A DNA stretch of 64,000 bases from Liolophura sinensis (lineage: Eukaryota > Mollusca > Polyplacophora > Chitonida > Chitonidae). Below the pieces are notes generated by a model. That model ran no database searches and was not told where the DNA came from. It was given only the letters and a program-made list of their open reading frames with translations. Made by a program: the position numbers and the translations under genes. Of this stretch, positions 1 to 64,000 are shown piece after piece (position 1 is the first letter of the stretch; every line of letters begins with the position of its first letter). The DNA is taken from positions 6,026,017 to 6,090,016 of the forward strand of contig NC_088307.1 in assembly GCF_032854445.1 (NCBI RefSeq), in the 5' to 3' direction.

Positions 1-826
1 TGTTGCAAAAAAAAAAATATTCACAAATTTACAGAACACTTCATGCAGATAAATCTGAAGTAATCCTGACCACTGATAAAATAAATCTAAAGTAATCTTG
101 ACCACTTTAACTTCTGTTTCCATCCTGTCTGGTATTTTGAGGAAACGAATATACAGCCACTAATGTGTTATTGTTGCACTGTCATGACTCAACGACTCAA
201 ATTCCTGGTAAATATCTTCGGTTAGAATTTCTAAAAAAAAAAATCTGTTCTCATTGTTCTTCCTTTTGTTCCTAGGTTATTAAGTACACATTCCTTAAAA
301 CATTGATACCGAATGTGCGCGTGAGCGCTTGCTGGTGGTATCTTTCGGCTTACTTTCACACTTTTTTGATGACACTAGAGAGGCAATACAGATAAGGCAA
401 TGAAATGCTAACGCAACTACCTTCTTCACTTTAATTGAAGTATCTGAGGAAAAACAACACTGGCTGAAGCACAACACAGATATTTAGCCTGTTCATCAAT
501 ATTGCAAGCGGACGTCCATCCTGAAATGTACTTGCCACAACAAAGCCTATCGACATGTTGTTCCTGCAGACAGACTGGAACTATTTTCACTTTGAGCCAT
601 TTTAGCCGATTTTCACAGCAGACTGCCATTGTAAGACACCAGCGTTTTACACCCGTTGTGTTGCCATCATGGGCACAATATCGCTGCCACGCCTAGCCCT
701 CAGACAGTGGCTGGATACAGTCCCCATGGATACGGTCCCCATGTAGGATTCAATGATTATGAGTTAACGCTATTTTTATAAGCAATATTGAAGCCATATC
801 GTGGCAACCCTTCTAAAAAGTCATAC
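1..826. other. Intron sequence left of GOLGA2 exon 14
   Basis: No further exon in the required phase 0 could be found. A candidate with acceptor TTTTTCCTCAG and donor AAGAAG|GTAGTT near 420-455 reads into a stop in the needed frame. Nothing else recognised. Confidence 0.5.
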
Positions 827-910
827 CTGGGAGACTTTCTTTGTAAGTTCATCCCGCTCATGTTGTAGTTGTTCCACAATCTGTAATGACTCCTGGCTCT
901 TGTTCTCAGT
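827..910 (-). CDS. GOLGA2: GOLGA2 coding exon 14 (last in window)
   Basis: Residues 356-383, TENKSQESLQIVEQLQHERD then ELTKKVSQ; human has ESVRQLQMERDKYAENL. Acceptor AACCAG|ACT, donor CCAG|GTATGA. The first 11 exon bases and the acceptor recur in the adjoining 49-bp array. Confidence 0.88.
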
Positions 911-3900
911 CTGGTTGTTCAACTGTCAACACAAAACATAACACGTACATGTTCTCAGTCTGGCTGCTCAACTGTCAACACAAAACACAACACGAACATG
1001 TTCTCAGTCTGGTTACTCAATTGTCAAGGCAACACACAACATACACCTGTTCTCAGTCTGGCTGCTCAACTGTCAACACAAAACACAACATGTACATGTT
1101 CTCAGTCGGGCTGTTCAACTGTCAACACAAAACACAACACGTACATGTTCTCAGTCTGGCTGCTCAACTGTCAACACAAAACACAACATGTACATGTTCT
1201 CAATCTGGCTGCTCAACTGTCAACATAAAACACAACACGTACATGTTCTCAGTCTGGCAGTTCAACTGTCAACACAAAACACAACATGTACATGTTCTCA
1301 GTCTGGCTGCTCAACTGTCAACACAAAACACAACACGTACATGTTCTCAGTCTGGCTGTTCAACTGTCAACACATCACACAACACATACATGTTCTCAGT
1401 CTGGCAGTTCAACTGTCAACACAACACACAACACGTACATGTTCTCAATCTGGATGTTCAACTGTCAACACAAAACACAACACGTACATGTTCTCAGTCT
1501 GGCTGTTCAACTGTCAACACAAAACACAACATGTACATGTTCTCAGTCTGGCTGCTCAACTGTCAACACAAAACACAACACGTACATGTTCTCAGTCTGG
1601 CTACTCAACTGTCAACACAAAACACAACACGTACATGTTCTCAATCTGGATGTTGAACTGTCAACACAAAACACAACATGTACATGTTCTCAGTCTGGCT
1701 GTTCAACTGTCAACACAAAACACAACATGTACATGTTCTCAGTCTGGCTGTTCAACTGTCAACACAAAACACAACATGTACATGTTCTCAGTCTGGCTGT
1801 TCAACTGTCAACACAAAACACAACATGTACATGTTCTCAGTCTGGCTGCTCAACTGTCAACACAAAACACAACACGTACATGTTCTCAGTCTGGCTACTC
1901 AACTGTCAACACAAAACACAACACGTACATGTTCTCAATCTGGATGTTCAACTGTCAACACAAAACACAACATGTACATGTTCTCAGTCTGGCTGTTCAA
2001 CTGTCAACACAAAACACAACACATACATGTTCTCAGTCTGGCAGTTCAACTGTCAACACAACACACAACACGTACATGTTCTCAATCTGGATGTTCAACT
2101 GTCAACACAAAACACATCATGTACATGTTCTCAGTCTGGCTGTTCAACTGTCAACACAAAACACAACATGTACATGTTCTCAGTCTGGCTGCTCAACTGT
2201 CAACACAAAACACAACATGTACATGTTCTCAGTCTGGCTACTCAACTGTCAACACAAAACACAACACGTACGTTCTCAGTCTGGCTGCTCAAATGTCAAC
2301 ACAAAACACAACATGTACATGTTCTCAGTCAATTGTCAATACGTGCAAGTAATAGTTATTATACAATTGATAATGCTTGATTTATTTATGCTGTTAACTT
2401 AATAAATGTTTTACTCCGAATTCGAGAACACATTGACGACCAGCATTAAGGTGTGAGGAAACCTGGCAGAGCCCGGGGGAAACCCACAACAATTTTCATC
2501 ACATTAAATGATATCTTCACAATGAAGTAAACTCACCTGATTTGTATAAATTTCCACCATTTCCAATTTCTTCTTCAGTTCCAAAACATTTTTTTCTAAA
2601 GCTGAACATTCTGAAACCTGGATAGATATTCACAATGTGGTTGATATGGGAAATACAGAAAGTGGCGAGCTTTCATAAGTGTCGCAATGAGGCATCCGCG
2701 AAATAACCGCAAGTGCACAACAACTGAAGTTGCAGCTAAGCCAGGAAGTCATGATGTCTATCTACACGGTAGATGTACACAGTGATTATGGATATATATG
2801 CAGGGAAATTGGCCATCTGATATTGGCCACAGTAACCACGGAAACGGACAAATGTGAGGCATGACACTTAATTACCTCTTTATCATCTGTATGTATCCAC
2901 CAAAATTAGAACTCCACATACAAAACAACAAGACTTTATTACTACATCTATTTATTTCTAGAGGAGATACAGAGAAAAGGAACATCTGTATTTATGTATT
3001 CACCAAAAGCTACAACAGTACATGCAAAATTATCTAATTAATTATAATCTAATTAGCCCGGGAACCGGTTCTGATGAACAAAATTGCACAATAATACACT
3101 ATGCCTATGTGAAATGGCATATAAACTATTTTTTGACTAAAAATCCTGTTACACAGATGCAAAATTACTAACAGAACATGTTGTGTGATTTTGAAATTTG
3201 AATATTCACCCATTTTAACTGCTTTTGCAAACAGAATGAGACATGTTTTGTCTTGAAGTGGGCTTGATTTTATCAACCACTAGTACTACAAACATCTGAA
3301 ATGAAATCAAACATTTTTGTCCTGTACTTACCTTTGATTGTAGTTTCTCATTCAACTCTGAAGTTTTTTGTTTAAATTCTTCTTGAGATTTGCTGAAAAG
3401 AAATGAACTCAACTTTTTGATAATAACCTTACATCATTTCAAAAATGATATCAAGACTTTATCTTTTAGTCCAATGCTAATTTTGTCTGATTATACCTCA
3501 TACTTTAAAAATGATCTATTTATTCACTTATTTAATTCATCTTTAACCCCATGTTCAAAAATATTTCACTTATACATATACATGAAACATGGCTTTCAGA
3601 AGTACAGGCAGAAGAAACCATTATATTATTTATGCAAGGATGAAATTTCCTTCACTGATAAAAGTGATATTTCACTCATTTAGATATCACTTTTGTTATC
3701 ACAATTTTAAAATTTCACTCCCAGGCACCATGAGGTCAAAAAAGAAATATTTATGATATTCAACCTTCATTGTGCAATATACTCCATTTTCTCAAGCTAT
3801 AAATCCTGACTTAACTTGAAGCAGCTTACAACCAACCTTGAGATTTTCTTAACACTATGTCAAGTGTTCTTGTGAAATAATAATCAGTTAGCTGTTGAGT

Positions 3901-6900
3901 ACTTACTTGGATTTATAAAGGCTTAACTTCAAGTTATCCACTTCCTTGCTGAGTTCCTTAACTGTCTGTAGTAAGGAAAAAGAGAAATGGCCGCATAATT
4001 TAAGGGGCTATAAAATTCTAACGCCGGAATCCTCAGAATATACCCCAAGTTATTTTAGAACAGTACCCACATTAATGATGAGGATGAAGTCACAAAAGTC
4101 AAACAAACAGCTGATGAAACAGAAAATCCACCTGGACTACATAAATACATAAGCTTTCAACGTAGACATAAACTACTGCTGATGATATTAGAAAACAGTC
4201 ATGGGTGTACAAGTTTAAAATGACAAAAACACATCTTATTATGATGTACAAGTATGTTGTCACAGCTGACTCAGTCAAATGGACAATTGTAACATATCAA
4301 AACAAAGCAAAATAAAAAAAAAATTAGTTTTCAGACTAATTAATCTGATGATTCAAGTAATCAATATAATCTGACTAAAATTACCTGTTACCTGTTCTTA
4401 ATATTGTATGCAGCTGTTGAGAGCATACTGCATGCAGAAAATAAAATAAAAAATAAACCTTTACCTTTGTACAAATCACAGTATAGCCAGATGGAGAGAT
4501 TAAGAGTCAATACTACTTATTAAAAAAGTTATTCAAAAAAAAAAAATCACCAGAGTTTTGTACAGCGAATACTACCTACCATTCCATCAATCAAATAAAA
4601 GAATGCACTTTAAAAATTACCTGTATTCATCATGTCCATAATCCATTCTTAAAGTTAATCCTTTTTAATCCCCATTTACACCAGCCTCATTTGCGTATTT
4701 GCGTCTACATACTAAGTGCAGTATAATAACTAGTTCTGTTAAAGTAAGAGAAAGCTTCCTACTTTACATACTATTCTTTCTTTAACCAGCCCAGCTTATA
4801 CTTCACTGTCAGAAGCTTACCAGCAATATGTTTAACAATCTCGTTTACCCTTTCTCTCGTGACTGTTGACAATAACTATTTGCAAGAATTTTGTGAGAAC
4901 AAAGCCACGGGGCCATTTTTTTCTTTTTATTTTTTAAAGAATTTTACCCCTTGCCCTCATTATAACACACATGACAACAACATCCACTTCAATACACCAA
5001 GGTCACAAATATGTCCAGCAAATTCTTTACCAAGTCGTCATTGTTTCACATATCTGTACATACTTACAGACCTTTCAGTGAGGAAAACCTTCAGATTTTA
5101 CATCCTCTTTGCACTCAGAGGCTTGGTCATCATGTAATTATTCACGGATTTGGCTTACAGTTAACATCCAGTATCACCATGTCTCATTCCTACATTCTTA
5201 TGTCACTATCAGTGGCTGAAGGGCTTCATATAAAGCACCTCAGTTATAAAGCAGTGGGAAGATCTGTCTCGTAAAGGATTAGTGTCCAGATTTAGCCTCT
5301 TGTCCTAATTATTAAGATTATAGCCTGTTTAACAGCATGTTATAGATTTACTATCCTAGCCAATCTCTAGCTGGCCGCCCAGTAAAGCTCAGCGCGTGAC
5401 ACCGTAGATGGCTAACCCAAGTCTACCTGACCTATACAACCTTGTACTTCGAATCAAAATGATATCATTTTCGAGATGATATTCTAGCTAAACAGAAGCA
5501 AATATACTGCTGTATCAATTTGAACACATAGTTGGCATAGCTGACAACAATGAAGTTCCGATTTATGATACTGACATCTCTGGTCAGACTGAGATTCCGA
5601 GTTTTCAGAAGTTGAATTTGATGTTTGTCCAGGTATTTCCAACCATATTGGCAATATAGACTAGTAAGCTACAGCTTCTTCCTGTGCTACACTGTAGGTC
5701 TACATTTCGTGTGTGTATCAGATTTAATATTTACTATTCTTTCCTTTTGTCCGCTTCTTAATAAATATCATTCTACTTCCCAAGTGGATTTACTTCAAAA
5801 ACGGGTCTGTGAGAATTAATTTTTGTGCATTTAATCAAAGCAATACTGAAAAAAAATTTCTAGAACTGTTTAAGTTTCTTAAAGTTATATTATGGCCACA
5901 ATTATTCAAGCATGTCAAACAGGTATTATGAAGGGTGGCTTTAATTCTCTTCTATTTCCTGCGGTGTGGCTAATCCTCGTAATCTGGATCAGAAATTAAA
6001 ACAGCTGTGAATGGATCATCACTAAACATAAGATTGTTTAAGATAACATAACACCTACCCTGAGCAGCATTCAAATAGATGTCACTTGTTTTTGCACCTT
6101 TGATGAGTGATGTTAATCAACAAACAATATTTTTGCCCTAACGTGGTTGTATTTACTTTTCTTTCACTTTACCAACATACCAAAGACTGATCAAACTAAT
6201 GACTCTTGCTTTGTTTTACACCCAACAAGCCCTATCACCGAAGTTTATATACATATACGTGAAACCTAATTTTTCCTCCCTGCTGTTACCCGGCAGAATT
6301 TCATACCTCATCTCCTGACAGCCCAGCAAAGATTTGGCTGTGTTCAGAGGGCATAAAACCCTTCCGTCTTGTGCCATGAATCCACACTTTCTAGAGGGGC
6401 AAATCGTCTGAAAACTTGAAAAAACTAACTCCAGGGTTCTTCGACGACCCGTTATTACAAAGGTATCCAGAACAGGAGACCATTTCGCGGACAAATTCGA
6501 TATGCTTGTTGTCACACTTGAAACTTTTTTAAACACTGATCTAAATGGTGAAGCTCCAACAGCTCGTAAAAGTTGGACTAGTATGACGTCATTCAGCAAA
6601 CATCACCAAGCGTTGGCGGAAAAAACTCATAAACCCAGCTTCATTAACTAGTGATTTTAAGTGCCATATTACACAGATTACTGTACTTTTGTCCAAGATT
6701 TTTTTAACACCCAATTTAACAATACAAACAGTGGTGGTTAATTATGAATAAATAACCAATCTGGACACTAATCCTGTAGCAACAGCCTTGTAATGAGGAG
6801 ACATGTACCAGTTTGTTTCACTCACAGATAATGTATCTCACCTAAAGTTCAAGTGACACACTCTGGTTGATTCTGGTTGATTCATCCACCTTACAGAGCC

Positions 6901-9900
6901 ACTTAACTGCTTCTTTGTGAAGTCTAACTGAGTTTTTATTTGAGAAATACAATGGCATTAAAAGTATCACTTTAATGACTTAACATTTTTTTACTTACGA
7001 AACTTCAGGTGAAATACAGTAATCACGCCTAAGCCACATTCATTCTAAAGCAGTCGATGAACTTATGCCCAACAGGTGTAGTAATTTAAGCCAGCCCCAA
7101 CTGAATGTTTGCAAATTTATGCAATACCGACAAAACATCACCTTTGTACATGTGCAGCACCTACACCAGTTTCTTACCTGCTCTTCCTGTCAATATAAAC
7201 ACAGGTGAGAAATGAGGGACAGAGCAGACAGTAAGCAATCTGACAAAACACATGCAGACTTTGTGATTGACGGAATGAACAGATGAGTTAGAAAATACTG
7301 CAGATATGTAAATGTAAATTAACACATACATGAGAGAGGTAGTTATCTCCCTTTACTTTGGATTAGGACACAGACCCCCATTACAACTTCCGTTTTTCAG
7401 GAGGGACGAATGTAATTCTGTGTATTTTAGGGTGTAAAGTCTTTTTTTGCTGCCAGCCTGTAGTTTTTGGTGTACAGGTGCATGCTTGGTATCAAAATAA
7501 TGGAAATTGTCTAAGCTTTGGGCAGGCATGAGTTTCAATAATGAAAGTTTGAAACTCTGGGCGAGAGGACACAAGGAGACAGGTGGTGACTAGGCTGTTA
7601 GTGACGTCCCCTTGGCGTTGCTAGGCACCCCTCCCAGCTGCCGGCATAGAAAGGTCCAGATTTTGACAGTCGATCTATGTCAAGACTTTCATGGCTTCTT
7701 TCTCACAGGCTGGGCCAGGCATGCAGCAAAGCTTACTGGCCATGGAATGTTTGGGGCTGAGCTACAGCACTAAGCGTTAACATAGTTGCTTATGGAAAGT
7801 TAATGAGGGTCGGTGCACATAAGTAAGACACACAGAAAGAGAGAACCAGTTATCTCCCTTCAATACAGATATGCAAAACACACAGGCAGAGAAAACCAGT
7901 TATCCCCCTTCACTTTGGATATGCAAAACACAAAGAAGAAGAGAACCAATTATCACCCTTCAGTTGTGATATGCAAAACACAGGTGAGAGAAACAGTTAT
8001 CTCCCTTCACTCATGATATGCAAAACACACAGAAGGTTAGAACCAGTTATCTCTCTTCTCATGCAAGTAGCCTGCCATGTATATCAGCATGCGGAACTGG
8101 ACAGAGACACAACAAACAACTAAACAGATACTGCTGCAATGTTTTTCACAAATTTCAGATTTAATAAATAAACTGCTTCCGAGAGTTAAGATCTGCTACG
8201 AGATTTCCAAATGCAATTCATTGGATACTTTATTTCACCTAATATTAGTTTTCTTCACCAGACACATTTTGCTTGATTCGGACTGATTATCCACCTTACA
8301 TGGGGCCAGTTTTTTTTTACTTTTTTGTGTGAAGTATGATTGTCAGAAAAACTAAAGTGTTGGAATCAAAAGTATCATGTTAAAAAGCCTTCATGTACTT
8401 CTGAAAGTCTGTCTTTACAGTTCAAACATTTGGTGGAATTTAAACCCTGATGTCCCAATGTGTCAGCAACACAAGCATTCACTGACAGATATGCCTGCGT
8501 TTGGAATAAATATTTCCAATAGCTGCTCACTTTAACAGCACACGCACAAAAAAAAAAATAAATATATAATAATAATAAGAATTAGAGACCTAAGCTTTAG
8601 TTAGACTACTACGTACAATTATGAACAGAATAACATGTTAGTTAAAAAGCAGGGTTTTTTTTTGCAATATGTTCCCATTCACTATAACACCCAACCTTCT
8701 TTTTCTCCCTGTTAGTCTGGGTGTTATTTATGATAAAAGAAGTTAGTCAGGGGAGACAATCCTTGTGTGGCGACCTCACCTTTTCATTCTGTGAGCTTGA
8801 TGAGCTGGTTGTGGACAGGTTCCTCTCCAAGTCAGCGACTCTCTGACGCGAAGCTTTTAATCGACCCGTCAACTCCTCTATTTCCTCTGTAAAAGATAAT
8901 AAACTAATTTAGAGAATTTTTATCCGAAGCTGAACATGTAAAACTCCTTTTTTTACTAACTCGATCTGATGGGCCAACATATGAATCTGCAAACAAAATT
9001 TGATCAAAATGACTAGAGTTGCAAAGAAAACAGTGTGACACATGGCCTGGCAGACATGCTGACCCCGCTTTTCTCGAAAGCATGTGATAAAAGCAAGAAG
9101 CAATGATTGCTTTTTTGGTAATACAAACCCAAATCAAATGACCTGAATACAGGGCCAAGATGTTTCTTTTGCTTTTTTTCTTTTTTCATTTTCCTGTCAA
9201 AACTACCTTTACAATTAGCACATAATCCATAACCATCATTAGTTAAAAACTGTGCATAAATATTGCATGTTTTGTGAATTTACAATAATAAATTTGCACC
9301 ACACCTCTAACTAAGAAAGTAAGGTTTTATTTTTTATCTGATTGGTGAATCAAACATTCATCTCAATTCCTTTACTCAAATGACGGAAGATAACTAACAC
9401 TGTATCAGAAAATTTGCTAAATAACAGCACAAACCTTATAATTTTGTTTGACAAAACAGATATTCAAACTGCCAAGTCAATCTGATTGGTAGAACTCACC
9501 AAATCGCTGCTCAGAGACTTTTGTTGATTGGTTGAGCTGAGACTGTAGCTCTGTCTTCTCAGCAACTAAGATTCCAATGGTCTGAATATGAACCTGAACA
9601 AAGAACAACACAAGGTTACCTTTTGGCAGATTCATTTACCTGTAACATCACTAACACATCTCTTTTTCTTCTGTGGTCAGGTCGTACAGTTTGACTCCAA
9701 AATGAAAGGCTTCCTGAGAGTCCCTTAATATTTCATACTTCCTGACTCTACATGTACTTCATTTCACATCTTTATAATCACTGACATGTATGAATTTATT
9801 TATTTATTTGTTTTTACGCTGTACTCAAGAATATTTCATTATGATGAGACAAAACCAGACAGAACGCGCGGGAAACCAAGAGGAAGCCAGCATGAGGTGG

Positions 9901-12900
9901 GCTCACAGGGGCTTCTAGCTCAAAGATGATGAAGGACACCACTCTCCAAGTTAGAATGTGACACGGTTACATTACGCTAATACAGTGTACAGCTAACTTC
10001 AGCTGATTTTAGATGAGTTCATTTTCAAGATACCGGTATTGCCCCAATTTAAGAAAAAGCTGACAGACTAGAGAACAGGGCGAAGACAAGTCCTGCGAAC
10101 ATTTCAGAGTCAGGTTCTAAAAACTTCCAGTCTAAATCTATTGAATATATCACCTGTAGCTGTTCCTTGAGTGATCCGAGATCTTTTCGTAGGCGATCCT
10201 CAAATCCATGCCTCTCCTGGAGGAGCTGATCCTGCAGGTTCTGGGAATGTGATCTCTGAAACAACAACACTATCATTGTTGTCATAACTACAGACTGACT
10301 GTGCATGTAGATAAATTAGAAGATAAACAAACTAACTCAGTAATATGTTACCGGCGCACCCCAAACTTCATGTTTTTTATCGCTTCTGTTTAAGGGAGAC
10401 ATACCCACGCTGCCATAGTAATTCAATGGCTGGAGCACTGCTGATGTGGTTTCAATCCACAACGAATCAAATCCGACTACAACCACTACATGTAATTAGA
10501 CCTCCGAACCAATAACATGGTTATACTATTTTCAACAATCTTTCAACATTTGTTAAAAATATCCAACATATTTCACTTAGACATAATTTTGTATGAACTT
10601 ATGTATCTATGGCGTGTATGTGATACAGAAACAACTCACGAGCTGCTGGACCTGAGAGTTGAGCTGCTCATTGGCCTGTGCATGTTTCTCCAACAGTGAG
10701 GCCAGCTCTCTGTTACGAGTCTGGAAACAGAATACACCAGTAAAGAGTTACACAAACATACACCTAGTGCAATGTACACTTAATGCCAACATTGAGGCCA
10801 CCTCTCTGTTCCTAGTCTGGAAACAGAATACACCAGTAAAGAGTTACGCAAACACAACCTAGTGTAATGTACACTTAATGCCAACATTGAGGCCAGCTCT
10901 CTGTTACGAGTCTGGAAACAGAATACACCATCTAAGAGTTACACAAACATACACCTAGTGTAAGGTACACTTAATGCCAACACTTAGGCCAGCTCTCTGT
11001 TACGAGTCTGGAAACAGAATACACCAGCAAAGAGTTACGCAAACATACACCTAGTGTAAGGTACACTTAATGCCAAACATTGAGGCCACCTCTCTGTTCC
11101 GAGTCTGGAAACAGAATACACCAGTAAAGAGTTACGCAAACACAACCTAGTGTAATGTACATTTAATGCCAACACTTAGGCCAGCTCTCTGTTACGAGTC
11201 TGGAAACAGAATACACCAGCAAAGAGTTATGCAAACATACACCTAGTGTAAGGAACACTTAATGCCAACATTGAGGCCACCTCTCTGTTCCGAGTCTGGA
11301 AACAGAATACACCAGCAAAGAGTTATGCAAACATACACCTAGTGTAATGTACATTTAATGCCAACCCTTAGGCCAGCTCTCTGTTACGAGTCTGGAAACA
11401 GAATACACCAGCTAAGAGTTACGCAAACATACGCCTAGTGTAAGGTACATTTAATGCCAACATTGAGGCCACCTCTCTGTTAAGAGTCTGGAAACAGAAT
11501 ACACCAGCAAAGAGTTATGCAAACATACACCTAGTGTAAGGTACACTTAATGCCAACACTGCGGCCACCTCTCTGTTCCGAGTCTGGAAACAGAATACAC
11601 CAGTAAAGAGTTACGCAAACATACACCTAGTGTAAGGTACACTTAATGCCAACACTGAGGCCAACTCACTGTTACGAGTCTGGAAACAGAATACACCAGC
11701 AAAGAGTTATGCAAACATACACCTAGTGTAAGGTACATTTAATGCCAACACTGAGGCCACCTCTCTGTTAAGAGTCTGGAAACAGAATACACCAGTAAAG
11801 AGTTACGCAAACATACGCCTAGTGTAAGGTACACTTAATGCCAACATTGAGGCCAGCTCTCTGTCCGAGTCTGGAAACAGAACACACCAGTAAAGAGTTA
11901 CACAAACATACACCTAGTGTAAGGTACACTTAATGCCAACATTGAGGCCACCTCTCTGTTCCGAGTCTGGAAACAGAATACACAAGTAAAGAGTTACGCA
12001 AACATACGCCTAGTGTAAGGTACACTTAATGCCAACATTGAGGGCCACCTCTCTGTTACGAGTCTGAAAACAGAATACACCAGCTAAGAGTTACACAAAC
12101 ATACACCTAGTGTAAGGTACACTTAATGCCAACATTGAGGCCACCTCTCTGTTCTGAGTCTGGAAACAGAATACACCAGCTAAGAGTTACACAAACATAC
12201 ACCTAGTGTAAGGTACACTTAATGCCAACATTGAGGCCATCTCTCTGTTACGAGTCTGGAAACAGAATACACCAGTAAAGAGTTACGCAAACACAACCTA
12301 GTGTAAAGTCCACCTAATGCCAAGAGTAAGGCCAGCTGTTGCGGGTCTGGAGAATAAATACAACAGCACTGTGTTGAAGTGTAAAATTTAAATGATTAAA
12401 GTAACGGAAAAGTACACCTAATGCCAACAGTAAGGCCAGCTCTATGTTGAAGGTTTGGAGAACTATACATGTACACCAGTAAAGTGTTACATAAAAATAC
12501 CAGCCCACAAAGTGTAACCATTAGTTAGCTACACCAATGCAAAAGTATATTTGTGTATATGTACATGTACTTTTGGGCTTCAGTCTATTGGCTATTCAAA
12601 TGTACTTTTTCTAATTTTTAGGACATCTTGTCTACTCTTTTTAATCACTATACATGCAAAATGTAACAAAAATACAGTTTCTCTGTTCTAATATGGCTAG
12701 TCCATCTGATCTACAACGTACACATATCTTTTCTTGCTGGAAAGACTGATAGAGAGTTTTGGTGTACAGGTGCATGCTATCGGCACTACCAATATCTGTC
12801 CTAAAACAATAAGAATTAAAACAATAAGAATTAAAACAATCACTTTCACATAAAAATACACAAAGTGTACACATAAAATAAAACACACCAAATACAAAGT

Positions 12901-15900
12901 GTAGCTTTTCACCAATGCGGTCGCTGTGAGTCCAGCTCATGCTGGTTTCCTCACCGGTCGTACGTAGGAAGATCTGTCAGCAACCTGCAGATGGTCGTGG
13001 TTTTCCCCTGCGCTCTGCCCGTTTTCCTCCCACCATAATGCTGGCTGCTTTCGCATAAGTGAAATATACTTTAGTATGGCAAAAAATCACCAATCAAATA
13101 AACCACAAAGTCTATGTAAAAATTTTAAATGTTTACACAAAGTACACAGAGTGTAAATGTAATTACTATCTGAAGTATTGCATGAAGAAGACTTTGATCA
13201 CTGACCTCTAGTTCTGTGAGACTAGATGTCTCCTGGTCTTCAGAACTGTTCATGAAGGCAGAGGACTGTGTGGGAAACAAGAGAATAACAGATTAAATGA
13301 ATAAGCATAAATGTTTCATATTTGCCTTTATTTCTTTTATTTCTCCAATATGCAATACCCATAAATTGTTCACTTACAAAATGGTTGGCTGAAATATGAC
13401 GGGGAGGAGGAGACAGCAATGTAGGGGTTTAACCTAGCCATTCTGGCACGTAGTACCTGGCAAACCTCTTGACTTTATACGCTGTAACCTCTCTGGTCTA
13501 GGGCTAAGCTCTCTTAATTACAGGTAAGAAAATTTGACATGGTACTTTAATAAAACGCTGACCTAAATTCACTGGCGAAGGTATTTCCGATGGCACATTT
13601 TTTCCTTGGCAACAATTTTAATTGTAAATAAACTACTGATTAAGATCAAAGTTCAATAAGTTGTTGCCTTATAAAGTTTTTCTGCCATGTGGCTTTTATT
13701 GTTCCATATTCTGTATCACTGAAAACATATTTATTGTCAAAACAACGGCACACTGCACTTTTGTTCAATAGCCCATGGCAAAAATAATGCTAACCTAAAT
13801 ACTTAATGCACTGGCAATTATGACAGCTTTTGCAGAATGCTGTCAATAATCACTAGGGCTGGGGGTGATCAGCCACTGCCAGAACAGTTTAGCCTACTGT
13901 GCCAGTGAGGACCCCTGACCACATACCACACCCATACAACATATAAGAAACAGGTCAACAGCAATCTCTGTGATAGAGCTGTGCACTTAAATGAGCTGAA
14001 AATTACTCATTTTTTGAAAAAGATTTCAACCATGATTAAAGTTGATCATCCTACCCTAACCTGAGCATTACATTGATCATAGAAAAGAGTTCTGAGTTTT
14101 CCTGGGCGGATAGCATTACGTGAATCTGACATCCTACGCGAAAAATGTTTTAGAACCAAAAGTAATATTAAATGATCTTTTTTCTTCTATTTAAAAATGC
14201 ATTTTTCAGACAAATTTTCGAGGCTACTACAGTACAAAAAAGTCTAGGCAAGTTGGTACATTTCAGTATTCAAAAGAGAATTTTAACAGGCAAATGCATT
14301 TCTAATTTACACAGAAAACATTTTGTCATTGTTATTTCACTAAGACCTGTTAAAAAACATATACTTTAATACAAGTCAAAAAAATTATTTCTTTCTTTGA
14401 AACACAAATACACGTGTATATGTTCACAGAACGAAGCCAGAGAAACAACCATGAGGTTATTCTTACCTCTTGCAATAGACCATTGAGTTGTCGTGACAAC
14501 TGCTGAAGGCTTTCTGTGGAGGCAGTTGGTCTAAAAACACATAACAATACATGATTTTGAATTTAACAGGGCATTCTTCAGTAATACTGTCTGTTCCTAT
14601 TTCTTAGCAGAATGTGATCACACAAATGTAAATTTACCGAGATAAACCACACAACTTAACAGTATTTTATACCACAATTTTAAAAATTTGATACAAACAA
14701 ACAAAACACATCAAACACATTTTGTTAGACTGAACTAGGACCTATAAACATTATTAACCCACTCATATAATGGCTGTTTTTTATTTCTTTAAATCTAAAA
14801 AGGAAATCAAAATATAAACCAGCTATCAATTTACACTGCAGATGTCATACAATGTACCCGTTAATATATTTTCACATATAACACTATTACCTGTGTCGTC
14901 TGAATTATCTACTCTCAAACTACCTATGTATGTGGGAAGGTCTGCGGATGGTCGTGGGTTTCCAAAGCCTGGTTTCCTCCCAGCATTATGCTGGCCGCTG
15001 TCGTACAAGTGAAATATTCTTGAGTATGGCGTAAAACACCAATCCAATAAATAAAATAAATCAAACTACCAAATCATGTTTTGATGTTTATGTTCAGAAA
15101 CCATAAAGGTCATTTCTAGAAATGAACTATTATGGTAAGTATATGTTCAATAACATGGAGCATGAAACATGAGGGTAAAACAATATACATGTACCTTCCA
15201 GGATAAAACAATAAAACTTCTATCTATGATTACTCATGTCTGAAATAATGTTCAAAAGATAAATCAAGAGACAAAAAATCTATCAGCTAGATACTCTGAC
15301 AGAGTAGTGTAAACTGTTGCAAATATGTATCCTCTGGAAACTTATCTCTCAAAGATCATAAGTTTAAGATAATACATGCAAGAAATCCTGTGAACTTTGG
15401 TTTGTTATTAATTTATATCTCGTTGAAACTTAATATATTTACAAGAAACAAGAACCAAAATGAATAAACATCAAACGAAATCCTCAGAATGACACAATGC
15501 AAGGTGTGGCAGGAGTGTCCAAGACACACACTATTGTGTAACAGTCCTGGGTCATAGTGTGGCAGGAGTGTCCAAAACAGACACTATTGTGTAACACTCC
15601 TAGATCATTGTGAGACAATACAAGATGTGGCAGGAGTGTCCAAAACAGACACCATTGTGTAACAGTCTTAGATCATTGTGAGACAATACAAGATGTGGCA
15701 GGAGTGTCCAAAACAGACACCATTATGTAACAGTCTTAGATCATTGTGAGACAATACAAGATGTGGCAGGAGTGTCCAAAACAGACATTATTGTGTAACA
15801 GCCCAGGGTCATGGAGAAATAATGAAAGATGTGGCAGTAGTATCCAAAACAGACACTATTGTGTAACAGTCATGAGTCATAGTGCGACAATTAAAGCGTG

Positions 15901-18900
15901 AGTGAGTGCTTAGGGTTTAATGTCGTACTTAGCAATTTTCCAGTCACATGGCGATGAAGGAGTCCTTACAGTGCGCATACATGTGATGTGCCTTCTTGTT
16001 GCAGAACACATTTCCTACACTCTTTCATCTAGTGCTACTTCACTAAGACGACTGACCGAGTGCAAGTAAGCCACCCTACCTGAGCCATTATACTGATATG
16101 GCTCAACCAGTTGTTGCACTACCCCTAAATGCTGAATGCCAAGCAAGGAAGCTACAACTTCCTCTTTTAAGGACTTAGGTATGACCTGACCCAGGATTGG
16201 CCCTGGATCTACAAAACCCCTATAGTGGAGGCTCTGCAAACTAGACAATGAAAGAGGTGACAAGCAGGGCTCAAAACAAGCACTACTGTGTGACAGTCCT
16301 GAGTCAGAGTGAGTCAATGAAAGAGGTGTCAAGAAGGGCTCAAAACAACCACTACTGTGTGACAGTCCTGAGACACAGTAAGTCAATGAAAGAGGTGACA
16401 AACAGGGTTCAAAACAAACACTATTTTGTGACACTCCTGGGTCATAGTGAGACAATGAAAGAGATGACAAGGAGGGTTCAAAACAACCACTATTGTGTAA
16501 CAGTTCTGGAGCAGAGTAAGGCAATGAAGGAGGTGACAAGCAGGGTTCAAAACAATCACAATTTTGTAACATTTCTGAGTCAAGGTGCATCAGTTCAAAA
16601 CTATCACTACTATGTTCATACAGTTCTGGGTCATAATGAGTCCGTAACGAGGCCATAATCATTCACTGATTCACAGTGAGTAAAGCACTACACCTGGTGC
16701 ATTAATCTGTCGCTCATAATTAAAGCACAAATCACCTTGCTCACTCTTTCTTGATCTTGTAGTATCAAACAAAATTCAAGCTCATCTATTGTTCATCACC
16801 TAATGTTATTTCTAATGGAGGGCTAGACTAAAAAGAGAGAACAGTAATCTTCAGGGATCCAGAACGTGCCAAACCAGAAAAAGAAAAGAAAACTAACAAC
16901 TGATAAAGGACTATGGACAAAAAGAGAGATACCTTCCCAGACCGCTTGTCTCTCCAAATCTGCTGATATGCTGTAAATCTAATGACTGATCTTCCCTATA
17001 TTCAGGCTCACTCATTAAGCTGTCAGTCAGGAAGATAACAATTAAAACTTTTTTTAAAAATTACTACGAGGCTGAAATAAGGGTGACCTTAAGGGTAGAG
17101 TTCTAACAAATCAAAATAGTAATAATTATCCTTTTTATTCCGTTTTGGGCTCAATTTTTTCATATATGTTGTATGATATTTGTCAGGAAATAGTTAGAAC
17201 AAAACCAAAATTAGACTCAAGAAAACATAGCCCATTCATTTCAACAACAGTATTATATGAGAATGATATCATAAACTTGTTTTTTAAACTTTTTGACGTG
17301 AAATAACAAACTTCTTTATTAAGACAATTCCTGGCATTTACAGAAAAAAAAAGATGTCTAACATTCTCTCACGTTATAAGTATGCATGCAATAGGGTGTC
17401 TCACTTCAGAATGCCAAATATAATGTCTCAAAACCGTTTCAATCCTAGATGTTGCTATTTCTTTCAAGCACACAAGCATAACAAAATTTGTAATCACGAT
17501 TTCTTACCTGTTTCCGTTACTGTTGGTATGTTCAGAGGATTCCAAAACGTCACTCTGTAAACAAAACCGTGCAAACTTATTAAATCAATGCATAAAAGTC
17601 AACATAAGATATTATGACCTAAGAATTCTTCTTATTACATTTTCACACTCTAACCATTTCTTTATCAGCTCATAAAATTTAGACCTGAACACTGTTCATT
17701 GCTGAGGTCAAAAAATTTTCACTTACAGGTATATGTGAATTGTGAAGCCAGTAAGGTTTGTGGACGAAGAAAAATTAAGTACCAGTGTAAACCACTGCCC
17801 TTTGTCAGCTATATGACAAACTTTCTAACTTATAAACTTCTTCTGTGTGACAGGTTACCAAATTTGTGCGCATTCAACACATACTTTCAAGGTTAAAACA
17901 AAGAAAGCCTGTTAAACTGTTACATTCCACTAAAAAAATCATTACTGGGAACTGTAAAACATACTGATGGCACAAAAATGTAAACATACGAGTCACCTTA
18001 ATAAAATTCCAAAAGAAACACATATTTGATCTTTGAATGGAAATTTTTCAGTGATAACACTTTGCCATATTTGTGCTTCACGATTGGATTTACATGTGTA
18101 GAACTTACAGTAAATAAGCTTATTGTTACATGTACATGCTGATACTGAATCTGTAGGATATGAAACTGCTACTTACATGTAGGTTATCTCCCTTAATTGG
18201 AGATTCTATAATACTGTCGTCAGCTTTGGGTTTCAGTGTAGGACTGCTTTGTTCCAGAGGTATTATCAAATTGTTATGGGTGGATTTATTATCGCAGTTT
18301 GCGTTAACTGTGTTCTCTTTCACTTCTTCCTTCTTGCTCTTTTTTGATTTGGGATTGGCAGGAGAGTTAGAGGGAGTGCGGCCAGTCTTTGATTGAAACT
18401 GTTTCAGCTGAAATAGAAACTTACTGATTAATTGGTGAATTTAGCTGTTGTTATTTAGTTATTTACTAATCTGACTGCTCTTTAACGTTGTACTCAAGAA
18501 TTGTTCACTTGTATGATAGCAGTCAGGTTTATGGGTAGAGTAAAATGGAAGGCCTGCAGCAAACAGCCTCTCTTTGCCAGGTATCTGAAAAAACAATCTA
18601 ACTTAAATTTATTTATCTGATTGGTGATTTATGTCATACTCAAGAATATTGTACAATGGCAGCCAGCATTATTGTGGGAGGAAACTGGGCAGAGAATGAG
18701 GAAGACAACAGTCATCCACAGGTTGCTCGCAGACCTTACCACGTATGGCCGGAGAGGAAGATAGCAAGAGCTGAACTTGAACTCACAGCAACCGCATTCG
18801 TTGGAGGCTCCTGGGCCATTGCAGCGTGCTGGCATGCTAACCTCCTTGGCCATGGAGGAGCCCCACTCAACTTAAAGCCACTGACAAAGAATCCGATAGT

Positions 18901-20273
18901 TGAAGCAAACCATTGTATTAACCATCAGAAGAGGCGCTCATAGACACCATAATCATGGTTGCTCAACCCCTAGTCTTAGTGTAGCCTAATGGTTAGAGTG
19001 TCCACCTTGAAGTCGGGAGACCCAGAATCAAACCCATGTTGGATCACACCAAAGGCTTTAAAAATGGTACTTGTTTGCTGCCTTGCCTGGCACTCAGCAC
19101 TGAGAGGTTATAGCAGGGAACTGGTTGGCCCTGTGTCAGTATAATGTGACTGGGTGAGGTGTGACAGGGTCACTGGCTAGACATTTCTTACATTCAGTCT
19201 AGTCCATCAAGATGGGCTCAGTGTGCTATTTTAAAATTTTTACATTCACTGCAACACTGAGTCCATATCCGCCTCTGAGAAAATCGCCGCACAGTTTAGA
19301 ACTCCAACTCGAAGGGACCAAACTTAATGAAGTCAACGCTGACAGCACCCAAACTTACCTGCAATTCATTTTTATGCGGTTTTGTGTTGAATTAAGAAGA
19401 ATAAAGTTGTTCTTGCAGACAGCAGAGGGAATATAATGGGTTTCTCAAGAATTTCAATGCCAAGACTCAGTCACATTATGGATGTCGACAGCAAGGCAAT
19501 GACTACCCACTGAAGCTCTAGCAGTCAATGTGACCACAAGGCACTGAGCTAGTTAGTCTCATGTCTGAGAGTAGTAAATGAAGAGGATACTATTAATAGA
19601 TTCCACTGTATATAAATGAGCAGAGGAGATGAGTTAGATTGCCATAAGTGGGAAGGAGACGGTGGTCTGAAATCCATTCCAAGTTTATTGAGAGGCAGTG
19701 ATGGGATTAGTGTAATGATGAATGTCAGAATCTTAAAATAATGACATAGTGACACAATGAGTCCATCTCAATGGACTAACATCAGATCGAATCTTGTTCT
19801 TGGCACAGCCTTGTGAGAACTTTTTAAAACTAGCCCCAGACTGGCCAGCTGCTCTGGTAAGAGTTGTACCCATGTGTCATTTTCTGACACGGACATTATG
19901 CTTTCCAATACCCATTACTGTACTAAAATGAAATAAGATATCGAAACTATGTGTAGTTTTCCAGTTTGTTGTAAAAGGCACAGAGTGAAAAGGTTCATGT
20001 AAACTAAAGGATCATGTGCCATATATATCTATGTACACGTTTTAAAAAAAAAAATTCAGTAAGGAATGTGTTGTTGTGGTTTAAGCCGGTGTTGATTACA
20101 GAGAGATTTTGTGGCAGCACCACAATAAAACATTTTGAAACACGAGCCTGATTGTGATCACAAACTGTAGTGGCTGTTCTGTACGGCATGAGGCAGAATT
20201 AAACTTCACAAAAGAGTTAACTTACTTTTTTCCTAGCGGCTGCTATTTTTTCCCTTTTGGAGCTGTCTGCCAT
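827..20273 (-). CDS. GOLGA2: Golgin subfamily A member 2 (GM130), N-terminal half, 14 exons, runs off left edge
   Basis: GM130 is a cis-Golgi coiled-coil tether that binds p115/USO1 through its N-terminus and GRASP65 through its C-terminus (family knowledge). Fourteen minus-strand exons with GT-AG borders join in one frame: 20273-20226, 18407-18177, 17554-17508, 16962-16933, 14530-14467, 13265-13206, 10720-10640, 10255-10154, 9593-9500, 8886-8780, 3965-3907, 3392-3332, 2617-2537, 910-827, giving 383 codons. They follow human GM130 (from memory) in order: a basic start (MADSSKREKIAAARKKLKQF), STESLQQLSRQLNGLL, VHIQTIGILVAEKTELQ, LTGRLKASRQRVADLERNLS, LELKKKLEMVE and VEQLQHERDEL. Residues 1-50 are basic; from about 120 the chain is heptad-rich coiled coil. 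The start is the first ATG of exon 1 and fits the family N-terminus. The C-terminal half, with the GRASP65-binding end, lies outside the window. Introns after exons 6 and 13 carry arrays made from the next exon's acceptor. Confidence 0.93.
901..2337. repeat. 49-bp minisatellite, about 29 copies, carrying the exon 14 acceptor
   Basis: The unit begins GTTCTCAGTCTGGCTGCTCA and recurs every 49 bp. Because 49 is not a multiple of 3 and units lack stops, long open frames appear in all three plus frames; none is a gene. On the transcribed (minus) strand each unit reads GTGTTGACAG, then AGCCAG|ACTGAGAAC, i.e. a T-rich tract, two AG acceptors and the first exon 14 bases. Confidence 0.95.
2395..2500 (-). 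repeat. SINE-A remnant
   Basis: Contains GGCAGAGCCCGGGGGAAACC, the body of the SINE family seen whole at 34392-34649. Confidence 0.5.
2537..2617 (-). CDS. GOLGA2: GOLGA2 coding exon 13
   Basis: Residues 329-355, including VLELKKKLEMVEIYTNQ (human LEELQKKLEMTELLLQQ). Acceptor TATCCAG|GTT, donor CAG|GTGAGT. Confidence 0.9.
3332..3392 (-). CDS. GOLGA2: GOLGA2 coding exon 12
   Basis: Residues 308-328, NKSQEEFKQKTSELNEKLQ, corresponding to human NEDLKQEKSELEEKL. Acceptor TTTTCAG|C, donor AAAG|GTAAGT. Confidence 0.9.
3907..3965 (-). CDS. GOLGA2: GOLGA2 coding exon 11
   Basis: Residues 289-307 plus two bases; TVKELSKEVDNLKLSLYKS corresponds to human ELTKERDALRLELYKN. Acceptor CTACAG|ACA, donor CCAA|GTAAGT. 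Confidence 0.9.
5275..6775. repeat. 1.5-kb segment bounded by an 18-bp perfect inverted repeat
   Basis: AGGATTAGTGTCCAGATT at 5275-5292 is repeated as its exact reverse complement at 6758-6775. This resembles the ends of a non-autonomous DNA transposon, but no target duplication or transposase is evident. Lies in GOLGA2 intron 10. Confidence 0.4.
7371..7815 (-). repeat. MITE-like dispersed element, copy 1
   Basis: About 445 bp with imperfect 15-bp inverted ends, CACAGACCCCCATTA and its complement TAATGAGGGTCGGTG. The interior, for example CTTTCTATGCCGGCAG on the minus strand, is shared in opposite orientation with 33831-34140. No coding capacity. Confidence 0.6.
7826..8062. repeat. About 50-55-bp tandem repeat, 5 copies
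   Basis: Units share GAACCAGTTATCTCCCTT and ATATGCAAAACACA. Intronic; not on a splice junction. Confidence 0.8.
8780..8886 (-). CDS. GOLGA2: GOLGA2 coding exon 10
   Basis: Residues 253-288; ELTGRLKASRQRVADLERNL matches human DLASRLQYSRRRVGELERAL. Acceptor TTTACAG|AGG, donor AAAAG|GTGAGG. Confidence 0.93.
9500..9593 (-). CDS. GOLGA2: GOLGA2 coding exon 9
   Basis: Residues 222-252 plus one base of codon 253. VHIQTIGILVAEKTELQ is nearly identical to the human GM130 signature VHIQTIGILVSEKAELQ. Donor TTTG|GTGAGT. Confidence 0.95.
9790..9910 (-). repeat. SINE-A remnant
   Basis: TTTATTTATTTATTTG tail, TACTCAAGAATATTTCA and GGAAGCCAGCATGAG blocks, with the middle lost. Confidence 0.55.
10154..10255 (-). 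CDS. GOLGA2: GOLGA2 coding exon 8
   Basis: Residues 188-221, RSHSQNLQDQLLQERHGFED onward to SLKEQLQ, coiled coil. Acceptor TTTCAG|AGA, donor CAG|GTGATA. Confidence 0.9.
10640..10720 (-). CDS. GOLGA2: GOLGA2 coding exon 7
   Basis: Residues 161-187, starting TRNRELASLLEKHAQANEQL; pairs with human SRYQQLAVALDSSYVTNKQL. Acceptor TTTCCAG|ACT, donor CTC|GTGAGT. About the first 31 exon bases and this acceptor are repeated in the adjoining 96-bp array. Confidence 0.9.
10698..12335. repeat. 96-bp minisatellite, about 17 copies, carrying the exon 7 acceptor
   Basis: Period 96 bp (GAGGCCA at 10698 and 10794). On the minus strand every unit contains CTGTTTCCAG|ACTCGTAAC and then about 31 bases nearly identical to the start of GOLGA2 exon 7, before diverging into ATTAAGTGTACC. 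Read from such a decoy acceptor in the exon frame, most units reach TAA about 23 codons on. Variants are T/C and A/C substitutions plus a few single-base indels. Confidence 0.95.
12905..13095 (+). repeat. SINE-A copy, 5'-truncated
   Basis: CCAGCTCATGCTGG, CATAATGCTGGCTGCTTTCG and a degenerate AATCAAATAAAC tail. Confidence 0.7.
13206..13265 (-). CDS. GOLGA2: GOLGA2 coding exon 6
   Basis: Residues 141-160, SSAFMNSSEDQETSSLTELE, phase 0 both ends. Acceptor CACACAG|TCC, donor GAG|GTCAGT. Confidence 0.85.
14467..14530 (-). CDS. GOLGA2: GOLGA2 coding exon 5
   Basis: Residues 119-140, PTASTESLQQLSRQLNGLLQ, closely matching human STESLRQLSQQLNGLV. Acceptor TTTTTAG|A, donor GAG|GTAAGA. Confidence 0.92.
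14922..15062 (+). repeat. SINE-A copy, 3' part
   Basis: CTTGAGTATGGCGTAAAACA followed by an AATAAATAAAATAAA tail; the tRNA-like head is missing. Confidence 0.7.
15490..15896. repeat. About 68-bp tandem repeat, left half (6 copies)
   Basis: Units share GTGGCAGGAGTGTCCAAAAC and ATTGTGTAACAGTC. Homologous to 16244-16650; the two halves are separated by a SINE. Confidence 0.85.
15897..16243 (-). mobile_element. tRNA-derived SINE-B inserted in the tandem array
   Basis: Same family as 63577-63941. Flanked by GACAATTAAAG (15886-15896) and GACAATGAAAG (16244-16254), an 11-bp target duplication with one mismatch; the tRNA head is partly lost. The insertion splits one satellite array into two. Confidence 0.8.
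16244..16650. repeat. About 68-bp tandem repeat, right half (6 copies)
   Basis: Units contain GAAAGAGGTGACAAG and CTGTGTGACAGTCCTGAG and continue the array at 15490. A 215-codon minus-strand frame here is repeat plus SINE, not a gene. Confidence 0.85.
16933..16962 (-). CDS. GOLGA2: GOLGA2 coding exon 4, 27/30-bp micro-exon
   Basis: Only an acceptor at CATATCAG|CAG (30 bp) or CATATCAGCAG| (27 bp) keeps the frame into exon 5. The stronger-looking upstream TTTACAG would give 38 bp and break it. Encodes about SRFGETSGLG. Donor GGAAG|GTATC. Confidence 0.65.
17508..17554 (-). CDS. GOLGA2: GOLGA2 coding exon 3
   Basis: 47 bp, residues 94-108 plus two bases of codon 109 (SDVLESSEHTNSNGN). Acceptor TTTACAG|AGT, donor ACAG|GTAAGA. 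Linker sequence with weak conservation. Confidence 0.75.
18177..18407 (-). CDS. GOLGA2: GOLGA2 coding exon 2
   Basis: Residues 17-93, phase 0 in and out (TTTCAG|CTG, CAT|GTAAGT). Begins LKQFQSK and contains SNSPANPKSKKSKK, which aligns with the region of human GM130 holding the mitotic CDK1 site Ser25 followed by a basic cluster. The rest is low-complexity and likely disordered. Confidence 0.9.
18608..18868 (-). mobile_element. SINE-A, near full length
   Basis: Flanked by the 8-bp direct repeat AACTTAAA (18600-18607 and 18869-18876). Contains GGAGGAAACTGGGCAGAG and a tRNA-like B-box region. Inserted in GOLGA2 intron 1. Confidence 0.75.
18975..19205 (+). mobile_element. tRNA-derived SINE-D
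   Basis: The head GTAGCCTAATGGTTAGAGTG resembles a tRNA A box and CCAGAATCAAACCC a near-match B box; the body includes CTGTGTCAGTATAATGTGAC. A related body fragment lies at 21870-21960. Confidence 0.6.
20226..20273 (-). CDS. GOLGA2: GOLGA2 coding exon 1
   Basis: Residues 1-16 (MADSSKREKIAAARKK), phase 0 exit at donor AAA|GTAAGT. The segment is Lys/Arg-rich like the p115-binding tip of GM130. Confidence 0.9.
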
Positions 20274-22476
20274 TTTGCAGCTGAAGACTTTATAGAGGTG
20301 CCTCTATAGTATTACCCTAGGATAAAAACATCACACAGGATGATTGAACTGTCAAGTGACAAGTCCTACTTTCCCCTCTGTGAGCCCAATAATAAAACAT
20401 ACCACTATTACGACAATGCTCTAATTGCATCATCTGTAAGAAGGTATTAAAGCTAAACTTTCAGCCGATGCATGAGGATAAAACCGGTTTTGCATCGGGT
20501 AATATTTATAGGGGTAAACTTCAAATTTGACACGAAGGCGCTACAGGGCAGCACTAAATTTCAATATTTAACAAAAAATAATCGTCATAAAATACATTTT
20601 ATTTTAACAAGCAAATTTTCTCACTAAATTAAGCCAATTTTCTCAATATCCCAGTTTCATTCAGTGCGTTCCTGGGTTCGTGAGGAAAATGAAAGTTTAA
20701 AATCACGTTCGCTCTAATGAATGAAAACGGTAATGTGTATTTCTGTTTTCCCGAGATAAGGCATGAAAGAGCTCGGTTAAAACCGCTATATATCTTCCTG
20801 ATACAAACCTTTCAACTAGTTTAGTCAAAAATCAAATCGACTTCTCCAATGGAGAGAATAATACCTTGTGCTGGTAGAAATATAGCACCATTTTACTAGA
20901 GCTAGCCTTAACACTAACAGCCTAGCCCTGCCACTTCACTACACTTTAACCTGGCGGAAGGTGAGATCACAATGGAGCACTAGCAGCGCTCAATTAACAT
21001 TAACATGGTCAGAGCTCTGCATGCTCCCACATTGCACATGTATTCTTAGTAAAACTGATCAGGACAGTATATTCTGATGACACACTCCACCTGCAGACAG
21101 CAGCGTTTGTTGTCATGTTTGTTTGGGCCCACGCAGACTGTCATGACTCTACGCTGCAAGGAGTATCTTGCATAGTTTTAGTCAGTAAACTATGGCGGGC
21201 TAGGCTAGTATAACTGTAGTGCGCAAGGTAGTCAGTCACGTCATGTCTTCAACAATGTAAATACATGTAAGCAGGCATTTGGACTCACAGATACCACCAC
21301 CTCACCCTCTTTGAGAAAATAAAACAAGCCAAACAATCTCATGATAGGAATTGTGCTTTTGTGTTGTCTTAACAGATGCAGACTTTTTGGATCTCTAACA
21401 TGTAGGATTGACATATAAAACATGACTAAAAAATTTCGTTATCTATCCAGGAATGTGCCTTTTATTATGTGCTCTGGCCAATGAAATTAGTTTGTTAGTG
21501 ATCCAACATGACTGCAAATACATGTCATCTTTATGATATTTATATATATATATACAATTCAGTGTATGTTTGTGTAGTTCTGTCCCCGGACTCCAGAGGA
21601 TCTCAGGAGGAGGTGGGGTTGAAGAATTACCAAACTATGAGTGATCACTGCACATGATATTTCCCTCATACCCATTCTTGCGCAGGGAGTTTTGTGGATT
21701 CACTTTCATTGTTTGTTTTTTTTTTATATGTTTGTTTGTTTGTTTCTGTGGTAGCAAAGAAGTGGGTGACATATTGTCTTGCGTAGTCTTGCATGAAGTT
21801 TGCAGGTTGAGACTGTTGTGACCAGTGTGACCCATATCACACATGGGTGATTATGCCTTGCATGACTGCAGGTTGGTCCAGTGTCAGTATAATGGGACTG
21901 AGTGATGTGTCATGTCTTGTGACTTCGGCATGATATATACTTCAGTGGATGCATGGATACACGCCTAAAGACCCTTCATCGTCTTTAATATGACTGAAAA
22001 ATGACTAAGTATGTCATAGAAGCCCAAGCATATTTACATCCAATTTCAGGTGATGGGGGGAATTTCCAGGGATCTAACAGAAGTTGGATGTCATTCTGTT
22101 TGAAGTCAGAACTGCAAAACCTATATAGATCTTCATATTTTTCTATTTCCCCATTGGTCCATAAAACACATGCACATCATGAATTTTGTTGAAGGGCTTT
22201 CGAGGCATTGATATTTCTTGAAAAAAAAAGAAGTATGTTCTTGAACACACTTGACTGTTCAAGGTTAAATAACATGTAGTATTATGGTTTTAAAGGGCAG
22301 ATAACAAAACAGTATATTAATCTCCACATGAAAGTTTGTATTTTAAGCTGAATCATACTTGAGAATGCTGGAAAACAGTTTTTATTATGTCTTATTAAGT
22401 CCTTGAAAAACGTTTTCTTTTTTGGGTAGGCTAAGGAGCCATAGTCTAACAACTCTCCTGCCCCTCTTGTGTACAG
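20274..22476. promoter_or_regulatory. Head-to-head intergenic region between GOLGA2 and ANAPC5
   Basis: Holds the 5' ends of both divergent genes. ANAPC5 exon 1 begins at an acceptor (TTGTGTACAG|TGTGTCATGG), so an unlocated 5' UTR exon must lie upstream, probably here. No convincing TATA box or CpG island was identified. A (TA)n run lies near 21540 and a SINE-D fragment at 21870-21960. Confidence 0.45.
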
Positions 22477-22665
22477 TGTGTCATGGATGCCATCAGTGTG
22501 GGGGTGTTTGCGAAGAAGCCCCTCAAGGAGGTGGTCACACCCCACAAACTCTCCGTCCTCAGTCTAATCTACGACTACAGTGTGATGAAGAGCAAGTCAG
22601 ATGAGAAATACTTCACACAGAAACAGATGAGGAACTTCATGACCTGTGTGCTCAAACTTCTTCAG
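22477..22665 (+). CDS. ANAPC5: ANAPC5 exon 1 (coding from 22483)
   Basis: Residues 1-61, beginning MDAISVGVFAKKPLKEVVTP; six 5' UTR bases follow the acceptor TTGTGTACAG. Donor CTTCTTCAG|GTAAAG. The last 27 exon bases (MTCVLKLLQ) plus this donor are the source of the 66-bp array. Confidence 0.93.
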
Positions 22666-25600
22666 GTAAAGTGTCAGATTGTAGTCTCAAATTTCTCCTG
22701 TCTCATGACCTGTGTGCTCAAACTTCTTCAGGTAAAGTATCAGATTGTAGTCTCAAATTTCTCCTGTCTCATGACTTGTGTGCTCAAACTTCTTCAGGTA
22801 AAGTATCAGATTGTAGTCTCAAATTTCTCCTGTCTCATGACTTGTGTGCTCAAACTTCTTCAGGTGAAGTGTCAGATTGTAGTCTCAAATTTCTCCTGTC
22901 TCATGACTTGTGTGCTCAAACTTCTTCAGGTAAAGTATCAGATTGTAGTCTCAAATTTCTCCTGTCTCATGACTTGTGTGCTCAAACTTCTTCAGGTGAA
23001 GTGTCAGATTGTAGTCTCAAATTTCTCCTGTCTCATGGCCTGTGTGCTCAAACTTCTTCAGGTAAAGTGTGAGCTTGTAATCTCAAATTTCTCCTGTCTC
23101 GTGACTTGTGTGCTCAAACTTCTTCAGGTGAAGTGTCAGATTGTAGTCTCAAATTTCTCCTGTCTCATGACCTATGTGCTCAAACTTCTTCAGGTGAAGT
23201 GTCAGATTGTAGTCTCAAATTTCTCCTGTCTCATGACTTGTGTGCTCAAACTTCTTCAGGTGAAGTGTCAGATTGTAGTCTCAAATTTCTCCTGTCTCAT
23301 GACTTGTGTGCTCAAACTTCTTCAGGTGAAGTATCAGATTGTAATCTCAAATTTCTCCAGTCTCACGGCCTGTGTGCTCAAACAACTTCAGGTAAAGTGT
23401 CAGATTGTAGTCTCAAATTTCTCCTGTCTCATGACCTGTGTGCTCAAACTTTTTCAGGTAAAGTGTGAGATTGTAATCTCAAATTTCTCCTGTCTCATGA
23501 CCTGTGTGCTCAGACTTCTTCAGGTAAAGTGTGAGCTTGTAATCTCAAATTTCCCCTGTCTCATGACCTGTGTGCTCAAACTTCTTCAGGTAAAGTGTGA
23601 GCTTGTAATCTCAAATTTCCCCTGTCTTATGACCTGTGTGGTCAAACTTCTTCAGGTGAAGTGTGAGATAGTAATCTCTTGTTTCTCCTGTCTCATGACC
23701 TGTGTGCTCAAACTTCTTCAGGTAAAGTGTAAGATTGTAATCTCAAATTTCTCCTGTCTCATGACCTGTATGCTCAAACTTCTTCAGGTAAAGTGTGAGA
23801 TTGTAGTCTCAAATTTCTCCTGTCTCATGACCTCTGTGATCAAACTTCTTCAGGTAAAGTGTCAGATTGTAGTCTCAAATTTCTCCTGTCTTATGACCTG
23901 TGTGCTCAAACTTCTTCAGATAAAGGGTAAGAATTTAGCCTCAAAATTTTGGTGTCTCATGACCTCTGTGATCAAACTTCATCATATATTACACTGTCTG
24001 TAGTCTCAAATTTCTGACGTCTTCATGACCAGCGCAGAAGCTTCTCACCAGTGCAGTCTCCACGAGGTCAACACCAGCTAAATAAATAAATCATGACCTG
24101 TGTACTAAGACTTCTTCATGTAAGTGTCATAGCGTTCAGTATTAGAAGGAAGGTGTGTCGAAACATTAGGTGGAGAGGGTCAGGATTCATTAGGGTATTG
24201 TTCTTAATATTGTTTATTTTCTCTCTCTCTCCCCTGACAGAGCCCAGATGTACCACTGCAGAAACTTCTGAACAACCTGAAGGGAACTCTCAGTCCCTCA
24301 TTACAGGAAGCCTTCTCCAACAGGTATAATGCTGTTGTGGAGAACAAGATAGGCAGGGAGAAAAATTCTTCTGGATGTTGCTGATTAATTAATTAAAACC
24401 TTGCATTTTGTCTGGCGTTAAACAACAATAAAATTGGTTGGGGGTTTCCTCCCATCATAATGTTGGTTGTCATCGTATATAAGTAAACTATTCTTAGGTA
24501 CGGCGAAAACACCAAAGCAAAAAAGGACAAATGAACTATAATTGCATGTATCAAAAAATAAGTTTAAAATTAAAAGTGCACATACTGTAATTCATTACTT
24601 TTTGCCTTATTAATTAGTAATTCATTAATACTTTTTGTGAAACCCTGAAATTGGCCAATTAAACCAATGTAGTTCTGTCTCCAAAATCAAATTAGGGATA
24701 TGCAGAATTTACATTGAAAGTTGCTCTTGTACGTAAAAAGGTTGAGAAATTATATACCTTTTGGTACAAAAACTTTTAAGTTTTGTGACATGTCTCCTGA
24801 TTGTTTGTTGTACAGGTTGAAAGAGTTCTACTCTGACGGAGTCAGCCCCATCATGGATTTCTTCCAGACTTTGTCAGAACTTCTGTCTACTGACAGAGGG
24901 ACTGTGATCAGCAAGACAAGTTTCTTAGGTAATCCTTGTGGAGACAAGCTATGGTTAACTTTAGCTTGCTGCATTATTTTGCCATTTTTCCTCGCCATAC
25001 ACGTAAAGCCTGAAAACGGCAAAGCTGGCATAAATCGCTGATTCCATCGCGTCCTCCATCTTTAATACCCAATAATTTATGCTGGGGGTGTGTTGCCTCT
25101 CAGCCAGTGAGAGTCATTAAAACTGCCTGCTTGTTCCTATAAACTCGGAACCTATGTCCAACATTCCGGTTTCCCAATCGTCAAGCGGGTAAATGAACGG
25201 TACTGTTCGCTACCTTCTGAGAAGAAGAGTTCTACCGGAAATGTACGAAGTGCACTTTGGCGGTTTCTGACAGCAATTCTCCCCAAACACAGAAGACTTC
25301 AGGACTAGTTCTTAGGCAAAATGGAGTCGCCCACAGCGGATGTTGGCATTAACTTTATTTATAATTTATCAGCTTGAGTACATATTAGAATTTTTTTAAT
25401 CGCATGTACCTGCGAGGAAATACATACTCTTTTCAATGGTATTTGATTAATATTTACATTTTCTTCTCCTGTGATATTGGAATTTAACTAGCAGGTTTAA
25501 AGGGATCTCCAATGGGCGTTACATACCATCGCAGTATCCGAGACGTATTTGAAAATTTTTTGAGCATGGCATGAAAGCCTAATGTTATATGATGTTTACA

Positions 25601-28600
25601 AATATCCTGCGTTTTACTTAACCTTTGGTGCATCAAAATGCACTGTCAGAAGGTCAGAAAGGCCTTAAAACTGGAGGTCAGCATTAAAGGTTTTCTGATC
25701 AGGAAGTAATCAGCCTCTTTAAGTGGCCATATGAAGTGGATGAATCTTTGGTGCCTCAAAATGCACTGTCAGAAGGTCAGAAAGGCCTTAAAACTGGAGG
25801 TCAGCATTAAAGGTTTTCTGATCAGGAAGTAATCAGCCTCTTTAAGTGGCCATATGAAGTGGATGAATCTTTGGTGCATCAAAATGCACTGTCAGAAGGT
25901 CAGAAAGGCCTTAAAATTTTGGAGGTCAGCACTAAGGGTTTTCTGATCAGGATGTAATTAGACTGTTTAAGTGGCCATATGAAGTGGATGAATCAATCAG
26001 AAACAAAGAAAATGTGCTACTTGAAAAAAACTTTATTGACTAAGGCATAATAAAACAGTGAAGTAAGTAAATAGACAGTGCTAACGCACCACAGTATTTA
26101 ACAGAAAAAGAAGGGGGCAACTTCCCAGAAAATGGAATGCTGTATTAGAGAATGTGGACCTTTATTTTCTTGAAAACAGTAATGGGGAGGCGGCATATTT
26201 TTTAATCTCATGAGGTGGTGCTAATGTGAAACAGGATCTTGAGCCATGGTGACATCAATAAGTTGTAGGGCAACATCTACAATGTTACAGGGCACCTCCG
26301 GGACCAGCCAGTGTACTAGCGTGGTGTAATGACCCAGGAGCCTTTCGGTATAAATGCGGTCGCTGTCAGTTTAAGTTCAACTCATGTTAGGCTAGCTTCC
26401 TCTTCAGGCATACATGAGAAGGTCTGACAGCAACCTGTAAATGGTTGTGAGTTTGCCCCCAGGCTCTTCCTGGTTTTCTCGCTCATAATGCTGGCCGCCG
26501 TGGCATAGGTGAAATTATCTTGATTTATGGTGTAAAACACCAATAAGATAAATAAATGTCATATTGTGTTTAATGTGACGTCATCACGATGAGCTGGGAA
26601 TGTAACATTAAATGTCATCATAATGATGCCAAGGTCCCTGTTACATATTTAACAAATTAGCAATTTCCTGAACAAAGATTTGGCATGTTAAGATGAAAAT
26701 AAAAGATGTAAGTGTGTGCTGGAAAAACGGCATCTTGACATATGTGTGTGGGTGTGATTTTCTCCAGGCATGTTCATCCGACGAATGATTCTGGCTTTTG
26801 AGAAGCTGAGCTTTAGCCAGGTGATCTCCCTATATGGGCGTTTTAAGCTGTACTATGAGGCTGTCTACCCTCCAGCAGCTCCCACAGACGAAGAAAATGG
26901 AGAACTCAGCAAGTCCATAGCCAAACTATCCATGAGCTTACCCAGTTTTCAAAACTTGCCAAAGTCTAACTTGACTAAAAATCTGGAGGATCTAAGTTTA
27001 AGTGAGGGGTAAGTTGGAATGATAATGTTAAAATGATAAATTGACGATTATGTTAAAGATGATGATAGTTATGGTAAAGGTTATAATGTGAAGGTTAATG
27101 ATAATGATAAACTTGATGATGGTTTAAGATGATTATGATTGTGATGATGTTAAAGATAGTGATGTTTATCATGAAAATGATGTTGAAATGAAGATGAAAA
27201 ATAGATAAACATCTGAAAATTGTGAGATACTTAATATCGTTTTAGAACATGATAATGACAACATTGAAATTGAATTTCTTTCAATTGATCTTTGTTCTCT
27301 CCTAGAATGAGTGGAGAATCGTCAAAGTTTCCCCGCTTCTATTCTTTTCGGACCCTACCTCTAATAAATCGGGCCTCCATGGCCAAGTAGGTCAGCATGG
27401 CGCAGTGACCAAGGAGCCTCTCACCAATGCGGTCGCTCTGAGCAAGTCCAGCTCATTCTGGCTTCCTCTCCGGCCATAAGTGAGAAGGTCTGCCAGCAAT
27501 CTGTGGATGGTTGTGGGTTGCCCCCAGACTCCGTTTTTTACCACCATAATGCTGGCCGTTATATAGGTGAAATATTTTTGAATATTAAAACGCCAATCAA
27601 ATAAATAAATAAGTACATGTAATAAGCAGTCGATAATGGTCTTATAGGCATTTACGTGGGCTTTCATGAAGTCCATTGACGAGCACTTACTTTCCACCAT
27701 ATTACATTGGATGGCACTTACCTTCCACTGTATTACAATGAAGGGCACTGACCTTCCACGATATTACATTGGATGGCACTTACCTTCCACTGTATTACAA
27801 TGAAGGGTACTGACCTTCCACCATATTACATTGGAGGGTAGTTACCTTCCACCATATTACATTGGATGGCACATAACTTCCACTGTATTATAATGAAGGG
27901 CACTGACCTTCCACCATATTACAATGGAGGGTACTTGCCTTCCACCATATTACTTTGGAGGGTACTTACCTTCCACCATATTACATGGGAGGATACTTAC
28001 CTTCCACAGTATTACATTGGATGGCACTTACCTTCCACCATATTACATTGGAGGGTACTTACCTTCCACCATATTACATTGGAGGGTACTTGCCTTCTGC
28101 CATATTACATAGCAGGGCACTTACCTTCCACAGTATTACAATGAAGGGCACTGACCTTCCACCATATCACATTGGAGGGTACTTGCCTTCCACCATGTTA
28201 CATTGGAGGGCTCTGCCTTCGGCCATGTTACATTGGTGGGCACTAGCCTTCTGCCATGTTACATTGAAGGGCACTAGCCTTGCACCATCTTATATGCAAA
28301 TTGATCGCGCTCTGTGAGTGACAATCTGTACTTCACAGGTGGAAAAATTAAATAATTTACCCGTGGCTATCCAGTTTTTCTCCAGCAAAGAAATAGACCA
28401 CTGTAAGTGAAAAATTCTTGTGTACAGTCTTAAAATACAAATCAAATAAATCAAATTTGTCATCATTACCATGGTTCAGAAACGTTTGTTCTTACATTTA
28501 CAGGTATGGTAAAGAAATAACTGAGGGATTTTATTCACAGAAGCAGGCAGAGTTGTTCATCACACAACAGGTGAGTGTTAGCTTTGAGCCATGGATGTTA

Positions 28601-31600
28601 CTGCTTTGCTCAGCAGATGTGGCTTGACGTTCGAGTTGAACAAGTGAAAGTAAGGGCAGAACAAACACCAATTCATGTATTAATTAGCTTGATTCAGTTT
28701 GATGTATTGATTAAGGTAATATTTTGATTAAGGTGATATATTCATTAAGGTGGTATCTTCATTAAGGCTTATGTTGAAGAAAGTTTAAATATGTTAATGC
28801 AAGCTATTCTTGTCAAGGGGAAATTCCATGTTTTGGTAGACTCACTCATCAAAATATAGTGTTGGTCACCTGTGAAAGTGAAAGCTATCATAAATGTGAA
28901 GAATTCTTGAGTTCTACAATCAAATAAAGAAATAAATTCCTGAAAATAGGACATGAGCTTCACTTCAGCTGCTGTTGTCAAACCTTTCAGGGTCAGTTTT
29001 TTTAGCAAAAAATTGTAAATAATATGTTTTCATTTCCCCAGGTTTTTCTACTACAGCACAATGAAAATGAAGCAATGCCCCCTGATAAACTTCAGGATAA
29101 GATTTCAGAGATTCTGAAAATAAACCCTGACTTAACAGAAGCGGTGAGTATAAATGGCTCAATTGTTTCACAGATTTTACAGATGTAGATATCTGTCCAT
29201 TTTATTTTCAGATTCACAACTACTAACATTTGGGGGCCGATGTTGATAGCATGCCAACAGAGTGCAATCACCAAGGAGCCTCTGTGATTTCATTTCCAGC
29301 TCATGCTGGCTTCTTCTTGGCAACCTGCGGATGGTCGTGTGTCTCTCCGGAGTCAGTTATATGTCTTCTACATAGTTACATGCTTCAGTAGCTAGGACAC
29401 TTGAAGTGTGGACTTAAATGCGACCTTGCAAAGGGAATTGCTGGATTCCCCAGCTCTGACTACTGATCTGGCCTTATGTTTATACAGGACGATTCGGATG
29501 GCCAGTATCAAAGTCTACCCTAATTCCTCAGCCTTTTCACAGATGAAAGAGCAACTTTCAGTGCAATTTTGTTCTTGGAGACAAACCTCCATTGGTTGGA
29601 TTGGCCAGTTTCAGGGCTTCGCAAAATGTGTAATTTTATCAGTCAGCACAGAATAATGCCTTCAGAATATGCTTAAATAAACACCTTGCAAACATGCGAA
29701 AGGGCTGAAGAAATACAGTAGTGTTTGTTGAAGAGGAGGCGCTGGGATCACAATCTTAGACTTAAGTCTAAATTTTAATCGTTAAATTTGGTGTCTTCCT
29801 TTCTGTTATTTTAGCCTAAAGTTGTTGTACAATAAATTAACAAGGGTTAACGTTATCAAGCAATATTTTGACCTTGTTACCACAGAAATTCTGACTAAGC
29901 CTGTACACGTTGCTCTGCGATCCTGGGGCCGCTTGTCTTACACTCTGTACGTTACACATGGGAAATTTTGTCAGGAACTTGCCAAAAGTCAAGGGTTTAT
30001 CCTCCACCTTAAACAAGCAATGAAATAAATATTTATTTGTTGTGTTTTGCAGCATTTCCTGAGCTACCTGAACAACCTAAGGGTGAAAGAGTACTGCACT
30101 GCTATCCATAATCACTATCACTACTTTGACAGACACAAGTTTACCTCCACTGACTCGGGGAACTCTTCAAACAAGTCCAAGGATGAGGACATTGGCAGGA
30201 GATATGCAGCTCTTAACTTGGCGTCACTCCACTTCCGATTTGGTCATAGGTAGAAAAACTGGCAGTTTTGAGTAATTCCTGAGTAATTGAGTAATTAATA
30301 ACCATATGTTACAAGCAGTTTTTTACTTTTCTGAATAATGTTTAACTTTCAACTTTTCTCCCCAAAATTCCAATTAGAATGTTCCAGTTGTAAGAGGAAA
30401 GGTCTGACAGAAACCTGCAGATGATTGTGGGTTTCCTCTGGACTCTGCCCGGTTTCTTTGCACAATAATGCTGGCTGACGTAGTATACGTGAAATTTTCT
30501 TGAGAACAGAATATAACTTCAGTCAAAGAAATAAATAAATGAAACCAATTTGAATGCAATGAGTTAAAAATGTAGTTTTATGTAGTTTTTTTTTTTGATT
30601 TCCAGAAAAGAGTCTTTAGCTGCGCTGCAAGAAGCCATTAAACTTGCTCAGGAATCAAATGACCATGTTTGTCTGCAACATGCCCTGGTGAGTGATTATC
30701 CAATGATTACAATGTATTCTGTAAGTTAGTAACCAATCAGAATCATGCACATGTATGTGGTAAGTGAATCACAAGTGAAAAGGTTGTATGGTGAGTAACC
30801 AATCAGAATCATGCACATGTATGAAGTAAGGGAATGACAAGTTAAAAGGTTCTATGGTGTGAGCAACCAATCTACCACGCTGTTAGTTGTGGGCCGTGTG
30901 CAAACATACATGTTAAATAGAGATGACCTTTCAAACAACGAGTGGGTCACACAACACACCGGCTGGTATGTTTACCTCCCTGAGTAATATCATTTCGTGC
31001 TGTTTATGTCTACAAATAAACAAATTTGAGTTTGTTTACTTGCTAGATTTGCTTCCTGATTAATATAAAGGTAAACTATCAGGATTTCCTTCAGAGAAAA
31101 AAGTGTTATTTCGCACTGTTTATATTTTTTATATTTTACACCCAGATGCCATAACAATAAAAAAGAAACATTTGTTTCAAGATGTTGCGAGCTCAGCGGT
31201 ATGACATCATAATACTGTGAACTTTTTCATTTCTGTGTCACACAACAATAAGACATGATGTCATACATACACAGCTTTGAGGTTTCTAGGTCAACTGCTT
31301 TAGCCTAAGCTTGTCGTTGATTGGTCTAAAATGCATGAACTCTGTGGAGGGAGTAAAACAGAATGGCATCATGAAATATACAGTTTTTGCCACATTTTCT
31401 TCATTTCTTGTGGTACAGTACACTTAAACACTTTCGTCTTGGTGTTTGTTGTGTAACCCGATCCTGATGAGCCATGTTTCTTACCTTGTCAAATCCCTTG
31501 GATGCTGCGCATTCTCACTGTTTGACTCGATTCGAAACAAGGTTCAGTGGTATTGGGTTACACAACAAACACCAAGACGAAGGTGTTGAACCCTTAATCT

Positions 31601-34600
31601 GAATACATGTACATGTATGGAGTAAGTGAGTCAAAATGTTGTATGGTGTCAGTAACCAGTCCAAATGATTTAGGTAGTACCATAAGTGATAACAAGTCAA
31701 AATGTTGTACAGTGTGAGTAACCAATCCAAATGATTTAGGTAGTACCATACGTGATAACAAGTCAAAATGTTGTACAGTGGGAGTAACCAATCCAAATGA
31801 TTTAGGTGGTACCATAAGTGATTTCCGTGTCAAAATTTTGTACAGTGTGAGTAACCAATCCAAATGATTTAGGTAGTACCATAAGTGATTACCGTGTCAA
31901 AATGTTGTACAGTGTGAGTAACCAATCCAAATGATTTAGGTAGTACCATAAGTGATTACCGTGTCAAAATGTTGTACAGTGTGAGTAACCAATCCAAATG
32001 ATTTAGGTAGTACCATAAGTGATTACCGTGTCAAAATGTTGTACAGTGGGAGTAACCAATCCAAATGATTTAGGTGGTACCATAAGTGATTTCCGTGTCA
32101 AAATGTTGTACAGTGTGAGTAACCAATCCAAATGATTTAGGTGGTACCATAAGTGATTACCGTGTCAAAATGTTGTACAGTGTGAGTAACCAATCCAAAT
32201 GATTTAGGTAGTACCACAAGTGATAACAAATCAAAATGTTGTACAGTGTGAGTTACCAACCCAAATGATTTAGGTAGTGCCATAAGTGATTATCGTGTCA
32301 AAATGTTGTACAGTGTGAGTAACCAATCCAAATGATTTAGGTCATGCCATAAGTGATTGTCATGTCAAAATCAAACACTGTAAAACAGGATGTTTCACAA
32401 TCATTCAGAAATTGAAAATTTAAGATGATGAATTCAGTCCTCTGTGTTTTACTCTCGTGCTTTGAATGCGCTGGAAGTAAATGATGCACGTTTTAATTGG
32501 TGTTGTGAGAATCCCATGATACAATATACAATACAATAAGTAAATTAAGAAATAATGATTTTTTCATCTTTTTATCTTTTATTTTCTGTCATTGTTGTTC
32601 ATTTTAGCACAGTAAATGTGAAAAAGATTGAATTTTGAAACAAGACAATTCTTTAAACTTTTACATATTTATTATGCTGGAAAAATTAAGTTAAACAGCC
32701 TTCTACCCATCCCCCGCTTTATTCACTTGTCCTCTATCACCAAATGGCGAGCCTCTGAGACTGACCAACTTTTCACTCAAAGCACGGGGCTGAAGCATGT
32801 TTGCAACAAATCAGAATTCCTTATTGGTTTTCGTGTAAATTTTTCTCTTTTTGTCATGTTGTCTTCTACATTTATCCACGTGATTTTATTGTCTGTGTTA
32901 ATAAATTTGATTGACAAGTGAGATACTGTGGGAACATCTCCTTCCTGTGAAATGTTGTCACTCAAAGTCGGCCGTGTAGTTAGACGATCTAAAGTATAAT
33001 CCAATGTCTTCTTTTGCTGACAGGGTTGGTTGTACAGGTTTAGGCTTGGAGGAGAACGTACAGCTGTGAATCAGATAGAGAGGTCAACAGTCAACTGTGA
33101 TGATCTGAACCTACCAGTGAGTTCAACCTATGCTACCCTTAAGTAATTCACAGGCCTGTCTGGCAGTGGGGTTGGATGGGGGAGGAACTGAGAGGGTGTC
33201 AGTTAGGAATAATGGGCATCTGTGGTTGCCTCATGCAAGTTCAAATCCAGCTCATGCTAGCTTCCTCTCCGGTGGTATGTTGGAAAGTCTGGCAGCTACC
33301 TGCAAATGACACTGGGTTTCTTTCAGGGCTCAGCCTGCTTTTTTCCCACCATATTGCTGGCAGCAGTCATGGAATATTCTTGAGTACGGCGTAAAACACC
33401 AATCAGATAAATAAATAAAAGAAATACCACTAACCAGGTGAAAGATAGTGGTGTACCGCATGCATTTTAGTTTTCTTCGCCTCATAAGCTTTTCTGCCAT
33501 TTTAAATTAAAGTCCAAACTAGATGGATCAGTTTTCTGTGTTTGCATTTGAGCTATACTCAAGAAATGAATTCAAGAAATGAAAACACCCTTTTCTTGTG
33601 TTACAAAGTAACCTATAATCAGCCAGTTTTAAGTTTAAGATTCACCTTTTAATGGTGAAGATGCCAATTCTTGTTGTTTATTTAAGATGTTTTCAACATT
33701 TCAGTACCTGACATCATTAGGGTTCCAGGCTTATGCGCGGCATGATGCGTTATCTGGGGTCAAACCTGCCAGGTCAGTATACATGGTTATCTCCCTTGGA
33801 AGAATTTTCTGTTTAATTCATTAGCTGGCCACAGACCCCCATTAGTTTTCCATAAGCGACAGTGTTGACGTTTAGCGCTGTAGCTCAGCCCCAAACATTC
33901 TGTGGCCAATAAGCTTTGGTGCATACCTGGCACAGCCTGTGAGAAAGCAGTCATAAAAATCTTGACGCAGGTTGACCTTCAAAATCTGGACCTTTCTATG
34001 CCGGCAGTTGGGAGGGGTGCCTAGCAACACCAAGGGGATGTCACTCACAGCCTCATCACTACCTGTCTCCTTGTGTCCTTTCGCCCAGAATTTCAAACTT
34101 TCATCATTAAAACTCATACCTGCCCAAAGCTTAGAATGTATGCCAAGAAATATTTGTGTGATCCTGAAAAAAAAAATTTGGAAAAAGAATCATGGTTAGC
34201 AACAAAAGCATGCGCAATAAAGGGAATGCAATTTCTTGAAATGTACAGGGTGGCCTCACTGTAAGGTGTGAATGTAAAATCAGGTATGACAAAAGTGTAA
34301 ATGCAGCAGATTTACTTCATAGTGCAACTGTTAGGAAAGTCTGTAGTAAAGCTGATGTTGAAAGACAGTATTCCAGAATATTTCACTATTAATTTATTTA
34401 TTTGATTGGTGTTTTACGCCGTACTCAAGAATATTTCACTTATACGACGGGGGGGCCAGCTTTATGGTGGGTGGAAACAGGGCACAGCCCGGGGGAAACC
34501 CATGACCATCCGCAGGTTGCTGGCGGACCTTCCCACTTACAGCCGGAGAGGAAGCCAGCATGAGCTGGACTTGAACTCACAGCTTGTTGAGAGACTCCTG

Positions 34601-37600
34601 GGTCATTACGCTGTGCTAGCACGCTAACCAACTGAGCCACGGAGGCCCCCCACTCTGTTAATGGAAAAAATTCAACTACAACAGAACATTGATAGCACTG
34701 CCTTGCAGTAATCTAATTTTGACTCCATAAATTGTTGATGCACGTGTTCTACAATATTAAGTCCTACGAGGGCAAACTGCTGTCATTTTTTACATGAAGT
34801 AAGCAGTATCTGGTATATTTGTGTAGTCTCATAGTATATTTGCGTTCAATAATAATCTCAATTGGTTAGCGCGCTAGCGCAGCGTAATGACTCAGGAGTC
34901 TCTCACCAATGCGGACGCTGTGAGTTCAAGCCTAGCTCATGCTAGCTTCCTCTCTGGCCGTATGTGGAAAGGTCTGTCAGCAACCTGCGGATGGTTGTAG
35001 GTTTTCCTTGGGCTGTGCACGGTTTCCTCCCATCATAATGCTGGCTGCCATCGTATAAGTGAAATATTCTGGAATAGCGCATAAAACACCAATGAAATAA
35101 GTCAATAATAATGAAAAAGAAAATGCCTGTCTGGTGTAAACAGCTAAAGTTGCATATAGATGCCTTGACTTGTCCATTATAATTATATTCAAATTTGCCT
35201 AGTAGTAGTAGTGATACTGACTACACTATGATAAACCATACTTGCATTTTCTTGATGTTTGTTTCTTTTCTTCTCCAGTATTTTCGAGCACTTTGTGAAG
35301 AGTGACTCTCTGAGCTGCAAACATTCTCAGTTAAACTTCATGTGTATTAGCTATGCTCAGAAGGCAGCCCTGTGGCAGATGTATGGCAAAAGGTAACCAT
35401 GACTACTCCTATAGCTTGTCCCATGATGACTGCATATTTGCTATCATCATCATCATCATCAATGAATACATTGACTGTAAACTCACAGCTAGATGATGTA
35501 CAATATGATGTATATTGCATTATTTGTAAGCCAATAAGTTATTTTTTGATTAATTTAATTTGTCTTAAAATTTTTGTAGTATCCAGGTGTACACTGTTAC
35601 TTGGGGGCTCCCCAAAGAGTAATGGCGTGAGGATTGTATATTTGCTCTCATCATCATTTTCATTACCATCATCATTGTCATTACCATCATCATTAGCAAA
35701 TTCGGTGACTGTAGTAGAGCAACTGCGGGTGTTTTCTTGGAATGGAATCTTTTGCCTTCATCGATATGGCATGCACATTGAGATCCTTCTTGGAGGATTG
35801 GTGGAGGGAACCAGTGTGCTACATGTGGAAATGTTTGTGAGTTACTTACCAAAGGCCGATGGTTCATCCCGGGCATTCCGCTTTCCTCCAGTCTTACAAC
35901 ACTGTCACTGAAGTATTCCTGAGGTTATCTGTAGTCAAATGAATAAAAATCGCTTAAGGTATGTGTAGCAAATCAGTAGAGCAAAAAGGAGCTTCATTTC
36001 TCCATGTTAGTTCGTCTGTCTGTCTGTCTGTCTGTCTGTACCTGTCTGCCTGTCTTTCTACGTGTCTTCAGCATTGAGTTTTCCTTTTCCAGAGAGATGA
36101 GTTCTATGTGCTCACAGTTGATCCTACACCTGGATACATCTGACTGTGGCATTTATCATTGTGGAGAACCTGGCTGTATAGCGCTCTGTACTCTGGCTAA
36201 ACATCATACTCATCAGGTACAAACTGGGTAAACACCATACTCATCAGGTGTAAACTGGGTAAACACCATACTCATCAGGTAAAAACTGGCCATTCCCATC
36301 GGATACAAACTGGCTATATACATATACCATACTCATCAGGTGTAAACTGGGTAAACACCATACTCATCAGGTAAAAACTGGCCATTCCCATCGGATACAA
36401 ACTGGCTATATACATATACCATACTCATCAGGTGTAAACTGGGTAAACACCATACTCATCAGGTAAAAACTGGCCATTCCCATCGGATACAAACTGGCTA
36501 TATACATATACCATACTCATCAGGTGTAAACTGGGTAAACACCATACTCATCAGGTAAAAACTGGCCATTCCCATGGGATACAAATGGGTTAAATACATG
36601 TACCATACTCATCAGGTGTAAACTGGGTAAACACCATACTCATCAGGTAAAAACTGGCTAAACACCATTCTCATCGGGCACAAACTGGCAAAATACCATG
36701 CTCATCAGGTGTAAACTGGCTAAATACATGTACCATACTCATTAGGTGTAAACTGGGTAAACACCATTCTCATCAGGTACAAACTGATTAAATACCATAC
36801 TCATCAGGTATAAACTGGCTAAATATTGTACTTATCAGGTGCAAACTGGGTAATCACCATACTCATCAGGTGTAAACTGGCTAATCACCATTCTCATCGG
36901 TGTAAATGGAATAAACACTATACTCATTGGGTCTAAACTTGCTCAGCAGCATACTCATCAGGTATCAGCTGGTTAAGCGCCATATTCATTAGGTGTGAAG
37001 TGTTCACATCAGGTGTAAATGGCTAAGTTTATTTATTTATTTATTTGATTGGTGTTTTACGCCGTACTCAAGAATATTTCACTTATACGATGGCGGCCAG
37101 CGTTATGGTGTGTGGAAAACGGGCAGAGCCCGGGGGAAACCCATGACCATCTGCAGGTTTCTGGCAGACAGCTAAATTTATCAAGCTTACATACATACAT
37201 ACATACATACATGTACATACATACATACATACATACATACATACATACATACATACATACATACATACATACATGTACATACATACCTACATACATACAT
37301 ACATACATGTACATACATACATACATACATACATACATGTACATACATACATACATACATACATACATACATACATACATACATACATTCAACAGGCTTC
37401 CACAAATATGGCATGCACATTGACCTTGTTTTGGGGGGGGAAAATCTGTACATGACTTGGAAAAGTTTGTCAGTTGCCTGCCAAAGGATGGCGGTTTATT
37501 TCTGGCACTCTGGTTTCTTCCACCCACTCACTTGAGTAGAGCATTAAACACAAATCAAATTAAATTAAATTTACTCATCGTGCTTGGAAATGGAGGTAAA

Positions 37601-40600
37601 CCTCGCCAGCAAAATTTTAATGTCCAGTTGTATTATCTTGCTAAATATGCCAACCATACACATGTTGTTGTTGTTACAGGGCTGTTATTCAGCTGCTTAT
37701 GAGGTGATCAACAATATTAAGAAACATTACCCAGCGTCCTCTCAGTACGCCCATATATGGATGGCCTGCGAACAGGAAGTGAATTTTACGAAGGCAATGC
37801 TTGCTGGGAACTGGAGTCTAGCTGAAGAAAGTGTAGATAATATGAGGGCAGTGTGTCAACATGAGGCAGATATCAGGTGATGTGTCAGCATGAGGCAGAT
37901 ATCAGGTGATGTGTGTGTATGAAGCAGATATTAGGTGATGTGTCTGCATGAAGCAGATATCAGGTGATGTGTCTGCATGAAGCAGATATTAGGTGATGTA
38001 TCAGCCTGAGGCAGATATCAGGTGATGTGTGTATATGAGGCAGATACCAGGTGATATATCAGCCTGAGGCAGATATCAGGTGATGTGTCAGCATGAGGCA
38101 GATATCAGGTGATGTGTCTGCATGAGGCAGATATCAGGTGATGTGTCAGCCTGAGGCAGAGATCAGGTGATGTGTGTGTATGAAGCAGAGATTAGGTGAT
38201 GTGTCTGCATGAAGCAGATATCAGGTGATGTGTCTGCATGAAGCAGATATTAGGTGATGTATCAGCCTGGGGTAGATATTAGGTGATGTGTCAGCCTGAG
38301 GCAGATATAAGGTGATGTGTCTGCCTGAGGCAGATATCAGGTGATGTGTCTGCATGAGGTGGATATTAGGTGATGTGTCAGCCTGAGGCAGATATAAGGT
38401 GATATGTCTGCATGAGGCAGAAATCATGTGATGTGTCAGCCTGAAACAGATATCTGGTGATGTGTCAGCCTGAGGCAGATATCAGGTGATGTATCAGCCT
38501 GAGGCAGATATCAGGCGACGTGTCTGCATGAGGCGGATATCAGATGATGTGTCAGGACGAGGCAGATGTCAGGTCATGTGTCAGTCTGAGGCAGATATCA
38601 GGTGATGTGTCTGCATGAGGCAGATATCAGGTGATGTGAATGCATGAGGCAGATATCAGGTGATGTGTCTGCATGAGGTGATGTGTCAGCATTATGCAGA
38701 TATCAGGTGATGTGTCTGCATGAGGAAGATATCAGGTGATGTGTCAGCCTGAGGCAGATATCAGGTGATGTGTCTGCATGAGGCAGAAATCAGGTGATGT
38801 GTCAGCGTAAGGCAGATATCAGGTGATGTGAATGCATGAGGCAGATATCAGGTGATGTGTCAGTCTGAGGCAGATATCTGGTGGTGTGTCAGCCTGAGGC
38901 AGATATCAGGTGATGTGTCTGCATGAGACAGATATCCGATGATGTGTCTGCATGAGTCAGAAATCATGTGATGTGTCAGCCTGAAACAGATATCTGGTGA
39001 TGTGTCAGCCTGAGGCAGATATCAGGTGATGTGTCTGCATGAAGCAGAAATCAGGTGATGTGTCAGTCTGAGGCAGATATCTGGTGGTGTGTCAGCCTGA
39101 AGCAGATAGGTGATGTGTCTGCATGAAGCAGATATCAGTTTTGATTTTCCGTGAATTGATACATATCCCATAGTTACCATGATAACCAGAAGATCATTAC
39201 CTTTCAGTAACCCAAGAAAATGTTACAGGAATACAAATATATTTTCTTGTCTTTGTTTTAACTCCTGAAGTTTGTGCTTTAGTTTTTTTCTTGGTAAATG
39301 GATACATCAACAGCAATATTTTTCCAAATCTGCACTTACCCAAAGTAGAGGTTGTCATGGAAACCCAGTTGTCATTGCCTTCAAACACATATTTATTCAG
39401 GCTTGTCTTAAATACACTTTTTCACAGTGTTCCTTTATGCCTTCTATTTAAATCAATGCAGGCGAGCAGTGTTGTTGAAGGAGAGAGGGGAGACAACTGT
39501 AGCACTGACTCTATTGCATAAACTGCTGAAAGAGGATCAAGAGTGGGGAGAAGAGCACCTGACAGACGAGCTCCAGTTCACAACAGAGTACAGATGCAGG
39601 TCAGAAACCAAGTCATTTTAGCCATGTGGGAGTGAACGATTTCTTTTGGAAAACTTGACTACACTTCTGTGACAAAGTCATATGAAATGGCTGCAATCTC
39701 CGTTATGAAGCAGAAGTCCCGGGACTGGTTTTCATGCGACTTTGTAATGATTTTTTCATGGGTTTATTAACATTTTGTCCTGAGTAGAGTGTAGACCTTT
39801 GGTTCTGACGTTTTTTTCAGCGGTCATAAAATCATTTTGGTTTCTTGCAACAAACTGTCAAGGTGTGGGTCAGGCTCAAACAAACTGTTGGATATAGCAA
39901 GGTCAATTTCCTGCTGGAACTTTTTGGAGAGTTTGGTTAGAGGAAGCAGGTAAAGGTTAGTAGGTAAAATGTTCCCTGAATGTTTAGTAGGTAAAATGTT
40001 CCCTGAATGTTTAGTAGGTAAAATGCTTCCTGAATGTTTAGTAGGTAAAATGTTCCCTGAATGTTTAGTAGGTAAAATGCCCCCTGAATGTTTAGTAGGT
40101 AAAATGCCCCCTGAATGTTTAGTAGGTAAAATGCCCCCTGAATGTTTAGTAGGTAAAATGGTCCCTGAATGTTTAGTAGGTAAAATGGTCCCTGAATGTT
40201 TAGTAGGTAAAATGTTCCCTGAATGTTTAGTAGGTAAAATGTTCCCTGAATGTTTAGTAGGTAAAATGCTTCCTGAATGTTTAGTAGGTAAAATGCTCCC
40301 TGAATGTTTAGTAGGTAAAATGTTCCCTGAATGTTTAGTAGGTAAAATGCTCCCTGAATGTTTAGTAGGTAAAATGCTCCCTGAATTTTTAGTAGGTAAA
40401 ATGTTCCCTGAATGTTTAGTAGGTAAAATGTTCCCTGAATTTTTAGTAGGTAAAATGTTCCCTGAATGTTTAGTAGGTAAAATGTTCCCTGAATGTTTAG
40501 TAGGTATAATGCTCCCTGAATGTTTAGTAGGTAAAATGTTCCCTGAATGTTTAGTAGGTAAAATGCTTCCTGAATGTTTAGTAGGTAAAATGTTCCCTGA

Positions 40601-43600
40601 ATGTTTAGTAGGTAAAATGCCCCCTGAATGTTTAGTAGGTAAAATGCCCCCTGAATGTTTAGTAGGTAAAATGCCCCCTGAATGTTTAGTAGGTAAAATG
40701 GTCCCTGAATGTTTAGTAGGTAAAATGTTCCCTGAATGTTTAGTAGGTAAAATGTTCCCTGAATGTTTAGTAGGTAAAATGTTCCCTGAATGTTTAGTAG
40801 GTAAAATGCTTCCTGAATGTTTAGTAGGTAAAATGCTCCCTGAATGTTTAGTAGGTAAAATGTTCCCTGAATGTTTAGTAGGTAAAATGGTCCCTGAATG
40901 TTTAGTAGGTAAAATGCTCCCTGAATTTTTAGTAGGTAAAATGTTCCCTGAATGTTTAGTAGGTAAAATGTTCCCTGAATTTTTAGTAGGTAAAATGTTC
41001 CCTGAATGTTTAGTAGGTAAAATGTTCCCTGAATGTTTAGTAGGTAAAATGCTTCCTGAATGTTTAGTAGGTAAAATGCTCCCTGAATGTTTAGTAGGTA
41101 AAATGTTCCCTGAATGTTTAGTAGGTAAAATGTTCCCTGAATGTTTAGTAGGTAAAATGTTCCCTGAATGTTTGGTAGGTAAAATGTTCCCTGAATGTTT
41201 AGTAGGTAAAATGTTCCCTGAATGTTTAGTAGGTAAAATGCTCCCTGAATGTTTAGTAGGTAAAATGCTTCCTGAATGTTTAGTAGGTAAAATGTTTCGT
41301 GAATGTTTAGTAGGTAAAATACTTAATTGTCAGTTGTTTTCCAGGGAAGATCTTGCTTGAGGAAAATTGATATATGTCAGTGAAAATCTGTATGTGGGAA
41401 AGTTCGTCAGTAACCTCTTAACACACCACCTTCATCAGGATTCAGTAAAATTCACCTTTAATAACAGCTTACATGTGCTTACAATCTGCTTATTGTATTT
41501 CAGGAAATTGTTTTGGAGTTTTGCACAGGTGTTTTTGTTGTTCTACAGGTTGTTTTTGAGTTTCACATAAGCATCGTTTTTGTACTGCAGGTTGTTATTG
41601 TTGCTGTCAGAGTTGCTGTGTCAGACAGGAAGCGCAATGGTAGCCATACCTCACCTACTGGACTGCCTGACGCAGGCCCGGCGTCATCACCTGGAATACC
41701 TGGCTGCTCTAGCTGGGGTCTACCTGGCCTACGTTCAGGTGAGATATATGATGTATTGCTGTCTTTCGTGTGTATATGAACAGGTGATGAGCACTGGTCA
41801 CAGGACAACACCAGACCAAATGTGTATGTATATCTATTTATCTATATATATATATACATATATATATAATGTATCTGACAGGTAGTCTAAAAAGCATAAC
41901 TTCTTATTTTTGTGATGTTGCATAACAGAAATATGGCACTTGGTAAATTATTGTCAACAAAGGTTGCTTAACATTTTTCTTAAGTCACATGACACAGTTG
42001 ATCTGTGTTTACCTTTAACAACTCGAAACACCCCTATTTGGTAGCGACTTTCTTCACATTGAGATTGTTTCTGAATGCTTGTACACCTTGGATCATCTGG
42101 TCAGGTGTTTTTATCAGTTCTGTATTGTATTACCTGTATGAAATCTCTACCATATACATTTTATTGCTGTGAGACACAATGTCCTGGTTCAAACCCTGCC
42201 TTGGACAGGTAATTTGTAGATTCCTTTAGACAAAGGTCATGTGTCCTTTAACAAAATCTATTTCCATATCTGCATGTCACATGTGTGAAAGTTTCTTAGA
42301 AACCCGCAGAAAGGTCTGACTGCCAGAACATAAGGGAAAACTTGTCTGTTGTTGTTGTTATCAGCTGCACATCCTGATGCCAAACCAGGCGTTGTCATTG
42401 TTGGATGAGCACTTGAAGATAATCCTTGTCCACGGCACTGTGTATGACAAGGCAAGAGTGCTGTACCTGTACGCCAAGTGCCAGGTGGCTGCAACCAGCA
42501 AACAAACGAGCAAAGAGAAAAAGTCAGGTGAGACAATCAAAATTATTTACCTTATTTATGAGGCTTCTAGAATGATAAAATCCTGTAAGGATATGAGTGT
42601 ACCGCAATGTATGCTGGGATAGGCCAGGATGGAAGACTCTACTAATTACTTGTCCCATAGTTCTACTGGGTGCAGTTACTTGGATAATTCTACTGAGTGC
42701 AATTACTTGTCCCATAGTTCTACTGAGTGCAGTTACTTGGATAATTCTACTGAGTGCAATTACTTGTCCCATAGTTCTACCGAGTGCAATTACTTGTCCC
42801 ATAGTTCTGCTGAGTGCAATTACTTGTCCCATAGTTCTACTGAGTGCAGTTACTTGGATAATTCTACTGAGTGCAATTACTTGGATAATTCTACTGATTG
42901 CATTTACTTGTCCCATAGTTCTACTGAGAATTATATGAACATGCTGGAGTGTTTAAACCATTGTTTAATGCACACATTAACTCAGAGCGAATGGAAAATG
43001 TCCCATTTTTAAGGAAGGGCAGACGGTAGAAGTAGGTAAACACAGTTGTCAAAGCTGTGAATACACTACAGTGAATGTGTCAAGGAATTGCGTGAGATAG
43101 CGCACAGGTTTACCTGCAGCTTTGTCAGGAAGGTACATCTTCCCGCTGATGAGCACATCAGTTTCTTCCATCCATAAACATGGCCCACCATTCTTGTGTG
43201 TATGTCTTTCAGATAAATAGATTGGGACATGTGATAAAACAGAAAACATCTGATATTGATGTTTGGTGTTGGTTGACATTGCCCTTGGAACAAGGTCAAA
43301 TTCAATCAGGCTATAATATGACTGCAGCTATGATCTTCAAGTTGAATACATTATGGTCCTGTAATGGGGTTAGACGTACTATTGTCGTTAAAGGTCTCTC
43401 AACAAATGTGACAGAAATGTTAAGCTTTATTGTGATCTGTTCTCGATGCAGCATTAACCAGCATTGGAGAAAACACATACTCCATTCTAAACCAGCCAAT
43501 AACTAATTGGTCATTGTTCCTATCACAGTACTGTTGTCCGTGGCAGCCATGATGACCTCTGTGATTGACCTTTTCACCAAGGTCGAAGCTCATCACAGGG

Positions 43601-43740
43601 TCAAAGACGCTGTGTACTTCCAGGCTCGGCTCTACCATGACCTTGGCTACAAGACAGAACGCAACAACTGTGCGCGGAAATTCCGTCAGTTGGATCAACA
43701 GAATCCCACCCTCTCCCAGGTGTTGGTCAATGGAGTGTGA
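22483..43740 (+). CDS. ANAPC5: Anaphase-promoting complex subunit 5, complete, 17 coding exons
   Basis: APC5 is a TPR scaffold subunit of the APC/C ubiquitin ligase, which targets mitotic cyclins and securin (family knowledge). Exons: 22483-22665, 24241-24323, 24816-24928, 26768-27008, 28504-28570, 29042-29143, 30053-30249, 30606-30687, 33024-33116, 33705-33772, 35279-35392, 36093-36216, 37680-37876, 39462-39599, 41591-41738, 42365-42527, 43529-43740. Lengths sum to 2325, giving 774 residues (human, from memory, 755), with all phases compatible. Landmarks shared with human: HFLSYLNNLRV (264-274), RYAALNLASLHFRFGH, LQEAIKLAQESNDHVCLQHA, YLTSLGFQA, PNQALSLLDEH, AKCQVAATS, DAVYFQARLYHDLG and RKFRQLDQQNP near the end. 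The ATG is the first after the exon 1 acceptor and aligns with the family. Introns 1, 12 and 13 carry donor-derived arrays; introns 4, 8, 14 and 16 carry others. Confidence 0.96.
22639..23995 (+). repeat. 66-bp minisatellite, about 20 copies, carrying the ANAPC5 exon 1 donor
   Basis: The unit contains CTCAAACTTCTTCAGGTAAA and AGATTGTAGTCTCAAATTTC. The first unit is the end of exon 1 itself. 66 bp is 22 codons and no unit carries a stop in the exon frame, so the frame opened at 22483 runs unbroken to 24003. Donor variants are GTAAAG and GTGAAG, with GATAAAG in the last unit. Confidence 0.96.
24241..24323 (+). CDS. ANAPC5: ANAPC5 exon 2
   Basis: Residues 62-88 plus two bases, SPDVPLQKLLNNLKGTLSPS onward. 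Strong acceptor after a CTCTCTCTCTCCCC tract; donor ACAG|GTATAA. Confidence 0.93.
24420..24530 (+). repeat. SINE-A remnant
   Basis: GGGTTTCCTCCCATCATAAT and TAGGTACGGCGAAAACACC blocks only. Confidence 0.55.
24816..24928 (+). CDS. ANAPC5: ANAPC5 exon 3
   Basis: Residues 89-126, LKEFYSDGVSPIMDFFQTLS onward to VISKTSFL; human MEQFFDDLSDSF and HKTSVVG align. Acceptor TACAG|G, donor TTAG|GTAATC. Confidence 0.93.
25624..25990 (+). repeat. 123-bp direct repeat, 3 copies
   Basis: TTTGGTGCATCAAAATGCAC at 25624, 25747 and 25870. Copies 1 and 2 are almost identical, copy 3 a little diverged. Intron 3 of ANAPC5. Confidence 0.9.
26305..26568 (+). repeat. SINE-A copy
   Basis: TAATGACCCAGGAGCCTTTC, CATAATGCTGGCCGCCGTGG, GTGTAAAACACC and an AATAAATG tail. 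Confidence 0.7.
26768..27008 (+). CDS. ANAPC5: ANAPC5 exon 4
   Basis: Residues 127-206, GMFIRRMILAFEKLSFSQVI onward; human LFLRHMILAYSKLSFSQV. The second half is an acidic/serine-rich linker. Acceptor CTCCAG|GC, donor GGG|GTAAGT. Confidence 0.94.
27371..27613 (+). repeat. SINE-A copy
   Basis: Head GGGCCTCCATGGCCAAGTAG, body CATAATGCTGGCCG, tail CAAATAAATAAATAAG. Confidence 0.75.
27685..28285. repeat. 31-bp minisatellite, about 19 copies
   Basis: The unit holds GGGTACTTACCTTCCACCAT. On the minus strand each unit reads GAAGGTAAGTACCC, a near-ideal 5' splice site, but antisense to ANAPC5. Intron 4; not derived from an exon. Confidence 0.93.
28504..28570 (+). CDS. ANAPC5: ANAPC5 exon 5
   Basis: Residues 207-229, ending FYSQKQAELFITQQ (human LSQKQAEFFLSQQ). 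Acceptor TTTACAG|G, donor CAG|GTGAGT. Confidence 0.94.
29042..29143 (+). CDS. ANAPC5: ANAPC5 exon 6
   Basis: Residues 230-263, VFLLQHNENEAMPPDKLQDK onward to INPDLTEA (human FNPDFAEA). Acceptor TTCCCCAG|GTT, donor GCG|GTGAGT. Confidence 0.94.
29245..29350 (+). repeat. SINE-A remnant
   Basis: CACCAAGGAGCCTCTGTGAT and CCAGCTCATGCTGGCTTC; internally deleted. Confidence 0.5.
30053..30249 (+). CDS. ANAPC5: ANAPC5 exon 7, start of TPR core
   Basis: Residues 264-328, HFLSYLNNLRVKEYCTAIHN onward to LNLASLHFRFGH. This is the most conserved APC5 segment. Confidence 0.96.
30390..30540 (+). repeat. SINE-A copy, 3' part
   Basis: GAAAGGTCTGACAGAAACCT, AATAATGCTGGCTGACG and an AAATAAATAAATG tail. Confidence 0.65.
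30606..30687 (+). CDS. ANAPC5: ANAPC5 exon 8
   Basis: Residues 329-356, LQEAIKLAQESNDHVCLQHA, almost identical to human. Donor CTG|GTGAGT; the first intron bases resemble the 66-bp array unit further along. Confidence 0.96.
30688..30873 (+). repeat. Diverged copies of the 66-bp intron 8 unit at the exon 8 donor
   Basis: GTGAGTAACCAATCAGAATC and related blocks match the array at 31596-32385, and the series starts at the donor itself (GTGAGTGATTATCCAATGAT). Confidence 0.65.
30874..31600. mobile_element. About 727-bp insertion splitting the intron 8 array, unclassified
   Basis: Array sequence stops at AATCT (30869-30873) and resumes at AATCT (31596-31600), a 5-bp direct repeat. No coding region or clear terminal repeats. 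Contains a 33-bp inverted repeat near its right end. Confidence 0.45.
31427..31587. repeat. Inverted repeat, 33-bp arms, 95-bp spacer
   Basis: Arms 31427-31459 and 31555-31587 share CGTCTTGGTGTTTGTTGTGT with one mismatch over 33 bp. A hairpin or MITE-like end. Confidence 0.75.
31596..32385 (+). repeat. 66/67-bp minisatellite, about 11-12 copies
   Basis: The unit holds TGTGAGTAACCAATCCAAAT and GTCAAAATGTTGTACAG. TACAG followed by TGTGAGTA resembles a 5' splice site. ANAPC5 intron 8. Confidence 0.93.
33024..33116 (+). CDS. ANAPC5: ANAPC5 exon 9
   Basis: Residues 357-387, GWLYRLG-type sequence GWLYRFRLGGERTAVNQIER onward. Acceptor TGACAG|GGT, donor CCA|GTGAGT. Confidence 0.9.
33170..33420 (+). 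repeat. SINE-A copy, degenerate head
   Basis: CCAGCTCATGCTAGCTTCCT, CTTGAGTACGGCGTAAAACA and an AGATAAATAAATAAA tail. Confidence 0.7.
33705..33772 (+). CDS. ANAPC5: ANAPC5 exon 10
   Basis: Residues 388-409 plus two bases, YLTSLGFQAYARHDALSGVK; human YLASLGIQSLVQQRAFAGK. Donor CCAG|GTCAGT. Confidence 0.92.
33831..34140 (+). repeat. MITE-like dispersed element, copy 2 (3'-truncated)
   Basis: Starts CACAGACCCCCATTAG and includes GTAGCTCAGCCCCAAACATT and CTTTCTATGCCGGCAG, as in copy 1 (7371-7815) but in opposite orientation. Confidence 0.65.
34392..34649 (-). mobile_element. SINE-A, full-length reference copy
   Basis: On the minus strand: head CCGTGGCTCAGTTGGTTAGC with an A box fitting TRGYNNANNNG, B box GTTCAAGTC fitting GWTCRANNC, then CCAGCTCATGCTGGCTTCCT, a shared body, CTTGAGTACGGCGTAAAACA and an AAATAAATAAATT tail. 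Confidence 0.85.
34857..35102 (+). mobile_element. SINE-A with 10-bp target duplication
   Basis: Flanked by CAATAATAAT at 34847-34856 and 35103-35112. Same body and tail as 34392-34649. ANAPC5 intron 10. Confidence 0.82.
35279..35392 (+). CDS. ANAPC5: ANAPC5 exon 11
   Basis: Residues 410-447 plus two bases, with VKSDSLSCKHSQLNF and AQKAALWQMYGK (human AQKTAIWRLYG). Donor AAAAG|GTAACC. Confidence 0.93.
35780..35930 (+). repeat. SINE-C body fragment
   Basis: GTGAGTTACTTACCAAAGGC and CTTTCCTCCAG. Related to 37400-37560 and to blocks near 29950 and 44690 (AACTTGCCAAAGG). Confidence 0.5.
36093..36216 (+). CDS. ANAPC5: ANAPC5 exon 12
   Basis: Residues 448-489, ending IALCTLAKHHTHQ (human VALCHLAELHAEQ). 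Donor CATCAG|GTACAA. The last 24 exon bases plus donor recur in the following array. Confidence 0.92.
36193..37017 (+). repeat. 31-bp minisatellite, about 26 copies, carrying the ANAPC5 exon 12 donor
   Basis: Basic unit ACTCATCAGGTGTAAACTGG plus GTAAACACCAT. The first unit is the last 24 bases of exon 12 and its donor. A 92-bp three-unit higher-order repeat, including CCCATCGGATACAAACTGGC, is seen about four times. Donor variants: GTACAA, GTGTAA, GTAAAA, GTATAA. Confidence 0.95.
37027..37170 (-). mobile_element. SINE-A, 5'-truncated
   Basis: TTTATTTATTTATTTGATTG, GGCAGAGCCCGGGGGAAACC. Flanks GGCTAAGTTTAT and AGCTAAATTTAT suggest an imperfect target duplication. Confidence 0.7.
37189..37387. 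repeat. (ACAT)n microsatellite
   Basis: About 200 bp of ATAC/ACAT with occasional GTAC interruptions. It produces spurious YIHT and MYVC repeat frames on both strands. Confidence 0.98.
37400..37565 (+). repeat. SINE-C body
   Basis: GGCATGCACATTGACC, GTCAGTTGCCTGCCAAAGGA, TCTTCCACCCACTCACTTGA and a CAAATTAAATTAAA tail. Confidence 0.6.
37680..37876 (+). CDS. ANAPC5: ANAPC5 exon 13
   Basis: Residues 490-554 plus two bases, GCYSAAYEVINNIKKHYPAS onward (human GCFAAASEVLKHLKERFP). Donor ATATCAG|GTGATG. The last about 23 exon bases plus donor recur in the following array. Confidence 0.93.
37848..39137 (+). repeat. 29-bp minisatellite, about 44 copies, carrying the ANAPC5 exon 13 donor
   Basis: Unit GATGTGTCTGCATGAGGCAG plus ATATCAGGT. 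The first unit is the end of exon 13 itself, and the true donor ATATCAG|GTGATG is repeated verbatim in most units. It fills nearly all of intron 13 except the last 325 bp. Confidence 0.96.
39462..39599 (+). CDS. ANAPC5: ANAPC5 exon 14
   Basis: Residues 555-600 plus two bases, RAVLLKERGETTVALTLLHK onward; corresponds to human RKAVVLQAQNQMSEAHKLLQK. Acceptor ATGCAG|G, donor GCAG|GTCAGA. Confidence 0.88.
39958..41330 (+). repeat. 27-bp minisatellite, about 51 copies
   Basis: Unit TAGGTAAAATGTTCCCTGAA plus TGTTTAG. 27 bp is 9 codons, so one frame stays open for 463 codons (MFPECLVGK repeats); it has no link to an exon and is not proposed as a gene. A block of 20 units is duplicated with an exact 540-bp offset (AAATGCTTCC at 40021 and 40561). 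Intron 14. Confidence 0.96.
41591..41738 (+). CDS. ANAPC5: ANAPC5 exon 15
   Basis: Residues 601-650, with LLSELLCQTGSAMVAIPHLL and HHLEYLAALAGVYLAYVQ (human YRLQYLASETVLNLAFAQ). Acceptor TACTGCAG|G, donor CAG|GTGAGA. Confidence 0.92.
42365..42527 (+). CDS. ANAPC5: ANAPC5 exon 16
   Basis: Residues 651-704 plus one base, LHILMPNQALSLLDEHLKII onward to YAKCQVAATS. Acceptor ATCAG|CTG, donor TCAG|GTGAGA. Confidence 0.93.
42650..42935 (+). repeat. 27/30-bp alternating tandem repeat
   Basis: Two unit types alternate: TTACTTGTCCCATAGTTCTA and TTACTTGGATAATTCTACTG, both with CTGAGTGCA. Intron 16. Confidence 0.9.
43529..43740 (+). CDS. ANAPC5: ANAPC5 exon 17 with stop
   Basis: Residues 705-774 and TGA at 43738-43740; FTKVEAHHRVKDAVYFQARL matches human FAKVDCKERIRDVVYFQARL. 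Acceptor TATCACAG|TA. Confidence 0.95.
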
Positions 43741-43744
43741 CCAC

Positions 43745-44000
43745 ACAGATGTATAGGAACACCTGCAGACCATTCTTTCTTTTCGATATTTCTCCTGTGT
43801 GGAAAAAACATCAAGAACAAGGAAAGGCAGAATGTCTTAGGGGAATGTTTGTTATCTCTCCCAGATATGCACGAGTGACAGGCACAGATGTAGGGAGCAC
43901 CTGCATGCCATTGTTACATCTCATGATTTCTGTACAAAAGGTCAAGGACACAAGGAAAGGGAAAATGTCTGAGGGAATGTCAGTTATCTCATAAGTAACA
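43745..44000 (+). repeat. 139-bp offset direct duplication just after the ANAPC5 stop
   Basis: ACAGATGTA, ACACCTGCA and GAATGTTTGTTATCTC-type blocks occur twice (43745 and 43884) in the expected 3' UTR. No AATAAA follows closely, so the transcript end is unknown. Confidence 0.6.
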
Positions 44001-44915
44001 TACCTGTTCCAGGTGTGCATCATTTGGATCCTGCAGCAACAGTTTTAGGATCAAAATTGTAAGGTGAAATCACCCTTAAAAGCGAGATGGGGATGTTATG
44101 ATATAGACCCATGGTCATGTGTCTGTTGATTTTGCGCAAAATTCATGTGGAGAGAGAGATTTCACATTAGATAGACGCGTTTTTCCCAAGTTTCAGAGGG
44201 AATCTATCTTAACTACAGTGCGTGTTGTGTCTTGCTTGAATTATAGGTTGACAATATGGCCTTGCAGATAGTTGCCATGGGAACGTTACCATTTCTGTAT
44301 TAGTTATAGATGTGGCATGGCTGATATCACACAAACAGCCATGCCACAATTAGTAGAAAGTGCTTTGTGAAAATCTCTGTAAAAGTCACCTTGAATACGA
44401 AATACGTCATTTTGTTAGAGTGATTTGTTGAAACAATTCCTTTGCCATGATGACCTACAATGTAGTTATTTATTTGACGGGTGTTTATTGCTGTTCTCAA
44501 GAATTTTTTACTTATGTGGTGGAATTTAATCCTTGGACAGGAAATCTGTAGATTTCGCCATTCTCAGTATTCATAGGGCCTTGGTGGCAATAAGGGGTAG
44601 ATGGCACTTGTTGAGCCGTTTGCTTAGAATGTTTGTTAAGATTACATGTATTAGTACAATGTTCAAACCTGTGTGTCACACATGGGAAAGAGTGTTAGTA
44701 ACTTGCCAAAGGTTAGTGGTTTACCCTAAGCACTGCTGTTTCTTCCTACCTTGGAAACTGGAGCGCGTAGCGTAAGTTCCCACCCCCTTGCTAACACTCT
44801 TACATAAAGATGCAGCCAAATCTGTCAGCTTCATTGGTCAGTGCCTGATCAAGGGGTATGAGAGCAATGTTTGGGCACATCCATGATGACCATGGAAAAA
44901 ATGCAGGGACTAATA

Positions 44916-45176
44916 TGTATTTATTTGTTTGATTGGTGTTTTACGCCATACTCATGAATATTTCCCTTATATGACGGCGGCCAGTATAATGGTGGGAGGA
45001 AACCGGGCAGTGCCCAGGGGAAACCCATGACCATCTGCAGGTTGCTGGAGGACCTTCCCACATACGGCCGGAGAGAAAGCCAGCATGAGCTGGACTTGAA
45101 CTCACAGCAGCCGCATTGATAAGAGGTTCTTGGGTCATTACACTAGCGCGCTAACCAGCTGAGCTAGGGAGGGCCC
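44916..45176 (-). mobile_element. SINE-A with 12-bp target duplication
   Basis: Flanked by the exact 12-bp repeat CAGGGACTAATA at 44904-44915 and 45177-45188. Full tRNA head, body and tail; one of the youngest-looking copies. Confidence 0.9.
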
Positions 45177-45687
45177 CAGGGACTAATAGGGTGTATGGAT
45201 ATATAAGCCACATTTGCATTTAAGGTGGCACTACAACATTCCTCGGGGCAGTCTTTTCTCCTCCACCCATAAAACTCAACTCCAAGTGAAAAATTCTCGA
45301 GTTAAACTACAATGACGTAAATAAATAAATACTCAACATGCCACTGCAAAGCAGCAGTGGCCAGATTAACACTTGTGGGTTTTGATGTTTTCGGCTGAAC
45401 CTGTTTTTGCTGATAAAACAGCAGCATTTTATAGTTACACTTTGTACTTGGTGTCTCCATTGTTTTTGCCGCAAGTTACTGTGAATGAGAATACGATTTG
45501 CAATGTAGAATTTTATGAAACTCGCATTTAATGTAGTGAACATGCTGCTACCTATGGATTGAAAATTAACACACGGACCCTGAACACAGCCAAACCCCCT
45601 GACATTTCAGTTATAAAAAATGGCAGTCACTCAAAATACATGCCCCTAGTTTTTATACGCCCCGTTTTTATAGCGATTTTGTCCGTC

Positions 45688-45842
45688 TGTCCGTCTGTCG
45701 ATGTTCGTGTCCAACAGTTTTCAAAATAGAGTTTTCATTTTTGGTCGATACATAGATACACAGATAATGAAGTGTCGAGACTCACATTTGTCCATTTTTG
45801 CAGTTGTCATGGTAACCAGTTAGCCATATTCCTTATATATAC
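45688..45842 (+). repeat. About 170-bp satellite unit, copy 1
   Basis: Shares ACTCACATTTGTCCAT and GTTGTCATGGTAACC with copies at 47063-47218 and 47233-47330. The left neighbour of two transposons. Confidence 0.75.
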
Positions 45843-46813
45843 TATACTGAATTCCAAAAGAAACCTGAATATTGCCAGTGTCAAATGGGAAGTACATTCT
45901 GAGTAATCAAAAGTGTGTAGATATGTAATTGATGTTCCAGAGACTGTTTTTCAATTTTAAAGATGAGTATCTTCCGCAAACGCAGCAAGCGTGCTGTCGG
46001 GCGGCACCAAATTGCACTGATTTTAATTTTCATATTCCTCGTGAAGCGTTTGCTAGTTGAGTTGAATTCGCTTTCTTTTCACGAAATTCTTGATCTGAGA
46101 ATGATTCTTAAGGAACATAAATCGCAGAACTGTTGCATTCGCATTTTGATGAACGTCAAAGAGCGATCGGCAACACTGAGGCAGGTTGGAACGTCTCCTG
46201 TGTCGCCAGGCATGACGTTATTCACCAGTCCACCATATACAGACTGATTGACCGCTATCAGCAGACAAACACCGTTAATGACCGTGCACGGAGGGGACGA
46301 CCTCGTGTGACGTCAAACTGTCAAGACCGCTTCATTGTCAATTCCCACCGTGGGAATCGGTTCTTGCAAGCAGCCACTACAGCTCAAAACACAGTTGGAA
46401 CAACGAACCGACCCATCAGCACCAATACTGTACTCAAACTGAACGCCGCATTCACCATCAACCCATGCAGCCAGTTACCTTACAACAACTGCAACAAAGC
46501 GTCGTTGACACTTAACATTCCTCGGAGGTTCATCCGAAGTCTCTTCAACAGCATGGGTAGAAGCTGTACTACTGGAGGTCACACTCGTTATTATTCCATC
46601 AGAAAAACAATTCCCAAAAGGCGTGGCTGTTGAACCAGATTAAATGAGTTCTCCCATTTCCATTCATTCAGAAGAATCAGCACGATATGAGCTTTTAATT
46701 GATTTATGGTCTTTTTGTGTAAGAGATATATGTTTTAATAAAGTCAAACGGCTCTTACTCATTTGCAGTTTATACTATATCTCCCATTCGCGTTTCTTTT
46801 GGAATTCAGTATA
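45843..46813 (+). mobile_element. Tc1/mariner transposon, internally deleted
   Basis: Perfect 22-bp terminal inverted repeats (TATACTGAATTCCAAAAGAA plus AC) at 45843-45864 and 46792-46813, with TA target ends. At 46140-46330 it encodes a Tc1-type helix-turn-helix (DERQRAIGNTEAGWNVSCVA, then STIYRLIDRYQQ, GRPRVTSNCQDRFIV). At 971 bp it is too short for an intact family member (about 1.3-1.6 kb); the DDE catalytic part is absent and the N-terminal portion is split between frames. Dead. Confidence 0.88.
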
Positions 46814-47047
46814 CAGAGTGCCCCAGAAGTCGTGCACCATCCAGGTTGAGGTTGAATGCTTGAGCTACAGAGCGGTGTGTTGCCCCATCTCTTCCAAACA
46901 TAAAAACCAATTCAACTCTTTCTTGTACTGTTAGTTTATTAGCCATAATTAACTCTGAAAGAGAGCAAAAATTTTAAAATCATTATTAAATCTGAAAGAC
47001 AGAAAAAAATGAAAATCAGGATGGTGCACGACTTCTGGGACACCCTA
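46814..47047 (-). mobile_element. 234-bp mariner-type MITE with remnant of transposase N-terminus
   Basis: Imperfect terminal repeats sharing CCCAGAAGTCGTGCACCATC, flanked by TA (46812-46813 and 47048-47049). The minus strand from 46945 reads MANKLTVQERVELVFMFGRD, a DUF4817-like N-terminus of a mariner-class transposase, so this is a deletion derivative of a longer element. Directly abuts the Tc1 element. Confidence 0.85.
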
Positions 47048-47062
47048 TATACAAATGGAAAT

Positions 47063-47335
47063 GATTTCGTGTCCGGGCTGTAACTTCAACTGTTTTCTGT
47101 GTAGAGTTTTAATTTTTGGTGGATACATACATACACAGATACTGGTGTGTCGCGACTCACATTTGTTCATTTCCGCGGTTGTCATAGTAAACGGGCAGCT
47201 GTTTTCCTTACATATACTATATAAATAGACATGATTTCTTGTCCGGGCTACAACTGTCTTCCCCACAAAGTTTTCATTTGTGGCATAGACACATTTGTCC
47301 ACTTGCGCGGTTGTCATGGTAACCACATACCTATC
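47063..47335 (+). repeat. About 170-bp satellite units, copies 2 and 3
   Basis: TTTCGTGTCCGGGCT and TTTCTTGTCCGGGCT, and GGTTGTCATGGTAACC, are shared. The junction at 47211-47249 is an unoccupied version of the site that holds both transposons next door. Confidence 0.75.
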
Positions 47336-47561
47336 ATCAACACCCATGAAGATTCCCCTGAGGGGTTCTACTCACCATAATGCTGCTTGTATTCTATTAT
47401 ACATTTCAAACAAATGCATTTGTTGGTGCACCTGAACTCTTGTTCACAACTTTCATCATCATCCCTTAAGTTGAAATATCACCGCATTATAAGCATAAGT
47501 CTCTCTGAACCACCAACAAGGAAAACAGAAAAAAATGACTACGGTATGCACATATACAATC

Positions 47562-47567
47562 TTTATT
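47562..47567 (-). terminator. Candidate polyadenylation signal AATAAA for the 48.5-51.2 kb gene
   Basis: AATAAA on the minus strand about 890 bp past the stop at 48456. Plausible 3' end only; no other closer signal was noticed. Confidence 0.4.
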
Positions 47568-48455
47568 CATGGTTTATATCACACTTCATGGCATCGTAGA
47601 ATGTACAAACTCTTGTATCTTGTAACTCTTAAAAAAATACCCCTCCATGCAAACACCCCTCCCCTAACACACATCACCCAAACCCAGTCGTACGTCACAC
47701 AAAATATCTGATGACAGGTCATAAACAAGTTAGTTGTTAATGAAATGTGCTTAATTGTTGCAATGTCCTCTCGAAGTACAAACGAAAAACCACTAAAGAA
47801 ACCCCTAAAAAAGACCTTCAAAGACAAGAAATTTGCCCACTATCGCCTTGTGGGTTACTTACAGAATGATAAACCATGTGTGCAGCTACGTGGTTTAAGA
47901 ACAATATTACATTTAAATAAATGACCACTTCGTGCACCCTCGGGCATGTTGGATTGCTAGCACAGAAGTCCCACGGTATCTCCTGAAGTGCGCATTTCAT
48001 TTCACTGGGTGAACTGGAGCAATTCGTTTGTTGGCCATCCAATATGGTCGCGAGTGCAGGTTATGTACAAGGGTGACCCCAGTATTCTACGAGTCTCTGA
48101 TGCTGTAATTATACATATCTGGAAGTAACTGGGCATGTATGTCCTATAGCGATGATAGAAAGTGTTAAAAGGATCTGACCGAATAACATAAGCAAAAAGT
48201 TTATGATTTTACGAGTGTGTACTAGAACAAATTGTTTGATCCAAGAAAGTCAAGTTTGCCAAATTATGTAGACCCACAGAATTAATATTGCCTAGTGCAT
48301 CCTTTTAATTCACTCACGCAACCGAATGATAACTGAACCCTCTTATGTTTGTCAGTATTAGCTATGGAACTATGACAAACACACATTTTCAGTGAAGTCC
48401 CAAAATGGAATGAAGCTTTGACTGCTTTTTTTTTCTTTTCGTCCCTGAAATCAGA

Positions 48456-48653
48456 TTACAGTGGCGCAAGTTCCCGCTCAAAATGTTCGGCCAAGTAAGG
48501 AATGAATTTGATTGACTGAGAATCTTCTCCGCTCACTATACCCTCGCGTGACTCTATGGAGATCAGGAACTCGCCGTCATTGTGGATTTCCAGATTAAGT
48601 AGCGTGGGTTCAGCTGTGTTTTGAGTGACATAGTCCCTCTCCGCTTCGTATTT
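48456..48653 (-). CDS. Unknown gene, coding exon 4 with stop
   Basis: Residues 155-219, KYEAERDYVTQNTAEPTLLN onward to HFERELAPL and stop. Acceptor TCCCCAG|AAA. Confidence 0.85.
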   Translation of the reverse strand, partial: KYEAERDYVTQNTAEPTLLNLEIHNDGEFLISIESREGIVSGEDSQSIKFIPYLAEHFERELAPL

Positions 48654-51184
48654 CTGGGGACAAAGAAACCGGAGCAAGTCAATTTTGGTCAAACAGTTCG
48701 TGGGATAATAAGCTGACGGGGATAATGATTAAACCTGATCAACATTATCATTACTACATTATTGTGGCTCCTCAATCAACCAAGGTACCATCTGTACATT
48801 ATCAGGAACCTATATAGTCCTTGTTCATCTGTAAGTTATCCCAATCGATCTGTATGTCAAATCCAATACTCTTATATAAGGTCGGTCTACCATTGGTATA
48901 AGTCTACAGAAAAGGACGTCGAATCAAGTCCATTTCCATTCCGCCGTTGACAGCTGATCCGGGCTATAAGTGAGAAAATATATTAAACGTCTTGAATTTG
49001 ATTTATTTCAGTGGATGTGGGGACATTATATTGATAATCGAATGTTAATCTAAAATACCACAATGGGCCTACCTTGGATTTGAGCAGGGTACCCTCCGGA
49101 TATAAGGCATGATTTCTGCTTGGCCCCCCGCAGCAGATGAACTGAAACTTGTCGATGGGTGGAGGGTACACTCGGGATGCTTTGAAGATTGCTGTGGGGA
49201 GAAGTGAAAGTTATGAAGAGTCGCGCACAGTGGTGTTTGTCTTAACTCGAAAACGGATGTATGTGAGATACAATCTCAAGAAATCAGATTTTCTGCCATG
49301 TTGCCTGTTGCTTATTTACGTGATATGGAGTAACATCTTCACTTAACCTGGCAAACGGTACCTAAGTTCATATCGGAACTGCGGTTTCAATACACAAGTA
49401 AGTAAAGGTATCGACTTTCTACCTAAGATACGAAAGCAATATAATTCAGGATCTACGGTATAGAGAGTAAAACCGGCGGACGGACTGGTAACTGTTACCT
49501 GGGATTAAGATATACATCTTATCTATCGGTTTATCTTAATCCGATATATTGCTTGTGCTGGTACTTCAGATCTAGTTAGCGACAAGTCATTATTAACAGC
49601 GACTACTGTATCTGACTTTGGTGAGACTGGTACGCGATAATCCACATAATCCACAAAAACTGCTGCTATTCAGGATAACAGACGTTCATACTGAGGTGGC
49701 GAAAACCGAGTGCAGGACCTATATACAAGCTGAATCGAAGTGCTGGGAGCAGACAGGCAAACAACAATCCCAACAATGAAATAATAAACAAAAATCCAGG
49801 TATAGCAACTTACTGTTGAAGGCGTCTGGTTTGCCGTCATAGCACACCTGTCCGTTCTGCCTCACACACAGGTAACAATCCCCGGTCGGGCCGGCAACAC
49901 GGAACTGGAGGTACATGATGATTACCGGGATCTCGGCAGGCTCCTCCTGGGCCCGTTCCAGGAGATCGTCCCACTGATCCCTGCTCGTGATCGCTGTAGA
50001 CTGTACAGGTGGAACAGAGTGAATGAGAGGTATAATATAGACAGTGATAGATACAGAGCGTAACTAGAGGTACATGACGATTAACGGGATCTCGGCAAGC
50101 TCCTCCTGAGCCCGTTCCAGGAGATCGTCCCACTGATCCCTGCTCATGATCGCTGTAGACTGTACAGGTGGAACAGAGTGAATGAGAGGTATAATATAGA
50201 CAGTGATAGATACAGAGCGTAACTAGAGGTACCTGACGATTAACGGGATCTCGGCAAGCTCCTCCTGAGCCCGTTCCAGGAGATCGTCCCACTGATCCCT
50301 GCTCGTGATCGCTGTAGACTGTACAGGTGGAACAGAGTGAATGAGAGGTATAATATAGACAGTGATAGGTACAGAGCGTAACTAGAGGTACATGACGATT
50401 ACCGGGATCTCGGCAGGCTCCTCCTGGGCCTGTTCCAGAAGATCGTCCCACTAATCCCTGCTCGTGATCGCTGTAGACTGTACAGGTGGAACAGAGTGAA
50501 TGAGAGGTATAGTATAGACAGTGATAGGTACAGAGCGTAACTAGAGGTACATGACGATTACCGGGATCTCGGCAGGCTCCTCCTGGGCCTGTTCCAGGAG
50601 ATCGTCCCACTGATCCCTGCTCGTGATCGCTGTAGACTGTACAGATGGAACAGAGTGAATGAGAGGTATAGTATAGACAGTGATAGGTACAGAGCGTAAC
50701 TAGAGGTACATGACGATTACCGGGATCTCGGCAAGCTCCTCCTGAGCCCGTTCCAGGAGATCGCCCCACTGATCCCTGCTCGTGATCGCGAGAATTTTTG
50801 TTTTGTTTTTTCGGTTGTTTTCAGGAACCTGGAGTACCCGGAGTAAACTGCTGCCCATCAGCAGGTACCAGGTAAACCTCTTGACATGAAGTCACAGCCG
50901 CACCAACGAGACTTGAATTAAAAGATACATAAAAAAAAAAACTATAAAAGGAAGAGAGAAAAGTCGGAAAATTAGAACAGCTTTTTTGAGGCATATTTTC
51001 TCTTAGTGGTCGGAGTTGTAACGATTACCTTTAGACTAATGGCTACCTCGTCGACATCCACTGGGCCCTGCTCAGTCACGGGTGGATTCTCCACCTGCGT
51101 CTCCTTCAGGGTTCCGTCAGAATTGGGTTCTTCCACGGATTTGGAACCCAAAATGGACGAAAAGTACGCAATGACATTGCCCAT
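48456..51184 (-). CDS. Uncharacterised 219-residue protein, four coding exons, possible beta-trefoil
   Basis: I do not recognise this gene. Exons 51184-51029, 50000-49814, 49191-49073 and 48653-48456 have GT-AG borders and lengths 156+187+119+198=660, one clean frame with stop. The ATG follows acceptor TTTTTACAG|AATGGGC. The start MGNVIAYFSS fits the N-myristoylation pattern (Gly2, Ala6). Residues 10-52 are acidic and Pro/Thr-rich, likely disordered. Residues 59-76 (RDQWDDLLERAQEEPAEI) look helical. Residues 78-219 are short hydrophobic strands with YLQFRVAGPTGDCYLCVRQN, KFQFICCGGPSRNHALYPEG and LLNLEIHNDGEFLISIESRE. That pattern suggests a small beta barrel, conceivably an FGF/IL-1-like beta-trefoil, but this is a guess. 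No secretion signal is seen. Intron 1 holds five extra copies of the start of exon 2. Confidence 0.8.
49073..49191 (-). CDS. Unknown gene, coding exon 3
   Basis: Residues 115-154, TIFKASRVYPPPIDKFQFIC onward. Acceptor CCCACAG|CA, donor CCAAG|GTAGGC. Confidence 0.85.
49814..50000 (-). CDS. Unknown gene, coding exon 2
   Basis: Residues 53-114 plus one base. Acceptor CCTGTACAG|TCT, donor AACA|GTAAGT. The first about 90 bases and the acceptor are repeated five times upstream. Confidence 0.85.
50001..50789 (-). repeat. 159-bp tandem repeat, five copies of exon 2 start plus acceptor
   Basis: Period 159 bp (AGGTGGAACAGAGTG at 50007, 50166, 50325 and 50484; AGATGG variant at 50643). On the minus strand each copy has CTGTACAG|TCTACAGCG, about 80 bases of exon 2, then diverges at ATGTACCTC into TAG. 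Because 159 is 53 codons, another minus frame stays open for 310 codons; that frame is not the gene's frame. Confidence 0.93.
51029..51184 (-). CDS. Unknown gene, coding exon 1
   Basis: Residues 1-52, MGNVIAYFSSILGSKSVEEP onward to DVDEVAISLK; phase 0 donor AAAG|GTAATC. One untranslated base precedes the ATG in this exon, so a 5' non-coding exon is needed upstream. Confidence 0.82.
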
Positions 51185-51284
51185 TCTGTAAAAAAAAAAG
51201 CAGATTCTGTCAGTCATCATGGCTCTGCTATACTCTTGCCATGCACTTGTTCAGCAATTTAATCTGTTAACTGCTTGATTCATT

Positions 51285-51360
51285 GATTGGTTTATTTATT
51301 CCTTAATTTCATTGGTGTTTAACGCCCTATCGATATATTTTTGGCTTATATAACGGCACT
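51285..51360 (-). repeat. SINE tail fragment
   Basis: TTTATTTATTCCTTAATTTC then GGTGTTTAACGCCC, the tail end of an A-like SINE. Confidence 0.45.
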
Positions 51361-51891
51361 TTTCGGCCATTTGAACCTACATGTAACGTACATGCCATTT
51401 AACATGTGGTTTATACATGGATAACAGGGTTAAAACGATGAAGAGTAAAGATGCAGTATTATTAATATGTAATATTGCAGTTCTTGTTTCAGTGGAAATT
51501 TATCAGCATTAGCATATGTTCATATATGTTTAATGTCGATAAAGCAATATTATCTTTGTCTCCGGTTCACCCTTGAATTTTTAAAACGACGACAAAGGAA
51601 ACGATTATGGACTATAAAAGACGAGCAGGTGAGTAAAGCCAGATCCGTGAGGACAGTGTGATCATTGGCGAGTGGTCACACGTAACCCTTCGAAATCCGA
51701 CCTTTGGTCATATTGCCTCAATTAGGGTTTTTTTTAAACTGTTCATGCAAATGCTTAATTACGGGGGTCCCAGAATTAGAATAATTAGGGTACTCACATA
51801 TTAGTTTCGATTTTTGTTAATTCTTGTCCAGGTTTCAAGGATTTCAATGTTTGTCCACATTCCCAAACTCCATACGGAAAGTTCGGTGGGT

Positions 51892-51914
51892 GGGGGGGGG
51901 GGGGGGGGGGGGGG
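51892..51914 (+). repeat. Poly-G run, 23 G
   Basis: An uninterrupted run of 23 guanines, preceded by GGTGGGT and followed by CAGGGGG; quadruplex-forming in principle. The length is prone to sequencing error. Confidence 0.9.
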
Positions 51915-53879
51915 CAGGGGGTATATGGCGGATTGTTGTTAATGAATGTCACTTGTTAATTATGACGTTTGATTTCATCGTTGATTACATAAAGTTTTGT
52001 AGTAATAGGAGGAATTTCGGTGCGCATATATGCCAACATGAGCTACTTTTGTAGGTGTGATATATTGAAATGACGTTTGATTACATCATCAATCATGTTT
52101 GGCGTTGTGATAGAGGAATTTCGGTAGATATGTACCGGTATCTAAGCAGAAGTGTGTATATACAGGGTGCTCCTGACCCACAGGTACTAAGGCTGTACGT
52201 GACATACTATATACTCCGTGGGTAGAGGGGCAATGACGTACGCGTGGAGATCATATTCAATATCAACCCTCTCAAGATTAACCTTCCCAGAGCCGATATT
52301 CCCTGTATATAGATCAGAGACACGTGGAGATAGGCGAGATGGCGGGGTTGGGGTGCAGGAGCCTATATATTAACGTCAGAAGTGGTGTGCTTAATATGTC
52401 AGGTATCACGGATAGAATGATTCCGGCTAATTTAGAATTTGGAACAACCTGAGTAACTGTTCGGCTACAAGCAAAAATACTGAATGAAGCGTCACAACTA
52501 TACATAAAGACATGCATGCAACCGCGAAGTCACGAATGGACTACATACATTAGTGCCACACAATATATATACGAGTGACCACACATTCCCGAATCGGGCT
52601 TAAAGACATATACTCAAATGGGGCTTATAAAAGCTGATCTGTACTCTCTTCTTTGGCACTCAGTATAACAGGGTGAGGTCGTATACTGGGGCTGGATGAG
52701 GTGTCAAGTGGTGTCTTCGGCATGGTGTTTTGGTGCGGCAGCACGATATAGTCTTTAAAGACACTAGGTCGTGCAGTGTGTGTGTGTATCGAGCATACAC
52801 CACACGTACTGCTTGTAGCATGTTGGTGTGCGACTGAGAATTTGTGCAATGACAATGCCCCATGGCTCACCATGAAAAATGCCACAGACACTACAATTTC
52901 CTCAACATCCCCACATAACAATATTGCATGGAAGTATGTAGTATAGCATTGGCATGGGAATATTTGGAGAGTGTAATATGCGAACTGAACTAATACAAAA
53001 TGGAAGCTATGCTTTTGTTTAATTCCCATAATGTTAATGTTATTCCCATTTACGGAAGACCATCCGACTGTACTCAAAGGCAATTAAAAGATTGTTGAAC
53101 TGCATGCATGAGTACTGATATTATAGCAACGTGACTTAGAATACTTTCGAATATACGCATTTTACTTTTGCACAACAAGGAGATTTTATCTACATAAAGC
53201 CTTACATCTTACAGACAGGTGTGGCTTCATGCATTGAAAACTTATAGGACATCGTGCAAACGGATATACAGGACATCAGTCGACATTTATCTCTGGTCAC
53301 AGAGATGGAATGTAGATATACATGCAGCCTAAATACCGAAAGCAGCGGAGCGCAATAATAATTTAATAGCGTGTGTGATTCGGGACGATACTGCACACAT
53401 ATCTAGTTTAGACATCTGTTAAGATTTGCACTTAATCAGATACGTGCCAGCGATCACTATATACAGAATCCTGTGGAAGTTTGCCACACTATTTTGCAGC
53501 TATGTATTCATATAAGACCAAGGCGTATAAATACAGTCCTAACACTGTATATTGTTATAGTGGCCTATACACGGACTAGATTCTGTTCCAGGACTTGATT
53601 TATTTGGCGGAGTAATACATTCTTGTCCGTGACCTTTGACTTAATACGTGTTAACCTACACCAGACAGGCCACAGGGCAATATTCTGGAAAATTCTTCAG
53701 CAAGGACATAGTTAAAATCAAATTTCATCCATCACATAGACCATTCCTGGCTATGTGGTATTAAGCGTCTCTCTCGCTGCAGCCGTATGCCTAGGACCTA
53801 TAATACGTTGCATTCAACTTCCACCAAGATCACTTCAGAGCCATAGGGATCTCCGTGTAACAATAAATATGGCAAGACC
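51915..53879. other. Non-coding stretch, nothing recognised
   Basis: No exon with good borders, no repeat family seen elsewhere in the window. The minus-strand frame at 52625-53083 (152 codons) has no recognisable content. Confidence 0.5.
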
Positions 53880-55500
53880 CAGAAGCTCTCGCGAGTCTTC
53901 CGCTGGTGGACTATCACTTATCGCCTTCCCACAAACTGCTACTCTTATATTCTGGCATGGCCCAGTGACTTTCGCAAGTCTTCCGCGGGTTGAATATCGC
54001 TTATCGCCTTCCACCAAACTTTTACTCTTATGTTCTGGCATGACCCAGTGGCTCTCGCGAGCCTTCCGTGAGTTGAACATCTCTTATCGATTTCCCACAA
54101 ACTGTTACTCCTATGTTCTGGCACGACCTATGCAGTGGCTCTCGCAAGCCTTCCGCGAGTTGAATATCCCTTATTGCCTTCCAACAAACAGTTACGGTGT
54201 TCTGGCATGACACAGTGGCTCTCGCGAGTCTTCCGCGGGTTGAATAACGCTTATTACCTTACCACAAACTGTTCTCTTATGCTATTGCAAGTCTTCCGCG
54301 GGTTGAATATCCCTTATCGATTTCCCACAAACTGTTACTCCTATGTTCTGGCACGACCTATGCAGTGGCTCTCGCAAGCCTTCCGCGAGTTGAATATCCC
54401 TTATTGCCTTCCAACAAACAGTTACGGTGTTCTGGCATGACACAGTGGCTCTCGCGAGTCTTCCGCGGGTTGAATAACGCTTATTACCTTACCACAAACT
54501 GTTCTCTTATGCTATTGCAAGTCTTCCGCGGGTTGAATATCCCTTATCGATTTCCCACAAACTGTTACTCCTATGTTCTGGCACGACCTATGCAGAAGCT
54601 CTCGCAAGTCTTCCGCGGGTTGAATATCGCTTATTGCCTTCCCACAAAATGTCACTTTTATATTCTGGCATGGCCCAGTAGCTCCCGCGGAACTTCCGCG
54701 GGTCGAATATTTCCCACAAACTGTTCTCTTATGCTCTGGCACGACCCAGTGGCTCTCGCAAGTCTTCCGCGGGTTGAATATCGTTTATTGCCTTCCCACA
54801 AAATGTTACTGTGTTCTGGCATGGCCCAGTAGCTCTCGATAGTCTTTCGCTGGTTGAATATCGCTAACTGCCTTCTCACAAAGTGTTACTTTTATATTCT
54901 GGCATGACCCAGTAGCTCTCGCGAGTGGACTATCACATATCGCGTTCCCACAAACTGTGACTCTTATATTCTGGCATGACCCAGTAGCTCTCGCAAGTCT
55001 TCCGTGAGTTGAATATCGCTTACTGCCTTCTCACAAACTGTTCTCTTATGCTCTGGCACGTTCTAGTGGCTCTCGCAAGTCTTCCTCGGGTTGAATATCG
55101 CTTATTGCCTTCCCACAAACTGTTACTGTGTTCTGACATGGCCCAGTAGCTCTCGCGAGTGGACTATCACTTATCGCGTTCCCACAAACTGTGACTCTTA
55201 TATTCTGGCATGACCCAGTAGCTCTTGCGAGTCTTCCACGGGTTGAATATCGCTTACTGCCTTCTCACAAAATGTTACTTTTATATTCTGGCATGACTCA
55301 GTAGCTCTCGCGAGTCTTCCGCGGGTTGAATATCGCTCACTGCCTTCTCACAAAATGTTACGTTTATATTCTGGCATGACCCAGTAGCTCTCGCGAGTGG
55401 ACTATCACTTATCGCGTTCCCACAAACTGTGACTCTTATATTCTGGCATGACACAGTAGCACTCGCGCGTCTTCCGGTGGTGGAATACCGCTTGTGAAAT
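53880..55500. repeat. About 80-bp CG-rich satellite, about 20 copies, with 230-bp higher-order repeat
   Basis: Units share CTCTCGCGAGTCTTCCGCGG, GTTGAATATCGCTTATTGCC and TTCTGGCATGACCCAGTAGC. A three-unit block of 230 bp is repeated nearly exactly at 54093, 54323 and 54553. Rich in CpG and in the palindrome CTCGCGAG. Several short open frames here are artefacts. Confidence 0.95.
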
Positions 55501-56981
55501 GAAGTCGTATACTTCGGATACTCTCTGGCCCCTTATAACCTGCCCACACCCACCCACTCCCACCCCCACGACTACTATACGAAACTGATTGATTGATACA
55601 TTTATGATTAATATCATATTCATGACTATTTATATCAAATATAAATACTTATGACTTTTCAGTCCTATCCCAGCTAATTTAGATATCATTAAAAATGAAA
55701 GTGGGGCATATAGAGAAAAACGGATTGCCCAGAGTAAACAAAGCACAAAGGACCTGGTTTGACAAAGCGAAGAATCGGCCCCAGATAGGTACATGTGACA
55801 TAAAAAAAGCTGCAAGTTTCAAAATCCCGGCACATTTCTGTAATTTCATGAATTAGAAGTATAACACTCGGTCAAAACGTCAATAAAAGTTTCATGGCCA
55901 TAAAAGATACCGTTGATGAGTAATTAACCGCCAAAAAGTCATTCTCGTTCAAAGTGATGATTATCGCCCGAAATAAAGCGCTGTGTTTTAGTTTACCATA
56001 TGAAGACCGACGTTAACCAGAAAAATATTTTACCGAAACAAAAACGGTATATATCTGCATCCATAAGTACGTGTTTGAGCGCAAACTCCCCTATATGTGA
56101 GACCAGAAAGAAATTTAAATTCCCAGTGAGATAAACACTCACTGTACTTCCTGAGATGATATGATATATTATGTCGCGTGATACTGTATAATACCAGCTG
56201 AAATCTTGTATGCGATAACCTATATAATCGCCATAGCGGTGCAGTATATACGGGCACATATGCACCTGGTGTGTTAGGTGCACGACACCTACCTATATAC
56301 TCCTTATGAGCTCGGCGTGCGCTGTAAAGTTTATGCGATCAACTTCAGATTGTGATGGACGAGTGGTCAGAACATAGCTAGCTAGTCAGCGAACCTGCCT
56401 GGGGTCAATTCCGAATTAGGTAAAGCATAAAACATTAAAACTGAAAATTTTGCCACATAGTATGGTTTCCGTGATTTTTTTACTCTGCATAAGGATGTAA
56501 GGCGAGTCACAAATGGTCGGCGTGCTATGAGGTAGGGTTTATTGGTTTGAAAATGGGTCACCAATACAAAGGTTTACCATTATGATATGAAAATATTAAA
56601 ATTTTACCTCAGTCGATAAAAGCAATTAAGTAGTTTAATTTATCGACAACAACACGTGGACACAACAATACACGAGACTGGATTCACGCGAGGGACGGGG
56701 CAGGGCCTCAACAAATATACATATATTATTACAGCTGCCTACAAACGAACCCATGCCACTTAGATAACGGTTAGCGTGATTCTTGAATTGACAAATGCTT
56801 TAATCTGTCAGGTACTAATGACTTTCACCTCTCAAATTGAATTTTGCACATGCATCATGTTTAGTAATATTATGTTGATGTCTTTTTCAGTCATGCGTAA
56901 TGTCACTGAATCAGTAGATTTTATCCGTGTGCTAAAATGTTTTCGTGAATATATAAACTACATGACTGAACGAATACAGAG

Positions 56982-57057
<76 letters not shown>

Positions 57058-58047
57058 TATATTATATATATATATATACGCCAATATTAATACCTTCTGA
57101 GTTATGCACAAACATATTTTTCGTCAGTTAACAATGGATTCTATATAACTGTAAACCTTTGTTTTTAAATCCCTAACAGCCAGGCCAGCATAAACAAATG
57201 GCATGCATAATGAGCACGATGATATGAAATGTCTATGTAATAATGCTGTAATTCACCAGTGTCGGATATATTGTTATCACTATATGCCAGTGATAATCAT
57301 GGTCCCTTTTTATGAAATGACACACACTCAAACCCGACCTCTGCTCAAACACTTCACGATGGGAATACAGTATACGGCATACATAAAACACCAATAAATA
57401 AAACATACGTCATATCAAATAGAGATGTCTCATATGCCCTTGTATGCAATACTATGCATACACACATGTACAGCACTAACGTTAGCTTTTGTGGGCACCC
57501 TCATACACACAGCATAGCTGACACGTATAAAGACATATTATACACATGAGTCTTGGTTCGCGTCGCACTAGGCAATACTAAGTATGTTTGATGATGATGG
57601 TATTATTAATATCCTAATATGTATCGATATATATTATTGTTGACAAATATATACTGGAGCAAACAAACAAGTCAATTGCCCGTTATACAGATTTACCCAT
57701 GTGTCAATGATGTTCACCAAGTACAAGAAGGGCTAACATATAACCAGTAAAAAAATATAAGCGGGGACAACACATGTTAATAATTGACACGTGTAGACAG
57801 GCGCCACTATGGACGAGAGTTTAACTGTAAATGGTTAAAACGCGGGAGTACATGTATGTACAGAGCAGGTGATGATATACCATACAACTGCATTTACGAA
57901 ACGTACATACTGTATGTATCTATATGGTATTTACAGGGGTTCACTGCCTGGCATTTGGAGTGTCAGCCTGATACACGCAATTCGTTACATATGATTTGTC
58001 GCCGTGGCTTAAACAGAGGTACGTGTCATGCACTATGTCCAAGGCAG
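55501..58047. other. Non-coding stretch with an AT microsatellite
   Basis: No supportable gene. Contains the (TA)n tract at 56986-57078. Confidence 0.5.
56986..57078. repeat. (TA)n microsatellite
   Basis: Over 90 bp of TATATA with rare interruptions. Confidence 0.98.
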
Positions 58048-58268
58048 CAAATTTATTTATTTATTTATTTATTTATTTCATTAGTGTTTAACAATTTGTC
58101 AGTTGCACATGTATATATGCCAGATTTATGGGTGGGAGGAAACCGTAGTACCCATCAGAGTAAATCACGGCACTATAGCGAGAGCTGGATTCGAGCATGT
58201 GACCTCACTGATCTTTGGCCTACGGTCGCGAGACCAACGTCCCAGATGCCTGAGCCAGCGAGGGTCCC
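58048..58268 (-). mobile_element. tRNA-derived SINE, A-like subfamily
   Basis: Tail TTTATTTATTTATTTATTTA at left; GGTGGGAGGAAACCG body; minus-strand head CTCGCTGGCTCAGGCATCTG and a B-box-like CATGCTCGAATCC. No target duplication found. Confidence 0.65.
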
Positions 58269-58377
58269 TAAACGCATGGCAACAGAAACCATCAAGATCG
58301 AGCTAATGTACAGCAACCATTTAGGCCACATACCTGACCACGCGCCCCTACGAGCATGACTTCCGCTCGGGCATGTG

Positions 58378-58673
58378 CCGATCCGATGGGCTAACAGTTG
58401 TTCGTGAAATCATGAACTGAGTTCAACAAACCCTCATATCAACATCTTCAGAATGAATACTTCGACATATTGATTCCCTCTTCAATAGCGCATTTAGGCC
58501 CCTCTACACCTGTCCGCGTGCCACAACGAGTACTGATTCCGTCAGTTCGTAGGCAGAATACTGATCCGATTGTGTAACAGTTGTTCAGGAATTCATGATC
58601 TGAATTTAACTAACCCTTATATCAGCACCTTCAGAATGAACATTTCGGCATTTTGATTTCCTGATTAATAGCG
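58378..58673 (+). repeat. Diverged direct duplication, 183-bp offset
   Basis: AACAGTTGTTC, CTTCAGAATGAA and AATAGCG blocks occur in the same order at 58378-58490 and 58561-58673. Confidence 0.8.
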
Positions 58674-58900
58674 GTGGTGGGCAAAAGGTACACAAATAAC
58701 ATTTATAGCTATTGTGTGTATACTGTATATCTATAACACACTGTAAAACAGGTGCGTTCTCCTAGGACTGGGGTACACGTACATATTGCACAACCTGTGT
58801 TGCATACAGAGATGTATAGTCTCAATTGTCCAGTATGAACAGTGATACATAAAAGTAAAGTAACGATAAAAACACTGCCAAGTTACCGAGTTCACCTTAC

Positions 58901-59145
58901 CTTCAGTGTCGTGGCAAGATTACACTGTCGCTCTGCGACTGCGGGAGTAACTTCAATTCCCCTATACGGAACTGGTGACCTTTCGCTTGTCTCTTTCCCT
59001 GAACCGATGTGTCCTGACCGGGCGGAGTTGACACAGCGATGATCCGTCACAGCGTCCGAGAGAAGCCCGCTGTGAACGATAGACACATGAACCGTACACA
59101 CATCCTGTTGAATCGCGAGCTCCGATTAACCCAGGTGCGATTCCG
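58901..59145 (-). promoter_or_regulatory. Candidate 5' non-coding exon
   Basis: Ends in a strong donor CTGAAG|GTAAGG at 58901 and begins about 30 bp below a TATA box. An ATG at 59101 opens 67 codons to the donor; spliced to the exon at 51185 it would run out of frame with the main ATG and stop early, so it would act as an upstream ORF. Linking it to the unknown gene is inference. Confidence 0.4.
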
Positions 59146-59169
59146 CTTCAGTAAAAATCGATACCGGGT

Positions 59170-59177
59170 TATTTATA
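59170..59177 (-). promoter_or_regulatory. TATA box TATAAATA
   Basis: Minus-strand CTATAAATAACCCGG, correctly placed for a start near 59140-59147 and a transcript toward lower coordinates. Confidence 0.45.
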
Positions 59178-59179
59178 GC

Positions 59180-60669
59180 TCCGATAGTCCGGCGAAAAGA
59201 TATATCTAAGAAAGAAGAAGCATTAAAATGTAATGTTTGCTGTAGTTTATTATCGGAACGCTGAGTTAGCCCCTGTTAAAAATTCACAATAAAAAGGTGT
59301 GGCATGTAACATGCATAGTGAACAGAATATGCACCTGAAAGTCTGTATATTTGTATAGGTATCAGAGAATGGCTGGTACCCATGTGCATGTTCTTCCCAC
59401 AATGTCTTTAAATTGACTGGCGTGCAGGGTTTGAGTTCGAATCCACTCCTGGACAACCTGGTCTTTCTTAAAATCATCTTTCTGGTGTTATATCAATAGG
59501 AAAAATTTCGAACCAATAAAGTCTAATACCCTGATGGAAATGTTTTGATTATAACTTTAAGCAAGGTCAATGGTCTGAGTTTAAATCTTTAACATGGAAG
59601 ACTCCTCGGCTGTGATCTACACCTAATCCCATATTAAAAGATCACAGCTCAGATCTTTGGCTACGTTTTACTGAACTTCTTGAATCAGTTTTAGGCGCTT
59701 TTTTGGTTGACCACTTGCATTATGGGAATTTAGCGAAGACAACAGCACAAGCGACTTAACCAACAATCCATTCACAGTGTGCTGTGTATGTTCATTGTAT
59801 AGAAAAGAGAAATAATTAAACAAGATGGAAATCCTCAATCAAATAAAAAAAAAACACAAGTGAATCAATGAATCTATTTCTGTTACCTGGAATGTAAATA
59901 CTTCTGTTAAGGCAAAAGGCACCTAGTTATCCATGCTTACTGATTCACCTTTTGGTCGATAACTGATCCATATGTTTATAAGACTTGACTGTGTACATAA
60001 GAGGGTCGAGTTCCTCTACAGCTGCCATATATAGGTTACTATAAAACATAACGCTTGAGACGTAAATATATATCCGATAATACAACATGAGTCTGTATAC
60101 TTACCGCGTCTTGAGTGAGTTACGTTAAGGGTGTCTAGCGCCTGGGTAGGTCTTATCATAGAATACCGATACTGTATAGTCCTGTACTTTTGTCTCTGTG
60201 GAAACACCCAAGTGTCACGCGGGCAGTGGAAATATTTATATGTCTGTTGTCACCAGAAGTTTTATGAATCATAGACCAGACTTCTCTACAGCATAAGAAG
60301 GCCAATACAATAGACATGTGGACGACACGTGTACTCGCACACAGACCCGTAAATACAGCAATGTCCGGGTGGAGTCCATGCAGAATGACCGTGCTTTGAT
60401 TGTATGTAGACAGGTATTCACACTGATATATTTAAACCTGGGCATGCGCATGCCATTGCGCAGTCATTGTTGGATCTGTCTTGCCATTAAAAGGCTATTG
60501 ATGTTATAACTGAATTATTTGAGTGCAGGTGTTAAACAGATTAATTCACAGTAGGGTTTATGTAGCCTGCTACTCAAGTGAAATTCTAAACTGGTAGCGA
60601 GCTGCTGAACGTATATAAGCTGGTGGCTCTAACTGATATCAGTATAATAAAAAGGTCCACGAGAGTGAT
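59180..60669. other. Non-coding stretch, nothing recognised
   Basis: No exon or repeat family could be supported. Confidence 0.5.
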
Positions 60670-61480
60670 ATCCGTATTTTGGACCGCCTTAGATGACTGA
60701 TTGGATGATTGCTTGATTGGTAAATATGTTAAGCATTAGTTGGTTTGGTGAAACTTTGGACGCCCTTGTTAGTTAGCTGGCTGGTTGGTAAGATAGTGAC
60801 TGTGCATAGAGTGGTAGACGTTCCAACTTGTAAAATTTTGGACAGCCTGGCTGTTTGTTTTTGGACAGCCTGGCTGTTTGTTTTTGGACAGCCTGGCTGT
60901 TGTTTTTGGACAGCCCGGTTGGTTGATCGGCTGATTGGGTGACTAATGCTAACTGAAGTGTTTGATGGGTGTTCTTTGAAACTTCTGGCCAGACTGGTTG
61001 GCTCGTTTATTGATTGGTTGGTAATAGTGCCAGAAGTGGGTATATGAGTGTTTGGTAAACTTTTAGACAGAGTAAGTGACTTCTTCGTTGGTTGGGTGGT
61101 GACTGTCCTGACACTGCTCGTGGTGGGAGTTTTCGTAAAATTTCGTAACATCTTGTTAACTTTTAGGTGCCCTGGTTGGTTGGCTGGATGGCGATTTTTC
61201 TGGCGAACTATTGCTTCGGGGATGTTTTCGTAAATTTTTTGACAGCCTATTGGCTGGGTGGGAACAGTGCTATCAGTGATTTGTTGGGTGTTCTTATAAA
61301 CTTTTAGGCAAACTGGTTGGTTAGATTGTGATTTTGCTAACTGTTGTTGTTTCAGATGGTTGGTGGTTTGCATAAGTTTCAGTTGGTGAGTTGTTTGGAC
61401 CGTGTTTCATTTGGCTAGTGGTTGGTTTCATATAGTAAATGGATAAGTGTTGCTTGGGGCTATGTGGGTTTTTCTGCATT
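60670..61480. repeat. Decayed GT-rich tandem repeats
   Basis: TTTTGGACAGCCTGGCTGTT repeats about every 25 bp at 60834-60920, followed by roughly 100-bp imperfect units with GGTTGGTTGG and AACTTTTAGACAG. The 214-codon minus frame (Gln/Thr/Asn/Pro-rich) is a by-product. Confidence 0.7.
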
Positions 61481-61539
61481 ATTGTAGATGGTAGTTGTGT
61501 TTTTATGGGTTGATGAAGGTTGGTCTACATGATTGGTTC

Positions 61540-61740
61540 ATTTGTGTTTCATATAAACATGCGTGTTCGTATAAACACGTTTGCTTACAGGTGGTTGGTG
61601 AAGGTTGATCCACACAATTGGTTTATTTGTGCATTAGTTCGTATAAACACGTTTGCTTACACTTGGTTGGTGAAAGGTTGATCGACATAATTGGTTCATA
61701 TATATTATAAGTTCGTATAAACACCTTTGCTTAACAGACT
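61540..61740 (+). repeat. About 75-80-bp tandem repeat, 3 copies
   Basis: GTTCGTATAAACACGTTTGC followed by GGTTGGTGAA and TTGGTT blocks. Confidence 0.8.
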
Positions 61741-63576
61741 ACCAAAGGAAGTCTGTATTGCGCATGCCTTGCAGGTACTGAAACGACGTTAAATTCATCG
61801 AAAAGTAATAAATAAATAAAAAAAATCCCGTGTTTGTTATACTAAGGCAGGTTTACTCAGTTACAAGGCTGGGCTTCATCATACAGTAAACTGAAATGAA
61901 CATAATATGGAAGTGCAAAACTTACGTGTATTTGTTTCACTTACATGTGGTTTGAAACGGAAATGTCTGAGACAAGATACACAAGTACGTATGTATACCT
62001 AACGGATATCCGTAGAGTTTAGTTTATAATACACACCCTGTAGGGGGATACAGTATGACGTGGGCAGCAATATACACTCTTCACTAAAACAATAAACGAG
62101 AAGTCCTCTAGGCCCAGTGGCGCACTTCTTCATTTTTATAATACAAGCCATAAAATCTACATCTAAAGAAAAAAAATCAGATCACAATGATGATTTCACC
62201 CTATATTAGTGGTATTTCAGCCATCATTTGGTGCGGGCGTTGTTTCACATGAGAGTTAATCTTTTCGCCTGACAGATACATGTATAGTACATTACCGTAT
62301 ATTTGGTCTATAGAGAGAATAGAGCTATAGAGAGGTGTTTTACCCCGTATTAAAGCAGATTTCACTGATACGATCGGAATAATGGATTTTAGGCAACCAG
62401 ATTGTATGGAGTAAACCACCGCTCTCCGCCACGTACCTGATAAACCTCCTCACTTAGAGCTGCAACTGAACAAACGAGAGCTCATTAACAGTCTACACTT
62501 CTGTAATTTTATTCATTTGATTATTCATTATTTCACACCATATGATCTTACGGATGTTCACTTTAATGGTGGTCATTTTCATTGGTGACGAAAACTGGAG
62601 TGACGATCCTGGGTAAAACATCAACCTTTGGCAAGTTACTGACATACTTTTCCACGGTTGATGCACAAACTTGTACCGGTAAGGGTGACTGATTCGCCAC
62701 TGTATCTGTCATATTCTAATATACAGTATATTCTAAGAGATAGATATAGTATGCCCACATACCTGTCAATCTGAAATGAATAAATACTTCCCGTGCATAT
62801 GTACGCAATCGTAGACAGGTTATCGCGGCTTGCTGATATCATCCCATACACTCCTGTGAATGCACATACGTAAACCTCCCATACACAAGCAAAGCAACAG
62901 CTGCACTGTTCAATCTGTATTACACGTGAGTAACTTCCGTAAGTAACACCGCGCTTTGCTGGGGTGCAGCGAACACTCTTGTGTACCTACAGGGCGGGCT
63001 AGCTGTCTTAGGGAGGTTGTATATACGTCATCTCGGCCAAACAATACCCGCTTTCTTCCAGACGAGGGGGTCATCGCCGACAGACAAGAGCCTGTCCCTC
63101 GGGGGTGGGGTTTTATCTCTTACAGCGGGCCGTCTGGATTTGGTCATTGGGTTGTTTAGGTGTAGGCCTGGCTACCTTCCGGCAGTCCGAAATATACAAT
63201 ACCAGGATACACAGAGTCGGGCACGCGCGCGCCCCGTCATTTGGGGATACAGTCGGCGATATTATTTCCTCGTGTGGACGAGTGGGAGAGAAGACAGAAG
63301 CGTGCGTGAATGCCCCCCACAACAGGAATACAGACGGCTCCTCACTGATCTGCTTTATATCAACCCGACAGATCTCTTTTTACCCATTCCTCAAAACTCC
63401 AGCTCTCAATGACCACTGAACGTGTGTCTGTATAGACAATGTAGAGTCATATTTCACCAATTAGCGCGGCTTCTAAGAATGGGTGTAAAATATGATATGA
63501 AAATATTTTCACGCATAGTTTTCAGTTGTCTGCAAGATGAACATTACTTCATATTTTAACTGTCTTCTACTGGAAG
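61741..63576. other. Non-coding stretch, nothing recognised
   Basis: Overlapping open frames at 62956-63419 are in a GC-richer patch but have no recognisable protein content or splice structure. Confidence 0.45.
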
Positions 63577-63941
63577 AGTGAGTGAGTGAGTGCTTGGGGT
63601 TTAACGTCGTACTCAACAATTTTTCAGTCATATGACGACGAAGGAATCCTTAGGGTGCATGTACGTGAAATGTGCCTCCTTGATGCAGGACGGATTTCCA
63701 CCGCTCTTTTATTTAGTGCTGCATCACTGAGACGACTTACCGAAGGCAAGTAAGCCGCCCCGCCCGAGCCATTATACTGATACGGGTCAACCAGTCGTTG
63801 CACTATCCCCTTCATGCCGAACGCCAAGCGAGGAAGTTACAACTTCCTCTTTTAAAGTCTTAGGTGTGACTCGATCAAGGATTGATCCTGGATCTACCGG
63901 TCCCGAAGCGGACGCTCTACCAACTGTGCTATCCGGGGCGG
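63577..63941 (-). mobile_element. tRNA-derived SINE-B, full length
   Basis: Minus strand: head CCCCGGATAGCACAGTTGGT with A box TAGCACAGTTG, B box GATCAATCC, body, and a (CACT)n tail. Flanked by TTCTACTGGAAGA (63564-63576) and TTCTACTTGAAGA (63942-63954). Second copy at 15897-16243. Confidence 0.9.
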
Positions 63942-64000
63942 TTCTACTTGAAGATAGAGCCCCATTCTATAAAGCTGTGACATCGCAACTAATGTCACAA

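Follow-up and report, generated by a model that had tools for sequence, protein, structure and literature searches.

How do tandem repeats come to sit on the edges of coding exons, each unit carrying the splice site of the exon in which the array begins? The question is raised by a window of the genome of the chiton Liolophura sinensis (609,464,459 bases in 632 contigs), by which we mean the whole 64 kb stretch of DNA analysed here (contig C13, 6026017-6090016). The original prediction, made from this DNA, held that three neighbouring genes carry six such arrays, each repeating the end of an exon together with its real splice site.

Six arrays across exon edges

TRF recovers exactly the six named arrays in the window, with units of 29-159 bp present in about 5 to 44 copies, and together with the gene models it confirms the predicted exons, the predicted units and the repetition of an exon end with a real splice site (Table 1). 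In all six the first copy starts within a coding exon and the unit consists of the exon edge plus the splice site. The count of three multiplied acceptors (GOLGA2 exons 14 and 7, LOC135480166 exon 2) and three multiplied donors (ANAPC5 exons 1, 12 and 13) is likewise borne out in the window.

Table 1. Exons and their junction arrays, in window positions
Feature	Positions	Strand	Junction or unit	Support	TRF copies	Intact dinucleotide
GOLGA2 exon 14, authentic exon	827-922	-	acceptor 922/923	open frame, GT-AG, homologue alignment		
GOLGA2 exon 14 acceptor array	901-2330	-	49 bp = 27 intronic + 22 exonic nt		29.2	AG in 27 of 29 full copies
GOLGA2 exon 7	10640-10720	-	acceptor 10720/10721	gene model, homologue alignment		
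GOLGA2 exon 7 acceptor array	10690-12334	-	96 bp = 65 intronic + 31 exonic nt		17.2	AG in 17 of 17 full copies
ANAPC5 first coding exon, from ATG	22483-22665	+	donor 22665/22666	model, human APC5, NCBI protein		
ANAPC5 exon 1 donor array	22637-23984	+	66 bp = 29 exonic + 37 intronic nt		20.4	GT in 19 of 20 full copies
ANAPC5 exon 12	36093-36216	+	donor 36216/36217	model, human APC5, NCBI protein		
ANAPC5 exon 12 donor array	36193-36994	+	31 bp = 24 exonic + 7 intronic nt		25.8	GT in 21 of 26 full copies
ANAPC5 exon 13	37680-37876	+	donor 37876/37877	model, human APC5, NCBI protein		
ANAPC5 exon 13 donor array	37852-39138	+	29 bp = 25 exonic + 4 intronic nt		43.9	GT in 40 of 44 full copies
LOC135480166 exon 2	49814-50000	-	acceptor 50000/50001	gene model		
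LOC135480166 exon 2 acceptor array	49903-50789	-	159 bp = 61 intronic + 98 exonic nt		5.6	AG in 5 of 5 full copies

The ANAPC5 model comprises 17 coding exons, has GT-AG borders in 16/16 introns and encodes 774 aa; an NCBI Liolophura sinensis protein is identical to it (100% over 774 aa), and human APC5 matches it with E=7.6e-142 (aligned residues 14-772). GOLGA2, on the minus strand, has 14 exons within the window and an open frame of 387 aa supported by homologues, and among five aligned golgin homologues the exon 13-14 border is crossed by four and that of exons 6-7 by all five. The third gene (LOC135480166, 48456-51184), of unassigned function, has four coding exons encoding 219 aa. A Pfam search with this protein gives no significant match, and the only proteins it matches are NCBI LOC135480166 (139 aa) and P0122, a predicted protein of 172 aa on a 960-base contig. 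P0122 resembles exon 1 of the gene, and this similar stretch backs the coding of exon 1 (MGNV...).

Copies within an array are not identical, their units being on average 72-96% alike, and in 5/6 arrays the outermost intronic copy is farther from the consensus than the copy on the exon side. The ANAPC5 exon 12 array contains a 92-bp higher-order repeat. When the 65 modelled junctions are compared with the window by BLAST, junction-spanning copies appear at the six arrays, with one weak match besides; this seventh junction, the acceptor of ANAPC5 exon 15, was rejected by a shuffle test (P=0.053). The further claim that the units differ in length and share no sequence stands for the lengths and for 13/15 pairs of unit consensuses (P>0.05 in both orientations), so that the units are mostly unrelated. 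It does not stand for two pairs: GOLGA2 exon 14 (G14) with ANAPC5 exon 12 (A12) reversed (0/200 shuffles), and ANAPC5 exon 1 (A1) with exon 13 (A13; P=0.03), both of them short matches. Introner elements place related sequence in many introns, and the six window units, mostly unrelated to each other, do not show this.

Tandem arrays are generally hard to assemble, and an artefact of assembly would explain the repeats without any biology; we regard this as highly improbable. The copies differ mutually, and the structure recurs at further loci, albeit within this one assembly. The HiFi assembly, published for a species since renamed to L. sinensis (PMC12441733), is reported to rest on reads with a mean of 8,347 bp at 14x coverage, a length that exceeds every array (PMC11068029).

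Placement of the arrays relative to chance

Is it surprising that arrays lie across junctions? Under a founding null, in which arrays are first collapsed and unit-length duplications are placed randomly in gene bodies, 1.79 of the 15 window arrays are expected to straddle a junction and six do (P=0.005). Among the arrays of at least 2.5 copies the figures are 6/14 and 1.65 (P=0.003). When finished arrays are placed randomly instead, 3.23 straddling arrays are expected against the six (P=0.08). The window was singled out for its arrays, and its P values are therefore not blind. Because the two nulls disagree (P=0.003-0.005 against 0.08), a position-resolved test was added, and to offset the choice of the window for its arrays, genes chosen regardless of arrays were sampled.

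The blind sample comes from the same genome and consists of CCT/HSP60 (PF00118) and adaptin (PF01602) loci, covering 16 of the 17 loci with separate matches. Out of 50 matches to PF00118, 47 in nine loci were used and three long, intronless ones, two of them on C5 and the third on C6, were left out. PF01602 has 37 matches, 27 of them used (five loci), five more lying in two further loci and five unused (three long ones on C6 and C1, two on C3). The formal blind count covers 14 loci, in which 122 exon edges are labelled and 29 arrays lie; the two extra adaptin loci, taken as sequence around the matches only, add six edges and no arrays (128 edges). Labels are incomplete, and for nine matches the exon ends were set manually, by trimming or splitting guided by their translations. 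One straddling junction (CCT_C8, 6297) depends on this manual trimming; the remaining four come from a paired splice finder, of which an earlier and narrower version recovered 160/160 simulated known window introns.

Arrays that straddle a junction make up 5/29 in this sample, where 1.71 were expected (P=0.023). One CCT gene carries a 109-bp donor array and a second carries donor arrays of 60 and 66 bp, and of two adaptin genes one has a 47-bp donor array (2.5 copies) and the other a 47-bp acceptor array (27 copies). These four donors and one acceptor keep AG/GT intact in 45/50 copies. Arrays occupy 30% of the intronic bases in the three window genes and 14% in the blind loci, and junction arrays number 6/65 edges in the window versus 5/128 in the blind sample; the window is rich. 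A CCT-gene exon on the reverse strand of L040 is flanked by two arrays (707-1249 and 1358-2528), one ending at the acceptor with a single exonic base and the other beginning 12 nt past the donor; both were scored as not straddling.

The position-resolved test compares arrays that end inside an exon with arrays that end just outside one. With window and blind sample together, 11/44 arrays have their end within an exon, where 3.3 were expected, and 3/44 end 0-100 nt outside one (6.7 expected), a ratio of 11:3 with P=0.0007. The window alone gives P=0.0084, and the blind sample 5:2 against an expected 1.54:3.31 (P=0.037). Few arrays lie just outside exons, and therefore the excess is not explained by arrays simply tending to lie near exons. 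A modest, junction-specific excess of straddling arrays, about threefold, seems real. Random placement underpredicts junction arrays, and positional neutrality alone is insufficient. The original argument that chance placement is unlikely thus survives as a threefold excess over random founding, repeated in the blind sample, and weakens under the finished-array null.

Unit length is divisible by three in 5/11 junction arrays (P=0.29), which gives no frame bias, and the exonic share of the unit ranges over the 11 arrays from 0.30 to 0.89 (KS against uniform, P=0.23), so the breakpoints are not anchored at the junction. These unanchored breakpoints and the missing frame bias fit an undirected duplication rather than a device aimed at splice signals. 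Each of the six window arrays sits at the right-hand (+) end of its exon (Fisher P=0.011); a general strand polarity was rejected on the blind sample, in which three of the five arrays are on the left and two on the right.

An alternative that we hold possible, with some reserve, is that junctions attract or preserve arrays. Attraction would mean that duplication starts more often at junctions, for instance while AG/GT borders are being transcribed or repaired. Preservation would mean that exon-anchored arrays live longer, the copy in the exon being protected from decay and renewing the array through gene conversion. The straddling-specific excess, blind and pooled, speaks for it, and copy number tends to be higher in junction arrays than in intronic ones (median 17.2 versus 5.3), a difference that is not significant (P=0.09). 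Against it stand the small numbers, the window that is not blind, the whole-array null, the breakpoints that are not anchored at splice sites, and sample exon labels with gaps and some manual trimming. A broader statement, that chiton junctions are preferred birthplaces or refuges of arrays, with a few per cent of junctions multiplied and some copies entering mRNA and changing the protein, strikes us as rather unlikely.

Are further junction arrays hidden among the purely intronic ones? Nine intronic arrays gave 2/36 donor or acceptor tests below 0.05 against 1.8 expected, and the idea was rejected. The array at 27674-28292 (31-bp unit) carries a strong donor consensus in antisense, AAGGTAAGT (P=0.003), and that at 25623-25994 a sense acceptor-like motif (P=0.043). 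In ANAPC5 intron 8, an array of 67-bp units (31630-32371) resembles the head of the intron (30688-30790; shuffle P=0.007); as a junction array it was rejected, since the similarity does not cross the junction.

Conservation and use of the copies

Are the multiplied splice sites kept because they serve the cell? We give little credence to the reading that selection maintains the copies, whether as reserve splice sites or for the alternative proteins they could yield. In its favour, the splice dinucleotide is intact in 129/141 full copies of the six window arrays, and in 6/6 arrays this core varies less than the unit average. Yet 32-82% of the adjacent base pairs in each unit vary as little as the core dinucleotide or less, which leaves the core at mid-rank. 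Set against windows of equal length, a wider window around the splice site ranks at 0.10-0.74 and is not significantly conserved (combined P=0.38). The exonic portion of the unit is the more variable portion in 4/6 arrays. The proposal that redundancy buffers splicing therefore finds no support here, the core not being exceptional by rank and the wider window not being significantly conserved.

Translation points the same way. Among the copies tested, use of an alternative copy gives a stop or a frameshift in 5/6 arrays, and the LOC135480166 exon 2 array has an in-frame stop within its copies. The exception is ANAPC5 exon 1, which with its 66-bp array (22483-24001) is open for 506 codons from the ATG and would encode a 22-residue repeat, a point in favour of selection. 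In this array, however, stops occur in 0/35 distinct variants against 1.49 expected (P=0.185), a depletion that does not exceed chance, and the 35 variants show no synonymous excess. Coding selection on the open array was rejected on both counts.

Which copies, then, are spliced? For ANAPC5 the NCBI protein is the one expected if the exon-side donor is used at each of its three arrays. LOC135480166 differs: its NCBI protein, 139 aa long, starts inside exon 2, not in exon 1, and the frame of this protein is exactly that left by use of the next upstream acceptor copy, which can be counted in favour of selected copies. This protein hints that the copies are perhaps not always ignored, and a gene model lacking exon 1 would give the same protein.

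Origin of the arrays and known counterparts

We consider it probable that the arrays are minisatellites of the mirage type, random tandem duplications that crossed a junction, were tolerated as the exon-side copy stays intact, and later expanded. If one breakpoint of a tandem duplication lay in an exon and the second in the neighbouring intron, the exon edge would be copied together with the splice site. By geometry the exon-side copy would keep the exon and its native splice site whole, and because of this the event would be nearly neutral. Slippage or unequal exchange may then expand the array, up to 44 copies, all but one of them intronic. Splicing most likely stays on the exon-side site (first donor or last acceptor); we infer this choice from exon definition, a principle of splicing, and from the precedent of the human F7 gene, and the near neutrality and the mode of expansion are proposed in the same spirit. 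The same geometry bears on the suggestion that selection removes arrays that destroy the junction: in part no selection is called for, since one intact exon and site always remain when a tandem duplication crosses a junction. The exon-edge arrangement, found at 6/65 window junctions, recurs in two CCT and two adaptin genes chosen blind. This explanation does not account for the roughly threefold excess of straddling arrays, which has no counterpart just outside exons.

The class is not new. It has been described in amphioxus under the name of mirages, which the original prediction overlooked. Reported cases are Adh3, the globins BflGb6 and BflGb9, troponin C and, as a further case (PMC3902484), PGBD5, with units of 10-72 bp in Adh3 and of 150-160 bp in the globins, at 5' or 3' edges (PMC3087553, PMC3902484). 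The data of one report suggest that regular splicing is undisturbed, and length instability and somatic instability are described (PMC3087553). As these reports present them, mirages share with the chiton arrays units that span the boundary, an occurrence at both 5' and 3' boundaries, AG/GT in many though not all copies, and unit size (29-159 bp in the chiton, 10-160 bp reported). The chiton arrays differ in that they occur in a mollusc, reach up to 44 copies, number six over three adjacent genes, one of which has three, and have their excess quantified. Among the literature matches listed, in a search that most subscription papers lay outside, there is no account of mollusc mirages and no survey of junction arrays. 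The novelty here is the taxon, the density and a junction excess that can be tested.

Human genes offer partial parallels. Intron 7 of F7 contains 37-bp repeats with the 5' splice site in the first of them, and normally only the most upstream site is used (PMC6627357). As in the chiton, the splice site lies inside a tandem repeat; F7 is a single human locus whose splicing is known, whereas for the chiton arrays we infer it. The human CBS gene has a 31-bp VNTR, c.1444_1467+7, polymorphic in people with 16-21 copies (PMC2630376). Its name amounts to 24 exonic and 7 intronic nt, the same split as in the ANAPC5 exon 12 array, a coincidence in a different gene; the likeness noted here is one of unit layout. 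Variable internal tandem repeats in human segmental-duplication genes lie in some cases at exon-intron boundaries and are said to create novel introns (PMC2812944). Unlike the chiton arrays, the repeats of that report belong to recent primate paralogues and are mostly within exons or reshape transcripts. The model of Rogers (1989, cited in PMC3087553), in which introns are gained when AG/GT proto-splice sites are tandemly duplicated, resembles the chiton arrays in that the duplication includes splice signals. It perhaps differs from them, no new intron having been seen in the chiton, whose ANAPC5 can be aligned with human APC5.

Junction repeats may be common in the chiton genome. If the sampled rates (6/65 and 5/128) hold, thousands of chiton splice sites would, by extrapolation, lie in tandem copies. 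Each such array amounts to a natural experiment on how the spliceosome chooses among several near-identical donors or acceptors, and junction arrays also inform how minisatellites lengthen introns.

The window holds other elements as well. At 46060-46600 a decayed frame resembles, by eye, the N-terminal region of a Tc1-type transposase. A recurrent SINE-like element (gtgttttacgcc...), also recognised by eye, lies at 34390-34650, at 44930-45170 and in similar stretches, in introns as well as between genes.
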